DNA of 64,000 bases, from NCBI GenBank assembly GCA_029851415.1, contig CM056742.1:75072748-75136747 (forward strand), given 5' to 3'. The notes beneath the pieces were generated by a model, which saw only the letters and a list, made by a program, of their open reading frames with translations, had not been told where the DNA came from and did no database searches. Source of the DNA: Eretmocerus hayati. Lineage: Eukaryota > Arthropoda > Insecta > Hymenoptera > Aphelinidae. Made by a program: the position numbers and the translations under genes. This document shows, piece by piece, positions 1-64,000 of this stretch. Position 1 is the first letter of the stretch. Each line of letters begins with the position of its first letter.

Positions 1-628
1 TGCAACTCGGAGGGAGGAGCTTAGTGGCTTATTGCACGGTTTGCGAGCGTTAATGGGTTTATTGGTGGTAAAAATCGTCGGCACAGTTATTTGTAAAATT
101 TACTCGCGACAGTCTGCGCGCTAATGACCTGTCGTAAATTCTTTCCACCTATTTTTCAAGTTATTGAAATAATTAAAAACTGATACTTTTAATTCCCTCT
201 TCTGATTATTGACTCTGAGACGATATTTTAGAAACTCGAATGGTAAAAATCGGACATTTTTTAGTATCAAAAATAATAAGTATGGTTATCATTGTGATTG
301 GCGAATTGATACTGAAAACTGGTCGATTTTCACCATTCGAGTTTCTAAAATATCGTCTTAAGGTCAGTAATCAGATTGTGAGATGAGGAGTATTAATTTT
401 CAACTTCTCCAATCGCTCGACAGATAGATGGAAAAAATTTACGACGGGCTCATTATGTCATTAGCGCGCAGAGAGTGCGAACATTTTTCGTGGCATGAGT
501 CCAAGAAAGGTAATAAAGCAACCACTTGATCCCAATCATTCATCCACTGTTTTATGACAGCACGGTAGTTCATTTGGATGAGAAAATTAATTCAATTGAT
601 TCATCGCAATTTATTGGGGACGATACAA
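1..628. repeat. Left terminal inverted repeat (visible part)
   Basis: This is the inverted counterpart of 3542-4169, with few mismatches. It contains its own inverted repeat: roughly 206-253 (GACGATATTTTAGAAACTCG core) is mirrored at roughly 323-371. Each arm can therefore fold on itself as well as with the other arm. The repeat very likely continues left of the window. Confidence 0.85.
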
Positions 629-1159
629 GATGGAAACGTTATCAATAGCAAATTCTGATCATGGAAATCATCATATGAAATGTTGAAAATACCATCATTG
701 TTTAAGAGCAATTTTATAAAATACGACGTTCTGATTTTTGATCCATGAGCTCTAGCAATTCAAAAGTTTCGCTGGTGGTAATAAAGAGTACGAATCAGAT
801 AAAACAAATTAAAAAAGAACAATAAATAAAATAAATCAATAAAATAAATCAATGATAAAATAAAAGAAAAACAATAAAAATCAATAAATCATTTATGTAA
901 AAATATTGTTGAACAAAACTACGGTGGCAGAAAGAAGGACTATCACTTTGCGAGCTCACATCTGTTCCCGTAAGAATTTTGAAACGTCTTACTGCTATCG
1001 GCCAGAAGTACGTAAAATTCACAACCATGAAAGATATTCACGCGAAGAGCAATTCTGTGACGTAAAACTTCATTAAACACAAATTATCCAGTGAAAGATT
1101 TGAAATGAATAGATTCTTCTGAATCGCCAGCTAGGCTAGACAGATTATAACTTTTCAAC
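629..1159. other. Transposon interior, non-coding
   Basis: AT-rich sequence between the left TIR and the 3' end of the transposase remnant, including A-rich AATAAA-like runs near 820-890. I see no gene. Confidence 0.5.
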
Positions 1160-2951
1160 CTAGATTCGGTAGTGTCGTGGGAACTGCTGGAACTGCCCAC
1201 CTCCCATCGCTAAGCACTGCCTAGCACGATCAAGAACCCCTTGAGTTGCTCTCAAGATCTCCTCTGCTTCCAGACTCTGGAACGCTGCGAAGATCCTCTC
1301 AATCAAGTGATCACGATCCCGGATCTCAACATTGTAAACCCGTTCCTTGATGACACCCCATAAGTAGAAGTCCAAGGGTGTGAGATCTGGGGAACGTGCG
1401 GGCCATGCAATCGGTCCACCTCGACCAATCCACCGATTGGGAAACACAGCATCCAGATGATCCCGAACGATTCCTGTGAAGCAATTCCATCGTTATCACA
1501 TAAGTTTTCATTCAAATATTGATAACAGAGTATTCATGATTATGAAATGTGCATAACTCTAACTACTCTTCGAATGATGCTGCATAGTATTGAGGAAAAT
1601 TCTGTACAAAGATGGAAAATGGTATGAGTTCTCAAAAGTTACTACGAAACAAGATCGCATCACTTACGAGCAAAATGAGCTGGCGCCCCATCTTGCTGGA
1701 ACCATAAATTTATCAAAGCGATGGGATCAAGCCCCAGATTTCTCACGAGCATGGGCAGCGTGTTTTGCAGGAAATCGAGGTAGGTCTCACCGTCAAGCCT
1801 TGCTGGGAAAATAACTGGTCCAACCTGCAGAATAATTAATTTGTAATGAGGCCGAGTCTTAATGAGTTATCTTCGTCTTTGGGAATATTCATGGAATAGT
1901 ATGGAAGATACAGACGAGACACAGAAAGATCGAGTAGAATCGGTTTAAAATTCTACTCGCCTATGAATCTTGGAAGAAATTGCTCATTCGAGAAAAATCG
2001 ATTTTCAGTTTCTAAAATGGCAAGAACCGTATAATTATATTTTTCCACTCTCAATCAAAAAGGGGAGCATATGAAGACTCCATGAATTTGGCGTATAATG
2101 CTACTAGATATTTTTTCTCTTGAGATCGAGAAAAGTTATCATTGACTAGAGTTTTTTTATCCGAAAATCAACGAAGAATTGAAGAGATATCATCATCGTA
2201 CAATCACCTACGTGGGATTACCGGATGGCAATCCGAAAACTCGATGTCCCAATTCCGATATCAGAATTTCATTTTCGAATCTAAACGACCTGAACGAGTT
2301 GCATTTTGAAAGAAGTGTACTAACCACTCGATTTCGATAGAGTCCAGCCCATATGTTGACACTCCACCTCCTCTGAAAGTTTGAGTCCCAGGTCAAAAAA
2401 GGGTTCTCTTCGGCCCAGGTGTGGTAATTGTGGATGTTGAAGAGTCCAGTACGATCGAATATTGATTCATCAGACCACAAGATGTATCCGCCGATATTCA
2501 CTCGGTGGACGTCGTACACATGCACGATCTCATTACAAAAATCCAATCGATGCGGGTAGTCCACAACTTCCAGATGCTGTACCTTTGTAAAATGATACGG
2601 ATGCAGCCCTTCGTCGCCCAAAATTCGTGCCACGGTGCTCTTCCTTAGATTCAAAATTCCAGCACATTGGCGCGTGCTTCCACCTGGATTCTCGGCAAAC
2701 CAATCAAGAACCCTATCCGCTGCAGCATCCCTTACTGGTCGGTGACGAAAAGGCTCAACTTGACGTGGCAAATACTCTCCGTAAGTTCGGACTCGATGCG
2801 CCAATCTCAAAAAAGTCCCGACTGCTGGTGTACCGCGACCGGGGTGAATAATCGGATACAACTCGTGAGCTCGTAGCGCGGAATACCCCTCTTGAACATA
2901 CAAGTCATACATGTTGACGTAATCGTTCAGTTCATATCGATGAACAGCCAT
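1160..2951 (-). pseudogene. Decayed mariner-type transposase (DUF4817 plus DDE_3 type)
   Basis: Read on the - strand, the likely start MAVHRYELNDYV lies at 2951, inside a longer open frame reaching 3092. The N-terminal part resembles the DUF4817 helix-turn-helix of insect transposases (NMYDLYVQEGYSALRAHELY). A DDE core with first acidic residue in YILWSDESIF follows, near 2460. Homology fades after about 2330 and the frame stops at 2208. It returns at 1515-1160 with DNDGIASQ (second catalytic Asp region), then, after a frameshift, FPNRWIGRGG, ARSPDLTPLDFYLWG (third acidic site) and a normal-looking C-terminus. The ~700 bp between the halves lacks recognisable homology, either an insertion or decay. 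The protein is not functional as it stands. The family is clear from the motifs; the exact subfamily is not. Confidence 0.8.
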
Positions 2952-3541
2952 CTCTCGCTCTTGGTCGAATTTCCAACACTCAATTGCAAATTTTCCAATA
3001 GAAACACACACAAAAAACAGCACAGTGAACACTTTAATACAGACTAACATCGTAAAGATGTTAAAACACACTACTTGAGGCACATCGTTCAATTTCTGTT
3101 GATCGTTGGGTATTTGGTTACGCTCGAGATAGAGAGGCGCCGGGTCACTGGATGAGTAATGCTTGTTTCAAAGAAGTTATAGGCTCGATATTACCACCAA
3201 GAGCCATAAATATCCACATAACCGCCAGACAAATCTGCCACCGAGCCTTGCGAGGCAACTCATGGTATCGAGTAGATAAACAATGATGAGCAGAGAGGAT
3301 TTAGGACGGACACACAGTAAACTTTGGAATCGAAATTCGCACTCGGAGCCGCATTACTGCTGTAACTTTATGTTTCGATTTTGAGTTCTTATACCGACGC
3401 GGAGGATTAGACCAATTCGAGGAATCCGAGAGTAGCTGTTCTCACCTGTTAGTCGTTGTACCTGCTCAAAATCGCCAAGCTCGTGAATATTGACAATAAG
3501 TGTCTATCTGCCGAGTAAGAAGTCAGAATCGAGTTTCTGAG
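2952..3541. other. Transposon interior, non-coding
   Basis: Sequence between the transposase start and the right TIR. It may hold the transposase promoter and leader. I see no gene and no clear motif. Confidence 0.4.
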
Positions 3542-4406
3542 TTGTATCGTCCCCAATAAATTGCGATGAATCAATTAAATGAATTTTCTTCTTCAAATGA
3601 GCTACCGTGCTGTCATAAAACAGTGGATGAATGATTGGGATCAAGTGGTTGCTTCATTACCTTTCTTGGACTCATGCCACGAAAAATGTTCGCACTCTCC
3701 GCGCGCTAATGACATAATGAGCCCGTCGTAAATTTTTTCCATCTATCTGTCGAGCGATTGGAGAAGTTGAAAATTAATACTCCTCATCTCACAATCTGAT
3801 TACTGACCTTAAGACGATATTTTAGAAACTCGAATGGTGAAAATCGACCAGTTTTCAGTATCAATTCGCCAATCACAATGATAACCATACTTATTATTTT
3901 TGATACTAAAAAATGTCCGATTTTTACCATTCGAGTTTCTAAAATATCGTCTCAGAGTCAATAATCAGAAGAGGGAATTAAAAGTATCAGTTTTTAATTA
4001 TTTCAATAACTTGAAAAATAGGTGGAAAGAATTTACGACAGGTCATTAGCGCGCAGACTGTCGCGAGCAAATTTTACAAATAACTGTGCCGACGATTTTT
4101 ACCACCAATAAACCCATTAACGCTCGCAAACCGTGCAATAAGCCACTAAGCTCCTCCCTCCGAGTTGCATCCTTTGCATTAAAGAATAATGCCAAGTTTC
4201 GGAGCCCTGCCCATTTTTTTATTGCACGCGCGATTTGGGCCGGTCTTCATCTTTCGATTTGAAACAAAGCTTCTCATTGGCTGGAATTCTTTTACCATTA
4301 TCTCGGAACCCATGGGACATTGATAAGAGCTTATACCGCGAAAGCTTTCTGATATCCGACATCCATCCGCTCGCGAATTCTTTTCCGACCTTGCTGGGAC
4401 ACCCTG
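3542..4406. repeat. Right terminal inverted repeat and element terminus
   Basis: Positions 3542-4169 are the inverted copy of 1-628, including the nested palindrome (mirrored near 3800-3965). The part from 4170 to 4406 has no partner in the window and ends GGGACACCCTGTA. If the left arm is equally long, its outer 237 bp lie outside the window. Confidence 0.75.
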
Positions 4407-4489
4407 TATATATATACATCAACGACATTTCGATTCCTCACTCATTCTTACTTTGACCCAAATTTTGACTTCTGACACCTAACTAAGAC

Positions 4490-6420
4490 TTCCACCTCAT
4501 ATTTTGGACTTTTGAATCATATTTTCGACTTTTGAGTCATTTTTCCGACCTTAACTCATATTTTCGACTTCTGAGTCATTTTTCGACCTTAACTCATATT
4601 TTCGACTTTTGAGTCATTTTTCGACCTTTACCCATAATTTCGACTTTTAAGTCATTTTTCGACCTTAAGTCATATTTTCAACTTTTGAGTCATTTTTCGA
4701 CCTTAACTCATATTTTCGACTTTTGAGTCATTTTTCGACCTTAACTCATATTTTCAACTTTTGAGTCATTTTTCGACCTTAACTCATATTTTCGACTTTT
4801 AAGTCATTTTTCAACCTTAACTCATATTTTCGACTTTTGAGTCATTTTTCGACCTTAACTCATATTTTCGACTTTTGAGTCATTTTTCGACCTTTACCCA
4901 TAATTTCGACTTTTAAGTCATTTTTCGACCTTAAGTCATATTTTCAACTTTTGAGTCATTTTTCGACCTTAACTCATATTTTCGACTTTTGAGTCATTTT
5001 TCGACCTTAACTCATATTTTCAACTTTTGAGTCATTTTTCGACCTTAACTCATATTTTCGACTTTTAAGTCATTTTTCAACCTTAACTCATATTTTCGAC
5101 TTTTGAGTCATTTTTCGACCTTAACTCATATTTTCGACTTTTGAGTCATTTTTCCGACCTTAACTCATATTTTCGACTTCTGAGTCATTTTTCGACCTTA
5201 ACTCATATTTTCGACTTTTGAGTCATTTTTCGACCTTTACCCATAATTTCGACTTTTCAGTCATTTTTCGACCTTAAGTCATATTTTCAACTTTTGAGTC
5301 ATTTTTCGACCTTAACTCATATTTTCGACTTTTGAGTCATTTTTCGACCTTAACTCATATTTTCAACTTTTGAGTCATTTTTCGACCTTAACTCATATTT
5401 TCGACTTTTAAGTCATTTTTCAACCTTAACTCATATTTTCGACTTTTGAGTCATTTTTCGACCTTAACTCATATTTTCGACTTTTGAGTCATTTTTCCGA
5501 CCTTAACTCATATTTTCGACTTCTGAGTCATTTTTCGACCTTAACTCATATTTTCGACTTTTGAGTCATTTTTCGACCTTTACCCATAATTTCGACTTTT
5601 AAGTCATTTTTCGACCTTAACTCATATTTTCAACTTTTGAGTCATTTTTCGACCTTAACTCATATTTTTAACTTTTGAGTCATTTTTCGACCTTAACTCA
5701 TATTTTCGACTTTTAAGTCATTTTTCAACCTTAACTCATATTTTCGACTTTTGAGTCATTTTTCGACCTTAACTCATATTTTCGACTTCTAAGTCATTTT
5801 TCAACCTTAACTCATATTTTCGACTTTTGAGTCATTTTTCGACCTTAACTCATATTTTCAACTTTTGAGTCATTTTTCGACCTTAACTCATATTTTCGAC
5901 TTTTAAGTCATTTTTCAACCTTAACTCATATTTTCGACTTTTGAGCCATTTTTCGACCTTTACTCATAATTTCGACTTTTGAATCATTTTTCGACCTTAA
6001 CTCATATTTTCGACTTTTGAGTCATTTTTCGACCTTAACTCATATTTTCGACTTTTGAGTCATTTTTCGACCTTAACTCATATTTTCGACCTTCGAGTCA
6101 TTTTTCGACCTTAACTCATATTTTCGACTTCTAAGTCATTTTTCGACCTTGAATCATATTTTCGACTTTTAAACCATTTTTCGACTTTAACTCATATTTT
6201 CGACTTTTGAGTCATTTCTCGACCTTGAATCATATTTTCAACTTTTAAACCATTTCTCAATCTTAATTCATAATTTTAACTTTTGAGTCATTTTTCGACC
6301 CCAACAATCATTTTCGATTTTTGAATCATTTTTCCACCTTAACTTATCTACGACTTTCAAATCATTTTTGGACCTCGAATTATATTCCAACTCTTAACCA
6401 TTTTTGACTTTAACTCATAT
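4490..6420 (+). repeat. 38-bp satellite array in the 5' LTR
   Basis: About fifty units of 38 bp. Each unit consists of two related 19-mers, TTTTCGACTTTTGAGTCAT and TTTTCGACCTTAACTCATA. Many first halves contain TGAGTCA, the AP-1/TRE heptamer. Units decay toward the right edge. Variants (AAGTCAT, CCCATAATTTCG, an extra C) recur in higher-order blocks of several units, so the array grew by multi-unit duplication. Confidence 0.95.
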
Positions 6421-6936
6421 TTTCAACTTCTGACCCATTTTCAACTCTCGATCCATATTTTCGATTTCTGTTTCATTTCTGACTCTCGACCCATTGACTA
6501 CGACCTTTCGACCCGATCTTCGACCCTTGACCCATATCTCAACCTCTTGACCCACAATTAACACCTTGACCCAGAATCCATCTCCAACCTATACAATCAT
6601 ACCCTGATTCGAAACCTCAGATCTATCAATCGGAATTCATGTTTATTGAGAATTCCTTCCCAACTTTATATCAACAAAAACAATTTATTTCTTTGAGTAT
6701 TGGTACGTCCCGGCAGGTCAACTCTTTCATTCACTAGGTGATAAATTAGAAAGAATTTTAACTTTCATGAGAAATTATACTGGGACGTTACTGAACCTGT
6801 TTGACTAGCATAGCATCCCGAGTTCTTCATTTCCCTTACTCCCGGAGGATATTAGCTCAGCTATTGCCTCAAAAATTAGGGACAATAACATTGATGTCTG
6901 GAATCGTTTGAGTGTATGCTGCTCGTAAATATTAGA

Positions 6937-7206
6937 TAAGATCGAGTATTAACAGTGACTAGTCTCCACTATCCTGTACTTCGGTGCAGTCGATCAGGCC
7001 TGTCATTTGTTCTCTACTCTCATAACTAAGACCGAGTGTTAGCAGTGACTGGTCTCCACCATCCTGTACTTCGGTGCAGTCGATCAGACCTGTCATTTGC
7101 TACCTACTCTCATAGATAAGACCGAGTATTAACAGCGACTAGTCTCCACCTTCCTGTACTTTGGTGCAGTTGATCAGGCTTGTCATTTGTTCCCTACTCA
7201 TATAAA
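6937..7206 (+). repeat. Three 90-bp direct repeats upstream of a TATA box
   Basis: Units start at 6937, 7027 and 7117 (TAAGaycGAGTrTTA...), each with a conserved core around CCTGTACTTCGGTGCAGT. They end directly at TATAAATA (7201-7208). The arrangement resembles an enhancer array in front of a promoter, as in retroviral U3 regions. The function is inferred. Confidence 0.85.
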
Positions 7207-7208
7207 TA
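7201..7208 (+). promoter_or_regulatory. TATA box near the LTR 3' end
   Basis: TATAAATA lies 44 nt before the LTR end. Initiation 25-30 nt downstream would fall near 7230 and leave a very short R/U5. A second TATA box sits far upstream in the full LTR (27184 in the 3' copy), so the LTR may hold two promoters. Confidence 0.5.
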
Positions 7209-7277
7209 GTAAGTGAATGGATAAGTAGAGGCACTCAAGCAATTCCGTGACAGTGGTGTTATTTATAACATAAAAAT

Positions 7278-7295
7278 TGGTGCATCGGCCGGGAA
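7278..7295 (+). other. Primer-binding site, tRNA-Gly type
   Basis: TGGTGCATCGGCCGGGAA is complementary, over 18 nt, to the 3' end of insect tRNA-Gly(GCC) including CCA, recalled from general knowledge. It lies 25 nt after the LTR end, further away than in most LTR elements. Confidence 0.85.
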
Positions 7296-7315
7296 ACAAA
7301 GTGAAGAAATCGGAG

Positions 7316-7366
7316 ATGTTTAAAAACATTAAATTTCATCCAATGTTCAAAAATGTCAAAGTTTGA
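7316..7366 (+). promoter_or_regulatory. Short upstream ORF overlapping the gag start
   Basis: An ATG at 7316 opens a 16-codon frame that ends with TGA at 7364-7366, beyond the gag ATG at 7353 and in another frame. Scanning ribosomes that use it would pass the gag start, so it could dampen Gag synthesis. No evidence of use beyond its position. Confidence 0.4.
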
Positions 7367-9707
7367 TCAACCCGAAAATCCTGAAAATTTTCCAGTTTCT
7401 CAAATCACCGGCTCCGAAAATCGTAAAGCATTTAACGAGATCGATTCAGGAGATACTTTGTTGAATAGATATTTGGACCAACAACTACAGTATAATACAA
7501 TCATTGAAAACGGAGGTCCCAATACAGATTTGCAAAGATTAGACAAAGAATTGAAATCACTCGAAATTCAGATTGATAGAACCTTAGCTACGCATAATAT
7601 CGATTCAGATTTTTGTCAAGATAAGAAAGGCCAACAACGGAAAACCTTACGTTTTGAAGACAAGTTTTTAACATACAGAAATAAGGGTGGTGTTACTGTG
7701 GATTCTAGTTCAATTGCCAACGATCATTCCAATATCGATACTCCTCAAGAAATCCCAAAACCAATCAAACTCCTGATCCGACCATCTTTATTCAACCCCA
7801 CTTCACGGCAAGAAACCAAACCAATTCAGGACGAAATTCCACCACAGATAACTACAGCTCTTAACACTAAGATAGACACAAGACTAACGAGTACACCACT
7901 CCAAATACAGGAACATCAACGCACCAATAACCAAATCTTGACACTGAGCCCGATTACAACTTCCGAGAAGACCCTTAGACCAGACCAACTCATCAAAACA
8001 CTCACAATACTCTTAGAAACGGAAGATATTAAGAAGGAAAGGGTTACAGAATACTTAAATAATCCAGATAATATCGAAGAAATCGTGAAGCAACGCGACG
8101 AAGGTAACGATATTTACCAATTATACTGTTTTGCAAAGAAAGAGATCATTGGTTCACGAGACACACCTACATACCACGAGGAAAGTGACCAAGATAAGAT
8201 CTTATTGGGAAACTTGAAAGAGTCTACACAAACATCCGCGAAATATATAACCGCAGAAGCTACAACCAAATTTCCTGACGACAAAACCTTCGAACCAAAA
8301 CCAAAAGTTCACAATTTCGACTTCAAACTTGAGGATTACCCAGGTTCAGAAGATAAGAATCTTCGCGACCCCAAGACTGAACACAGCACTTCTACAATGT
8401 TTAGTGATTATAAAAATATGACTACTAATCGATCGGGAAAACTACCGGAAGTAAGAGGTATCTCAATTAAAGATGCCCTCGATCTGATCCCTCGGTTCAA
8501 CGGTCAAAATATCAGTCTGACACAATTTTTAGATGGATGTCATGATGCTAAGGAAATATTGCCCAGTTACTTAGAGAATGAATTAACGAAACTGATCCGG
8601 ATGAAATTGTATGGCGAAGCTTTGAAATGTCTGAGTGGTCGCAATTTTGAAACGATTGATGAGATCGCGACACTTTTTGAAAATGCTTTTGGTTCACCCA
8701 AAACCTTTCACGAATGGACCGGAGATTTGGCAAAAATTAAACAAAGGTCCGATGAATCAGTCATAGTTTATCTGAACCGATTGAGAGAAATAGAAAAAGA
8801 AATCATAAAATCAGGAACACGCGAGAAACGGATCAAAAACCTCAGCAATTTTACAGATGAATTATCTCAAGACTGTCTAAAATTCTTCTTGCGCGGATTA
8901 CGTTGGGAGATACGGGCCAGAGTCGGCACGCCCGGTAATTTCAAGGAAGCACAAGAACTCGCTTTTGAGATCGAAAGAGAATTCGCATGTAGCGATAACG
9001 AGGAATCTCAGAGAAAAGACGAAATCAAGATAAAAACCTCGAGAGAACCTAGGAAAATCCATCTTGTCGAAAACACCAACAGTCCGCCACCAATTATTTG
9101 CCAATTTTGTAACAAACCCGGACATTTCTTGATGAACTGTTTTTCACTTTTCATGAAAACATCAAATTTCGGAGATAGGAACGGTTTTGACCGGAATGTG
9201 TCGCGACCAACTCACACAGAATATAGACCTCGGCCAATGAACACAAATTACACACCTACGAGACAGTCTACAGAATACGGGAGAAGTAACACTTATTCAT
9301 CTCGTACAGACATGAATCCTACGAATTACAATAACAATAATATTGGCAATAGATCGCAGAACAATTATGGAATATATAGACACTCAAATCCCGCATACAT
9401 TCAGTCCAATCAAAGTTATACGGGATCTCGAAATTTCGACCCCCCTCAGCCTCGTAACACCGAAACCACTTCCACGAACAATTCTCAGGGTGGCGCTCCT
9501 ATTAGGAATACCGAAAATCGGATAGAATGTTATTATTGTAAAAGGATCGGACATTATAAACGAGATTGCTTTAAATTCCAAAATGACGTACGCAATGGTA
9601 GAGTGAATCCGGGAAACGCTTCTGGTCTCCCTCAACCGGGCGTGAGCCGGGAGACTCAGCCGACTCCTCGCCCGAGCATTTCAACTGGTCAAGAAACGAC
9701 CGCATAA
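7353..9707 (+). CDS. gag: Gag polyprotein
   Basis: 784 aa structural protein that should form the particle and package RNA. The first ~365 residues are polar and low in structure, longer than usual for insect gypsy Gag. A retrotransposon Gag capsid-like region follows, roughly residues 365-540 (starting near IPRFNGQNISLTQFLDG and including LKFFLRGL). Two CCHC zinc knuckles, CQFCNKPGHFLMNC (about 584-597) and CYYCKRIGHYKRDC (about 725-738), are separated by a ~130-residue Asn/Tyr/Arg/Thr-rich spacer. The ATG at 7353 is the first in this frame after the primer-binding site. The C-terminal codons overlap the pol frame and contain the frameshift signal. No internal stops. Confidence 0.93.
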   Translation: MSKFDQPENPENFPVSQITGSENRKAFNEIDSGDTLLNRYLDQQLQYNTIIENGGPNTDLQRLDKELKSLEIQIDRTLATHNIDSDFCQDKKGQQRKTLRFEDKFLTYRNKGGVTVDSSSIANDHSNIDTPQEIPKPIKLLIRPSLFNPTSRQETKPIQDEIPPQITTALNTKIDTRLTSTPLQIQEHQRTNNQILTLSPITTSEKTLRPDQLIKTLTILLETEDIKKERVTEYLNNPDNIEEIVKQRDEGNDIYQLYCFAKKEIIGSRDTPTYHEESDQDKILLGNLKESTQTSAKYITAEATTKFPDDKTFEPKPKVHNFDFKLEDYPGSEDKNLRDPKTEHSTSTMFSDYKNMTTNRSGKLPEVRGISIKDALDLIPRFNGQNISLTQFLDGCHDAKEILPSYLENELTKLIRMKLYGEALKCLSGRNFETIDEIATLFENAFGSPKTFHEWTGDLAKIKQRSDESVIVYLNRLREIEKEIIKSGTREKRIKNLSNFTDELSQDCLKFFLRGLRWEIRARVGTPGNFKEAQELAFEIEREFACSDNEESQRKDEIKIKTSREPRKIHLVENTNSPPPIICQFCNKPGHFLMNCFSLFMKTSNFGDRNGFDRNVSRPTHTEYRPRPMNTNYTPTRQSTEYGRSNTYSSRTDMNPTNYNNNNIGNRSQNNYGIYRHSNPAYIQSNQSYTGSRNFDPPQPRNTETTSTNNSQGGAPIRNTENRIECYYCKRIGHYKRDCFKFQNDVRNGRVNPGNASGLPQPGVSRETQPTPRPSISTGQETTA

Positions 9708-12700
9708 TAACCAGGACTGTGCATCTAAATCAGACAAATGGTGCCCCAAAGATCAATCTGGATATGTTCGAATCCACTGAACCATTAACCTTCATGTTAG
9801 ACACGGGCGCCGGACCAAATCTGATCAAAATCAACGTCCTCCCACAAAATATTCAAATAAATGACAGAAACATAATCAAATTGAAAGGAATCACTCCTGA
9901 ACATATAAGAACATTGGGGACAATCGAGAAGAATCTCAGCGACCACGTTATTGAATTTTGTGTGGTTGACGAAAATTTTCCGATTAAAGAATCAGGGATT
10001 CTTGGCAGTGATTTCTTTAGAAAAACGAACGCGAAAATCAATTATCCTGAAAATCATGTTGAGATCGATGACCAGATCTTTTTCTTCGAAAATGACTCAC
10101 ACGTACAAAACACTCGCCGTTCAGATAATCAGGATGAACTATTGAAATTCGACAAAGAGCCGAACATATTTTATCAAGAACAGTTCCCGGAAGAACTATT
10201 ACAAAACAATGAGATTTTCAACGTCAAACAAGAAACACTCGATATGAATCATAAAGGGAACTGTCGTGACGGGATAGACATTCAAGAAGATCAATTCTAT
10301 GAGACGAGAAGTTCTTTTATGAATCATCACGAAACGAGAGAAATAATCATCGCGGGAGACAAAGTCGATGAAATATCTACAACTAGAATCACTGCGCCAA
10401 TCGGACTCACTAAGAATGATGCAGAGAACAACGAGATTTCAATCGATATTTTACAAGGCACTCATCAAGAAGTATGTGGAACAATCTCAATGGACGAAAG
10501 ACAAGAATTTGGGATAGTAACTGGAGATTCCGGGGATTCTACGATGAATCAAGACGTTATATTAAGAGATCTTTATCCAGAGAATCATTACACGAATATT
10601 ATGGAAGAAGATATACGGGTCAGTGAAGAAGACTCAGAACCTTTTAAGTTTTCAAGCACCTGTGACAGATGTTATAGTATATTTGACGTGAGGGACAATG
10701 AAGATTTCATTCTATTTGAGAGTTTATGTGGAAATTGTGAAAACAATGTTTGTGAAAAGTTGTATGAAGAAGTAGAATTTGAAACGGGCTTAGCATCTGC
10801 AGAAATAAACTCCGAAAGGAATGGAGATGACTTTTCGAGAGATATTTTCAGTATTCATGAAGAGGACATATCTGAACCCGATACAGGGAGTAGAAAAGAA
10901 GAGTATACACATATTCCGGAATCTTTTGAGGAACAACCCCCGGGAATGAATTCCGTAAGACCATCGACACGAGAAAACCCTTGGGATTATAATCGCGGTT
11001 ATGAAAAATTCAACGGTCATGAGATGGGTGTTCAGAAAACCTTATTACAAGAGATATCGATCCCCAGAGTCGACGGTGATGGAAAGACTAGGGCTGAAAG
11101 GATTATTTCATTACTGAGACTAGATCACCTCGAAGCAAAAGAAAGACAGTTAGCCGAGGTTTGGGTCACTCGTTACGCCGATGTTTTTCACTTATCAGGT
11201 GAAAAACTCACAACTACAAACGTTATCAAACATAGGATTCCTACAACTGACGACGTCCCCATACATGCTCGACAATATAGACTCCCACCTGTATTTAAAG
11301 AAGAAATAAACAGACAAGTAAAAGAACTTCTAGCAAATGGAATCATCGTTCCGTCAGAGTCAAACTACAGCAATCCAGTATGGGTCGTTCCAAAGAAAGA
11401 AGACAGCAAGGGTAACAAGCGATATAGGATGGTTTTGGACTACAGAGAATTGAATGAGAAGACCATAGCTTTCTCATATCCTATACCAAACATTCAGGAA
11501 ATATTAGATAACCTATCGGGTGCAAAATACTTCTCAGTTTTTGACTTGGCAAGTGGATTTCACCAGGTAGAAGTAGACGAAGCAGATCAACACAAGACAG
11601 CGTTTTGTGTACCCCTAGGCAAATTCCAGTTCAGATCCATGCCTTTTGGCTTAATCTCGGCCCCCTGCACGTTCCAGAAGGCTGTAGATACCGCCCTAAT
11701 TGACCTCCAGGGGAATATTTTGATGGCCTACATTGACGACATCATCCTGTTCTCGAAAACACTAGAGGAACACGAAGAAAAATACTATTTACTCATGGAA
11801 AGATGCCGTAAATACAACCTGAAATTACAACCGGATAAGATAGAGCTATTAAAACGGTCAGTGACATATTTAGGCCATTTGATCAGTGAGGAGGGTATCA
11901 GACCAGATCCCAAAAAGGTAGAAGCCGTGAAAAATTTTCCGGTTCCCCGAAATGTCAAAAATATCCGTCAATTTTTAGGCCTCGCCGGCTACTATCGTCG
12001 ATTCATCGAGGGGTTTTCCAGAATAGCTAGGCCTCTGAGTTACCTCTTGAAACGAGATGTCCCATTCATGTGGGGTGAGGAGGAACGATGTGCATTCGAA
12101 GTGTTGAGAGATAAACTCTGCGAGGAACCGGTATTAGCTTATGTTGATTTCTCTAAAAGATTCCTGGTTACTGTTGATGCCTGCCGAACTTCGATAGGAG
12201 GTATATTATCTCAAGGTGAAATTGGCAAAGATCGCCCGATTGCGTATACTTCTCGGGTCTTAAACGATGCAGAAAGGCGCTACTCAACTTATGAACAAGA
12301 AGGGCTGGCCATGGTGTATACAGTAAGGCATTTTCGACATTATTTGATCGGTAAGGAATTCACCATTATAACAGATCACAAACCCTTAATTTGGTTTCTT
12401 AATTCTAAAGATCCAAACTCTAGAATAACAAGATGGAGGATTAAGATGAGCGAATTCCAGTTCAAAATCGTTTACAAGTCAGGAAAAACCAACGTTAACG
12501 CAGATGCTCTCTCGCGGAACCCGGTAGAACCAACAGAAACCACTATTCTCCCTATCGAGACGAGAATTAGAACCGGTACTCTTAATTGCCCCAATTATAA
12601 CGAAAAGCGTGCAAAAAGGATGACTTCAAATAAGGAAATCTCTAGTAAACAACGGATAACGAATAAGAAATCCTTAGAACACCAACCATCAACCAATAAT

Positions 12701-14368
12701 ATTGCAGCTGATTCAGAATCATTCGAACAAAATATCGAGATACCTACGAATACTGACAGGGAGAATGAGATTGAATTCACTGAAGGAACCCCGGAACAAA
12801 TGACCCCGACCTGCGAACCCGAAGAGCCCATGAACGAAACACTAACAACAAGAACGCGTATAATAGGAAAAATCTTCGTAGAGTGTAGAGAAAAATTATT
12901 CATGAGAAAAGATAACTATCTATATTTTGTTAACACTTTGGGAGAACCATGCGATACCGGGGCTAGAGAATTACAAGAGAGGAATGAATTACCGAGGTTA
13001 TTGGACCTCAACATCGGAGAGATGAGGATGGTACGTCATAATAATAAGGTTCACCTAGTTCTACCTATTAGAGGAGAAGAGAAACAAAGTTTGACGGTCA
13101 TGGACGATAACTTAACGATAGGATTTAGAGAGTTAAGAAAGATCATCGGACGGGAGCAATTGAAAACGATTAGTGTAGCTAAATCAAATACAATAGAGAA
13201 TATACCTTGGACAGAAGTTATGGTCAAACTCCGAAATTCATTGCGGGGAACGGAGATTAAAGTGATTATCTGCATGGGCCTAGTGAAATATCCAAAAATG
13301 GAAGAAAGACATGGGATAATCGAAACAGCCCATTCTTCTGCAAATGGAGGGCATAAAGGCGTCAATAAAACATATAAACGGTTGAGGCATAATTATAATT
13401 GGGAGAATATGAAGGTTGATGTACAACAATTTGTTCAACGATGTTTGTCTTGCCAATTGAAGAAATTGGTTAGAGTTAAGACAAAGAATCCAATGGTCAT
13501 AACCGATACTCCTACAGTTGCTTTTCAGAAAATAGCAATGGATATTGTTGGTCCTTTTCCACGCACCAAAAGTGGTCACGATAATATCTTGACCATACAA
13601 TGTTTATTAACCAAGTATTGTCTCGCTATAGCACTTCCTGACGCTACGGCTAAATCAGTAGCAGACGCTCTGATCAAAAGATTCATTTGCACATTTGGAG
13701 CTCCGGTAGCTATACTCACCGATCAGGGTACAAACTTCCTCAGCAACTTGATGAAAAGAGTAGCGAAGAAATTTAAGATCCAACAGTACCGTACGTCGAG
13801 TTATCACCCGCAATCCAACGGGTCGATTGAACGATCACACCATGTGCTTGGGGAGTACTTAAAATCATTCATCAACAAAGAAGAAGAATGGGATACGTGG
13901 TTAGATCTAGCTACTTGGAGTTACAATATCTCTTGGCACGAAGGGACTAAATTCACCCCTTTCGAGTTGGTATTTGGTAGATCACCTAGGGTTCCCTCAA
14001 ACGAACCTTTGGAACCCGAAGACGAGCTTCCAACTTATGAAAATTATTTGATTGATCTAACCACTAAAATACATGAAATACAAGGTCTCGCTAGAGATCA
14101 ATTAATCTTATCTAAGCTTCGTACAAAACACTACTTTGATAGGAAAATATCTCCAAAGGTTTTCAAAATAGGGGATTATGTCTGGTTACTAAGAGGAGGT
14201 AAAATACACAAATTCGCCGATCAATACGAGGGTCCGTATCTGATCATTGGCATGATTAGAAAAGACAACGCAAAAATTCAACTTGTAAGAGATAGGAATA
14301 AGACTAAAGTTGTACACGTGAATAGACTTAGGATATCCTACATCGAAGACCCAGATAATACTAACTAA
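9602..14368 (+). CDS. pol: Pol polyprotein: protease, RT, RNase H, integrase
   Basis: The frame is open from 9602 after a TAG at 9599 and lacks an early ATG (only a GTG at 9719), so it is expected as a Gag-Pol fusion through the -1 shift at 9611-9617. Aspartic protease: MLDTGAGPNLIK near 9794 and GILGSDFF near 10000. An unusual ~320-residue acidic linker (about 10100-11060) follows, carrying CDRC and CGNC pairs near 10665 and 10730. RT has FSVFDLASGF and YIDDIIL (about 11728). RNase H has TVDACRTSIGGILSQG (about 12171) and ITDHKPLIWF. A second polar linker follows. Integrase has the HHCC finger (H...H...CLSC, about 13330-13455), catalytic D in AMDIVGP, D in LTDQGTNF and E in GSIERSH with exactly 35 residues between the last two, and a YEGPYLI GPY/F motif. 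All key residues are present, so the enzyme set looks competent. Confidence 0.95.
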   Translation, partial: SESGKRFWSPSTGREPGDSADSSPEHFNWSRNDRIITRTVHLNQTNGAPKINLDMFESTEPLTFMLDTGAGPNLIKINVLPQNIQINDRNIIKLKGITPEHIRTLGTIEKNLSDHVIEFCVVDENFPIKESGILGSDFFRKTNAKINYPENHVEIDDQIFFFENDSHVQNTRRSDNQDELLKFDKEPNIFYQEQFPEELLQNNEIFNVKQETLDMNHKGNCRDGIDIQEDQFYETRSSFMNHHETREIIIAGDKVDEISTTRITAPIGLTKNDAENNEISIDILQGTHQEVCGTISMDERQEFGIVTGDSGDSTMNQDVILRDLYPENHYTNIMEEDIRVSEEDSEPFKFSSTCDRCYSIFDVRDNEDFILFESLCGNCENNVCEKLYEEVEFETGLASAEINSERNGDDFSRDIFSIHEEDISEPDTGSRKEEYTHIPESFEEQPPGMNSVRPSTRENPWDYNRGYEKFNGHEMGVQKTLLQEISIPRVDGDGKTRAERIISLLRLDHLEAKERQLAEVWVTRYADVFHLSGEKLTTTNVIKHRIPTTDDVPIHARQYRLPPVFKEEINRQVKELLANGIIVPSESNYSNPVWVVPKKEDSKGNKRYRMVLDYRELNEKTIAFSYPIPNIQEILDNLSGAKYFSVFDLASGFHQVEVDEADQHKTAFCVPLGKFQFRSMPFGLISAPCTFQKAVDTALIDLQGNILMAYIDDIILFSKTLEEHEEKYYLLMERCRKYNLKLQPDKIELLKRSVTYLGHLISEEGIRPDPKKVEAVKNFPVPRNVKNIRQFLGLAGYYRRFIEGFSRIARPLSYLLKRDVPFMWGEEERCAFEVLRDKLCEEPVLAYVDFSKRFLVTVDACRTSIGGILSQGEIGKDRPIAYTSRVLNDAERRYSTYEQEGLAMVYTVRHFRHYLIGKEFTIITDHKPLIWFLNSKDPNSRITRWRIKMSEFQFKIVYKSGKTNVNADALSRNPVEPTETTILPIETRIRTGTLNCPNYNEKRAKRMTSNKEISSKQRITNKKSLEHQPSTNNIAADSESFEQNIEIPTNTDRENEIEFTEGTPEQMTPTCEPEEPMNETLTTRTRIIGKIFVECREKLFMRKDNYLYFVNTLGEPCDTGARELQERNELPRLLDLNIGEMRMVRHNNKVHLVLPIRGEEKQSLTVMDDNLTIGFRELRKIIGREQLKTISVAKSNTIENIPWTEVMVKLRNSLRGTEIKVIICMGLVKYPKMEERHGIIETAHSSANGGHKGVNKTYKRLRHNYNWENMKVDVQQFVQRCLSCQLKKLVRVKTKNPMVITDTPTVAFQKIAMDIVGPFPRTKSGHDNILTIQCLLTKYCLAIALPDATAKSVADALIKRFICTFGAPVAILTDQGTNFLSNLMKRVAKKFKIQQYRTSSYHPQSNGSIERSHHVLGEYLKSFINKEEEWDTWLDLATWSYNISWHEGTKFTPFELVFGRSPRVPSNEPLEPEDELPTYENYLIDLTTKIHEIQGLARDQLILSKLRTKHYFDRKISPKVFKIGDYVWLLRGGKIHKFADQYEGPYLIIGMIRKDNAKIQLVRDRNKTKVVHVNRLRISYIEDPDNTN
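9611..9674 (+). promoter_or_regulatory. -1 ribosomal frameshift signal: slippery heptamer plus H-type pseudoknot
   Basis: G GGA AAC (9611-9617) is in the correct gag phase for XXXYYYZ slippage into the pol frame. Seven nt later stem 1 forms: GTCTCCC (9625-9631) with GGGAGAC (9649-9655), extendable by a G-U pair. In its loop CGGGCG (9637-9642) pairs with CGCCCG (9669-9674) as stem 2. Loop lengths are 5, 6 and 13 nt. The same heptamer drives gag-pro frameshifting in simian type-D retroviruses (established knowledge). Function here is inferred from sequence and phase. Confidence 0.88.
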
Positions 14369-14716
14369 TACTATCGTATTATATTCACAGAGACCAAGAA
14401 ACAGAAGGAAAACATAGATCGTGTTATCAACGGGCTACTTGTCGAACTCTGCAACAAAGAATCAAAAGGGTGAATACACATATTATAATTACCATTATTG
14501 ATATTATCCCCGACAAGATGTTCCAAATCAACTCATTTCGACAAAATGACCAACCACATTTCACACGTTCTTATACTACCGAATGTTTCACCATTGGAAC
14601 TATCAAAAGAATGGCGGTCGCGTACAAAATCTGAGATGAGACGTTATTTCAAATGAACGACCGGAAAGAATTCAAAAATCTTCATTTTACAGGTAGTAAT
14701 AAGAAAGGTCAACGAA
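14369..14716 (+). other. Pol to ankyrin-gene spacer with splice acceptor
   Basis: 348 nt, AT-rich, no ORF. It ends with the acceptor TTCATTTTACAG (cut after 14692) and a 24-nt ATG-free leader before the next gene. Confidence 0.6.
14681..14692 (+). promoter_or_regulatory. Predicted 3' splice acceptor before ankyrin gene 1
   Basis: TTCATTTTACAG, cut after 14692. The 24 nt from there to the ATG at 14717 contain no other ATG. Confidence 0.6.
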
Positions 14717-16270
14717 ATGGATATCCAGAGCGTTTTAAATCGACTGAACGACGACGCAATAACCAGCTATAATAGGTTTCATCAGAACTTGTCGACCGGA
14801 TTAGACGATCCTAGCCAACTATATTCTATATTGTTATTAGAACCTTATATGAGAGTAGCATTAATGGTCTTATGCGTACGCAACGGTGCTACTAACTCAT
14901 TGCGTTTTATTTTAGAACATTCAGATGATATAGGATTAGATAGAGTTAGAGAAATCACTAGAGAATGCATCACCCATTTCAGGCTAGATTACTTGCGAAT
15001 GGTGATGAACCATATTAATTGGGGGCGAAGTTACGCATGGGAAGATATAGAATTAGATTTCTGTTGTCAGTCGCGCGCGGTTCCTGAACTTACAGGATAT
15101 CTAATGGACCCGACAGTACGCAATATGTTCAAATCTAGTATAGGTAGAGACCATATTATTTTATTTACACTACAAATTTTAAAAGGAGCCGACGTGAACC
15201 AAGATTTCGGACACGGTCTCACACCTCTGCGTTTATCCGTTTGTTTGGGACGCCTGGAAATGGCACAACTCCTACTCAAGAACGGGGCTCATGCCAACGA
15301 GAATTCCGAACGCGATCCACTCATACACGAGGCACTCAGATTTGCAAACCCAAAGATGGTGGACCTCCTTATCGAATTTGGTAGTGATGCTACTCTGATG
15401 GATACGGAAGATAGGAACGTATTTCACCGTCTCGCTGAAATGTCTGAGATAGGGGATGTCACTAGAACTGCCCTGTTCAAGGCATTACTGAAAGGCAAAC
15501 CCGATCTTAATAAACGCAATAGCAAAGGGATAGTTCCCCTAATCCATGCGATAGAATGCTCCAACTATCATTGTGTATTCTTGTATATTCACCATGGAAC
15601 GGATCTTGCTCAATATGGGACCGAAGCACTACACTCAGCTGTCCAAAAAGATCATACAAGAACCTTCGACTTACTCATCAAATCTGGGGTTAACTCTAAA
15701 AACGCATCACTGAATGGTCATTCGATAATCGAAACAGCATATCGTTTGGGAAGCACAAAGATTTTTGAGTATTTGTTAGCAATGCGACCAATGCTCTATG
15801 AAAACCCTGATTTCCATCTCGACCAACTCATAGACAACAACCCAAACAATAGATTGTTACTCGAGTATTATCTTGACTTGGCGAAACATGATTTTGATCA
15901 TGTAATAGATTTAATGAAAGCAAGTCAAGTTGTATTCAGAATGATTCAAACGATTAGAGCTCAGCCCCGATACAGGATGGACAATTTTAGGAAACTGGGT
16001 AAATATTTCAGGGACGATCACAGATTCACATGTGCAAAAGATTTTTCCGAGTTTAAAGATCTACGCGACAGTATAACTTCCGAATATTTGAGAGACAAGC
16101 TCGAAGAAGCGTATAATCGGTCGCTAGGATGGTTTGTGGCGGCTAAGATACTTTACGGTTATAGAACAAGATTGCCTTTGGAAATGAAGGATCACATACT
16201 GGGGTTCTTGTCCCCAGGAGACCTCCACCGAATCGGCAGAACAATCACGGAAAGCGAAGGTTACGAGTAA
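14717..16270 (+). CDS. Ankyrin-repeat protein 1 with PRANC/F-box-like C-terminus
   Basis: 517 aa. Ankyrin repeats are clearest at about residues 155-250 (GADVNQDFGHGLTPLRL, LLLKNGAHANENS, LLIEFGSDATLMD) and continue to about 340 with weaker units such as LLIKSGVNSKN. The C-terminus (about 480-510, LPLEMKDHILGFLSPGDL) has the LPxE...I...L pattern of PRANC/F-box-like tails, known from poxvirus, Wolbachia and parasitoid-wasp ankyrin proteins, where such tails recruit SCF ubiquitin ligase. A role in steering host proteins to ubiquitination is therefore a reasonable inference; no partner can be named. It is the most diverged of the three ankyrin genes here. No signal peptide or membrane segment, so probably cytosolic or nuclear. 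The ATG follows a splice acceptor. Confidence 0.85.
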   Translation: MDIQSVLNRLNDDAITSYNRFHQNLSTGLDDPSQLYSILLLEPYMRVALMVLCVRNGATNSLRFILEHSDDIGLDRVREITRECITHFRLDYLRMVMNHINWGRSYAWEDIELDFCCQSRAVPELTGYLMDPTVRNMFKSSIGRDHIILFTLQILKGADVNQDFGHGLTPLRLSVCLGRLEMAQLLLKNGAHANENSERDPLIHEALRFANPKMVDLLIEFGSDATLMDTEDRNVFHRLAEMSEIGDVTRTALFKALLKGKPDLNKRNSKGIVPLIHAIECSNYHCVFLYIHHGTDLAQYGTEALHSAVQKDHTRTFDLLIKSGVNSKNASLNGHSIIETAYRLGSTKIFEYLLAMRPMLYENPDFHLDQLIDNNPNNRLLLEYYLDLAKHDFDHVIDLMKASQVVFRMIQTIRAQPRYRMDNFRKLGKYFRDDHRFTCAKDFSEFKDLRDSITSEYLRDKLEEAYNRSLGWFVAAKILYGYRTRLPLEMKDHILGFLSPGDLHRIGRTITESEGYE

Positions 16271-16410
16271 CAATCATGTGCAATTGTTCAAATAAAGGAG
16301 GGAATCGTTGCGAACTAAATTATACCTACTGGAATAATAAACTTAATTAGAATAATTTAGAAATGTAATCTCAACTATCACTTGACCGAACCGAAACTAC
16401 GATTTAACAT

Positions 16411-16424
16411 TTTAGATATTTCAG
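16411..16424 (+). promoter_or_regulatory. Predicted 3' splice acceptor before ankyrin gene 2
   Basis: TTTAGATATTTCAG, cut after 16424, only four bases (TGAA) before the ATG at 16429. The pyrimidine tract is modest. Confidence 0.5.
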
Positions 16425-16428
16425 TGAA

Positions 16429-17859
16429 ATGGATAGAAGAAAAACCAAGAACTGGGTTCAGATCTTGAATAACCACTACGATTTTGATCAAGACACCGAC
16501 ATCAAAAGAGCAATACGTTATCATAAACCGAAAATTGTTCTTCGGCTAATGAAGAAGAATCCTTCCTGCGTGAGCAAAGAAAATTTCAAGTCATTATTCA
16601 AGTTTGCCATGCGGAACAAAGATTTTGAAACAATGAAGACTTTAATCACTCGTTTTCATGACATAGAATCATTGAATCTTGTCGATATATGCTGGACACT
16701 TATGTCAAAGGGAATGACTGGTACGGCTGAACTCATGATCAGGTCAATGCGTAATATTGATAAACGCGAGTGTACAGGTGCAACTCTACTATACCCTGCC
16801 TGTAGGCTCGCATATCCGAATTTAGTCAGACTTCTTATTAGAAAAGGAGCAGATGTCAATGTGCAGGATAAGTGGAAAAGGACACCATTGCACTTTACAG
16901 CCGAGATGGGTAATGCCCATATTGTTAGGATGTTACTGAACAACAGAGCTGACCCTTTTTTGACAGACCACATGAAAAGAAACGCCTTACACTATCTGTG
17001 TGATCACGGAGATGAAGACGTAGAAACGGCATTATTATTACTCGACGCTGGGATCGATGTAAACTCCCAAGAAAGACGAAAGGACACACCATTGCACTTA
17101 GCCAACATATCTCGGAAAGCACTCTTACCGGTCGTACTAGTAGAACATGGAGCTGATGTGAACATCAAAAATCGATGGGGCGAGACTCCTCTGATGTACT
17201 CAATCCAACACCAACCAATTTGTATCACCAAATACCTGATCAAAAAGGGAGCACGAATTAACGAAGTCCGAAATGATCATAGATCTTGTCTCCATCTGGC
17301 CTATAATTTCTGGCAACCCGAAGCAATCGCTTTACTTCTCGAAAATGGAGCTAAACTATATCCTGAACCTGATTGCATCATACCATTTTTCCATTTTGGT
17401 TCTATTACAAATCAATTGTGTCTATACATCATCGAAGAAATCGTTAGATTAGAATCAATAAATGAATTTGTGTCGCCCACGGATAAGGAAATAATTAAGG
17501 GGGACATAGTGGGTTCGTTTCATTATACAAGATGCGTTGACGAAATCAATTCTGCGAAGGTTATACAATTAACAGACAAACACAGTTTATTCAGTCTCGT
17601 AAAATGGAATGACACAAAAATATCATTGCTGTTCAAAAACCGAATGTCAATCGAAAATATTATGAAAATAGATTTTGAAACGAGATTCACCATATGGTGT
17701 GACTTATTCGTAAACAAAGCCGCGAGAGCTATAAAACTACGGGAACAGCACGACAGGAGAGAGAATGAAATTCTTGATGTTTTTGCTGAAACTTTACCTT
17801 CATTAGTAATTGAAAAAATAGCCCATTATCTACACGAAATTGAATCAACAGAACAGTGA
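16429..17859 (+). CDS. Ankyrin-repeat protein 2 with PRANC/F-box-like C-terminus
   Basis: 476 aa. Ankyrin repeats run from about residue 115 to 310, for example LLIRKGADVNVQDKWKRTP, LLLDAGIDVNSQERRKDTP, LVEHGADVNIKNRWGETPL and YLIKKGARINEVR. The C-terminal segment (about 450-472, TLPSLVIEKIAHYLHEIE) again looks like a short F-box/PRANC tail. It is colinear with ankyrin protein 3 over the full length (compare SLNLVDICWTL with SLNLVYIFWTL), so the two arose by tandem duplication. The gene overlaps the pyrimidine tract of the next acceptor at its stop. Cytosolic or nuclear by absence of sorting signals. Targets unknown. Confidence 0.85.
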   Translation: MDRRKTKNWVQILNNHYDFDQDTDIKRAIRYHKPKIVLRLMKKNPSCVSKENFKSLFKFAMRNKDFETMKTLITRFHDIESLNLVDICWTLMSKGMTGTAELMIRSMRNIDKRECTGATLLYPACRLAYPNLVRLLIRKGADVNVQDKWKRTPLHFTAEMGNAHIVRMLLNNRADPFLTDHMKRNALHYLCDHGDEDVETALLLLDAGIDVNSQERRKDTPLHLANISRKALLPVVLVEHGADVNIKNRWGETPLMYSIQHQPICITKYLIKKGARINEVRNDHRSCLHLAYNFWQPEAIALLLENGAKLYPEPDCIIPFFHFGSITNQLCLYIIEEIVRLESINEFVSPTDKEIIKGDIVGSFHYTRCVDEINSAKVIQLTDKHSLFSLVKWNDTKISLLFKNRMSIENIMKIDFETRFTIWCDLFVNKAARAIKLREQHDRRENEILDVFAETLPSLVIEKIAHYLHEIESTEQ

Positions 17860-17870
17860 TATTTCTTCGT

Positions 17871-17885
17871 TGTGTTAAATTACAG
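17871..17885 (+). promoter_or_regulatory. Predicted 3' splice acceptor before ankyrin gene 3
   Basis: A T-rich run from 17860 ends GTTAAATTACAG with the cut after 17885, three bases before the ATG at 17889. The position supports 17889 rather than an upstream codon as the start. Confidence 0.6.
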
Positions 17886-17888
17886 GAA

Positions 17889-19283
17889 ATGTCGATCTTC
17901 AGTCTTCAAATTAATCTTGAACTAGACCATGCAGTGCGGACTTCACAAGGGGAGATAGTGAAGAGGATTGTGCAGCAAGACCCAACAACGCTTAATCCAA
18001 GGGCGTTTCAAACAATTCTTGGAAGGGCAGTCTGCTATCGGAATAAATCTATGTGCAAACTTTTGATCAATTTAGCACCCGAAATTCAATCACTAAATCT
18101 CGTATACATTTTTTGGACGTTATTACAATCTAAAATGTTCACGGTTGCTGAACTTCTAGTACGGAAAGGCGTAAACGTGAACGCACAAGGAAATACAGGA
18201 AGGACTATGTTATTATGGGCAGTTAGATATAATCAAATCAATTTAACACGATTATTGTTGCAAAGAGGAGCTCAAGTAAATCATGCAGACGATCATGGTA
18301 CCACCCCAATCTTAGAAGCAGCAGAAGCATCCAATAGAGAACTCATCTCAATACTGATTAATTTTGGAGCAAAATTCCTTGTACGTGATGGAGTGGAGCG
18401 AAATGCCTTACATTATTTGTCCTATCATGCCCGCGAGGAGAACGAACTCGCATTGAAACTACTATTGAATTTAGGACTTGACGTCAATTCCACAGATACT
18501 TTGGGAAATTCCCCACTCCATATGGCAATCATAACGGGGAAAAGAATCTTGCCAAAACTATTGGTGGAACATGGGGCTAATGTCAACGTCAAAAATTATT
18601 TGGGTGAAACGCCACTGATGGGCGCTGTAGAGTACCAACACCATTCTATGACTAAATACTTGATAAATAAAGGGGCCAAGTTGGAACAAACGCGAATTGA
18701 CAACTGTGGATGTATTCATATTGCTTACAACCATGGAAAAACCAAACAACTAACAACACTATTCAGAAATGGAGCCACTTTGTACCTCAACAGAGACCAT
18801 ATTATACCCTTCTTCTACCTGTGCCCAGTGCTCTCGCCACAATGTAAAGAAATAACAAGAGAGATCGTGAAATCTGAAATTAGCGGAAACTTCATCTCGC
18901 CAATCGATAAAGATCTCCTCCTCTCAGAGACTGAATCGAAAAATCTCTACCAACATTTTAAACAAGAAATAGCCAAAATGCATGAGGAAGAAGTTCTCGT
19001 TAGTTACTCCTCATATAACTTACTTTTCGGTTCGGATCACTTACTTGCGACTCTATTCAAAAACAGAATGGTGATCAGTAAACTTGAGAATATGAAAATA
19101 AGTGCAAGGTTTCCCCTCTGGAATGAAGAAATACAACAAAAATTATGCAGGTGCCAAAAACTAAGGAAAAACTATGACAAAAGAGAAGAAGAATTAACCA
19201 CAGTATTTAAAAACACACTGCCAGAACTTGTGATCCAAAGAATAACCATTTTTCTTACAAATATTGAAGTTTACCAATACTGA
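17889..19283 (+). CDS. Ankyrin-repeat protein 3 with PRANC/F-box-like C-terminus
   Basis: 464 aa from the ATG at 17889; the open frame extends upstream to 17856, but the acceptor at 17885 makes the later start the likely one. Ankyrin repeats at about residues 90-290 include LLVRKGVNVNAQGNTGRT, LLLQRGAQVNHADDHGTTP, LLLNLGLDVNSTDTLGNSP and LLVEHGANVNVKNYLGETP. The tail (about 440-464, TLPELVIQRITIFLTNIE) matches the F-box-like end of protein 2. It is a paralogue of protein 2, and both stay intact while diverging, which suggests both are used. Inferred role: adaptor for a cullin-type ubiquitin ligase against a host target; not shown by sequence alone. Confidence 0.85.
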   Translation: MSIFSLQINLELDHAVRTSQGEIVKRIVQQDPTTLNPRAFQTILGRAVCYRNKSMCKLLINLAPEIQSLNLVYIFWTLLQSKMFTVAELLVRKGVNVNAQGNTGRTMLLWAVRYNQINLTRLLLQRGAQVNHADDHGTTPILEAAEASNRELISILINFGAKFLVRDGVERNALHYLSYHAREENELALKLLLNLGLDVNSTDTLGNSPLHMAIITGKRILPKLLVEHGANVNVKNYLGETPLMGAVEYQHHSMTKYLINKGAKLEQTRIDNCGCIHIAYNHGKTKQLTTLFRNGATLYLNRDHIIPFFYLCPVLSPQCKEITREIVKSEISGNFISPIDKDLLLSETESKNLYQHFKQEIAKMHEEEVLVSYSSYNLLFGSDHLLATLFKNRMVISKLENMKISARFPLWNEEIQQKLCRCQKLRKNYDKREEELTTVFKNTLPELVIQRITIFLTNIEVYQY

Positions 19284-19296
19284 GAAGTGCTTCAAC

Positions 19297-19314
19297 CATC
19301 ATTTCCTTTTCCAG
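19297..19314 (+). promoter_or_regulatory. Predicted 3' splice acceptor before envelope gene 1
   Basis: ATCATTTCCTTTTCCAG, the strongest pyrimidine tract of the set, cut after 19314. A 29-nt ATG-free leader precedes the ATG at 19344. Confidence 0.7.
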
Positions 19315-19343
19315 AATATAGGTATACAAGTCAAACGGGAGCG

Positions 19344-21275
19344 ATGCACATCGGCCATATCATACTCTCATTAAGCGCCCTTTTATGCACTATCGATTCC
19401 GAACTACACTACAAAGTAGAACGTCTCAACCATAACCCTGGGATTTATTATCAGCGGCTACACGATCTGAGGATATTCCAAGACAAATGGAGAATCACTC
19501 TTGTCGTGGACTTATTGATAGTTCAACAAACAATAGAGACATACAAGAATATACTTGATGAAATTAGTGGGAAATGTTATGGTAATGCTCAAATCTGTAC
19601 TTATAATGTACATAGAGCAAGCAACTTAATCGCCGAAACAGATCAATATTTAAACTCACTAAGCAGAATTTGTGCAGATTTTGAAAGAACCATGGACCAT
19701 ATAGAAACCAACAGGAAGGCCAAATATTTGACCATAATGAATAATAAAACTCAAGACCAAATATACATGAAGGAAAATAGGACGGTTATAAGTTCTAGCA
19801 ACCTCGGAAACCTCAAGAAGAATTATGCAGATAACCGTATTCAAGTGGAGCAACTTCTTGGAGAGTTACAACGATCAACAGGGTATCCAACCGAAATTTC
19901 AGAAATACACTACGCCCTAAATACTCGCCAGATTCTGGATAAAATCTACTATGGATTAGTCCTGTCTTACAGTATTTGCATCAAGGTGGAAGAAATTATC
20001 AACCACCTCAAAGAAAATCTTATACATGAACTACTGATATCCGAATCACAATTGAGCAGAGTGATCACGCACGTGAACAATTTGATTCAACCAAGTGAAT
20101 TTCCACCTTTAAGCCATACGCACAAATTTAACGAACTCAACCCCCATCTGTTACTTAACTCCGGTATTATAGGATTACAATTGATAATTGAACTTGACAT
20201 ACCTCTGTTATCACCAACACGTTTCAAACTATATCGGACGCATTCCTTCCCATCGCTGCAATACATTAACCATCAACGGATGAATGTCTATGTAAGGCCA
20301 CAGAACCAATTCATCGGTTTAGGCCCGAACGCTACTTATTACAGTTTGGATGGGGAACAATACAAAGAATGTAGAAGGTTCAAAACTTTCCTTGGATGCC
20401 CTCCAAGGACACCGTTATACTCAAAAACCCACAAATTATGCGAATACCTTTTACTTAAGTCAACGCAAGGGATGAACTATCGATACTGTGACGTCAGAAT
20501 GGATTCAAAAATAGACCCATATTTCGAACGAATCGGGCAAAATTCCAACTGGATATATTCTCTTTTCTCCACAGACAATTTTGTCATCAAATGCAAAAAT
20601 AGTTCTACACCACAAATTGTAACGCTTAGTGGAGCAGGGATATTGAAACTGAAACACGATTGTCACGCGGAATCAAGTGGGCACATATTAACGAAAGATC
20701 TAATGTCGCCACTCGGGTATCAAGATATCATAATACCAGAGGCGAATTTGAACGTGGGTAATTTAATTTCAAAAGAAACCCAAAACTTACTGGAGGAAAT
20801 CTTTGGAAATCAACAAAATCTAACGTCTATCTCTCAGTCTTTGTGGGATCTAGAAGAAAGAATCGATAAAAACCCCAAAAATCCCAGAGGGATCCAATTG
20901 ATCCAAAACATAATCATAGTGATTCAATTGACCGTCGCCGCGATAGCAATATCGGCTTTTTGTGGCGTGATATTTGTTCATCGAACGGCAAGCAAACGAA
21001 TAATTGAACATGGAACGTACATTTGCCAGACTAAAACGAACGAAACGCCTCACCAATACATAGTTCTTCCACCACAAAACATACCTCTAAAGGAATCGAA
21101 AGACATCGATCTGAGTAATCACTCTCATACCACCCTACATACCCATCACAAAAATCCAATCCAATGCCGCAAATCTCACACTGATATCGATCAGTATGTC
21201 GTATTGAACTACGGCATATTCAGAAATTCAAGGAAACTTCCAATGAGTAGTGAAGTTGTGGAAACTCACATGTGA
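19344..21275 (+). CDS. env: Envelope protein, baculovirus-F / errantivirus Env type
   Basis: 643 aa from the ATG at 19344; an earlier GTG in the same frame (19287) lies upstream of the splice acceptor. Residues 1-19 form a signal peptide (MHIGHIILSLSALLCTIDS). The ectodomain begins with GIYYQRLHDLRIFQDKW, resembling the start of baculovirus F-like proteins. Later it has IELDIPLLSPTRFKLYR and conserved Cys residues. One membrane segment lies at about 519-545 (IIIVIQLTVAAIAISAFCGV). A ~95-residue cytoplasmic tail carries two YxxL-like motifs (QYIVL, QYVVL) that could bind clathrin adaptors. I see no clear RxxR furin site where F proteins usually carry one, so cleavage may be absent or atypical. 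Likely role: virion envelope glycoprotein giving infectivity. The family call rests on pattern, not on a database search. Confidence 0.75.
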   Translation: MHIGHIILSLSALLCTIDSELHYKVERLNHNPGIYYQRLHDLRIFQDKWRITLVVDLLIVQQTIETYKNILDEISGKCYGNAQICTYNVHRASNLIAETDQYLNSLSRICADFERTMDHIETNRKAKYLTIMNNKTQDQIYMKENRTVISSSNLGNLKKNYADNRIQVEQLLGELQRSTGYPTEISEIHYALNTRQILDKIYYGLVLSYSICIKVEEIINHLKENLIHELLISESQLSRVITHVNNLIQPSEFPPLSHTHKFNELNPHLLLNSGIIGLQLIIELDIPLLSPTRFKLYRTHSFPSLQYINHQRMNVYVRPQNQFIGLGPNATYYSLDGEQYKECRRFKTFLGCPPRTPLYSKTHKLCEYLLLKSTQGMNYRYCDVRMDSKIDPYFERIGQNSNWIYSLFSTDNFVIKCKNSSTPQIVTLSGAGILKLKHDCHAESSGHILTKDLMSPLGYQDIIIPEANLNVGNLISKETQNLLEEIFGNQQNLTSISQSLWDLEERIDKNPKNPRGIQLIQNIIIVIQLTVAAIAISAFCGVIFVHRTASKRIIEHGTYICQTKTNETPHQYIVLPPQNIPLKESKDIDLSNHSHTTLHTHHKNPIQCRKSHTDIDQYVVLNYGIFRNSRKLPMSSEVVETHM

Positions 21276-21349
21276 AATGATTTATAATTATACGTAGTAT
21301 AACTCATAACCTTCCAATATGAAAAGAATGAACAGACTGCCGAAACTAC

Positions 21350-21363
21350 GCATAATTTTACAG
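21350..21363 (+). promoter_or_regulatory. Predicted 3' splice acceptor before glycoprotein gene 2
   Basis: GCATAATTTTACAG, cut after 21363, with a 13-nt ATG-free leader before the ATG at 21377. Confidence 0.6.
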
Positions 21364-21376
21364 TGAACAGACAAAG

Positions 21377-23422
21377 ATGAGGACTAACAAGAGTGTCATT
21401 ATCTTGATCCTGATCGGTTTGTGGGGAACGTCTAAAGCGCATCTCGTTGGCTATGATTGTGGAGAAGAATTAACGAACCTAACTACGATATCCCTTGTGA
21501 GAGTTGATGATTGCGACATCAAACCGCCCGAGTTGAACATCACGGCTGTTCACGTTAATGTACTACAACTTAATGAATTTGGTTCAACCACAGTCATAAC
21601 GTGCAGTATAAAAATTTTTAGACAAGTCACTCATTGTGGAGTTATGTCGTGGGGATCTAGAGTAAACAATGGAGAAATCACATACTACAAAGATATTGAC
21701 CACAGTGAATGTCTGAGATTACACACTGATCGAACAATCACGATTGGCAAAACAATCATAAGCAATATACCCATGGGAACATTCAAAAGCTATCCAATTT
21801 CACTAGCCGGAAGCTCAAATAGCCAAGGAGATTGCGAAGAAGTGGAATATAGTGACCAGTACGGTAGCTGGGACAACGCGGTGGTAGCAGGTTACGCAGA
21901 AATAACTCTACAAGAATACAAAGCTACAATCGATTTAGAAACTGATAAAATTCACATGCAAACAGGTGCCGTATGCAAATTTTCTGACGAAACTTGTTTC
22001 GATCAAATACAAGGATGGGCATTCTGGAATCCATTGCCATTAGATTCCTGCGAATTAAATAAATATACAAGCTTATATGATGGTTTCGTCAATAAAACAA
22101 GAGATATAGAAGGGAGAAATAGGGTAGCATACATATTAGAATCCGAGGAAGTCACATTTGCGCTAACCGCTACTTCAGAAAAACGTATCTGCGGCTATAC
22201 GTTCATCAGAACAGAACACCCAAGGCTATTCGTCCTAGAAGAACAAGGCAATCCACCTTTCAAAAAAACAAAAGATGTCGCAGTTGAGAATATTGACCTG
22301 TTTGCTTACATAAACTCAAAGTTTGTGTTCGTAGAAAAACACATCCGGAAACAGATATCACGACTGTATTATGATATCATTCGACACAAATGCGAAGTTG
22401 AAAGGAAGGTACTCAATAATGCTTTAGCGATAGCTACCCAATCACCCGACGAATTCGCATATCGTCTTATGGGAGCCCCGGGATACATGGCAGTTCTAGC
22501 AGGCGAAGTAGTTCATCTGGTAAAATGTCTCAAGACGGCTGTGACTTTACGGCCCACGAAAGACTGTTACCAACAACTGCCAGTGTTCCGTGGAAAGGAA
22601 GAATATTTCCTTGCACCAAGAACCAGAGTATTAGTGAGAACGGGAACACAAATTTCGTGTAGTCGAGTCATGCCATCTATGTACTACATAAATAACACTT
22701 GGGCACAATTCTCACCAGATATATTTTATGGAAAAGACCCCGAAACGTTGAAACCACAAACAGCACCAACTTTCAACTACATTAACCCTTCGCAATTAGC
22801 GACCAGTGGATTATATACGCCGGCTGACACAAGCAGATTGAGAGACCGTATCATGTTTCCTTTAGAAAGAGGACCAGTATTGAACTCAGTTGCTCTAGGA
22901 ATAGCTGGCCGCGAGTCACTCAAAGGAGGTCTCTCTATAATGGGACTAATGGACGCCGATACTTTAGAACAACTAGCAGCATCAACATGGGAGAAGATGT
23001 GGATGAGATTCGTCACTTTTGGATCTATCAGTGCTGGTTTTATGGGTGTTTTCATCCTACTCAGAATTATTAAATTAATAGTCGATACGGTCATCCATGG
23101 TTACGCATTGTATAGCCTCTACGGATGGTCAATTCACATCATAGGAGCAGTCTGGAACTCAATCACACAATTACTCCTTCACCTTGGTAAGGACTACCGC
23201 GAGGACAAGATGAATCGAGGAAAGAAATCGGATAATCAACCCGATCACAACATGTATCCATTAATCGAAACTACTACTCAACCAGGGGAAAAATCCGATA
23301 ATAAAGAATTAACTGAACAAACGCTCCAAACACACGACAACAATATTCACAGGAGTGAAGGATATCAACAACTTTACCCACATATTGGACGCACTGAATC
23401 TTTGTACAATCTTCCACGCTAA
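21377..23422 (+). CDS. Second surface glycoprotein, chuvirus (Jingchuvirales) G type
   Basis: 681 aa. Signal peptide at 1-21 (IILILIGLWGTSKA), then HLVGYDCG and LVRVDDCD, typical of the mature start of chuvirus glycoproteins and of their relatives captured by arthropod BEL elements. The ectodomain is Cys-rich with several N-glycosylation sites (for example NLT, NIT, NKT, NNT). A membrane segment lies at about 543-568 (FGSISAGFMGVFILLRII), followed by a conserved IDTVIHGYALYSLYGWS-like stretch and a ~75-residue polar tail. Proteins of this type are predicted class III fusogens. It shares no visible similarity with the envelope gene just upstream, so the element carries two envelope genes of different origin. 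Capture from a negative-strand RNA virus is the likely source (inference from family knowledge). Intact, with its own acceptor. Confidence 0.78.
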   Translation: MRTNKSVIILILIGLWGTSKAHLVGYDCGEELTNLTTISLVRVDDCDIKPPELNITAVHVNVLQLNEFGSTTVITCSIKIFRQVTHCGVMSWGSRVNNGEITYYKDIDHSECLRLHTDRTITIGKTIISNIPMGTFKSYPISLAGSSNSQGDCEEVEYSDQYGSWDNAVVAGYAEITLQEYKATIDLETDKIHMQTGAVCKFSDETCFDQIQGWAFWNPLPLDSCELNKYTSLYDGFVNKTRDIEGRNRVAYILESEEVTFALTATSEKRICGYTFIRTEHPRLFVLEEQGNPPFKKTKDVAVENIDLFAYINSKFVFVEKHIRKQISRLYYDIIRHKCEVERKVLNNALAIATQSPDEFAYRLMGAPGYMAVLAGEVVHLVKCLKTAVTLRPTKDCYQQLPVFRGKEEYFLAPRTRVLVRTGTQISCSRVMPSMYYINNTWAQFSPDIFYGKDPETLKPQTAPTFNYINPSQLATSGLYTPADTSRLRDRIMFPLERGPVLNSVALGIAGRESLKGGLSIMGLMDADTLEQLAASTWEKMWMRFVTFGSISAGFMGVFILLRIIKLIVDTVIHGYALYSLYGWSIHIIGAVWNSITQLLLHLGKDYREDKMNRGKKSDNQPDHNMYPLIETTTQPGEKSDNKELTEQTLQTHDNNIHRSEGYQQLYPHIGRTESLYNLPR

Positions 23423-23469
23423 TCAGATGAATCTTCATATATTCGCTTGAATATCTGAAACTAACGAGT

Positions 23470-23484
23470 TTCTCTTCGAACCAG
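23470..23484 (+). promoter_or_regulatory. Predicted 3' splice acceptor before Cys-rich gene 1
   Basis: TTTCTCTTCGAACCAG, cut after 23484, with 11 ATG-free nt before the ATG at 23496. Confidence 0.55.
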
Positions 23485-23495
23485 GTCTTCACACG

Positions 23496-24035
23496 ATGCA
23501 AGATATAAACAACTTACCATTCGACGGAGTACTACCACAAGACCATCCAGAAGTCTACGAACAACTACTGAACTACGCATGCATAGTCAAGGACCCAACC
23601 ATAGTCAGTTATTATACCAGCGCCTGGTCCGGGATGATTGAGTGCACGAGGTGTTACCAAAGACATCATTTCAGTTACAATGAACCCATTAGGGTATACC
23701 AAGCTTGGCATACCACCGCTCCTAGAGGAGCAATGCACATAGACTGCCGCATATGTCAAAGATCTGTACTCCGTGAAGATCCAGTGATATGTTGCATTCT
23801 ATGCACAGAAAATTTCTTCAAAACCGAAGACATGACTAGACGAGCGAATTATCGCAACGAAATCAGAGCTCGAAGAGAAAGAGAATACGAAGAACAAGAT
23901 TCAGATATAGAAGTTATAGATTCAAGCGACACTGAAGATGAAGTTGCTGAACTTGGACCAAATATCAGACTTCGATTCGATAGAGAAAGACAAGCCAGAC
24001 TTGATCAAATTCAACAACAACAACAACCGTGTTGA
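23496..24035 (+). CDS. Small Cys-rich protein with predicted SUMO-interacting motif
   Basis: 179 aa, not recognised by family. Cysteine pairs C50-x2-C53, C84-x2-C87 and C100-x2-C103, with His at 57, 58 and 81, suggest a RING-like or other zinc fold. A basic helix (about 112-131, RR/RARRERE) follows. Then comes SDIEVIDSSDTEDE (about 136-149), a hydrophobic core followed by acidic and Ser/Thr residues, the pattern of a SUMO-interacting motif. It ends in a Gln run. A zinc domain plus SIM would fit a SUMO-targeted ubiquitin-ligase-like or nuclear-body-directed factor, but this is inference and the zinc domain is not a canonical RING. No signal peptide. Confidence 0.65.
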   Translation: MQDINNLPFDGVLPQDHPEVYEQLLNYACIVKDPTIVSYYTSAWSGMIECTRCYQRHHFSYNEPIRVYQAWHTTAPRGAMHIDCRICQRSVLREDPVICCILCTENFFKTEDMTRRANYRNEIRARREREYEEQDSDIEVIDSSDTEDEVAELGPNIRLRFDRERQARLDQIQQQQQPC

Positions 24036-24094
24036 ACATCACATACAATATACGAGAATCAACGCACAAATTCATTTCAGAAATCTGAGACTCA

Positions 24095-24111
24095 CTCATA
24101 TCCATTTACAG
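24095..24111 (+). promoter_or_regulatory. Predicted 3' splice acceptor before Cys-rich gene 2
   Basis: CACTCATATCCATTTACAG, cut after 24111, eight bases before the ATG at 24120. ATTCATTTCAG ending at 24080 is an alternative. Confidence 0.6.
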
Positions 24112-24119
24112 AATTGGGG

Positions 24120-24698
24120 ATGCACCAACCAGAAATTCAACCATCCGTCTTCGTAACAAAATTAATTGGGCCCATCCAACGGAGAGGAAATCATTGTGAG
24201 GAATGCAGTCAAGGAAAGGAGACTAACAAATCTTTAGCGACTACTTATTTATTCAAGAAGACACCGCCCAATCTCAAATACCAAGAATGCCGCAAATGTA
24301 AAAAGCCTTTGTGGACAGAACAACCATTGAACGAGAACTTACTGAAAACCATGTTGGACATTTTCCTCACGAATGTCACATCCACTATAAAACTAACAGT
24401 GCATAATGGAGAACGAAACACCGCTGCAAATGACCTAAACGGCCCCAACGACTTGGCATCAGAGAAGCACACATTGGAATGCGAATTAAACACCCCCACC
24501 TCAGGATTCTCAAACACTACCAACTTGTTTTGTCACAAGGAGGTACGGGAAACTGTATCAAAACGTATAAACGAACCTGTACCCGAAGAGATGTGGAACG
24601 TAACACTCGGATTTCCTACCACAGGATCAGTACAACACCATAATGACTTGACACAATTTTTCATTGATGAATTCGATTTATCCAAATTGATTCAATAG
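24120..24698 (+). CDS. Small protein with two CxxC pairs, unknown function
   Basis: 192 aa from the ATG at 24120, the first after the acceptor. C26-x2-C29 and C57-x2-C60 (CEEC and CRKC) form a possible zinc ribbon in the first third. The remainder is polar and rich in Thr and Asn, without membrane segments. I do not recognise the family. It lies between the other Cys-rich gene and the IAP gene in the run of accessory ORFs and has no frame damage, which supports it being a real gene. Confidence 0.6.
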   Translation: MHQPEIQPSVFVTKLIGPIQRRGNHCEECSQGKETNKSLATTYLFKKTPPNLKYQECRKCKKPLWTEQPLNENLLKTMLDIFLTNVTSTIKLTVHNGERNTAANDLNGPNDLASEKHTLECELNTPTSGFSNTTNLFCHKEVRETVSKRINEPVPEEMWNVTLGFPTTGSVQHHNDLTQFFIDEFDLSKLIQ

Positions 24699-24734
24699 TC
24701 GAGAAATCAAACAGAATTTCCCCTTGTTGTAAAA

Positions 24735-25316
24735 ATGGACCGATATAACACAACTATGTCAACCACAACGAGTGAAATGTCTATTTACAAGAATAGATTA
24801 TATACGTTCAGAAATTGGCCGACCAGTATGCACCAATCGAAGGAAGATTTGGCCGCAGCAGGATTCTCCTATACCAATAAAGGTGATATAGTTTCATGTT
24901 TCCAATGTGCCATAACACTTCGAGGCTGGGAACCCCTGGATAACGTATGGACCGAACATATCCGTTGGTCTCCCACTTGCGAATTCCTTGCCAGGACAAA
25001 GGGAAAACTTTTCATTAAAGAAACCATGAACCGATTACATTTATTGGATAATGCACGGAAGGAAGATGTTCAAACACTAGAGAAATCTGAACCAACAACC
25101 ACTACCAGCCCACCAACGTCGCTTACATGTAAAATTTGTTATGATGATAAAATAGAGATAGTCTTGATGCCATGTCGCCATTGTATCGCATGCAGCCGAT
25201 GCTCCATACAATTAGAAAATTGTAGTATATGTCGCAGCCCAATCACCTATTATTTGAGAGTTGTAATACCAATCGAACTGAAGAAAGAAACGCAACTGAA
25301 ACAGCTTAAGGAATGA
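24735..25316 (+). CDS. iap: Inhibitor-of-apoptosis protein (one BIR, one RING)
   Basis: 193 aa. BIR domain at about residues 20-86: FRNWP start, AAAGFSYTNKGD, C55-x2-C58, W65, H75 and C82 (CFQCAITLRGW, WTEHIRWSPTCEFL), the full zinc set. A C-terminal C3HC4 RING at about 132-170 has C132, C135, C147, H149, C153, C156, C163 and C166 (CKICYDD, MPCRHC, CSICRSPI). This one-BIR-plus-RING architecture at ~190 aa resembles short baculovirus-type and insect IAPs, which block caspases or their adaptors and ubiquitinate partners. In a retroelement it would plausibly keep the producing cell alive (inference). Acceptor less clear than for its neighbours: the best is AAATCAAACAG ending at 24714. Host capture or viral origin cannot be separated here. 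Confidence 0.88.
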   Translation: MDRYNTTMSTTTSEMSIYKNRLYTFRNWPTSMHQSKEDLAAAGFSYTNKGDIVSCFQCAITLRGWEPLDNVWTEHIRWSPTCEFLARTKGKLFIKETMNRLHLLDNARKEDVQTLEKSEPTTTTSPPTSLTCKICYDDKIEIVLMPCRHCIACSRCSIQLENCSICRSPITYYLRVVIPIELKKETQLKQLKE

Positions 25317-25576
25317 ATCGCCACCAATTCCAGAATATGGACCCCAATGACACTGAACACCTATACATGAGCATCACGAATAAATGTTAAATGAATTTAA
25401 TCATAGGTAAGATTACCAGGCATGATTCCGGTTTCAATTAAGGTTTTGAACATTGTTCCACCCGCATATATTTCAATAAGGAACCTCGAAATTACCAACC
25501 TATTTGATAATGAATATATATATATATCCTACCTCGTAGCTATCCACAAAAAAAAAAAAAAAAAAAAATTTTTTTT
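25317..25576 (+). other. Non-coding after IAP, with A/T homopolymer
   Basis: No ORF. It contains a (TA)n stretch near 25520 and an A-run directly followed by a T-run (about 25549-25576). Confidence 0.5.
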
Positions 25577-26200
25577 AGAAATGTCATTTGACGCATAGAA
25601 AAAGGAAATCAAGGAACCCGATAATTGTAACGACCTTACATTCTACCTCGGGTAATAATTCGATAAGACTGTTAGTTTACTTACAAAGACTTGAAATGTC
25701 ACTTGACATAGAAAAAGGGAATAAAAATTTCGATATTAAGCAATAACTCGTAATAACCATACATTCTACCTCGTGTAATCATAGCGTTAACTTGTAATGA
25801 TCATATTTCTACATCATGTAATCATTCAATAGAACTGTTAATTATTCACAGAGATTTAGAAATGTCATTTGACGCATAGAAAAAGGAAATCAAGGAACCC
25901 GATAATTGTAACGACCTTACATTCTACCTCGTGTAATAATTCGATAAGACTGTTAGTTTACTTACAAAGACTTGAAAATGTCACTTGACATAGAAAAAGG
26001 GAATAAAAATTTCGATATTAAGCAATAACTCGTAATAACCATACATTCTACCTCGTGTAATCATAGAGTTAACCTGTAATGATCATATTTCTACATCATG
26101 TAATCATTCAATAGAACTGTTAATTATTCACAGAGATTTAGAAATGTCACTTGACACATAGAAAAGGACTAAGAGACTCGATTATTAACCGATAATTACA
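25577..26200 (+). repeat. 281-bp tandem repeat, about 2.2 copies, before the polypurine tract
   Basis: Units begin at 25577, 25858 and 26140 (AGAAATGTCAyTTGAC...). Each unit holds two related halves that both start with a GAAATGTCAyTTGAC-like box followed by ATAGAAAAAG. Non-coding. A role as enhancer or RNA-handling element is possible but not shown. Confidence 0.85.
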
Positions 26201-26346
26201 ACATGCGTATATCGCAACTAGTATAATCATTTGATGAGACTGTTATAATATTGATACCATATAACGAATGTTGAAAATACGAGATCAATCAAAATTGACG
26301 GAACCCCCAAACAAACCCTCTTTATGAGGAGAACCCAACAATGTAA

Positions 26347-26379
26347 CGGACATTGTGGCTATTGTAACCACAATGTCCG
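26347..26379 (+). repeat. Perfect 12-bp hairpin before the polypurine tract
   Basis: CGGACATTGTGG (26347-26358), a 9-nt loop, then CCACAATGTCCG (26368-26379). It sits five bases before the polypurine tract. Confidence 0.9.
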
Positions 26380-26384
26380 ATCCT

Positions 26385-26395
26385 AAGGGGGGAGG
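26385..26395 (+). other. Polypurine tract
   Basis: AAGGGGGGAGG directly precedes the LTR start TGTGACGG at 26396, the expected plus-strand primer position. Confidence 0.88.
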
Positions 26396-27183
26396 TGTGA
26401 CGGCTTCGCATTTTTCCACGTATAAATGAACGAATGTATGAACTGAATGTATGGCTTGGATAGGTATGTATGAAATCGTGAAAAGTATGGATGTATGGAA
26501 TGTATGTTTGAATGTAATATGTATGTGGGTGTTAGATGATTAAATTGGAAAGTGTGCATATTTCTATGGAATGTGTATGCTGGACGAATTAAATATAATG
26601 CATGTATGTCGAATGAATGAACTGAAAAATGTGTAGATTAAAAGTGTGGTTATGCTGGATGGAAAATTCAAGGTATGCATATGGAATGTAACGAGTGTAG
26701 AATACAGCAATGAACTTGAACTGATTACCGATAGTGTAAAGGCGTATGAATGTGGATGAGAGTGAGAGTATGGGAAAGATGACAGGAAATAGACTGATAA
26801 GACGGGCATCGACTGATGGAGAGGAAAAAGCAACAGGTAAATAGGAAGAGAAAGATAAGACGAAAAGTATGAACGTAACAGCCTCGCAACAGCATAGCTG
26901 AAAAACTTATGTCAGTCTTGACCAAAACAACATCTCATACACAAGTGTCGGATTTTTATAGATGTTGTTTTGATTATCACGTGTTACATTAATATTACTG
27001 CATCTCACCGTTAGATTCTTATCTCACGGTTGACAACAAGTGATAAACCATACGTGATTGACCTACCACTACTTGTATCAAATTAGTAGTACATAGACTA
27101 CTAATACTAATTACACCAAAGTGGTAGTATTGGAATTTTCTTATCTTGACCCTTCCACCCACAAAATCTGAATGAAATTTGGG

Positions 27184-27556
27184 TATAAATACGAGGCACG
27201 GAAACGAAGAGGATCAATTGTCAACCACCCGTTTTCCCAAAAAAATCAGTCATCACGTCAGTCAGTCTAGGATTTTTCTCGTCATCTTTATACCCTTTGA
27301 GTGAGTTTTGAGTATAATAAAGTGGATCTAACGCGAAGAAAGTGGAATTAGAGTGCATTATTGATTGGTTTTGAGACATTGGAATTGACTAGTTGATTAT
27401 CCGGAACCTAAGAGATATTCAGATTATTACTGTGAAACTCCAAGAATATTATATCAACTGACTGAGCGAATAAATTGAAATAAAAGAGGCCAAATTGAAG
27501 ATTATTTCCAACAAACGCCTATCAGAATAACGACGTCAACATATCCTAAGGTGAGC
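27184..27556 (+). promoter_or_regulatory. LTR promoter, ATG-free leader and splice donor
   Basis: TATAAATA (27184-27191) would start transcription near 27212-27220. From there to 27550 I find no ATG in about 335 AT-rich bases. The stretch ends CCTAAG|GTGAGC, a strong 5' splice site (cut after 27550). An AATAAA lies near 27317. The equivalent in the 5' LTR would supply a common leader exon to the downstream acceptors. It is not in the window (see the transposon at 1-4406). Confidence 0.65.
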
Positions 27557-27647
27557 AATAACCAAGTATAATTCTATCATTTCAATCAGTTATCATTACT
27601 TGAGAAAGTATCTGAGATTTATCCAAAGTATCATAGACACATGAACA

Positions 27648-27691
<44 letters not shown>

Positions 27692-27759
27692 ACGACATTT
27701 CGATTCCTCACTCATTCTTACTTTGACCCAAATTTTGACTTCTGACACCTAACTAAGAC

Positions 27760-30700
27760 TTCCACCTCATATTTTGGACTTTTGAATCATATTTTCGACT
27801 TCTGAGTCATTTTTCCGACCTTAACTCATATTTTCGACTTCTGAGTCATTTTTCGACCTTAACTCATATTTTCGACTTTTGGGTCATTTTTCGACCTTTA
27901 CCCATAATTTCGACTTTTAAGTCATTTTTCGACCTTAAGTCATATTTTCAACTTTTGAGTCATTTTTCGACCTTAACTCATATTTTCGACTTTTGAGTCA
28001 TTTTTCGACCTTAACTCATATTTTCAACTTTTGAGTCATTTTTCGACCTTAACTCATATTTTCGACTTTTAAGTCATTTTTCAACCTTAACTCATATTTT
28101 CGACTTTTGAGTCATTTTTCGACCTTAACTCATATTTTCGACTTTTGAGTCATTTTTCGACCTTTACCCATAATTTCGACTTTTAAGTCATTTTTCGACC
28201 TTAAGTCATATTTTCAACTTTTGAGTCATTTTTCGACCTTAACTCATATTTTCGACTTTTGAGTCATTTTTCGACCTTAACTCATATTTTCAACTTTTGA
28301 GTCATTTTTCGACCTTAACTCATATTTTCGACTTTTAAGTCATTTTTCAACCTTAACTCATATTTTCGACTTTTGAGTCATTTTTCGACCTTAACTCATA
28401 TTTTCGACTTTTGAGTCATTTTTCCGACCTTAACTCAAAGTTTCGACTTCTGAGTCATTTTTCGACCTTAACTCATATTTTCGACTTTTGAGTCATTTTT
28501 CGACCTTTACCCATAATTTCGACTTTTAAGTCATTTTTCGACCTTAAGTCATATTTTCAACTTTTGAGTCATTCTTCGACCTTAACTCATATTTTCGACT
28601 TTTGAGTCATTTTTCGACCTTAACTCATATTTTCAACTTTTGAGTCATTTTTCGACCTTAACTCATATTTTCGACTTTTAAGTCATTTTTCAACCTTAAC
28701 TCATATTTTCGACTTTTGAGTCATTTTTCGACCTTAACTCATATTTTCGACTTTTGAGTCATTTTTCCGACCTTAACTCATATTTTCGACTTCTGAGTCA
28801 TTTTTCCGACCTTAACTCATATTTTCGACTTCTGAGTCATTTTTCGACCTTAACTCATATTTTCGACTTTTAAGTCATTTTTCGACCTTAACTCATATTT
28901 TTAACTTTTGAGTCATTTTTCGACCTTAACTCATATTTTCGACTTTTAAGTCATTTTTCAACCTTAACTCATAATTTCGACTTTTAAGTCATTTTTCGAC
29001 CTTAAGTCATATTTTCAACTTTTGAGTCATTCTTCGACCTTAACTCATATTTTCGACTTTTGAGTCATTTTTCCGACCTTAACTCATATTTTCGACTTCT
29101 GAGTCATTTTTCGACCTTAACTCATATTTTCGACTTTTGAGTCATTTTTCGACCTTTACCCATAATTTCGACTTTTAAGTCATTTTTCGACCTTAAGTCA
29201 TATTTTCAACTTTTGAGTCATTCTTCGACCTTAACTCATATTTTCGACTTTTGAGTCATTTTTCGACCTTAACTCATATTTTCAACTTTTGAGTCATTTT
29301 TCGACCTTAACTCATATTTTCGACTTTTAAGTCATTTTTCAACCTTAACTCATATTTTCGACTTTTGAGTCATTTTTCGACCTTAACTCATATTTTCGAC
29401 TTTTGAGTCATTTTTCCGACCTTAACTCAAAGTTTCGACTTCTGAGTCATTTTTCGACCTTAACTCATATTTTCGACTTTTGAGTCATTTTTCGACCTTT
29501 ACCCATAATTTCGACTTTTAAGTCATTTTTCGACCTTAACTCATATTTTTAACTTTTGAGTCATTTTTCGACCTTAACTCATATTTTCGACTTTTAAGTC
29601 ATTTTTCAACCTTAACTCATAATTTCGACTTTTAAGTCATTTTTCGACCTTAAGTCATATTTTCAACTTTTGAGTCATTTTTCGACCTTAACTCATATTT
29701 TCGACTTCTGAGTCATTTTTCGACCTTAACTCATATTTTCGACTTTTGAGTCATTTTTCGACCTTTACCCATAATTTCGACTTTTAAGTCATTTTTCGAC
29801 CTTAACTCATATTTTTAACTTTTGAGTCATTTTTCGACCTTAACTCATATTTTCGACTTTTAAGTCATTTTTCAACCTTAACTCATATTTTCGACTTTTG
29901 AGTCATTTTTCGACCTTAACTCATATTTTCGACTTTTAAGTCATTTTTCAACCTTAACTCATATTTTCGACTTTTGAGCCATTTTTCGACCTTTACTCAT
30001 AATTTCGACTTTTGAATCATTTTTCGACCTTAACTCATATTTTCGACTTTTGAGTCATTTTTCGACCTTAACTCATATTTTCGACTTTTGAGTCATTTTT
30101 CGACCTTAACTCATATTTTCGACTTTTGAGTCATTTTTCGACCTTAACTCATATTTTCGACTTTTGAGTCATTTTTCGACCTTAACTCATATATTCGACT
30201 TTTGAGTCATTTTTCCGACCTTAACTCATATTTTCGACTCCTGAGTCATTTTTCGACCTTAACTCATATTTTCGACTTTTGAGTCATTTTTCGACCTTTA
30301 CCCATAATTTCGACTTCTAAGTCATTTTTCGACCTTAAGTCATATTTTCAACTTTTGAGTCATTTTTCGACCTTAACTCATATTTTCGACTTTTGAGTCA
30401 TTTTTCGACCTTAACTCATATTTTCAACTTTTGAGTCATTTTTCGACCTTAACTCATATTTTCGACTTTTCAGTCATTTTTCAACCTTAACTCATATTTT
30501 CGACTTTTGAGTCATTTTTCGACCTTAACTCATATTTTCGACTTTTCAGTCATTTTTCAACCTTAACTCATATTTTCGACTTTTGAGTCATTTTTCGACC
30601 TTAACTCATATTTTCAACTTTTGAGTCATTTTTCGACCTTAACTCATATTTTCGACTTTTAAGTCATTTTTCAACCTTAACTCATATTTTCGACTTTTGA

Positions 30701-31690
30701 GTCATTTTTCGACCTTAACTCAGATTTTCGACTTTTGAGTCATTTTTCCGACCTTAACTCATATTTTCGACTTTTGAGTCATTTTTCGACCTTAACTCAT
30801 ATTTTCGACTTTTGAGTCATTTTTCCGACCTTAACTCATATTTTCGACTTCTGAGTCATTTTTCGACCTTAACTCATATTTTCAACTTTTGAGTGATTTT
30901 TCGACCTTAACTCATATTTTCGACTTTTGAGTCATTTTTCGACCTTAACTCATATTTTTAACTTTTGAGTCATTTTTCGACCTTAACTCATATTTTCGAC
31001 TTTTAAGTCATTTTTCAACCTTAACTCATATTTTCGACTTTTGAGTCATTTTTCGACCTTAACTCATATTTTCGACTTTTAAGTCATTTTTCAACCTTAA
31101 CTCATATTTTCGACTTTTGAGTCATTTTTCGACCTTAACTCATATTTTCAACTTTTGAGTCATTTTTCGACCTTAACTCATATTTTCGACTTTTAAGTCA
31201 TTTTTCAACCTTAATTCATATTTTCGACTTTTGAGCCATTTTTCGACCTTTACTCATAATTTCGACTTTTGAATCATTTTTCGACCTTAACTCATATTTT
31301 CGACTTTTGAGTCATTTTTCGACCTTAACTCATATTTTCGACTTTTGAGTCATTTTTCGACCTTAACTCATATTTTCGACCTTCGAGTCATTTTTCGACC
31401 TTAACTCATATTTTCGACTTCTATGTCATTTTTCGACCTTGAATCATATTTTCGACTTTTAAACCATTTTTCGACTTTAACTCATATTTTCGACTTTTGA
31501 GTCATTTCTCGACCTTGAATCATATTTTCAACTTTTAAACCATTTTTCAATCTTAATTCATAATTTTAACTTTTGAGTCATTTTTCGACCCCAACAATCA
31601 TTTTCGATTTTTGAATCATTTTTCCACCTTAACTTATCTACGACTTTTAAATCATTTTTGGACCTCGAATTATATTCCAACTCTTAACCA
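27760..31690 (+). repeat. 38-bp satellite array in the 3' LTR
   Basis: Same unit as in the 5' LTR but about 100 copies. The flanks on both sides are alignable to the 5' LTR; the offset is 23,270 at the left edge and 25,289 at the right, so this array is 2,019 bp (about 53 units) longer. Confidence 0.95.
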
Positions 31691-32225
31691 TTTTTGACTT
31701 TAACTCATATTTTCAACTTCTGACCCATTTTCAACTCTCGATCCATATTTTCGATTTCTGTTTCATTTCTGACTCTCGACCCATTGACTACGACCTTTCG
31801 ACCGATCTTCGACCCTTGACCCATATCTCAACCTCTTGACCCACAATTAACACCTTGACCCAGAATCCATCTCCAACCTATACAATCATACCCTGATTCG
31901 AAACCTCAGATCTATCAATCGGAATTCATGTTCATTGAGAATTCCTTCCCAACATTATATCAATAAAAACAATTTATTTCTTTGAGTATTGGTACGTCCC
32001 GGCAGGTCAACTCTTTCATCCACTAGGTGATAAATTAGAAAGAATTTTAACTTTCATTAGAAATTATACTGGGACGTTACTGAACCTGTTTGACTAGCAT
32101 AGCATCCCGAGTTCTTCATTTCCCTTACTCCCGGAGGATATTAGCTCAGCTATTGCCTCAAAAATTAGGGACAATAACATTGATGTCTGGAATCGTTTGA
32201 GTGTATGCTGCTCGTAAATATTAGA

Positions 32226-32497
32226 TAAGATCGAGTATTAACAGTGACTAGTCTCCACTATCCTGTACTTCGGTGCAGTCGATCAGGCCTGTCATTTGTT
32301 CTCTACTCTCATAACTAAGACCGAGTGTTAGCAGTGACTGGTCTCCACCATCCTGTACTTCGGTGCAGTCGATCAGACCTGTCATTTGCTACCTACTCTC
32401 ATAGATAAGACCGAGTATTAACAGCGACTAGTCTCCACCTTCCTGTACTTTGGTGCAGTTGATCAGGCTTGTCATTTGTTCCCTACTCATATAAATA
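32226..32497 (+). repeat. 90-bp repeats and TATA box in the 3' LTR
   Basis: Copy of the 6937-7208 arrangement: three 90-bp units starting at 32226, then TATAAATA at 32490-32497. Confidence 0.85.
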
Positions 32498-32619
32498 GTA
32501 AGTGAATGGATAAGTAGAGGCACTCAAGCAATTCCGTGACAAATCCAATACTTTAATCAAACTGTAGCATTCAGAACTAGTCCGTTGTCAACCTAACATT
32601 AGTTCTGGTTCAGTAACTG

Positions 32620-33560
32620 AGTTGGCACTCATGGTCCGGTACTCCGGGTGATCGTCATGGTCGAGTACTAGAGGTGACCCTTGCAGCTGGGTGCTTGAGA
32701 TGACACTCGTTGTCCAGGACTCGGGATGAACGTCGGAATCCAGTACTCGAGGTGATACTCATGATCCAGTGCTCGATATCTTCGGATACTGGACCACGAG
32801 AGTCACCTCAAGTACGGGACCATAAGTTTCACTCAGAGTAGTAGACCATGAGTATCATCCCAGATACTTAGTATGGACAGTGCTACTCAACACATCATCT
32901 TATACCAACAACAGAGTAGTTTTGATGCTAGGAGCTCATGAATGAATAGGATTTCCTGAGAATATACGATTGAACGTTCCATTTGTCTCCTTTACTGACC
33001 TCTAGAGACAAGAATTCGAATTCTGACTGTGTGGAATTCGGGTAACGATACAGTACTCATGGATTCCGAGGACTGGGCAAGAAATGTTACCTCGATCCCT
33101 GGGACACGAGTATCATCTCGAGTACTAGACCATCTTGGACACTTTAAGTTCTGGACCACTGGTGTTACCTAGGATATATAATATTAGAAATGCCGCTCGT
33201 GGTCTGGTGCTCGAGTGATCGCGAAAGGGTCGAGTATCTGAAGTGATCGTCGTGGTCTTGTTCTCATGGTGACGCTCGTCATCTGAGACTCGGGGTAAGA
33301 TTCACGATCTAGTACTTGGAGAGACGTTAATTGATTCAGTACTCAAGGTGATCGCTGATCCTGCATTCGCGATCGAGCACTGAGGCAACTTGAATATTGG
33401 ACTGTGAGTGTCACCTCAAGTACTCAGTTACGAGGGTAAACTCGAGTACTGTATCGTAATGTGAATCTCTCCCTTTTGGTACTAGACCACGACGAATTCT
33501 CCGGTTACTCAACGACGAGTGTTACCCCAAGTTCCGGATCACGAGTGTCATCTCGGGTAC
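32620..33560. repeat. Degenerate ~27-bp repeats in both orientations
   Basis: Short units of the form GGTGATACTCGTGGTCCAGTACTCGA recur with much variation, first in one orientation (32630-32785), then inverted (32790-32870), and both ways again (33070-33560). The pattern suggests an old satellite with inversions. No coding content. Confidence 0.7.
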
Positions 33561-35489
33561 TCAACCGCGAATGATAATGACGGTGCCAGTTGATACTCTA
33601 TCCTACAGCGACAACCAAATATTCCTGAATGTTTCCAATCGTTCACGAATTCAACTTCCCGAGAACGCATATTTGAACCGAAAAGTATCCTGCCTCCTCG
33701 ACTCCAACGACATAATTCAATATCTGGATCTCAAAGCTTTCCCTTCGATTATCTCAGGAATTCGGGAGTGCCCGAAGAGAGTAAGGACACTGATTCCATT
33801 TTCGGAATTCAGCACATGATTTCGTAGAGATATGAGGTTCTGGTCTTCGAAACTCGGAATTTTTCTTGTTGGGCTGTCTTATTCATCTCATTGATTCCAA
33901 GTTTCAGTGCTAGTTACAGGGCCCAAGATCCCTCGATATTAATCCCACAGGAGATACTTCTATCACAGAGTTGCCTGCTCCCCTTACTTCATGGACTTAA
34001 TTGGTGAATTCATTGTGGATTGATGCCAAGACAGGATTAAGAGATGAAGCATAAAATTCACGATGTAATGTCTGTGATTGACGTTCGTGTCATCGTTTTA
34101 GAGAAGAGGAAATGAAACGATATTCCATGTCTACTCGTCTCCAGGAACATACTTTGATTAACTCGTGATTATTCCTCTGGAAAATAGATCGAAGGTTGAA
34201 TCAAATCACTTTGTGAGGTTCCCGTCAATTGCAAACCATTGCAGAATCACAGCAAATAAGTTTTCAAATCACGAGACAGATCGACAAACATCTCTGAATA
34301 TCTTGTGTTCCCTCATTGAGAGCGTTTACCAAGTGTAATTTAGCAGACATTCTCCAAATTTTCTCGACTGAGTTCTCCAGTCAAAGCCTTTGAGTGGATG
34401 GAATCCCAGTTGGTAGAAATTGGAGAGATATTGCTAGCATCATTTTCCTCCTCCCCATTTGTCGCGATTCAAAAATCCATGTGGCAATGGGACATATTGT
34501 TGAAGTACTCTCCGTTATCGAAGAAGTTACTTCTTCCTGCCATGCGAGCTGTTTTGGATATGACGTGCAATAATAGTATAATTGATGGGGATCACAAACA
34601 GAATCACTCAGAATGCACAGGATATCAGAAAGTGATTATAAAGGTTCTAAATTACTACATTCGACGTTCAATCCATGTGGATGAGCGTGAAAAATGAATA
34701 AATATCATACAAAAGTTATATCTGAGCTGAAAATATGGGCAGTTCTCCACTCGAAGGAATGGTTACGATTCGAAAATCTCTCATCAAAATCTTCCCTCTC
34801 TAGTGGTTGATCACAAGTCTCGTGGTTTGAAGTGAAGTGACAATGCCTCTTTGGCATCAGAACAGAGTTGATTTCATCATTTTGAACCAGAAATACTCAA
34901 CCAAGACATTTTATTGAAATGAGTTAACATCGCGAATTCAATCCGATTCTCCATGTTAACTCTTCTACCAGTGAACATAACCAGAGTGTGGACAATTCGA
35001 GGTTCTGGTTCACGGTTACGATCTTCTTGAAGGATTCGGAATGCATGGATAATGATATATAAGATCAATTTCGTCATGATTATCGACCTGCTAGAGATCC
35101 TGATGGAAGGATGTTCATGTCTCGAGAAATAACTATTGAGTACTTCTAGCCCACTCTTGAATTTCAGATACTCCGGTAGAGCTTCTGTAGACGATAATGT
35201 GTTTGAAAATGAGTGAACAGAGATATTATGGGGTTGATGAAGTACTGAGAGACCTTTTTCCGCACTTCTCAAAAGGTATCAATCTTCAAAAAGAGGGAAA
35301 ATTTGCATTTGGGCTCAAAGTCAGATTTGACACGGAAATTCGCAAAATATCCGGATTGTGGCAGGTGAACAAATTCGAGCTCAAGAAAACGAATCAGATC
35401 CCTTTTGAATCATATCGATCGGTTCAGATACGCCGCGGAGAGATATTATGCCGAAAAGCATGTTTTCGGCCGCACTGTGGCCCGGTTCC
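33561..35489. other. No recognisable gene
   Basis: Open frames of 82-131 codons occur (for example 33571-33819 +, 34398-34697 +, 34877-35272 -), but none shows a family motif, a convincing start context or repeat homology. I cannot exclude an exon of a host gene. Confidence 0.4.
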
Positions 35490-35539
35490 GCAGTCGTCTG
35501 TTGATGATTGAGGGGTGAACGCCGGTGATGGTACTCCCA

Positions 35540-36083
35540 AAATTGCGAACTTACTATTACAAGGGCACTGAAGCCCGATTCTGATGCTTCGCAAAAAGTC
35601 ATTGAGAATATTTCTTTTACAGTGCTCGGCACTATCCTTCCTTCACTGTAGAAGGGAAACATCACTGGCGTGCGCATCCTTCTGGGTCGGCGGGCGGCTG
35701 ATGAATCGGATGCTGATTGTACTGGGAATTCTCCATCTGGCCTGGTCTCTTGTTTGGTGCGCCCATCTCAAAGTGAACTCGTTGGGAACATCATGCGAGC
35801 TAAACGGACGGTCAAATACAACTATTTTACAGCCAATAGCATTACTTCCGCCCGTCTGCACCAGTCATCGGAAGCTCACGTGCCTGAACGCAAGATATTG
35901 ATAAGTGAGATGCTGCCACGAAACACTCTTGAATTATTCAAAAGTTTGAGGCCCTTTGCAAGGCAGCTAGGCTTCAAATACGTCTGGCATGGTGGGGGAC
36001 AATTTTTGGTGAGAAAAGACGTGAGAGCGCAAGCTCATGTATTCAGAAATCCCACAGACTTGCATGCAATCCACACTGCTTAG
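35540..36083 (+). pseudogene. ORF1 remnant of the CR1/Daphne-like element
   Basis: In one frame, with a premature stop near 35650, the sequence reads from KPDSDASQKVIENISF to VGNIMRAKRTVKYNY and GFKYVWHGGGQFLVRKD. The last two segments are typical of the C-terminal part of ORF1 proteins in insect CR1-like elements (nucleic-acid-binding chaperone). No zinc knuckle is left. Not functional. Confidence 0.6.
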
Positions 36084-36229
36084 GTGTCTGCTCCCAGACA
36101 CTCAAATCGAAGAAAGCCTCCTCAGTGCGAGGCTTCCGAATCTTCAAACAACCAGAGTACTGGTACAACACCAGCATCATCCGATAACCCCTGACTAACT
36201 AAACCTGCTGGGAGTTTGCGAGGGAAAGG

Positions 36230-39109
36230 GGATTTTTTGAGATCGGGGTTTGTCAACTTTAACTCTCTAAGAGATAAAATCGAAAAACTCTGACTGTTCT
36301 TAGCTAATGATCCTTTTTACCACATCTTTGGCGTGGCCGAGTCAAAGCTGAGCCCGGATATTGATGACAGCATCATTCAAGTCCCGGGGTACACACTATT
36401 GAGACAGGATCGCAACGTAGAGGGTGGAGAGGTTGTCCTGTATGTGCGTAATGATTTCAAGGTTGAAAAATTAGAGTCCTCAGACACCTTTGGCCAAGGA
36501 GAACCTCGCGTCCCAAAGTATCTGTATTGCAGTGTACAACAGGGCAACTCTCTCCACATTCTAGTGGGTGTAACCTACAGACCCCCTAAAGATGCCATAC
36601 AGGAGGATACGGAGCTGTTCAGCTCCCTTGGCCTCTTGTGTGGCGAGTTTAGTCACAAAATCATCATGGGCGGCTTGAATGCAAATTTACTGTCTGATAC
36701 CAGCTCGGATGCTAAGACTCTACGCAGGATATCGGAGGAACTATCATTTCAAATCGTTCCACACGGAGCGACAAATTGTCATACCGCCACTTCTCACACT
36801 TGGATTGATCTCATTTGGACCGACGAACAAGACCTTATACACAGCTACGACACTCAAGTGCTGCCCAGTTTCGGTAGCCATGCGGTCATTGACGTTACCA
36901 TTAATATTTTCACGCCTGCTCCTCCTGAAGATTCATTCTCTCTCGGGAATTTCAAAAAAATTTCTCCAAAGCAACTCAATGATCTCTTACTCCAATCTGA
37001 CTGGACAGCCCTCGACAACGACGGTGTTGAAACCGATCTGGAGGGTGCAGTCAGTCTAACTGAGAACCTAAATATGGTTCTAAACGAGCTGGCACCAACA
37101 CGAACGCTGTCCCCTCGTAAAAAAGATGCTCCGTGGATAACTACTGAGTTGAAACTACCCATAGCCAATCGTGAGGCAACACGAAAGCGCTGAGAACGTA
37201 ATGAACGCAATCAGCACCCGTGTCCCGAGCTGCGAGCTGAGTATATTAGAGTCAGTGAAGAGTTCGATACATTGCTGGAGCGAGCACGAGTCTCATTCCT
37301 TCAAGAACAACTTTCTGATGCTCTCAACCAAGACAAAAACATCTGGAAGGAATCGCGCAATCTCGGCCTCTTATCAAAGAGCAAAGCAGAGGAACTCCAC
37401 GGTCTTACGCCGGATAACCTGCATGCTCAGTTTGCGGGGGTTTCTGTCTCACCTGACGACGATTTTCAGGGGGCAACTGATGACATCCAATCAACCACTG
37501 ATGAGGGATTCATCTTCATGCCAACAAATATTACCGAAGTTATTCTTGCAATAAAGCATTTTTCCTCTCAGGCTTGTGGGGTAGACGGAATCCCTCAAAA
37601 CGTGATCGTGAAGGCCCCTCCGGCTCTGGATGATTTCATAGTTCAGATTTCTGATTCCTCCTTTGCTCTTGGAATTTTTCTGAAAGCTTGGAAGCAAGCG
37701 CAGCTGATAGCATTGAAGGAGATAGCAACGCCATCAGCACTTCTTCATTTTCACCCTATTCCGCTCCTATGCTTCCTGGCCAAGGTTCTGGAGAAAATAG
37801 CCTACGATCAAATCATGGAGTATCTTGAACAGAAAAAGCTACTTGATCCCTTCGAGGACGGTTTCCGACGGCATCACAGCACTCAAACAGCTCTACTGGA
37901 ATTGACTTATGACATCAGAACAGCAATCGACAAGAAGAAAGTCACTCTCCTCTTGTTGTTCGATTCCAGTAAAGCGTTCGACACCATCTCACATTTCAAG
38001 CTGCTGAGTAGACTCCGTAACCTAGGGTTTTCTAGGATTTCTCTTCTGTGGATCAAATCGTATCTGCAAGGTCGCACCCAAATGGTCGTATCAAAATACG
38101 GTAATTCTGGTTGGTTCGCAACCAATCTGGGTGTCCCACAGGGGTCTGTCCTAGGGCCCTTGCTCTTCAGCTTGTATGTAAACGACTCACCTGGAATACT
38201 CAACGGAAAGACAGTGTCCCATCTGTTTTATGCGGATGACCTCCAGATATACCTCCACGTCGACAAGAGCAAACTGAAGGAAGGCATTGCTCGACTGTCG
38301 GAGGCGGCGCAACTTGTTGCCGAGTGGGCCGAGAGATCCGGCCTGCATCTCAACGCCAGCAAGACTAAAGCGATCTTTTTCGGTTCAATGACAACGTCAG
38401 AGATTTGCAAAATTGGAACTTGCCCGGCGTTGAGCTGCAGGACGGAGTATTTGTGCCATTTAGTGATACAATTGTGAGTCTTGGTGAAAATCCCGATAGT
38501 GGACTGACGTGGAAACCGCAGATAGATCAAGTCACCAAAAAAGTAAATAAAGCCCTCTACAGTTTGCGGTTTATAAGGGCGTGCACAACCGAGACTCTGC
38601 GGATCCGACTTGTCGAGAGCTTAATCCGACCGCAACTCGACTACTGTTCCCATGTGTATCTCGATGCTAAAGAAGAGCAACGCATACGGGTGCAACGTTG
38701 GGGCAACTCTTGTGTGAGATAAAAAGATGAGCACATCACCCTGTTTAGAGAACGTCTAGTTTGGTTACGCACGGATTCAAGGCGCATGTATTTTGCAGCG
38801 ATCATCATGTATAAAATTATCAATATGCGCGAACCTGGGTATCTCGCTGCAACGTTCACCAGGTACGAATCCGGGCATCCTAGGCGGGATGGTGCAGAGC
38901 ATCAAGAGTTAGAGGTCTTGCACAGGAGACTGAACTATGGCCCGAGATCTTTTCAAGTGCAGTGTGCTCATTTTTGGGATTTTCTCCCCCATCAAATTCG
39001 GTCCCTACCATCTTTATCCCTCTTCAAGGGAGCAGCCCGAGAATTCCTGCTTGAGCAAGTCCCAATGGGGGTTCAGAGTTCCCGGCAGTGTAATCATTTC
39101 AATCTTTGA
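36230..39109 (+). pseudogene. ORF2 remnant (endonuclease and reverse transcriptase)
   Basis: Endonuclease part at 36300-36930: FGVAESKLS and VGVTYRPP are kept, but IIMGGLNAN lacks the usual Asp (GDxN) and FGSHAVIDV lacks the Asp of SDH, so it should be inactive. RT part at 37272-38477: FRRHHSTQTALLEL, FDSSKAFDT, GVPQGSVLGPLLFSLYVND and FYADDLQIY (Asp pair near 38230) are intact. Frame breaks occur at about 36290, 37193, 38440, 38720 and later. The C-terminal part reaches 39109 (FNYGPRSFQVQ-like region). The clade call rests on RT motifs. Confidence 0.75.
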
Positions 39110-39476
39110 CATTAGTTCCTCATGAGTAGACTGAGGATAACTTTCTAGCCTGTCGACGTGTCTCCTTATGACCAAAGTATATGACTGTGATAGGGTCTCA
39201 ATCCCCTAAACTTATCGATCAAGCATTTTTTTCTCTTTTCCCCTTGAGAATTCCATCAAGAAACTAGTCACCTGAATTGTATCAATGTAATTTCATTCAA
39301 TATCATCCATGTATTCAGACACTAAGACCAAAGCTGATAAATTATTCTGACAAATAATGTGGCAGCTTGCATCTAATACCACAGATGTATATATGTTTTT
39401 ATATTTCTTATTCATTACGTGTATTCAAATACTCAATTATGTATCCAAAGATTGTTCTTGTAGAGCAATGAATTGG

Positions 39477-39488
39477 TATCTATCTATC
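39477..39488. repeat. (TATC)3 tract at the junction of two retrotransposons
   Basis: It lies between the 3' end of the CR1-like element and the A-rich tail (as read on the - strand) of the R1-clade element. It is the same tetramer as the long tract at 45364-45412 on the other side of that element. Confidence 0.85.
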
Positions 39489-39857
39489 TTTTTTTTTCTT
39501 TTTTTTCTTTTCAAGTGGAATATAAGGAAAAATCTGATGACAGGCTATCTCCAATGGATCTCCCACCGGCAGACCATAAGCGCTTTCATTTTGCTCACCC
39601 GGTAAACCGGAAGAGCACGAATCCAGCGCCCATGTGCCCTGGGGGCTAAAACCTCCTGCTCTCAGCCCTACGATGTTGGCAAGCCATCATTGGAGAACTG
39701 GGGGCAGCTAACCACTTTCTAACCAACCGGGACCGCGTTAGCATTACTGCAGGGTGGGAGGCGTATCGCGTGCCATGGGGCGTTTTTCTTTGGTGTGTCC
39801 GCTCTTCTGTCTTCTCTCTTCGTCGTCGATGATCACTCTTCAAGTCGTCGTTGTTCG

Positions 39858-42800
39858 CTATGCAGCGCCCCTTGCTTGGCGCTGCAATATCCGTTCTCGC
39901 TCTTCTTTTCGGGTGATCGCCGTCTTGATATAGGCGGCGGTCTCATCCCATGTCTTTTTGCTGCGGAGCATGAACGGCACTAGATTCTCAGGGGTGATCT
40001 GAGATCCAAGCCAGTTCGCGAGCTCCGCTCTCTCCACAGCTGTGTTCATGCACTGAAAGAGTGCATGCTTCACGTCGTCCCAGTCTGCCGCACACATCTG
40101 ACAGACCGGGGTCTCCCTCTTCTGGAACCGCTCCAGGTACTCTCCAAAGCAGCCATGCCCACTAAACGCTTGCATCAGCCAGTAATCCAGCTCTCCTTGA
40201 GCTCGATCGATCCACCTGGCTATGTTGGGGATCAACCTTCGCGTCCACTTCCCTTTCGTTGAGCTCTCCCACTCTTTTTGCCACTCTTCAACGGTCTCCC
40301 CCCTCTCGACGTCTCGTATGAGGGCCTTGCGAGTGGGGTTGAGCACGACTCCATCGCTCTTGAGGGTTTCTTGGCGTTTCCATACCCGCACTCTCTCGGC
40401 TACAAGCAGTCGAATGGGTGGTGTACCCGCAAGCACACAGGCTGCATGGTCAGACACCGTGCAAAAAGCACTGATCGTCCGTAGCGCGAAACGCCGCTGG
40501 ACTGGACCTAGCTTTGCATCGATTACGGACCCTCTAGCTACCTGCCCCCAAATTGGTGCACCGTACAGCATGATGGAATAGCTCACGGTGCTGAGTAAGG
40601 CTCTTCTGTTTGGCTTGGGGCCACCAAGGTTTGGCATGAGCCGCTGGAGGGCGCCACCGACCCTGTCTGCCTTCAGCGCTGCTTCTCTGGCTTGTGCCTT
40701 GTAGCTCCATCGGTCATCAAACCAAACCCCAAGGTACTTAAGTTCCCTCTTGAGTGGAATCTCGTACCCGTTGATGGAGAACACGGGAGTTTCGAAACTC
40801 CTCCTCTTGGTGACTAGCAGCGCTTCGCACTTGTGCTCGGCAAGCTCCAGCCCGTTCTCAGGGAACCATTGACCAATGCGGTAGAGAGCTTCATTGGCCA
40901 CACACTCCACTTACCAAGCGGTTTCGGCGACCACGACTAATGCCGCATGGTCCGCGAAGCCAATGAGTTCTGCCCCATCTGGGAGACTCATGTTCAGGAA
41001 CTCGTCGTATTGCGTGTTCCATTCGAACGGTCCTGACACGGATCCTTGAGCTATCCCTGCAGATAATTCCAGCTCAACCCTTCCCTCATCGGTGTCACAT
41101 ACGAGGACTCTGTCACGCAGTCCATCGCTGATGACTGCGAGCAGGTAAGGGGGGACTCTTCCATCTAGGGACCTATAGATCCGTTCCCAGCTTGCTGTGT
41201 TGAAGGCGTTCTTCACATCCAAGCATATTATGGCACAAAACCCTCCTCCTGGTTGGGGAGCCATTGTATGCGCTCTGTGAACTCTGTCTTGTACGCTTTC
41301 TATTGCGTGCATTGTACTGCACCCCTTGCGGAAGCCAAACTGCATCGAGGACATCCCTCCGCTACGCTCATACTCTTTCTCCGCCCGGTTTAGGATCATG
41401 CGGTCATACATCTTCCCGATGTTGTCCAGCATATTGAGTGGCCGATTCGATGATGGCTCCGCTGGTTCTCCACCCTTCCCGTTGGGGATGAGGACTAGCT
41501 TCTGCCGTTTCCACACTTTCGGGAACACTCCCGCAAGGAGACACTTATTGAACAGCTTCAATAGTAGGGTAGGCTGCTCTCGAGCCACTATTTTCAGGGC
41601 TTCATTAGGGATACCATCCAACCCCGGGGCCTTACCATTCGCCAGTCTTGTAGCGGCTCGTCTTAGCTCTCCTTCGGTGAAGAGGGGGATTGGGTCGTAG
41701 ATGAACCCAGGGAATGTGAGTCTGGGCTCCCCTCTCGGGTAGAGTGCCCTGGCAATCCGTAGAACTGACTCTTTGTCAGTTGGCGCTGTTGGTCCGTCTC
41801 TCAATCGCAGTCTGCTCATGACCACCCGGTACGGTGTGCCCCACGGATCTTGATCGACCATGTTGCATAGCTCCGACCAGCATTTTTGTTTGCTGCGACG
41901 GATGGCATCCCGAAGAAGCTTCTTCGCCTCTTTGTAGGCCGCTTCGTCTGCTGCCGCTGATGGACGTCCACGTTTGCGCGCTCACTTCGCTCGCCTCCTC
42001 TGAGCGTTTGCGCTGCGGCGAAGATCCCTGATCTCATCGTTCCACCAGTATACTTGCCTCTTCTGGAACCGGGGTTGCTTCCTCCTCGGCATGGAGGCGT
42101 CGCAGGCTCGGGTGATGGACCGAATGACGCTCGATACCGTCTCCTCCGGCGAGAGCTCTTCTCCGGGGTCCTCTGCTCTCAGGATTGCTTCTCTGAAGCT
42201 TTCCTCGTCCAGTTTGCGGACTTGCCATCCCTCGATCTGCCGTGCTATGCCTGCATCTCGGCCATGGTCTATCTTGAAGAAGATATGGCAGTGGTCGCTG
42301 AGCGTTTCCGAGTCAAGGACCTGCCACTTCGTGACTCGTCTCATGAGAGGCGCGCTAACAAACGTTAAGTCGAGCACTGAGGATGATGCCCCTCTGTGCC
42401 ATGTCGCCTTTCCTACCTCGTTGAGGCAAACCAGGTCCAATTGGGCCATGGTTGTTTCCAGCGCGTTGCCTCTTTCATCCTCTGGCCCTCCACTCCAGGC
42501 TGGAGCTTTGGAGTTAAAATCTCCCGCTACTATGGCGAGGCCTCTCCACTGTCTCAGACTATCCTCGAGTTCCCGCAGTTCCCGAAGGAAGACATTCATC
42601 GGTGCGTTCGGTGAGTAATAACAGCTATACACCGCAATATCGCCGATGACTCTTCGGGCGAAGCCCGTCCCTTCGGTCGGTCTTTTTGTCTCTGTAAGGC
42701 TCACGTTCCAGACTTGGATGGCCGATCCCCTCCCAAGGTCTTCCGTGGTTCGTGGTCGCTCTTCTCGGAGATACTGCTCGGAGATGATGAGGACGTCTGC

Positions 42801-42881
42801 TCCCAGTCTTGAGGCCACTGCTTCGAGTAGACTGTGAGCATCGTTGCTCCTGCAGAGATTCGCTTGCAGGAAACTAGCCAT
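39858..42881 (-). pseudogene. R1-type ORF2: APE endonuclease, RT, C-terminal zinc motif (two nonsense codons)
   Basis: About 1,007 codons in one frame, ATG at 42881 within ATGGCTAG. Endonuclease: FLQANLCRS, IISEQY, GDFNSKAPAWSG, SSVLDLTF and LSDHCHI, all intact. RT: GLDGIPNEAL, QFGFRKGCSTMHA, IICLDVKNAFNTA, GIAQGSVSGP, but the catalytic box reads GFADHAAL, with His for the second Asp. C-terminal CQMCAADWDDVKHALFQC is the usual R1 zinc motif. Two in-frame stops, TGA at 41984-41982 and TAA at 40913-40911, could each stem from one C-to-T change in the coding strand. Otherwise no frameshift. Target-primed insertion of element RNA is the family role; this copy cannot make full ORF2 protein. Confidence 0.88.
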
Positions 42882-44412
42882 CTTTGCGCTTTTTCCGGCC
42901 CTTCCATGCTGCTCGCGCCTGCTGGTAGGCCTTGCAGCACTGCATGCCCGACCTGTGTTTGTTTCCCTCTTTGAGGGCCTCGCAGCTCAGGCATTTCTGC
43001 TCTCCGGTAACACATACCGCTGCTATGTGGCCTTCTTCCCCACAGTTGAAGCAGCGTTTTGCCCGCCTCACTTGTGGCTTGTCGCACTTTGCGGACAAAT
43101 GCCCGTATTGCAGGCAGTTGTAACATCTCGGGATTCCGCCCTTTTCCCGGACCCGCGCGTTAACGAAGTCTACCCGGACTTTCCCTTTTGCCAGCACTTC
43201 TTTAGCGAGCCGCTCTGGCAGTGTGATCACCGCAATCTGAGTACCCCTGTATCCTGGGCGGATGGTCCGGGTCGTGATGCTGCCTGCATGCTCTGCTCCG
43301 AGTTCCTTCACGAAGGCTTCCTTAACTTCCGGGAGTGTGCTCACGTCGTCGAGGTCAAGCACTTCCAGCGTGATCGTTGGGGAAAGCCGTCGTATCTCTC
43401 CGGCGTCTTGGATCGCCCCCTTAAGGGCATCCTCAACGACCTCTGCCTTCACCCCCTTCTCGAGCTCGATGAGTAGATGACCCTCTTTCGTCTTCCGGAG
43501 TTTGGAGACTTTTGAAGCCACTTGCCTCGTTTCGTCTCCTTGCTTGACTCTCTTGATCATGTCCGCGTAGGACAAACCATCTTCCTTTACTTCTATGAGG
43601 AGTGCGTCGGGTCTAGCCCTTCTCCTATTTCCCTTGTTCTTCCTCTTCTTTTTCTTCTTTTCGGCTCTCCCCTGATCCTTGGGACGCCTCTCGTTTCCCC
43701 TACGTCCCCTGTTCCGTCCCGCAAGTTGCCAGCCGGAACCAGCGTCCGAGAGCTGACCGTTATCGGACCAGGTTGTCATTGGTGTCCCTGGCGTGGATGG
43801 GGGTGTCCTGAACAGTCCAGCCCCTTGTCCTGCAAAATTGAGCTGCTCCGGTTTGAGGGCTGCTCTCTTTGCTCTTTTGATATCGGCTTCCTGGTCCCTA
43901 TTGATGGGGCTTGTGCGGCCTCTCTTCGTTTGGCTCCCCCATCCCGCTCTTTGTGGAGGTGGGGCCAGCGAGGATGTTGATCCAGCGGAGTCCTCGGCCA
44001 TTATCTCTAGGCTGGAGCTGATTGCCTCTCTCATTTCTGTAGCTCTTGTACTAGCAGCTTCTAGCCCTTCACGTAGGCTGCTGGCCTTCTGTACAAGCCT
44101 CTTGGTCGACTTCTTTGCTGTCGCGTGCTCGTTGACTTCCTTGGTTATGTCATCGAGTACCTTGAGGATTCTCTTCAGGAGTTCTTCCTCTCTCGTGTGA
44201 GCCTCTTTAAACTTACCCCAGCTCGTTTTGAGGTCAGCGGAATTAGTTCTGCGTGACCTCTGTTGACTGGCGCCAGGCGTCTTTCCTTCGCCAGTCTCCA
44301 TCTCTTCTGCATCAACTCTCTCCTTGTTTGATGTTGATGGTTGTGTTTGGGTGGGACACCCAGTTGGCAGATTCGCTCTGAAAATTTCCAAATTCGTTGT
44401 TGTTTCTGCCAT
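42874..44412 (-). CDS. R1-type ORF1 (Gag-like RNA-binding protein)
   Basis: 512 aa, ATG at 44412. A polar N-terminus precedes a predicted coiled coil at about residues 60-150 (KFKEAHTREEELLKRIL, TKRLVQKASSLREGLEAA). A Lys/Arg-rich block (KKKKKRKNKGNRRRAR) lies near 260. The RRM/esterase-free core typical of R1 ORF1 follows, then three C-terminal zinc knuckles at about 430-495: CYNCLQYGHLSAKC, CFNCGEEGHIAAVC and a variant starting CLSC. It binds element RNA and forms the RNP. The stop TAG overlaps the ORF2 start by 8 nt, suggesting translation by termination-reinitiation. Intact, unlike ORF2. Confidence 0.88.
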   Translation of the reverse strand: MAETTTNLEIFRANLPTGCPTQTQPSTSNKERVDAEEMETGEGKTPGASQQRSRRTNSADLKTSWGKFKEAHTREEELLKRILKVLDDITKEVNEHATAKKSTKRLVQKASSLREGLEAASTRATEMREAISSSLEIMAEDSAGSTSSLAPPPQRAGWGSQTKRGRTSPINRDQEADIKRAKRAALKPEQLNFAGQGAGLFRTPPSTPGTPMTTWSDNGQLSDAGSGWQLAGRNRGRRGNERRPKDQGRAEKKKKKRKNKGNRRRARPDALLIEVKEDGLSYADMIKRVKQGDETRQVASKVSKLRKTKEGHLLIELEKGVKAEVVEDALKGAIQDAGEIRRLSPTITLEVLDLDDVSTLPEVKEAFVKELGAEHAGSITTRTIRPGYRGTQIAVITLPERLAKEVLAKGKVRVDFVNARVREKGGIPRCYNCLQYGHLSAKCDKPQVRRAKRCFNCGEEGHIAAVCVTGEQKCLSCEALKEGNKHRSGMQCCKAYQQARAAWKGRKKRKDG

Positions 44413-45360
44413 TTTTTCCCCTTCTCTCCTATCCCCCTCGGATTACTGTGTCTTTGTTTGTGTTAGTGGTCCCACCTACCCCCGCCCACCAGTCCGAGTA
44501 CCCCGTTCTTGGATCCTCCCACTTGCCGATCGCGCCTACAGTCCGGTGGCCTCAGAAGACGTTCCAACCCCCGCACCCTGCAGCATGGTCCCGTCCGGTC
44601 ACCAACCGGCACTACCACAGGAGCGGGATTTGGGGTATCCCCCCTACCGTTGTGCGGGACTGCCTCCCCTCGTGGTTAGCGTGGGGTTCGGGTCCCCCTA
44701 CTACCGGCGGCCCAGGAGCGATCACTGGTTTTAACGCGGTACCCTCCAGAGTGGGCACGGACACAGCAGTGGAAGGATCCCCTCCCGGGGACTGTTGCAC
44801 TAGTGGCGTGAGTGACGCGCTGTGCGTGTGGTGTCAGTGTAATGTCAGTCTCGCCCGCGTTTCCACTGGAGTCTCGACCAATCGCCATGCCAACTGGTAT
44901 CGTGGTAGCACTCCCTAGTTCGGCCGATCCCTATCCCCAAGAGGGTTTTTGTGGATCCTTGGGGAAGATCGTGTTACCACTCAGCGAGAGAATGCCCGAC
45001 TTGATTCGGGCCCTCGCGTCACTCTTGTGATCCGATGCATATACGATAGAGATACCCTGTATCGACAAGGTCACCGCGTTGCTTCTCACCAACTTTCAGT
45101 GTGCCCCTCGAAGCCAGCATGGCCGTCGTCGGTCGGCTCAGAATGTCCACGCGGGTTCACTTATTGTGCCAGTGTGATGTTGTATTGTGTATCTGCGGCC
45201 CCTTGTCTGCGCTCGCTTATTTTGCATACTCTGCATATTCACGAGTAACCAGAGATACTGAGGATCAAATCAATCCCCAGTTACTCTGGCCGTGCCACTA
45301 TCCGCACCCTGTGGACGCACCCAGTAGCATGGAGAATGCTCTACCTCAACACGGTTCCTG
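44413..45360 (-). other. 5' UTR of R1 copy A
   Basis: GC-richer non-coding stretch between the (GATA)n tract and the ORF1 ATG. Open frames here are short and lack motifs. It likely carries an internal promoter, as in other R1 elements. Confidence 0.6.
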
Positions 45361-45362
45361 GG

Positions 45363-45413
<51 letters not shown>

Positions 45414-45415
45414 CT
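45361..45415. repeat. (ATCT)n microsatellite between the two R1-clade copies
   Basis: About twelve ATCT units (45364-45412). It abuts the 5' end of copy A on the left and the 3' end of copy B on the right. Confidence 0.95.
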
Positions 45416-47700
45416 CTATTCAGGTAGTTGTAGAGCGGATATGCTGCGACGTACGGAGGAGAGGCACCGGTCAGCCGAACACGGCTGGCCAGCTGCTCCC
45501 CAACAGTCTTGGGCTGGAATCCGCATCGATACGGCCAATCCAAACCGGGTAAACCTTGTCTTGCTCCTCCGTTGGCGCCGGCTATTGGACGAGGTAGGGA
45601 TCCACCAACTTACCAATCCGGCCCCGGAAACGCGTGAGCATTTCTTCAGGACCGGTGGCGTCTCGCACTCAGGCTCGAACTTCTCTCTCCTCACAGCTCG
45701 CAGGTATTGTTTCTCTTTCAACAATCTTCTTCCTACTTGCCAGTCGTCTTTCTTCCCTCTCCTCCCTTCTTCCTTCCCTCTCCAGTCCACAATATTCCTC
45801 CTGGAACCATTCGACCTGTTCTGTTTGAATCGGCAGGTTCGATGTAATTCGCCTGCCTCGAAGCGCCTCACTTCCCTCTGTCTCTCTCCTCCTTACAGGT
45901 CATCACCAACTTGATGTATCCAGTGACTTTATCCCATGTCTCCTGGTTAGGGAGCAAGTACGGGACGAGATTCTCAGGTGTTAGTTGAGCACCTAGCCAT
46001 TTATCCAACCCGGCGCGCTCTCTTCGGATGTCGTTGCACGTGAACAGGGCATGTTCGGCGTCGTCTCAGTTCTCCGCGCATGACTGAAATGCTGGGGATG
46101 TCCTCTTCTAGAACCGGGTCAGGTAGGCACCGAAGCAACCGTGTTCACTCAGTGCCTGAGTCGTCCAGTAGCTCATCCCTCCGTGGGCACGTCCCGCCCA
46201 CTTGGCTACGTCACGGATCAACCGGTGCGTCCATCTGCCATTTGCAAATGACAATTCCCACTCAGTTCGCCACTGTCCGAGGGTGGTCTCCTTCTCGTTC
46301 TCGCGGATGATCTCCTTCGTCGTTGGGGTGAGCACTCGTTCGGCTCCGATCACTTTTTGCCGGTCCCAGATTCTCACTTGCTCCGCGACGAGCAAGTGGA
46401 AGGGTGGCATCCTCGCCAACACGCAAGCTGCATCTCCTGACACGCTGCGGTAGGCACGAATGCTCCTCAGAGCCGTTCTCCGGTGGACATGCCTCATCCT
46501 CTTCTCGATGACGGCCTTCTCTACTCTCTTCCTCCACACGGATGCACCGTAGATCATGATTGCAGCGCTCACGGTGTTGAGTAGTTTGCGTCTCTCCTGT
46601 TTCGGTCCTCCGATGTTTGGCATCGGATGTGCTCCTTGAACGACCACTTGTCGTCGAACCATACACCCAGGTTTTCCAGCTCTGTCTCGCGTGGTATCTC
46701 TTGCCCGTTGATGTAAAAGTGGGGCAAGTCGAACTTTCTCCGCCTCGTGATCACTGTGGCTTCGCTTTTCGGAACAGCCAGCTCTAGGAGCGTGCTAATA
46801 ATCCACTCGTGGACTTGGGCCAGCGCCTCGTTCGCGCGTCTACCCGAGAGTTCTTCGTTGTCGGCCCAAACTATGAGTCCCACGTGGTCCGCAAAAGCCA
46901 CTTTTATTACACCTTCTGGCAGTTCGATAGACAGTAGACTGTCGTACTGGGTGTTCCAGTTGAACGACCCGGAAACTGATACTAGTCCGATTTCGGCGGA
47001 CAGCTCTCGAACCTCTTGTCCCTCGTCGGTGTCGTATACGAGGGTCCTATCCCGTAGGTAGTCGCTCGTGGCTGCTAACAGGTAGGGTGGCACTTTACCT
47101 GCCTGGGATGCGTAAACTCGCTCTCAACTCGCTCAGTTGAATGCGTTCTTCATGTCTAACGTGATGATCGCGCAGAAACCTTCTCTCCCTTGGTATGGTC
47201 TCCCGATCAACGTTTGGACCCGCTCCTGGACTGTCTCAATTGCGTGAACAGTACTGCGACCTCCCCGAATCCCAAACTGCATCGGTGACAGCCCAACACT
47301 CTCTTCGTAGGCTTTCTCCGCCCTGTTGAGCACCATTCTCTCGTACATTTTCCCGATGTTGCCGAGCATGCTGAGAGAGGTTGACCTCCTTGACCTTCAG
47401 GTATCAGGACGAGCTTTTGGCGTTTCCACTTGTCCGGGAAAGCTCCCGCGCTCAGGCAGGCGTTGAAGAGATCGAGGAGTATATCTGGCTTGTATTTGAA
47501 GACCAGTTCCATAACCTCGTTTGGAATGCCGTCCAGGCCAGGGGTCTTGCCGTTCGGCATCCTCTTCGCCGCTATAAGTAGCTCTCGCGTAGTGAAGAGC
47601 GGGATGGGGTCTCCGCTCTCCGGGGGGAAGGTCACTCTGGGTTCTCGTGCTGGAAGACGTCTTCCACGATGCTGCGCAAACGTGGATTCGGGAATTTTCA
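45416..47700 (-). mobile_element. R1-clade non-LTR retrotransposon, 5'-truncated (copy B)
   Basis: Head-to-tail with copy A but clearly diverged from it. It lacks ORF1 and the endonuclease. Its 3' UTR (45880-45416) runs into the (GATA)n tract without a clear poly(A). Confidence 0.8.
45880..47700 (-). pseudogene. R1-type ORF2 remnant (RT and C-terminus)
   Basis: Pieces in different frames cover GLDGIPNEVMELV (47540), QFGIRGGRSTVHAIE (47280), ITLDMKNAFN (47140), VAFADHVGLIV (46900), GNIGKMYERM, and a C-terminal zinc-motif region with damaged cysteines near 46060. Frameshifts occur near 47370, 47130, 46650 and 46110. As in copy A the RT box reads FADH. Not functional. Confidence 0.8.
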
Positions 47701-49934
47701 CATAAATTTTCAAACGATGTTAGAAGGAATTTTGGCGCGTCGATGGGCTGAGGGAAATACTCGATTTTTTTAGTCCCACTTATACCGTATTTATCCGAAT
47801 ATGAGCCACGATTTTTTTTACCTATTGCAAGATTCAAAAAATCGGAGTGAGGATTATACGTGGGTCCGGCGTATACTCGGGGCCACTGACCATTCATCAT
47901 GAACGTGAACACCAAAACGCAACAAACTATTTGACTACCCATAGCAAGAATATTGTGCACTGATTTGATCAATTTGTTCATGGAGGGTATAAATGTATTA
48001 GAACCATTCAATAATTCAGAACTCTATCGTGAGAGTCAACATCGATGATAACAATCAGAATGGACGAACGTGATTCCTCAATTGATAGGTTCTAACTTTC
48101 AACAACTAACTTTGAAATAAACTTATATCATAAATTTTTGGATTCGTTCTGGAATGGGTTCTTGACAAACAGTTCCAACTAACAGTTATGTCGATTCTTA
48201 ATATTACTCGAGAGGAGAGCGGAGTCGGAAGGAGTCAGTTGTCTTCAGGAGGCTGGAGTGGATACTACAAAGGTCTTGAATACGTAAAAGAAGCTGGCCC
48301 TGTTGCAGCTATATATGAGGGTAACGCCACTTCCCAAGTGCGGGATCGATTCCAACCATTGGCTCGCCGCTTCTTGGACAGACGCTTTGTCACATTTTCC
48401 TCAGATGTTCGGGCAGAGACAATAGCGCGGATTCGAAAGCTCCGGAGGAAGACTTTCACAGAATGATCGGCGGGCCAACGTTCAAACGCGCATTCAAAGC
48501 CAGCTCGCACAAATTTTGAGATCATGATTCAGGAACTGTGTCCCACGCGACAATAAGTCACGCTACTGACGGAATCGGCTTCGCTCTTCTCTACAGAAAT
48601 CCGCATGCCTGCATGATGCTGTCACATCGCATATCGATTATTGCAATTCATGTAAAATGTATCTAGGATAATGTGAATGGTATTCATACGTTCATACGTG
48701 GAAACAGCGTGTTTCTGCGTACAGACGTATAAAACTGCATACGCGTCTCGTGCGGAAACATTTTTCCTCCGGGAAAACCAAGTTGAATGGTGCCATCGCC
48801 CACGTCCAGCTCGGTTTCCTGAAGGAAAGAATGTTTCCAGCACTCGACGCATAATGTACTATTATGGTATGATGATTTTGTGGATCGGGTGGCTCGTAAA
48901 CGCGGGACGCCACACGTCGGGTTTTCTGAGGTGAACGCACTGGCACAGCTCGGGCAGCACCCGAGGATCCGAGTTTGTTCGCAATCTTCCTTCTCCGACG
49001 TGACGCCCTGGCTGTAACGATGCGCTCTTCTTCCCGTGTATAATCAAGACGATGATACTTGGGTCGTTTTTCATGACTGAAGACCATGGATTGGCCATGA
49101 TGTTCTTCGATGAGCTGGAAGAGTTCCATGATGAAGTTGATGATGGTATGGTCTTCACTTGATCGGAGACCAAGTTTGATATCCTGAAAAGTCACCCTGG
49201 ATTGGAAACTGGATAGTCCTTGACAATCAATCGTAGAAAATTCAGAAACATGATTTCATACTCTTCTTGTGCAACCGTAGATCCCCTTTTCCTAGAGTAT
49301 TCATCCAAAAAAGCTCTCTGTCTCACCAATTAACGGGTGACTCCCCTATCTTCGAGTCTGAACTGATAATTCTATGAACTTTTCTACAGGGATCGGTGAC
49401 TCCAGTGAACAGTCATCAACGCATCGAAATCGGCAGACCCTGGTGATCAAAGGTATGGACTATGAACTTAACCCTCCATCGCATACATGCCAGAACCTTG
49501 GTACATCCAAAATATCATTTGCGTCCAAAACGCTGGAACTTTCTTACCGTGACTCGGGACTTGGATGTTGATTCATAGATTAACGTATTCTCGCAGATGT
49601 GGCCTTTCCAGAATCTTTGAATCTGTTATTATTCCAACAATAAGTATCTGAAAAATCCATCATCGATGAAGGTGGAATCGTCCCTCCTATGGATTTTCAA
49701 TATGTAATTCAAGATCTTTATTCCTTACAATCGAATCATGTCAAGAGTGAATTTTGCGATCTTCGACTCGACATTTTTGAAAATTGTGAAAATAGTCATA
49801 GGTATGCACTCCATTACTGACTTCATGTAGAGTATTCCAGGGAAATTCCGGGATTTCCCGCCCTTCGAAAGACAATTATATTAGTTGCTAGATAATTGAG
49901 CTTTGAGATGATACTTTTGTCATGTCACTTACTT
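47701..49934. other. No recognisable gene
   Basis: Positions 47790-47885 (ACCGTATTTATCCGAATATG ... GCGTATACTCGGG) resemble an end of a pogo/CENPB-type or similar MITE, without a visible partner. Open frames such as 48188-48466 (+, 92 codons) and 48692-49195 (-, 167 codons) have no motif I recognise; the latter contains a short Arg-rich run and could be a host exon, but I cannot support it. Confidence 0.4.
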
Positions 49935-51345
49935 CACCGACTTCCGGGGATTAGATAGCATCAACAGGATGTGCCAACACGGGTGGCCTGAAGCGAGCGG
50001 GAGTTGAGCAGAACTGACGCTAAAAACGGATCGTGGCATCTGGTTCTTTTCATTCTTCTGAAGAAAAAAGTTCCTCATGCACAGAATCGGATTCGCTTCC
50101 TACAACGGTCTACAGAGAAATTTTCATTTTGAACAAACGTATTTGTTTGATTGCATGTATTCTGATCAGCATGGCTAATGACTCAACGGACAAAGATAGC
50201 GTAATTTCCTATCCAACGTCACCGAATGGGTCAGAACGGAACAAATATGCATTTTGATAGGAAATCTCCCGTAGAATCGGCTGGTTGAACCCAAATTTCA
50301 CAATCTGGCTTCGTCTTTGAAACGTGGGCGAAAAAGCTCAAGATTTATTACGAGAGCTCAATCTGACAGCAACGCTTGAGCTCATGATTGTATTGGACAA
50401 AAGAGGATGGAGGTCCGAATAAGGCTCTATTGCATAGTTTTTCTATGTATTTTCCCACGTAGATTCCAAGTTTTAGCTCGGTTCCATCCTTGATCTTCAT
50501 GTTCTCATTTGAATTACGAAGAACATTCTCTATTTTACAGAAATCTTTATAACTTTGCAAATAAATACTCGCAAAGCCGATTCGGAGGACGTTCCAAATG
50601 CGTTATCCGATCATGGTAACATCGACATCTTCAATAAAAAAAAAAAAAAAAAAAAAACATCGACATCATGTCCAACGGGTCAATACAGTTGTTGAATGAG
50701 TGTTCTACAAAGGTTCTTGGGTAATAGTAGGGAACGGCACTTGATCGAATTGGGGAATTGTGATAAGTTTCTGTGATTCAAATGGGAATCTGAGGACTTA
50801 GGATAAAACCGAGCTCAAACTTGAATTCTACGTGGGAAAAGACATCAAAACACTATGCAATAGAGGTTATTTCGACCTCCATTCCTTTTCGCCCAATACA
50901 ATCATAAGCTCAAACGTTGCTGTTAGATTGAGCTCATCTAATGAATCTTGGGCTATTTCGCACACATTTCCAAAAGGGAGCCAAATTTTCGAAAATGGGT
51001 TCAACCAGCCGATTTCACGGAGAATTACCTATCAAAATGCATATTCGTTCCCCTCTAACCCGTTCTGTGACGTTGGATGAACAATCATGCTATCGGTGGC
51101 CCTCGAGTGATTAGCTATACTAATCAGAATACATGGATCCAAACGGAGTCGTTTGTTCGAAATGAAAATTCCTCTGTAGACCGTTGTAGAAAGCGAATCC
51201 GATTTTGTGTATAAGGAACTTTTCTCTTCAGAAGAACGAGAACAACAAGATGCCGTGAGCCGTTTTTGGCGTCAATTTTGTTCAACTTCTGCTCGCTTCA
51301 GGCCACCCGTGCCAAGAGTCTACCACGTCGGTAAAAGTGTAACTT
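49935..51345. repeat. Long imperfect inverted repeat (foldback)
   Basis: The left arm (about 49935-50560) is mirrored in the right arm (about 50800-51345): GGTGGCCTGAAGCGAGC near 49980 faces GCTCGCTTCAGGCCACC near 51290, and CCTATCAAAATGCAT near 51030 faces ATGCATTTTGATAGG near 50250. The arms differ by many substitutions and small indels. The spacer holds an A-run (50637-50657). No ORF with a motif; a non-autonomous foldback element is likely. Confidence 0.75.
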
Positions 51346-52478
51346 TATTCCACGTGCTTGATTAAGGGTACAACCCATATTTTCAGTGCAAACTCTGAAA
51401 TGGATATCGGAATCATTCTGATTTGGTCAGACATCTAAAAATAGCATGTCGTATAAAACAGCGTCTACATATCTCCAACTCAACAACGTTCTGCTAACTC
51501 TTTATGCGCAAGTCCCAACTCCAACCACCTCTAAATTATGTGACTGTAGCAGTGAGCTTATCGGGTATGTCATGGAATCGACTCATTATTGTCTCTTCGC
51601 ATTAGGCAGTTTCATTCACTCAAACGGGCAATGAGGTTGGAGTCTTTGTACCTGAGGATGATTCTTAATACAACTTCTTAGCAAAAATAGATCCTCAACC
51701 CAAGGAACCTTGCTCGCCTTGGTTCAAAACCAAGGTGTGCGCCCGTATGCATCCAACATGCAATTATGGAACAAACTTATTTTAATGTATCTCTCCGTGT
51801 AGAATACGTATCCTGTGTAGAATCCATATCCGCCATCATCCTCCGCATGGGTGTGAACACGATGGAAATGAATTTTCCCAAGAAAACGGTGTAACATCCG
51901 CGTTCGAGATATATCACAACATGTACTCATTGATAAAATCTACCATTTGGTAGGAGTTAGAGGTTGATAGGAACGGCCATTTTCCCGAAAAATTAAGCCC
52001 TGTAATGATGCAGGTAGTACGTGCATTACAAGGCTCGTGCTGCTGGAAGAAGCAAACTCTATCCCACACTGATTGGTAGATCCGATCACAGAATACAAGA
52101 TATGCTATCTGTGGTTCCATGATTTTCCTGAGAGGAATGATAACCAAGTGTAGAACTCGAGCGGCGATGCTTACCGACACACAGAGGGGTAAAACAAGGA
52201 TTTTGGGACATAAATCGTATCCGCGCGAATTCTTGACCCATTGAATTCATTTGAAAAAGATTCTTTTCGTTTCTTCAGTCTCCACTGCAACGTCGTATTT
52301 TTATCAAATCCTAGAGAGAGAGTATGAATTTGAACTCTGCAGCAGCCTGGCGGTGATACCCACCTTACCTGATGCTGGTTGATGGTAATTTCTCTGCTTT
52401 GGTGAATCTCTCGTTCAAATGAACAAATAAAGAAGTGCATTTGTTCGTTAAAATGAATAATTGATTGATAATGTATAC
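51346..52478. other. No recognisable gene
   Basis: Several frames of 60-90 codons, none with a motif. A short run of AAGGAACC/CCTTGG palindromic sequence near 51700 is the only structure I noted. Confidence 0.4.
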
Positions 52479-52780
52479 TGTTGGGAGAAAAGGTATTTTT
52501 TCATGGATCGTTGTGGACTTCTTCAATTCAATAACACTTGTTCCACTGAGTAATATTTATTCAATACTTGCTCCAAATTCTACGGTCCGTCACACATCTT
52601 TCTCTTACAACGTTCTTATCCGATCTGCCGCACTTGGCACAGCGCTCCTCCATTCGCACATATTTATATTCATCATCTCGTGGCGCCGTCGGCAAAGTCG
52701 ATATAGCAGTTTCCTTGAACTACTACCTAATAGCTTCTGCTAATATCGGTGTCGCAGCTAAATTTACACATATCTCAACA
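52479..52780 (-). repeat. Copia 3' LTR
   Basis: 302 bp with TG...CA ends and inverted termini TGTTGrGA. It follows the purine tract at 52781-52789. Confidence 0.8.
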
Positions 52781-52834
52781 CGCCTCCTTACATTCATGCT
52801 GTTACAGCTGACTTACAATCATTTCTTAGTTACT

Positions 52835-53065
52835 CTATTTCACAGTCAATAGATTCCTGAATTTCTCAAACTGGACTCTCCCAAGTGCTTTAGTAAAGAT
52901 GTCAGCTATGTTATTTTCTGGATTTCTCTTCTCCATATCAATTATGCCATCCATGTATGCTCCATTTACAAAGTGATAGTGAACTTCTATGTACTTACAA
53001 TCTTCAGTATAGTTACCAAATTTAGCTATACTTATAGCAACCGAGTTTTCTTCATATACGTTAAC
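52835..53065 (-). pseudogene. Copia Pol C-terminus (RNase H end)
   Basis: 76 codons open to the stop at 52835, reading ENSVAISIAKFGNYTEDCKY, IEVHYHFV, ENNIADIFTKALGRVQFEKF. The NIADIFTKAL segment is the signature of the copia RNase H C-terminus. Everything upstream is lost. Confidence 0.85.
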
Positions 53066-53101
53066 TGGCTCATGACATATACGTTAACTGGCTCTTGACA
53101 T
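53056..53101. repeat. Short direct duplication
   Basis: CATATACGTTAACTGGCTC occurs twice in direct order, followed by a/tTGACAT. It sits at the truncation point of the copia remnant. Confidence 0.75.
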
Positions 53102-53325
53102 AACCTCAGAAAACTACGATACTATGGGAATTCTCGAGGAATTTCGGACTGGGAATCTCACTAAGGTATTTCTATGTTTGTGGGGTCGCTGAATTCGAAT
53201 CCAGGATTGATTTTGCTCTAGTGTGTCAGGATTTTGACATAACCTCGAGAAACTATGATTTTTCCGGCGAATCTTCGGAAAATTCTGGACTGGAAATCCC
53301 GCTAAGGTATTTATAGGTTCTTGGT

Positions 53326-54290
53326 TTGGATTATCACTCGATCCATATGAACGATCGTGACTCTCTTGCTCGCGGAAATTTCGAATGATATGAATTGTCT
53401 GATTTTTGGCCTTTGCGAGCTCAATAATCAGCAGGTTTGCTGGTTTTTATAGCTCGATATCGGATTACTCGGGTTCGAACCATGTACCTTCGAGGCACTT
53501 CTAATTCGGAGTTGCAACTTGAAGGGTTTTGATGGAAAGAAATCATTTAGAATAAGAACATACGAAAGAATTGATGTACACATAGAGCTCTTAGCTCGCA
53601 AAGCCCGAAAATCAGAGAATTCACATCATTTGAAATTCTCGCGAGCAAGAAAGTCACGATCGTTCATATTGATCGAGTGATAATTTAATCCAAATATCCA
53701 CAGGCTGTCGGCCTATTAACGACCGAAATGAACCATATCAAGGATCATATGAAAATTGCGGGTTGGAAAGATCTTTCTCGCAAACGGTTGGGCATGAGTG
53801 ACTTTCACATATGAGAAAGATCAAAATTCTCGATGACCAAGCCACTCAGGCTAGGTGTCTTCCGGGACTAACCTGACAGATCCCTTTAGTACCCCTGAAG
53901 AGGCGGATCTGTCGAGGGAAGGCGAAACGCGCCAACACCATGCGGAGAATCAAATTTAGTCGTATGTTCTCATTTCAAATCATTCCTTTCCATCGAAACC
54001 CTTCAATATGCAACCTCGAATTAAAGGTGCCTCGGAGGTACACTGGGGAGCAAGCTGAACTGTCCACCAACAGCTCACTTCACGATCTTTCTGTCTCTTT
54101 TTTTCCCACCTCGATTCATGACTGCGAGTGAGACAGCGCGATGTCGAGCTTGGACAGTTCAGCTTGCGCCCGAGTGTACATGGTTCGAATCAGAGTAATC
54201 TGATATCGAGCTATGTAAAATCAACACGCCTGCTGATTAATCAGCTCGCGAAGGCCAAAAATCAGAGAATTCACATCATTCATAAGTTTT
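53326..54290. repeat. Nested inverted repeats
   Basis: 53326-53436 is inverted at about 53590-53695 (GATCGTGACT...CTCGCGAGCAAG region). 53440-53480 (ATAGCTCGATATCGGATTAC) is inverted at about 54170-54215. GCAAGCTGAACTGTCCA (near 54052) faces TGGACAGTTCAGCTTGC (near 54152). A fragment of the first pair recurs at 54225-54280. No coding motif. Confidence 0.7.
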
Positions 54291-54879
54291 TGGGGTCACT
54301 GGATTCGAATCCTGGATTGGTTTTGCACTAGTGTGTCACAATTTCGGAATAACTTTAAAAAACTATGATTTTTTCCCGGATTCCCGAAAAATTTGAGTCT
54401 TGGAATCTCACCAAATTACTCAAAGGCTTTTGGGTTCTCTGAATCGAAACCCGGGATTGATTTTGCCATAGTATGTCACAATCTTGACTCAACCTCAAAG
54501 AACAAATGGGAGACAAGATTTGGAGTAAGTGAGCAAATGACGCTGTCTGATTAGTTCGACTCCAGCTTGTGACTGATCTTTCGTCACCGCAGAAACCATA
54601 ACTGAATAGAAGTTTCCTGGGCACAATCCTCCCATAACCTCAAGAAAGAACGATCTGATAGAGAACTTTGGAGCTGGCGATCAAGGTACACTAGTTTGAT
54701 GTTAATTGTGTCACTTAGTTGGAGTCTGTAGCTTCTTCGATCTAAGCATCGAGTTTCCTAATCATTACCTCAAATCATTTGATGGAAAAACTACAGCAAT
54801 GAAGAATCTCTCCCAGTCATGGTAGGTGGATCCGTTGAACTTGCTTTTTGGTAGCTATTATTTCTTGCTGCTATAGCGA
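54291..54879. other. No recognisable gene
   Basis: The direct-repeat style phrase GGATTGrTTTTGC...GTGTGTCA recurs near 53205, 54315 and 54455, pointing to a dispersed low-copy repeat. Nothing coding. Confidence 0.4.
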
Positions 54880-56160
54880 GTTCTCTTCTCTTCATACAAC
54901 CTATGTAAATTTCTGAGTTAACTTTCTCCTCTTAGTAGATTCCGCTACAGTATACAACAAAAATCTGCCATCATGTTCACATCCCACCTTCTTTGATATC
55001 GAGTCTCCATGACTTTGACATCTTAATGGGAACGCTCGCCCTTCTCCTTGCTGAAGTCCCTAAGATTATCTGGGAATTCATATACAAGTTGAACATTTGG
55101 TCTCGTCGATCTTGACGGACAAAGTTCGTTGACCCCCCGCTCTCTTTCTCTCTCCCACATGCACTACTTTTCATATATATGTCACCTACTGTACACTGCG
55201 ATCGCGCTAATATAAATATGAGTGAAAAATGAGACCGATGACTCACTCTGTTTACTTGTATTGACAGGAGCTAGACGTTATGTCTGTGCTCTATTACAAG
55301 ATCGTTCAAAATATCATGACGATCTAAAGAATAACGTAAGTTGCGCATCTTGAATATTTATACATCCATCATTTGTGAAAAATTTCATATTTTCTATCTT
55401 TATACATATGTCGAAACAGAAACCTGAAGCCTGATAAGGTCCACAATACCTAGTGGACGAAACGTTGCAATAAAATTTCCATCATGAAATTTCGGGAATT
55501 TATTTAGTTCCCCACCGTCCTTCAAGATCGACGAGACCAAATGTTCAACTTGTATATTAACCATCAAGGACAAAAAAATCTACCAAAATCACTTAGGATA
55601 TCTGGGAATTCGTCCGAATGTCCGTCCAAAGAATGTAATTCCAAATACATGAGACATCCTAAGTTTTTGTAGTCTTGAACCATCTTCGCAACAATACTCT
55701 TCTACTTTGGACTTTTTCTATTCCCTAAGAGATTCTGAGATACATTCTTGGAACTATTCCAAGCCTCCCTCTCAAGTAGAGTACTCACTTCGAGAAAGTT
55801 CGTGTCTTTGAACATTAAACGGATTCGTGGACTATCAAACACTCCTTGCCTGAGTTTCGGAAATTTTGCCACAAGATATTTATAACATTCGCCCTCTCCA
55901 TCCAAAGCCTTGACCCATTGCTTCATCAGGCCGAGCTTTATGTGCAACGGTGGCATGAGGATTTTTGATGGATGTACTAGAGGTTTCTCAATCGCATTAG
56001 CCAACCCTGGAGTGAATAAGGTTATCTTTCCCCATATTTTTGTCTCACTGTAGTGGTTGTCTCTATTTCTACTATCCCATAGGCACTTATAACATGGAGA
56101 TTTGACAAACCCTGACTTTTGTCCTAGAATCATCGATATTGTCTTCAAATCACCACAAAT
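54880..56160 (-). pseudogene. Decayed conserved arthropod repeat-associated protein
   Basis: The - strand frame at 56148-55702 (148 codons) contains SPCYKCLWDSRNRDNHY, PPLHIKLGLMKQWVKAL and VSQNLLGNRKS. I know near-identical patterns from repetitive, unnamed proteins in many arthropod genomes. Homology resumes at about 55070-54890 with EFPDNLRDFSKEKGERSH, a stop, then YQRRWDVNMMADFC, the usual C-terminal part of that family. Between the halves sits a 476-bp MITE. There are additional stops, so it is dead. Function of the family unknown; the CxxC/D/H content hints at a transposon-derived protein. Confidence 0.6.
55081..55556. mobile_element. 476-bp MITE with 40-bp terminal inverted repeats
   Basis: TATACAAGTTGAACATTTGG... 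(55081-55120) is repeated inverted at 55517-55556 with one mismatch. It is flanked by TA-rich ends and interrupts the pseudogene. CTGGGAATTC occurs on both sides (near 55066 and 55602), suggesting a small flanking duplication. Confidence 0.85.
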
Positions 56161-57228
56161 CAGCCATGAATGCTTCTCATACTGGATTTTTTGAAGAAGT
56201 ATTTGGGGAATTCTTGGGCAAGCTGGACGAAATCGTCACCAGGGGGGCCGGGGAGAAATCTGAAAACATCTTTTTCTGTTTGTACCACGTTGATATAGTG
56301 CAAAAAAAATTTTTCTCGATTCTCCCCCCCCTCCTCCCTGTGGGTCCTGGAGTCCGTAAAGAGGCCGTTTTAGGCCCTATTTGGCCTATTTTGGGAAAAT
56401 CATAGCTCCAACGGAATTTGATATCTTTTGACGTAACTGGGCGCTTTTTTCGTAAATGCAAGTCCTTTCAGAAGAAGAATTGCCTAAGGCCGATAATCGT
56501 CCCTGGCGACCTCTGGGAGCTATTTACTGAGAGCGAAGGAGCTGTTGCAAATGAGGCCGAATCTGCTCCAGAGAATTGGGGGTCCAGGTTGCACTGGAAT
56601 GCGTGTTTTGGGTATCTGAATACGCATATAAATTTTCCCCGCGTCAAACTAAAGCGCCTCTCAGGACTGGTTGGAAAAGTGTCCCATTTGAAATACACGT
56701 GAAATGCACTTCCTAGCGTCCCTCCCAAAATTGGCCCAATGGATTATAACGGCTCCAATGAGGATTTGTTTTCGAACAGAAAATACAACTTCTAGGGGTT
56801 TCTTCATGGACGGGTAATGTTGCGCTAGTACCAAGAAACCACTTGGAAGATGGGAAAATGCGGAAATTCGACGTTTAAACCGGGGAATACTCGAACGGAG
56901 TGGAATTAATCGGGAAGTTGCAAAGGACCAAAGTTGTAGATTATGTCCTAAGCTTCCATTTGGCATCCGGTTCTCATGCATGTATCAATTGAGGGTTCCC
57001 AAAAAAATGACCAAAAGTCAAAAAAAACCATATTTATTGGATTTCTAGGCGATCTCGGGACAAGAATGGACTAACAAACTATTATGTCTTGCAGATCACA
57101 TGAAAAAATACATTTTCGGTTCCCATAATTTTTTTCGGAAAAACGGACCAGTTTATACCCAAAAAGTTCCGAAAATAGGCTTCTTCCAACTTTCTTACGC
57201 AAAATACTCGGAAAACTTAAATGGAAAC
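56161..57228. other. No recognisable gene
   Basis: Frames of up to 106 codons on both strands without motifs. Composition and the phrase CATGAAAAAATACATTTTCG hint at old repeat sequence, not resolved. Confidence 0.35.
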
Positions 57229-57654
57229 CCCATATAATAATTGCGTGAATAGTTGCCTTTTTCATGTACTTTGAAATGAAAGAAATTCATAGCGTTCCGA
57301 TGTTCTTGCTTCGAGGAATATGCATTTTTGAGCCAGATAACACGTTTGAGTAAATAAATTTATGGTTCCAGCATGCTATATGCAATTCTACGTCAATGAG
57401 TCATACAACCACCAGGTATCACCCCCAACAAATATTACTCACGTATGAGTAGTAGGCCTAAAGTCTGTAAAGTACTCGACCTCGTGATGATAGTTCCGAA
57501 GTGCTCCCGTGAAACTGCGTAGAAGATGAAAAAATACCTAGCTTTCTCGAATGACTGTTCCAATTCATGTGCACCAATCCAAACAATTATTGTGACAAGG
57601 CAGTACTCTTCGAAGTCAGGGTGACGTAAATGCCCTTGATATTCCTTCAACGAG

Positions 57655-58089
57655 GTGATTGATCGTCATTTTGGTTCACAGCTGAAGCAAGCAAGATCAT
57701 ACATAGACGAGCACTGTGATGATGAAGAGATTTATTCCTCATTCTACCATGAGGATGGAAGGAACATCATACGGATCAAGATGCAGTCACGCCACACATC
57801 CTCGAAAGTGTACTCTCTTTGGATAAGATATGACGAAGATGGAAAATCCATCAACGGTTGGTATTGTCAATGCTGGACAGGTAGAAGCACGGTTGGTTGC
57901 TGTGCTCACATAGCATTATGGTATCTCGGTTATGATCGATATCGGGAGAATCGCAGGGAGAGATTGAGCCGGAACTATGATTCGTTCGTCAGCAATGTCG
58001 ACCATGAGTAAACCAATGAAGAGTTCCTGGCTGAGCATGGAGTTTTTGAGTCAGTGGCTACAGATGAAGATGACTCTGAGTCAGATTAA
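57655..58089 (+). pseudogene. SWIM-type zinc-finger protein, C-terminal fragment
   Basis: In frame from about 57640, the sequence reads HFGSQLKQARSYIDEH, IRIKMQSRHTSSKVYSLWIR and then the SWIM finger YCQCWTGRSTVGCCAHIALW (CxC...CxH). A TAA at 58009-58011 interrupts; the acidic tail continues in frame to 58089 (ATDEDDSESD). I know this arrangement as the C-terminus of repetitive SWIM proteins in arthropods, probably transposon-derived. SWIM fingers bind DNA or protein. The upstream part is lost. Confidence 0.65.
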
Positions 58090-58389
58090 ACCTCAAAGTC
58101 ACATATGTGATATCAAAGAAAACTATAATTATAATAAACAGGTGAACTGACTGATACGTGAGTTTCCATTTGAAACGTGAAGAACGAATAACTTCCGTTG
58201 TCGAATTGCTCAGAAAACTTGTTCTACCAGTAATAACGTCGTCTATTTCGACAGGCGAACTAATGTCGCGGCTGATTTAGCAAATTCAACTAGTTTGAAA
58301 ATCTTCGACATCAATCTGTGATATTATTCGGAACCATAGAGTATGAGTTCTCATGAACGGTTATTTTTGTAGTTTTGTACACTACAATA

Positions 58390-60065
58390 TTCTCATAGTT
58401 GGAAGGAATTTTGAGAAAGACAACAATCCTGGTGTTCAAAGTATGATGGGAGGAACGGCCGAATTGCGAGGCATTTCTCATCGAAGCGAGATTTCTTGAC
58501 AGAGCTCTCGTCACTCTGATTGTCTGGGGAACATACATCCCCTATAGAGCCACAGAGCCATCGGGAAGATATCAAGAACCCAACTTCAATATCATTAATA
58601 GTCTCAAATGCGAGGCTGATGGTAGTTTCCATCCTTGTTTCTACACCGTACTGAATTATTTAAACTGTGAAATAGATGTGTGATATTAAGTGTGTGTTTC
58701 GCCCTGGTCTCTCTCTTGGGCTCGTCAGTGAGACGAAGAGAGACCTGTGTCAGACACTATTGTGAATCGGGTGGATTGACATCAGATCAAAGAATGGTTA
58801 ACATCGAAATTTTTGTAAACCAACCATAAATTGGGGTTGCCATCTAGTGATAAAGATACGAAGCAGATGTTAAGCTTCGAGTGGTAAACGACTTTGTACG
58901 GCCTCATGTCGTTTGGTGGAATAATGAAAATTATACCCTCGCTATGTTCCAATATGTGATCGGAGGAACGGCCGAATTGCGAAACATTCCTTATCGAAGC
59001 GAGATTTCTTGACAGAGCTTCCGTCACTCTGATTGTCTGGGGAACATACATCCCCTATAGAGCCACAGAGCCATCGGGAAGATACTAAGAACCCAACTTG
59101 AATATCATTATATCAAGGTATCAAGGACCCAACTTCAATATCATTCCTTAATTTATGGTTGTTCGATGTTAACCGTTCTCTAACATGATGTCAATCCACC
59201 CGATTTACAATAATGTCTGAGACAGGTCTCTCTTCGTCTCACTGACGAGCCCAAGAGAGAGACCAGGGCGAAACACACACTTAATATCACACATCTATTT
59301 CACAGTTTAAATAATTCAGTACGGTGTAGAGACAAGGATGGAAACCACCATCAGCTCTGCATTCGAGACTATTAATGATATTGAAGTTGGGTTCTTGATA
59401 TCTTCCCGATGGCTCTGTGGCTCTATAGGGGATGTATGTTCCCCAGACAATCAGAGTGACGGGAGCTCTGTCAAGAAATCCCGCTCCGATAAGGAATGCC
59501 TCGCAATTCGGCCGTTCCTCCCATCATATATTGAAACATAGCGAGGGTATAATTTTCATTATTCCACCAAACGACATGAGGCCGTACAAAGTCGTTTACC
59601 ACTCGAAGCTTAACATCTGCTTCGTGTCTTTATCACTAGATGGCAACCTTAATTTATGGTTGATTACAAAAATTTCGTTGTTAACCATTCTTCAACCTGA
59701 TGTCAATCCACCCGATTTACAATAGTGTCTGAGACAGGTCTCTCTTCGTCTCACTGACGAGCCCAAGAGAGAGAAACCAGGGCGAAACACACACTTAATA
59801 TCACACATCTATTTCACAGTTTAAATAATTCAGTACGGTGTAGAGACAAGGATGGAAACTACCATCAGCTCTGCATTTGAGACTATCAATGATATTGAAG
59901 TTGGGTTCTTGATATCTTCCCGATGGCTCTGTGGCTCTATAGGGGATGTATGTTCCCCAGACAATCAGAGTGACGGAAGCTCTGTCAAGAAATCTCGTTC
60001 CGATAAGGAATGCCTCGCAATTTGGCCGTTCCTCCCATCATATATTGAAACATAGCGAGGGTATA
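58390..60065. repeat. Palindromic array of ~510-bp cassettes
   Basis: Two cassettes run one way (58390-59110) and two the other (59160-60065), meeting near 59110-59160. The + copies are spaced 514 bp apart (59338 and 59852). Each includes CCCGATGGCTCTGTGGCTCT and a GTCTCTCTTCGTCTCACTGA box. A 67-codon open frame (METTISSAFETINDIEVGFL...) is kept in the two + copies. Confidence 0.85.
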
Positions 60066-60362
60066 ATTTCCACTGGTGTTCAAAGATTCGATCCTTATCA
60101 TAACCTTATATAGCTCTGAATGGTGATCGTGGATGGAAATTGGTGATCTTGCATGTCCAATTGATGTAGTTGTATGATTTATTGACGTAGAATTGCATAT
60201 AACATGCTGGAACCATGAACTCATCTACTCAAACGCGTCATCTGGCATAAAAGTGCATGTTCCTCGAAGCAGGAACATCAGAACGCTATGTATCCTCTTC
60301 TCGTTTCGAAGTCCATGGAAAAAGGCAACTTCTTACGTGATCATTATAAAGGCTAGTAGTAT

Positions 60363-60680
60363 AAGTACCGGTATAGCGAGACATAACGAATGACGTCATC
60401 GCTTATCTCATCTTATCAGTGACGTCACGGTGGTGTGGGGTAGCCGAGCCTCGCCGAGTGACTTATCTCATCTCTTTTCTTATCAGCGCAGTGGTGTGGG
60501 GCAGCCGAGCGTCGGCGAGTGGCTTATCTCATCGCTGACGTCACCAAGATCAGTGTGTGGCGTAGTATTTTCTTATCTCTATCGTTTAGTGGGTCACGGC
60601 GATAAGGAGGGAGTAATAACATTGGGAGTGGCCGGCGTAAGCGGTTATCTCATCAACTGATGGTGTTTACGCATTGTTTA
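60363..60680. repeat. Imperfect short repeats rich in CTTATCTCATC and GTGGTGTGGGG
   Basis: About three diverged units (near 60390, 60460, 60520) combine CTTATCTCATC, TTATCAGyG, GTGGTGTGGGGyAGCCGAGC and a TGACGTCA-like palindrome. GC-rich compared with the surroundings. Nothing coding. Confidence 0.65.
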
Positions 60681-60984
60681 CAATGAATAGGTGGTGCGCC
60701 CAAGGTCATGGGGTGGGGGCAAAAAACAAAAGGTGGGACCAAGCAGGTGATGGTCCGAAGTCCCGCTGGTGTAGCCGTGTGTATAGCTATATATATCGCC
60801 ACGATATATAAATATACACATCACGGTGTGACCGAGTAGTACGCTGAGTTCACGCAATGTTTAAATTGTTGATAATCAGTGGTCAAGGTTAGGTGGTGGG
60901 GGCGGTGAACAAAATATGGGACCGAGCAGCTGATGGGCGAGGTCCCGTTGGTGTAGCCACGTGTATAGCTATATATATCTATCT
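60681..60984. repeat. Diverged duplication with TA-rich palindrome
   Basis: GGTGGGGGC...AAAA...GGGACCrAGCAGsTGATGG and GTGTAGCCrygTGTATAGCTATATATAT occur at 60709-60800 and again at 60895-60980. ATATATCGCCACGATATAT near 60790 is palindromic. Confidence 0.65.
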
Positions 60985-61134
60985 AGGGTCACTAGAAGGG
61001 GGTCTCGACACGGTTCTCCTACCCCTGGGTAAATCGCCGCCATATTCAGACAAACTAATACTTTTTGTATACCTATATATACCGAATTTGTCTGAATATG
61101 GCGGACCGTGTCGAGACCCCCTTCTAGGGACCCT
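60985..61134. mobile_element. 150-bp MITE with 29-bp TIRs and 9-bp target duplication
   Basis: AGGGTCaCTAGAAGGGGG... (60985-61013) is inverted at 61106-61134 with one mismatch; the pairing resumes inside (GCCATATTCAGACAAA against TTTGTCTGAATATGGC). ATATCTATC flanks both sides (60975-60983 and 61135-61143). Confidence 0.85.
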
Positions 61135-61259
61135 ATATCTATCCATCGTGGCCAGGTGGTGGGGGGATAATTAACAAAAGTGCTGTACATGGGCCTGACG
61201 GATTGCAGTGCCATCTGGATTATCAACGGTCGGTAAGTGGAAATGCGTTTGAACGCGAG

Positions 61260-61754
61260 ATGCCCAAAAATATTTAGAAAAAACTATCAGAGGCGGGATG
61301 GGGCGCTCGAAAATTGAGGGGAGCGTGGGAGCGTGCAAAATCACAAGTCACTCGGTTTTGCTGAATGAAAAGGTGAATCATTTATTCCTTGTTTCGTTCC
61401 ACTACATGTGTTTAAAGACAAGGCGCGAGAGAAGTGAGGGGTGAAAATTAGGCGCGAAGAGGAAAGTCGCGATGAAAATGCGATGGAGCTCCCGGCGCAA
61501 AATTGAGCGAGAGTCAGGCTTACAATTTTGCCTGCTCGGCGGTCCGTGGTCAACTGACTATTCGCCGTAGCGAGATCACAGTCGAGCCCGAGAGAATCCT
61601 GAAAAGAGCGATGTTGCCAAATTTCTAGGAAATTTGAATACACCAATAGTTAGGCGTCAGCAAATCATACGATTTCAAGGAGAGGTAATTCCATCGCACT
61701 TACTCCGATTCTCTCGCTCTCGAATATTTGAAAATTAACCGATTCTCCCGAACA
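61260..61754 (-). repeat. BEL/Pao 3' LTR (outer end unresolved)
   Basis: On the - strand a purine tract AAGGGAGGCGGAA is followed by TGTTCGGGAGAATCGG at 61754. An AATAAA (near 61385) lies in a suitable place for polyadenylation. I could not find the matching LTR end, so the left limit is approximate. Confidence 0.6.
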
Positions 61755-62592
61755 TTCCGCCTCCCTTGCTTGCTCATAGCAAGCAAACCAGGAAAACAAT
61801 ACTCATTCAACTTGACAATACAATTGATGAACTGGGTGGGCGAAATATTCGAAAAATTCGACCGATTCAAAAGTATTCCAAATTTCACAACCGTGATTTA
61901 CTGAATTCAAACGAGTCGTCAATCAGTAGAAAACTAGTACATAAGCTCTCAAATTGCAAGATTGTTAACTCAAAATTAAACATGAATTGAGAAAAAAAAC
62001 TTCACTCGACAGTGACCAATAACAATACTGCAAGAAAAAAATCGCCTAAAAGCAAAAAAATTACAATAGATCTATGATAAAGTTTTGACCGATTTCTATG
62101 CTTCAATATCATGATAACTAGAATCCATTCTCTGAGAAAAGGAATAGAAAAAAAAATCATAACTACATAAACTCCAACGAACTGGTCAACTGATCAATTA
62201 GAACAATGAACATAACGCAATTGGATCAGTTGCCAACTATAACAATTCATACAAAATTCAAACAAAAAAGCTCGACGAGACATGTCTAGTCTCACATTGA
62301 TCATAGTCAATCAAATATTTCCAAATAAGTCCGAATTTGGTCACGCATTAATCAATCGCTAGTGAAACTAATTGAAAATGGTAGGCTTCTAAATGATTCT
62401 AAATTGAAAAAATGGGTTGAAAGGTGGACGAATCACTGTCGATTTCGCAGTGATTTCACTAGGTGAATGAAACTATTGTGACTCTACTGAAGCTCTACGA
62501 GTACAAATCACACAATTCTTGGGGCCAAACGAACGACATATGAATCGCGGGTGTCGCGAAACGAGGAAAAAAGGTGTAGTGAGGTGTCGAGA
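61755..62592 (-). other. 3' non-coding part of the BEL/Pao element
   Basis: AT-rich, no motif-bearing frame, between the pol stop and the LTR purine tract. Confidence 0.6.
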
Positions 62593-64000
62593 TTATGCGC
62601 AATATCTTCTCCATGATTCTTCTTGTTCCTGGACCTCTTCTGCGGATTGCTCCGAGGGCTCCCTGCCCTCCTCTCCAGATTCCATGGGCAACTTGATGAT
62701 CTTGGTGAGCGCCCGACGAAGAGTTGTGGTGGCGGTCTTGAGATCGACCACACGCACCAATCCATCAGTTCCTGGATGGACGGCAGTGACCCTTACCATG
62801 GGCCATTTTGTAGGCGACGTAAGCTCGTCCTTCACCAGCACGAGATCTCCAACTCGAATTTGCTCTTGTACTGCTAACCATTTGGACCTCAATTGATAGT
62901 GATGCATGAGTTCCAGACGCCATCGATTCCAAAAATCATTCCCCATGCGTTGTATGGCTCTCCATCTGCACTGAGAAGACTGTGTTACTTGTGCATCATT
63001 ATATGGTTCAGGTAAAGCAGTCATAGATCTCCCAATTAGCAAATATCCCGGAGTAAGAGCTACCAAATCCGTTCCTTCGAGCGACAATGGGCAACGTGGT
63101 CTTGAATTAAGACATGCTTCTATTTGGGAACTGAGTGTTTGCAATTTTTCGAAAGTTAACCTAGAATCACCTACGACTCGTTTCAGATGATGTTTGAACG
63201 AGCGCACGGCCGACTCCCATAAACCTCCAAAGTGAGGCGCGCGAGGCTGTGAAAAGTGCCAAGTGATTCCCTCTTTTGATAACTCTTCGCCCAATTCTAT
63301 TGCAAATGACGAAGTTTGATCGAATAATTGTCGAAGCTCTCTTTCTGCACCTACGAAGTTTTTGGCGTTATCGCAATAAACATCTGTACATCTACCTCGT
63401 TCCGCGACGAATCTATGAACTGCGGCAAAAAATGCTGGAGTGGTGAGATCCGAAACGGTTTCAATGTGCGTTGCTCGCGTAAACATAGAAACGAACATAC
63501 AAAAGTATCTTTTGGTGGTTTTAGCACCTCTTCCGCGAGAAAATAGGACAGATATTGGGCCTGGATAATCAGTTCCACAAGCTTGGAAGGCATACTGTGG
63601 TGTGATTCTATCTGCTGGCAATGGAGCCATTTGCTGAATGAGTGGTCTACCTCCGTGCCTAATGCATTTTCCACAATTGCAATACACCTTTTGAACCACG
63701 TGTTGTACTCGAGGTATCGAAGCCCATCTACGCAAATCGCTGAACATGAGCCGAATTCCACCATGTAACAAGTCTCTATGTAATTCTTCGATCAAGCGTT
63801 GTACAAAGATGCTTCTACTTGACAATATAATAGGATGTATTTCTCCATACGAAAGATTTGCATTCTGAAGTCGTTCGCCCACTCTTGATACACCACGAGG
63901 ATCTAAAAATGGCAGCAATCGTCTTATGCCACTTTTAGTCGACAAATTTAGACCTTTTCCTGAAGCTTTGATTTCTTCAGGAAAATGCTGCCTTTGAATG
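62593..64000 (-). CDS. pol: BEL/Pao Pol, C-terminal part: integrase and DUF5641
   Basis: Open from the window edge to the stop at 62593-62595, about 468 codons; the N-terminal domains lie beyond 64000. The integrase zinc-finger region has HRDLLHGG and CNCGKCIRHGG. The catalytic core has ACGTDYPGP, VYCDNAKNFVGAE and FGGLWESAVRSFK (Asp, Asp, Glu all present). C-terminal DUF5641 (FWNRWRLELMHHYQLRSKW, GDLVLVKDE, RVTAVHPGTDGLVRVV) is diagnostic of BEL/Pao. It inserts element cDNA into host DNA. No frame damage in the visible part, so a recent copy. Confidence 0.92.
   Translation of the reverse strand, partial: IQRQHFPEEIKASGKGLNLSTKSGIRRLLPFLDPRGVSRVGERLQNANLSYGEIHPIILSSRSIFVQRLIEELHRDLLHGGIRLMFSDLRRWASIPRVQHVVQKVYCNCGKCIRHGGRPLIQQMAPLPADRITPQYAFQACGTDYPGPISVLFSRGRGAKTTKRYFCMFVSMFTRATHIETVSDLTTPAFFAAVHRFVAERGRCTDVYCDNAKNFVGAERELRQLFDQTSSFAIELGEELSKEGITWHFSQPRAPHFGGLWESAVRSFKHHLKRVVGDSRLTFEKLQTLSSQIEACLNSRPRCPLSLEGTDLVALTPGYLLIGRSMTALPEPYNDAQVTQSSQCRWRAIQRMGNDFWNRWRLELMHHYQLRSKWLAVQEQIRVGDLVLVKDELTSPTKWPMVRVTAVHPGTDGLVRVVDLKTATTTLRRALTKIIKLPMESGEEGREPSEQSAEEVQEQEESWRRYCA

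What the first reader, a model, noticed from the sequence alone, without database searches (positions are those of the whole stretch)
4407..32541. A ~29-kb retrovirus-like element with eight intact accessory genes
Seen: intact gag and pol between matching LTRs, then three ankyrin genes, two glycoproteins, two Cys-rich proteins and a BIR-RING protein, all on one strand without frame damage. Known: insect errantiviruses normally carry gag, pol and at most one env. This looks like a complex insect retrovirus that carries candidate host-manipulation genes of the sort found in large DNA viruses. I know of no described element with this set, but I cannot search.
Basis: partly seen in the sequence, partly recalled or inferred. 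Interest (0 to 1): 0.96.

Follow-up and report, generated by a model that had tools for sequence, protein, structure and literature searches.

The report
Insect giant retrovirus with two envelopes
A likely insect genome carries a family of very large retrovirus-like elements that hold two unrelated viral entry-type genes and six further genes, predicted to interfere with the cell's protein-disposal and self-destruct pathways, which matters because insect retroviruses have usually been described with only three genes.

Summary
The finding is real and better supported than a reader without tools could know. The window holds one Gypsy-type provirus with gag, pol and eight further open reading frames on one strand. 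A 4-bp target-site duplication (AATC) and a polypurine tract show that both LTRs and everything between arrived as one integration. Coordinates need correcting: the 3' LTR is 26396-32541, and the 5' LTR starts 1.5 kb upstream of the window and is split by a nested 4.6-kb transposon. Five other copies read in pieces keep the order, the most divergent without a detectable cys2. Of 43 close chuvirus-type glycoprotein matches, 42 have the baculovirus-F-type gene upstream and 38 the BIR gene downstream; 0 of 25 more distant matches do. Pairwise dN lies well below dS for the accessory genes where both can be estimated. Most likely this is a complex errantivirus-like retrovirus grown from a gag-pol-chuvirus-glycoprotein element by gaining a second envelope, ankyrin genes, Cys-rich proteins and an IAP-like ligase. 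Planarian Burro elements are a partial precedent, so it is a new variant of a known kind. Function, infectivity and host species are inferred.

The parts
1..4406 (.). Nested inverted-repeat transposon (about 4.6 kb in all; its first ~240 bp lie upstream of the window) that splits the 5' LTR; not part of the element
   Evidence: inverted arms 1-637 and 3533-4169; L039:3751-4000 is the reverse complement of window 4170-4419, with 5' LTR sequence on its far side; length
4407..7252 (+). 5' LTR, downstream part; its first 1289 bp lie upstream of the window in L039:2475-3763
4517..6441 (+). 38-bp tandem array in the 5' LTR, about 51 copies
6936..7208 (+). 90-bp tandem repeat (3 copies) in the 5' LTR; also at 32225-32497
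7278..7295 (+). Candidate primer-binding site TGGTGCATCGGCCGGGAA, 25 nt after the LTR end; matches the 3' end of tRNA-Gly as recalled, not checked against a host tRNA
   Evidence: sequence; tRNA identity recalled
7353..9707 (+). gag, 784 aa, CCHC zinc knuckle
   Evidence: PF00098 E 4e-6
9719..14368 (+). pol, 1549 aa: protease, RT, RNase H, integrase in Gypsy order
   Evidence: best solved relative Ty3 Gag-Pol, E 2.2e-108
14717..16270 (+). ankA, ankyrin-repeat protein, 517 aa
   Evidence: C-terminal F-box-like match below cut-off
16429..17859 (+). ankB, ankyrin-repeat protein, 476 aa
17856..19283 (+). ankC, ankyrin-repeat protein, 475 aa from GTG (first ATG at codon 12), 37% identical to ankB
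19287..21275 (+). bacF, Baculovirus F-type envelope protein, 662 aa from GTG (first ATG at codon 20), with a hydrophobic segment near the C-terminus
21377..23422 (+). chuG, chuvirus-type fusion glycoprotein, 681 aa
23496..24035 (+). cys1, Cys-rich protein, 179 aa; no relative in the large protein search
24114..24698 (+). cys2, Cys-rich protein, 194 aa; highest dN of the ten genes between subfamilies 1 and 2
24735..25316 (+). BIR-RING (IAP-like, E3-type) protein, 193 aa
25574..26165 (+). 282-bp tandem repeat (2.1 copies) between the last ORF and the 3' LTR
26385..26395 (+). Polypurine tract AAGGGGGGAGG next to the 3' LTR
26396..32541 (+). 3' LTR, 6146 bp, TG...CA, with 38-bp array 27787-31731 (about 104 copies)
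32542..32545 (.). Target-site duplication AATC (partner: L039:2471-2474)

Best explanation
This is one copy of a multi-copy family of complex Gypsy-type (errantivirus-like) retroviral elements of a likely insect host, whose gag and pol are predicted to copy and integrate it, whose two unrelated envelope-type proteins likely carry it between cells, and whose ankyrin, Cys-rich and BIR-RING proteins are predicted to redirect host ubiquitination and delay cell death. Shown: single integration with a target-site duplication, LTR and polypurine-tract anatomy, open frames, the same gene order in other copies, both envelope genes together at 42 of 43 close chuG matches, dN below dS, and a simpler gag-pol-chuG element in the same genome (one examined). 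Inferred: the LTR promoter drives one genomic RNA and spliced messages for the close-packed downstream genes; the chuvirus-type protein is the main fusogen; the F-type protein is a second or helper envelope; the ankyrin proteins act as adaptors that bring host proteins to ubiquitin ligases; the BIR-RING protein binds death-pathway proteins and marks them for destruction, giving infected somatic or germline cells time to release the element.
For: TSD AATC and LTR match in the window copy; TSD CCCT in the sister copy G000:C1:126713891-126741307, 27.4 kb, with 2 LTR differences in 2014 sites outside the array. Pol is Gypsy-type. The order holds in 5 of 5 other copies read in pieces; in the most divergent one cys2 was not detected and two ankyrin ORFs were seen. 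In 7 of 8 best BIR loci chuG-cys1-cys2-BIR is in order; the eighth (L004) is a deleted composite. 42 of 43 chuG matches at 62% identity or more have bacF upstream and 38 of 43 have BIR downstream within 8 kb, against 0 of 25 at 41-44% (some of the 43 are pieces of one copy). 37 of 40 ankA loci have bacF downstream. dN/dS is 0.10-0.32 for gag to bacF against the sister copy; against three subfamily-2 copies dN is 0.07-0.34 (cys2 0.55-0.65) while dS is 0.36-1.03 for ankA and gag and above 1.6 or saturated for the rest. One simple gag-pol-chuG element. BIR and RING over cut-off. chuG of complex elements forms one clade (support 100).
Against: No expression, particle or infection data. The F-box-like match in ankA is below Pfam's cut-off (E 0.047-0.08), and ankB, ankC and PRANC gave none. 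The ankA model is poor and the C-terminal part of the ankB model is low-confidence. bacF of the window copy and the sister has no RxxR motif in its ectodomain, while 4 of 5 other copies show one in the N-terminal third, so its activity in this lineage is doubtful. Many other copies carry stops. The 5' LTR of this copy is split by a transposon. 38 of 74 BIR places had no chuG match within 8 kb; at least three of these do lie beside chuG pieces, others may be host IAP genes. dS is saturated against subfamily 3, so selection there could not be judged.
Confidence: 0.8

Rival explanations
1. A conventional Gypsy retrotransposon that by accident captured a block of host or viral genes which ride along without function.
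For: Ankyrin, BIR and RING domains are common in insects (knowledge); the large protein search found only generic ankyrin proteins related to ankA.
Against: Frames and order persist between subfamilies whose synonymous sites are near saturation, with much lower dN; 42 of 43 and 38 of 43 co-occurrence; the genes resemble those of more than one virus group.
Confidence: 0.07
2. A remnant of a large DNA virus or polydnavirus-like segment into which LTR elements inserted on both sides.
For: BIR-RING, ankyrin and F-type proteins are typical of baculoviruses or poxviruses (knowledge of those families).
Against: LTRs of one family at both ends with a 4-bp duplication and a polypurine tract in two copies, the same arrangement elsewhere, no DNA-virus replication gene among the ten ORFs.
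Confidence: 0.03
3. A domesticated virus-like system used by its insect host, for example for a parasitoid's delivery particles, with the accessory genes kept for the host's benefit.
For: Named cellular chuG homologs come from Hymenoptera, parasitoid wasps among them; dN below dS.
Against: Dispersed copies, some near-identical and some decayed, fit a selfish mobile element; no single fixed cluster was seen.
Confidence: 0.06

Closest known systems
Insect errantiviruses (Metaviridae, gypsy/ZAM type; largely from knowledge)
   Same: Gypsy-type pol order, LTRs, TG...CA ends, short target-site duplication, Baculo_F-type env
   Different: Usually gag, pol and one env; here two envelopes and six more genes, 19.1 kb internal region
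Burro giant Gypsy elements of planarians (PMC6431247: passages and section 7 read)
   Same: Giant Gypsy-like, over 30 kb, with BIR, ankyrin and RING-like motifs and an env region; same guess of ubiquitin and apoptosis targets
   Different: There the domains sit in a polyprotein of about 4900 aa with env between gag and pol; here separate ORFs after pol, two distinct envelopes, likely insect host; homology not tested
Anakin, BEL/Pao element with chuvirus glycoprotein in mosquitoes (Dezordi et al. 2020, PMC7642597: search listing only; also as cited in PMC10084718, PMC13172572, PMC12440569)
   Same: LTR element that captured a chuvirus-type glycoprotein
   Different: Anakin is BEL/Pao; here pol is Gypsy-type and there is a second envelope plus accessory genes
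Jingchuvirales glycoprotein EVEs flanked by Gypsy fragments in Hymenoptera (PMC10084718: abstract, results and discussion read)
   Same: Same glycoprotein family, Gypsy association, and by inference the same insect order
   Different: That study found no clear capture by Gypsy elements; here the glycoprotein lies inside one Gypsy element with a TSD in two copies and beside bacF at 42 of 43 matches
Baculovirus-type IAPs (knowledge) and poxvirus ANK/F-box proteins (PMC9414399: abstract read)
   Same: BIR-RING architecture; ankyrin proteins as candidate ubiquitin-ligase adaptors
   Different: Carried by a retroelement; F-box not significant here

Membership tests
Metaviridae / Ty3-Gypsy | Pol domains in the order PR-RT-RH-IN | tested here: met
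Metaviridae / Ty3-Gypsy | RT closest to Ty3-type among solved structures | tested here: met
   Ty3 E 2.2e-108, then other retroelements and retroviruses
Metaviridae / Ty3-Gypsy | LTRs with TG...CA ends and 4-6 bp target-site duplication | tested here: met
   CCCT in the sister copy, AATC in the window copy
Metaviridae / Ty3-Gypsy | tRNA primer-binding site after the 5' LTR | tested here: inconclusive
   candidate 25 nt after the LTR end; host tRNA not checked
Errantivirus | env related to baculovirus F | tested here: met
   PF12259 E 1.3e-28; a solved entry named only 'fusion protein', E 1.1e-8
Errantivirus | RT phylogeny inside the errantivirus clade | not tested
   no reference errantivirus pol set was at hand
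Errantivirus | only gag, pol, env | tested here: not met
   ten ORFs
Anakin-type BEL/Pao | BEL/Pao-type pol | tested here: not met
   one search shows Gypsy-type domains; DUF5641, seen in a separate element at 62596-63945, is not matched by this pol
Chuviridae | RNA-virus polymerase and nucleoprotein with the glycoprotein | tested here: not met
   none matched among the ten ORFs
Burro | polyprotein with env between gag and pol | tested here: not met
   Burro layout from PMC6431247 section 7
IAP (BIR-RING) proteins | BIR and C-terminal RING with all zinc ligands | tested here: met
   both domains over cut-off; BIR ligand pattern in window and 5 of 5 other copies; RING spacing in the window copy. 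The first RING pattern, had a wrong spacing and matched nothing; the mended pattern was run on the window copy only
Poxvirus-type ANK/F-box or PRANC proteins | C-terminal F-box or PRANC | tested here: inconclusive
   ankA F-box-like E 0.047 and F-box E 0.08, below cut-offs; no such match for ankB or ankC; no PRANC match

The most novel reading that the evidence does not exclude
An insect lineage of truly complex retroviruses: one provirus type with two unrelated fusogen families and a conserved set of six accessory genes that work as a ubiquitin and anti-death toolkit, assembled stepwise on a simple Gypsy chassis with a chuvirus-type envelope and still spreading in its host genome.
Probability: 0.55. 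Interest if true: 0.92.

Novelty: new variant of a known kind. Interest (0 to 1): 0.82.

Why it matters
Insect retroviruses are usually described with three genes; this family would show that arthropod retroviruses can reach and keep a complexity otherwise known from vertebrate lentiviruses and foamy viruses and, in another form, from planarian Burro elements. It gives direct evidence for capture of a chuvirus-type glycoprotein by a Gypsy element, which a 2023 survey (PMC10084718) looked for and did not clearly find. Two unrelated envelopes kept together make division of labour in entry testable. The element's BIR-RING copies could also make up part of the host's IAP-like gene count: 36 of 74 BIR places lie within 8 kb of a chuG match.

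Tried and rejected
Two different elements supplying the two LTRs: rejected by the target-site duplication. An apparent truncation of the 5' LTR: explained by a nested transposon. Relatives of chuG in viral contigs: none. Relatives of cys1 in the large protein collection: none at E 0.001 or better; of ankA: 119 proteins, partial-length ankyrin matches and no clear orthologue. F-box/PRANC: below threshold; structure predictions did not settle it. Ten literature searches listed no insect element of this kind by title or abstract; few of the listed papers were opened. The review that describes Burro was first listed and read. A paper on metazoan envelope-carrying retrotransposons (Chary and Hayashi 2025, known only from a citation) is not held and could describe related elements.
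Full report
Place and host. The window is G000:C2:75072748-75136747 of a 692-Mb genome in 17 contigs. Among the 94 relatives of the chuvirus-type glycoprotein most have no name; those that name a cellular species name Hymenoptera: ants, a sawfly, Trichogramma, Microplitis and Aphidius. I take the host as a hymenopteran by inference. ORFs in the rest of the window that gave Pfam matches belong to ordinary retroelements.

Anatomy. The ten ORFs are all on the + strand and open: gag, pol, ankA, ankB, ankC, bacF, chuG, cys1, cys2 and BIR-RING. Gaps are 11 nt (gag-pol), 348 (pol-ankA), then 158, -4, 3, 101, 73, 78 and 36 nt, counted from the listed ORF starts, some of which are GTG or TTG. Pfam gives a Gypsy-type pol, ankyrin repeats, Baculo_F, Monjiviricetes_fusion, and BIR plus RING; cys1 and cys2 have no family. 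The internal region is 7253-26395, 19.1 kb. The LTRs are very long because of a 38-bp tandem array, about 51 copies in the 5' LTR and 104 in the 3' LTR; array length in an assembly should be taken with care.

One integration. The sister copy at C1:126713891-126741307 gave the LTR ends: TGTGACGG...GTGACA, polypurine tract AAGGGGGGAGG before the 3' LTR, TSD CCCT. In the window copy the 3' LTR is 26396-32541. The missing head of the 5' LTR lies upstream of the window, beyond a nested inverted-repeat transposon. The flanks carry AATC on both sides. LTR differences outside the arrays are 6 in 2019 sites for the window copy and 2 in 2014 for the sister. With a recalled rate of a few 1e-9 per site and year this is roughly half a million years or less.

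A family. Five other copies were read as separate stretches. The sister holds all ten genes at 97-100% protein identity. Three copies of a second subfamily hold the same order at lower identity: 27-31% for cys2, 50-56% for bacF, 70-94% for pieces of chuG; one of them (C4:70.2 Mb) is spread out by insertions. A third subfamily (C2:110.4 Mb) has ankyrin proteins and bacF at about 25-43%, chuG at 68%, two ankyrin ORFs and no detectable cys2. Stops occur in several genes of these older copies. In 7 of the 8 best BIR loci the order chuG-cys1-cys2-BIR is seen; the eighth is a deleted composite. Genome-wide, chuG has 68 scored matches, a lower bound, some being pieces of one copy: 43 at 62% identity or more and 25 at 41-44%. 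Of the 43, 42 have bacF upstream and 38 have BIR downstream on the same strand within 8 kb, the BIR distance clustering near 831-839 or 1257-1300 nt; of the 25, none has either. Of 56 bacF matches above 25% identity, 47 have chuG downstream. Of 12 at 25% or less, none has; one of these (C3:156.77 Mb) lies beside an ankA-like match, the others are at 20-22% and may be simple F-type elements. For ankA, 37 of 40 loci have bacF downstream; one of the three misses (C1:45.4 Mb) comes from merging rows around a bacF match. Of 74 BIR places 36 lie within 8 kb of a chuG match and 38 do not; three of the 38 (L004, L005, L007) do lie beside chuG pieces, so 36 is a lower bound.

Selection and mosaicism. 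Pairwise counts by Nei-Gojobori. Against the sister copy dN/dS is 0.10-0.32 for gag to bacF, while chuG, cys1, cys2 and BIR show 0-2 changes each, too few to judge. Against the three subfamily-2 copies dS is 0.36-0.48 for ankA, 0.91-1.03 for gag and above 1.6 or saturated for the others, while dN is 0.07-0.34, except cys2 at 0.55-0.65. Against subfamily 3 all dS values are saturated and dN is 0.24-0.88, so nothing can be said there. The uneven dS along the element suggests recombination between elements. All 14 Cys/His positions of cys1 are kept in two subfamily-2 copies, 13 of 14 in the third and 9 of 13 in subfamily 3; cys2 keeps its two CxxC pairs in subfamily 2.

Simple relative. One of the 25 matches at 41-44% was examined (C1:6.88-6.90 Mb): it has gag, pol (45% identical from RT to integrase) and chuG, and no match to cys1, cys2, BIR, ankA or bacF in 13.1 kb around it; ankB and ankC were not tested, and its LTRs were not found in the pieces fetched. 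In a tree of 81 glycoproteins the complex elements form one clade (support 100) next to unnamed relatives at about 50% identity; the two named viral proteins fall outside the clade that holds the named insect rows; the root is a midpoint and the tool warns of long branches. The complex form therefore most likely grew from a gag-pol-chuG element; that is inference.

Mechanism. Shown: retroelement machinery, integration marks, two membrane-type proteins each with a hydrophobic segment near the N- and the C-terminus, BIR and RING domains, ankyrin repeats. Inferred: splicing, entry roles and host targets. chuG is the better candidate fusogen because its family is annotated as a viral fusion glycoprotein and it is the better conserved of the two. 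bacF in the window copy and the sister lacks an RxxR motif in its ectodomain, whereas 4 of 5 other copies show one in the N-terminal third; a helper role in this lineage is possible. Baculoviruses with GP64 plus a non-fusing F protein are a recalled parallel. The ankyrin C-termini share an LP...I...L ending, but F-box significance was not reached.

Known kinds. The Gypsy criteria that were tested are met, the primer-binding site staying open. Errantivirus membership is open: env type fits, gene number does not, the RT tree was not done. Burro (PMC6431247, passages and section 7 read) is the nearest functional parallel. PMC10084718 (abstract, results and discussion read) reports Gypsy fragments beside such glycoproteins in Hymenoptera but no clear capture by Gypsy. 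Of PMC13172572 I saw passages, of PMC12992720 only a word search without hits, of PMC12440569 the first of five parts, of PMC9414399 the abstract.

Noticed in passing
G000:C2:19500306-19504421: A tandem array of about seven copies of one ankA stretch (query residues about 64-173), with no bacF match nearby.
   Followed up: no
L040:594-1286: A 230-aa Cys-rich ORF lies before gag of the simple chuG element; no Pfam family.
   Followed up: partly
window 1-4406: A transposon with 637-bp inverted arms (98%) inserted in the (TA)n tract of the 5' LTR.
   Followed up: partly
window 36333-48011 and 62593-63945: Fragments of non-LTR-type retroelements (endonuclease and RT domains) and of an element with DUF5641 and integrase domains, BEL/Pao-like by recall.
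   Followed up: partly
genome-wide: Distant bacF matches (20-22% identity) without chuG nearby, some in very long open frames up to 2692 aa.
   Followed up: no
L004 (G000:C2:59433368-59436562): A short composite copy in which ankA, bacF, chuG and BIR pieces lie within about 2 kb, an internally deleted derivative.
   Followed up: no
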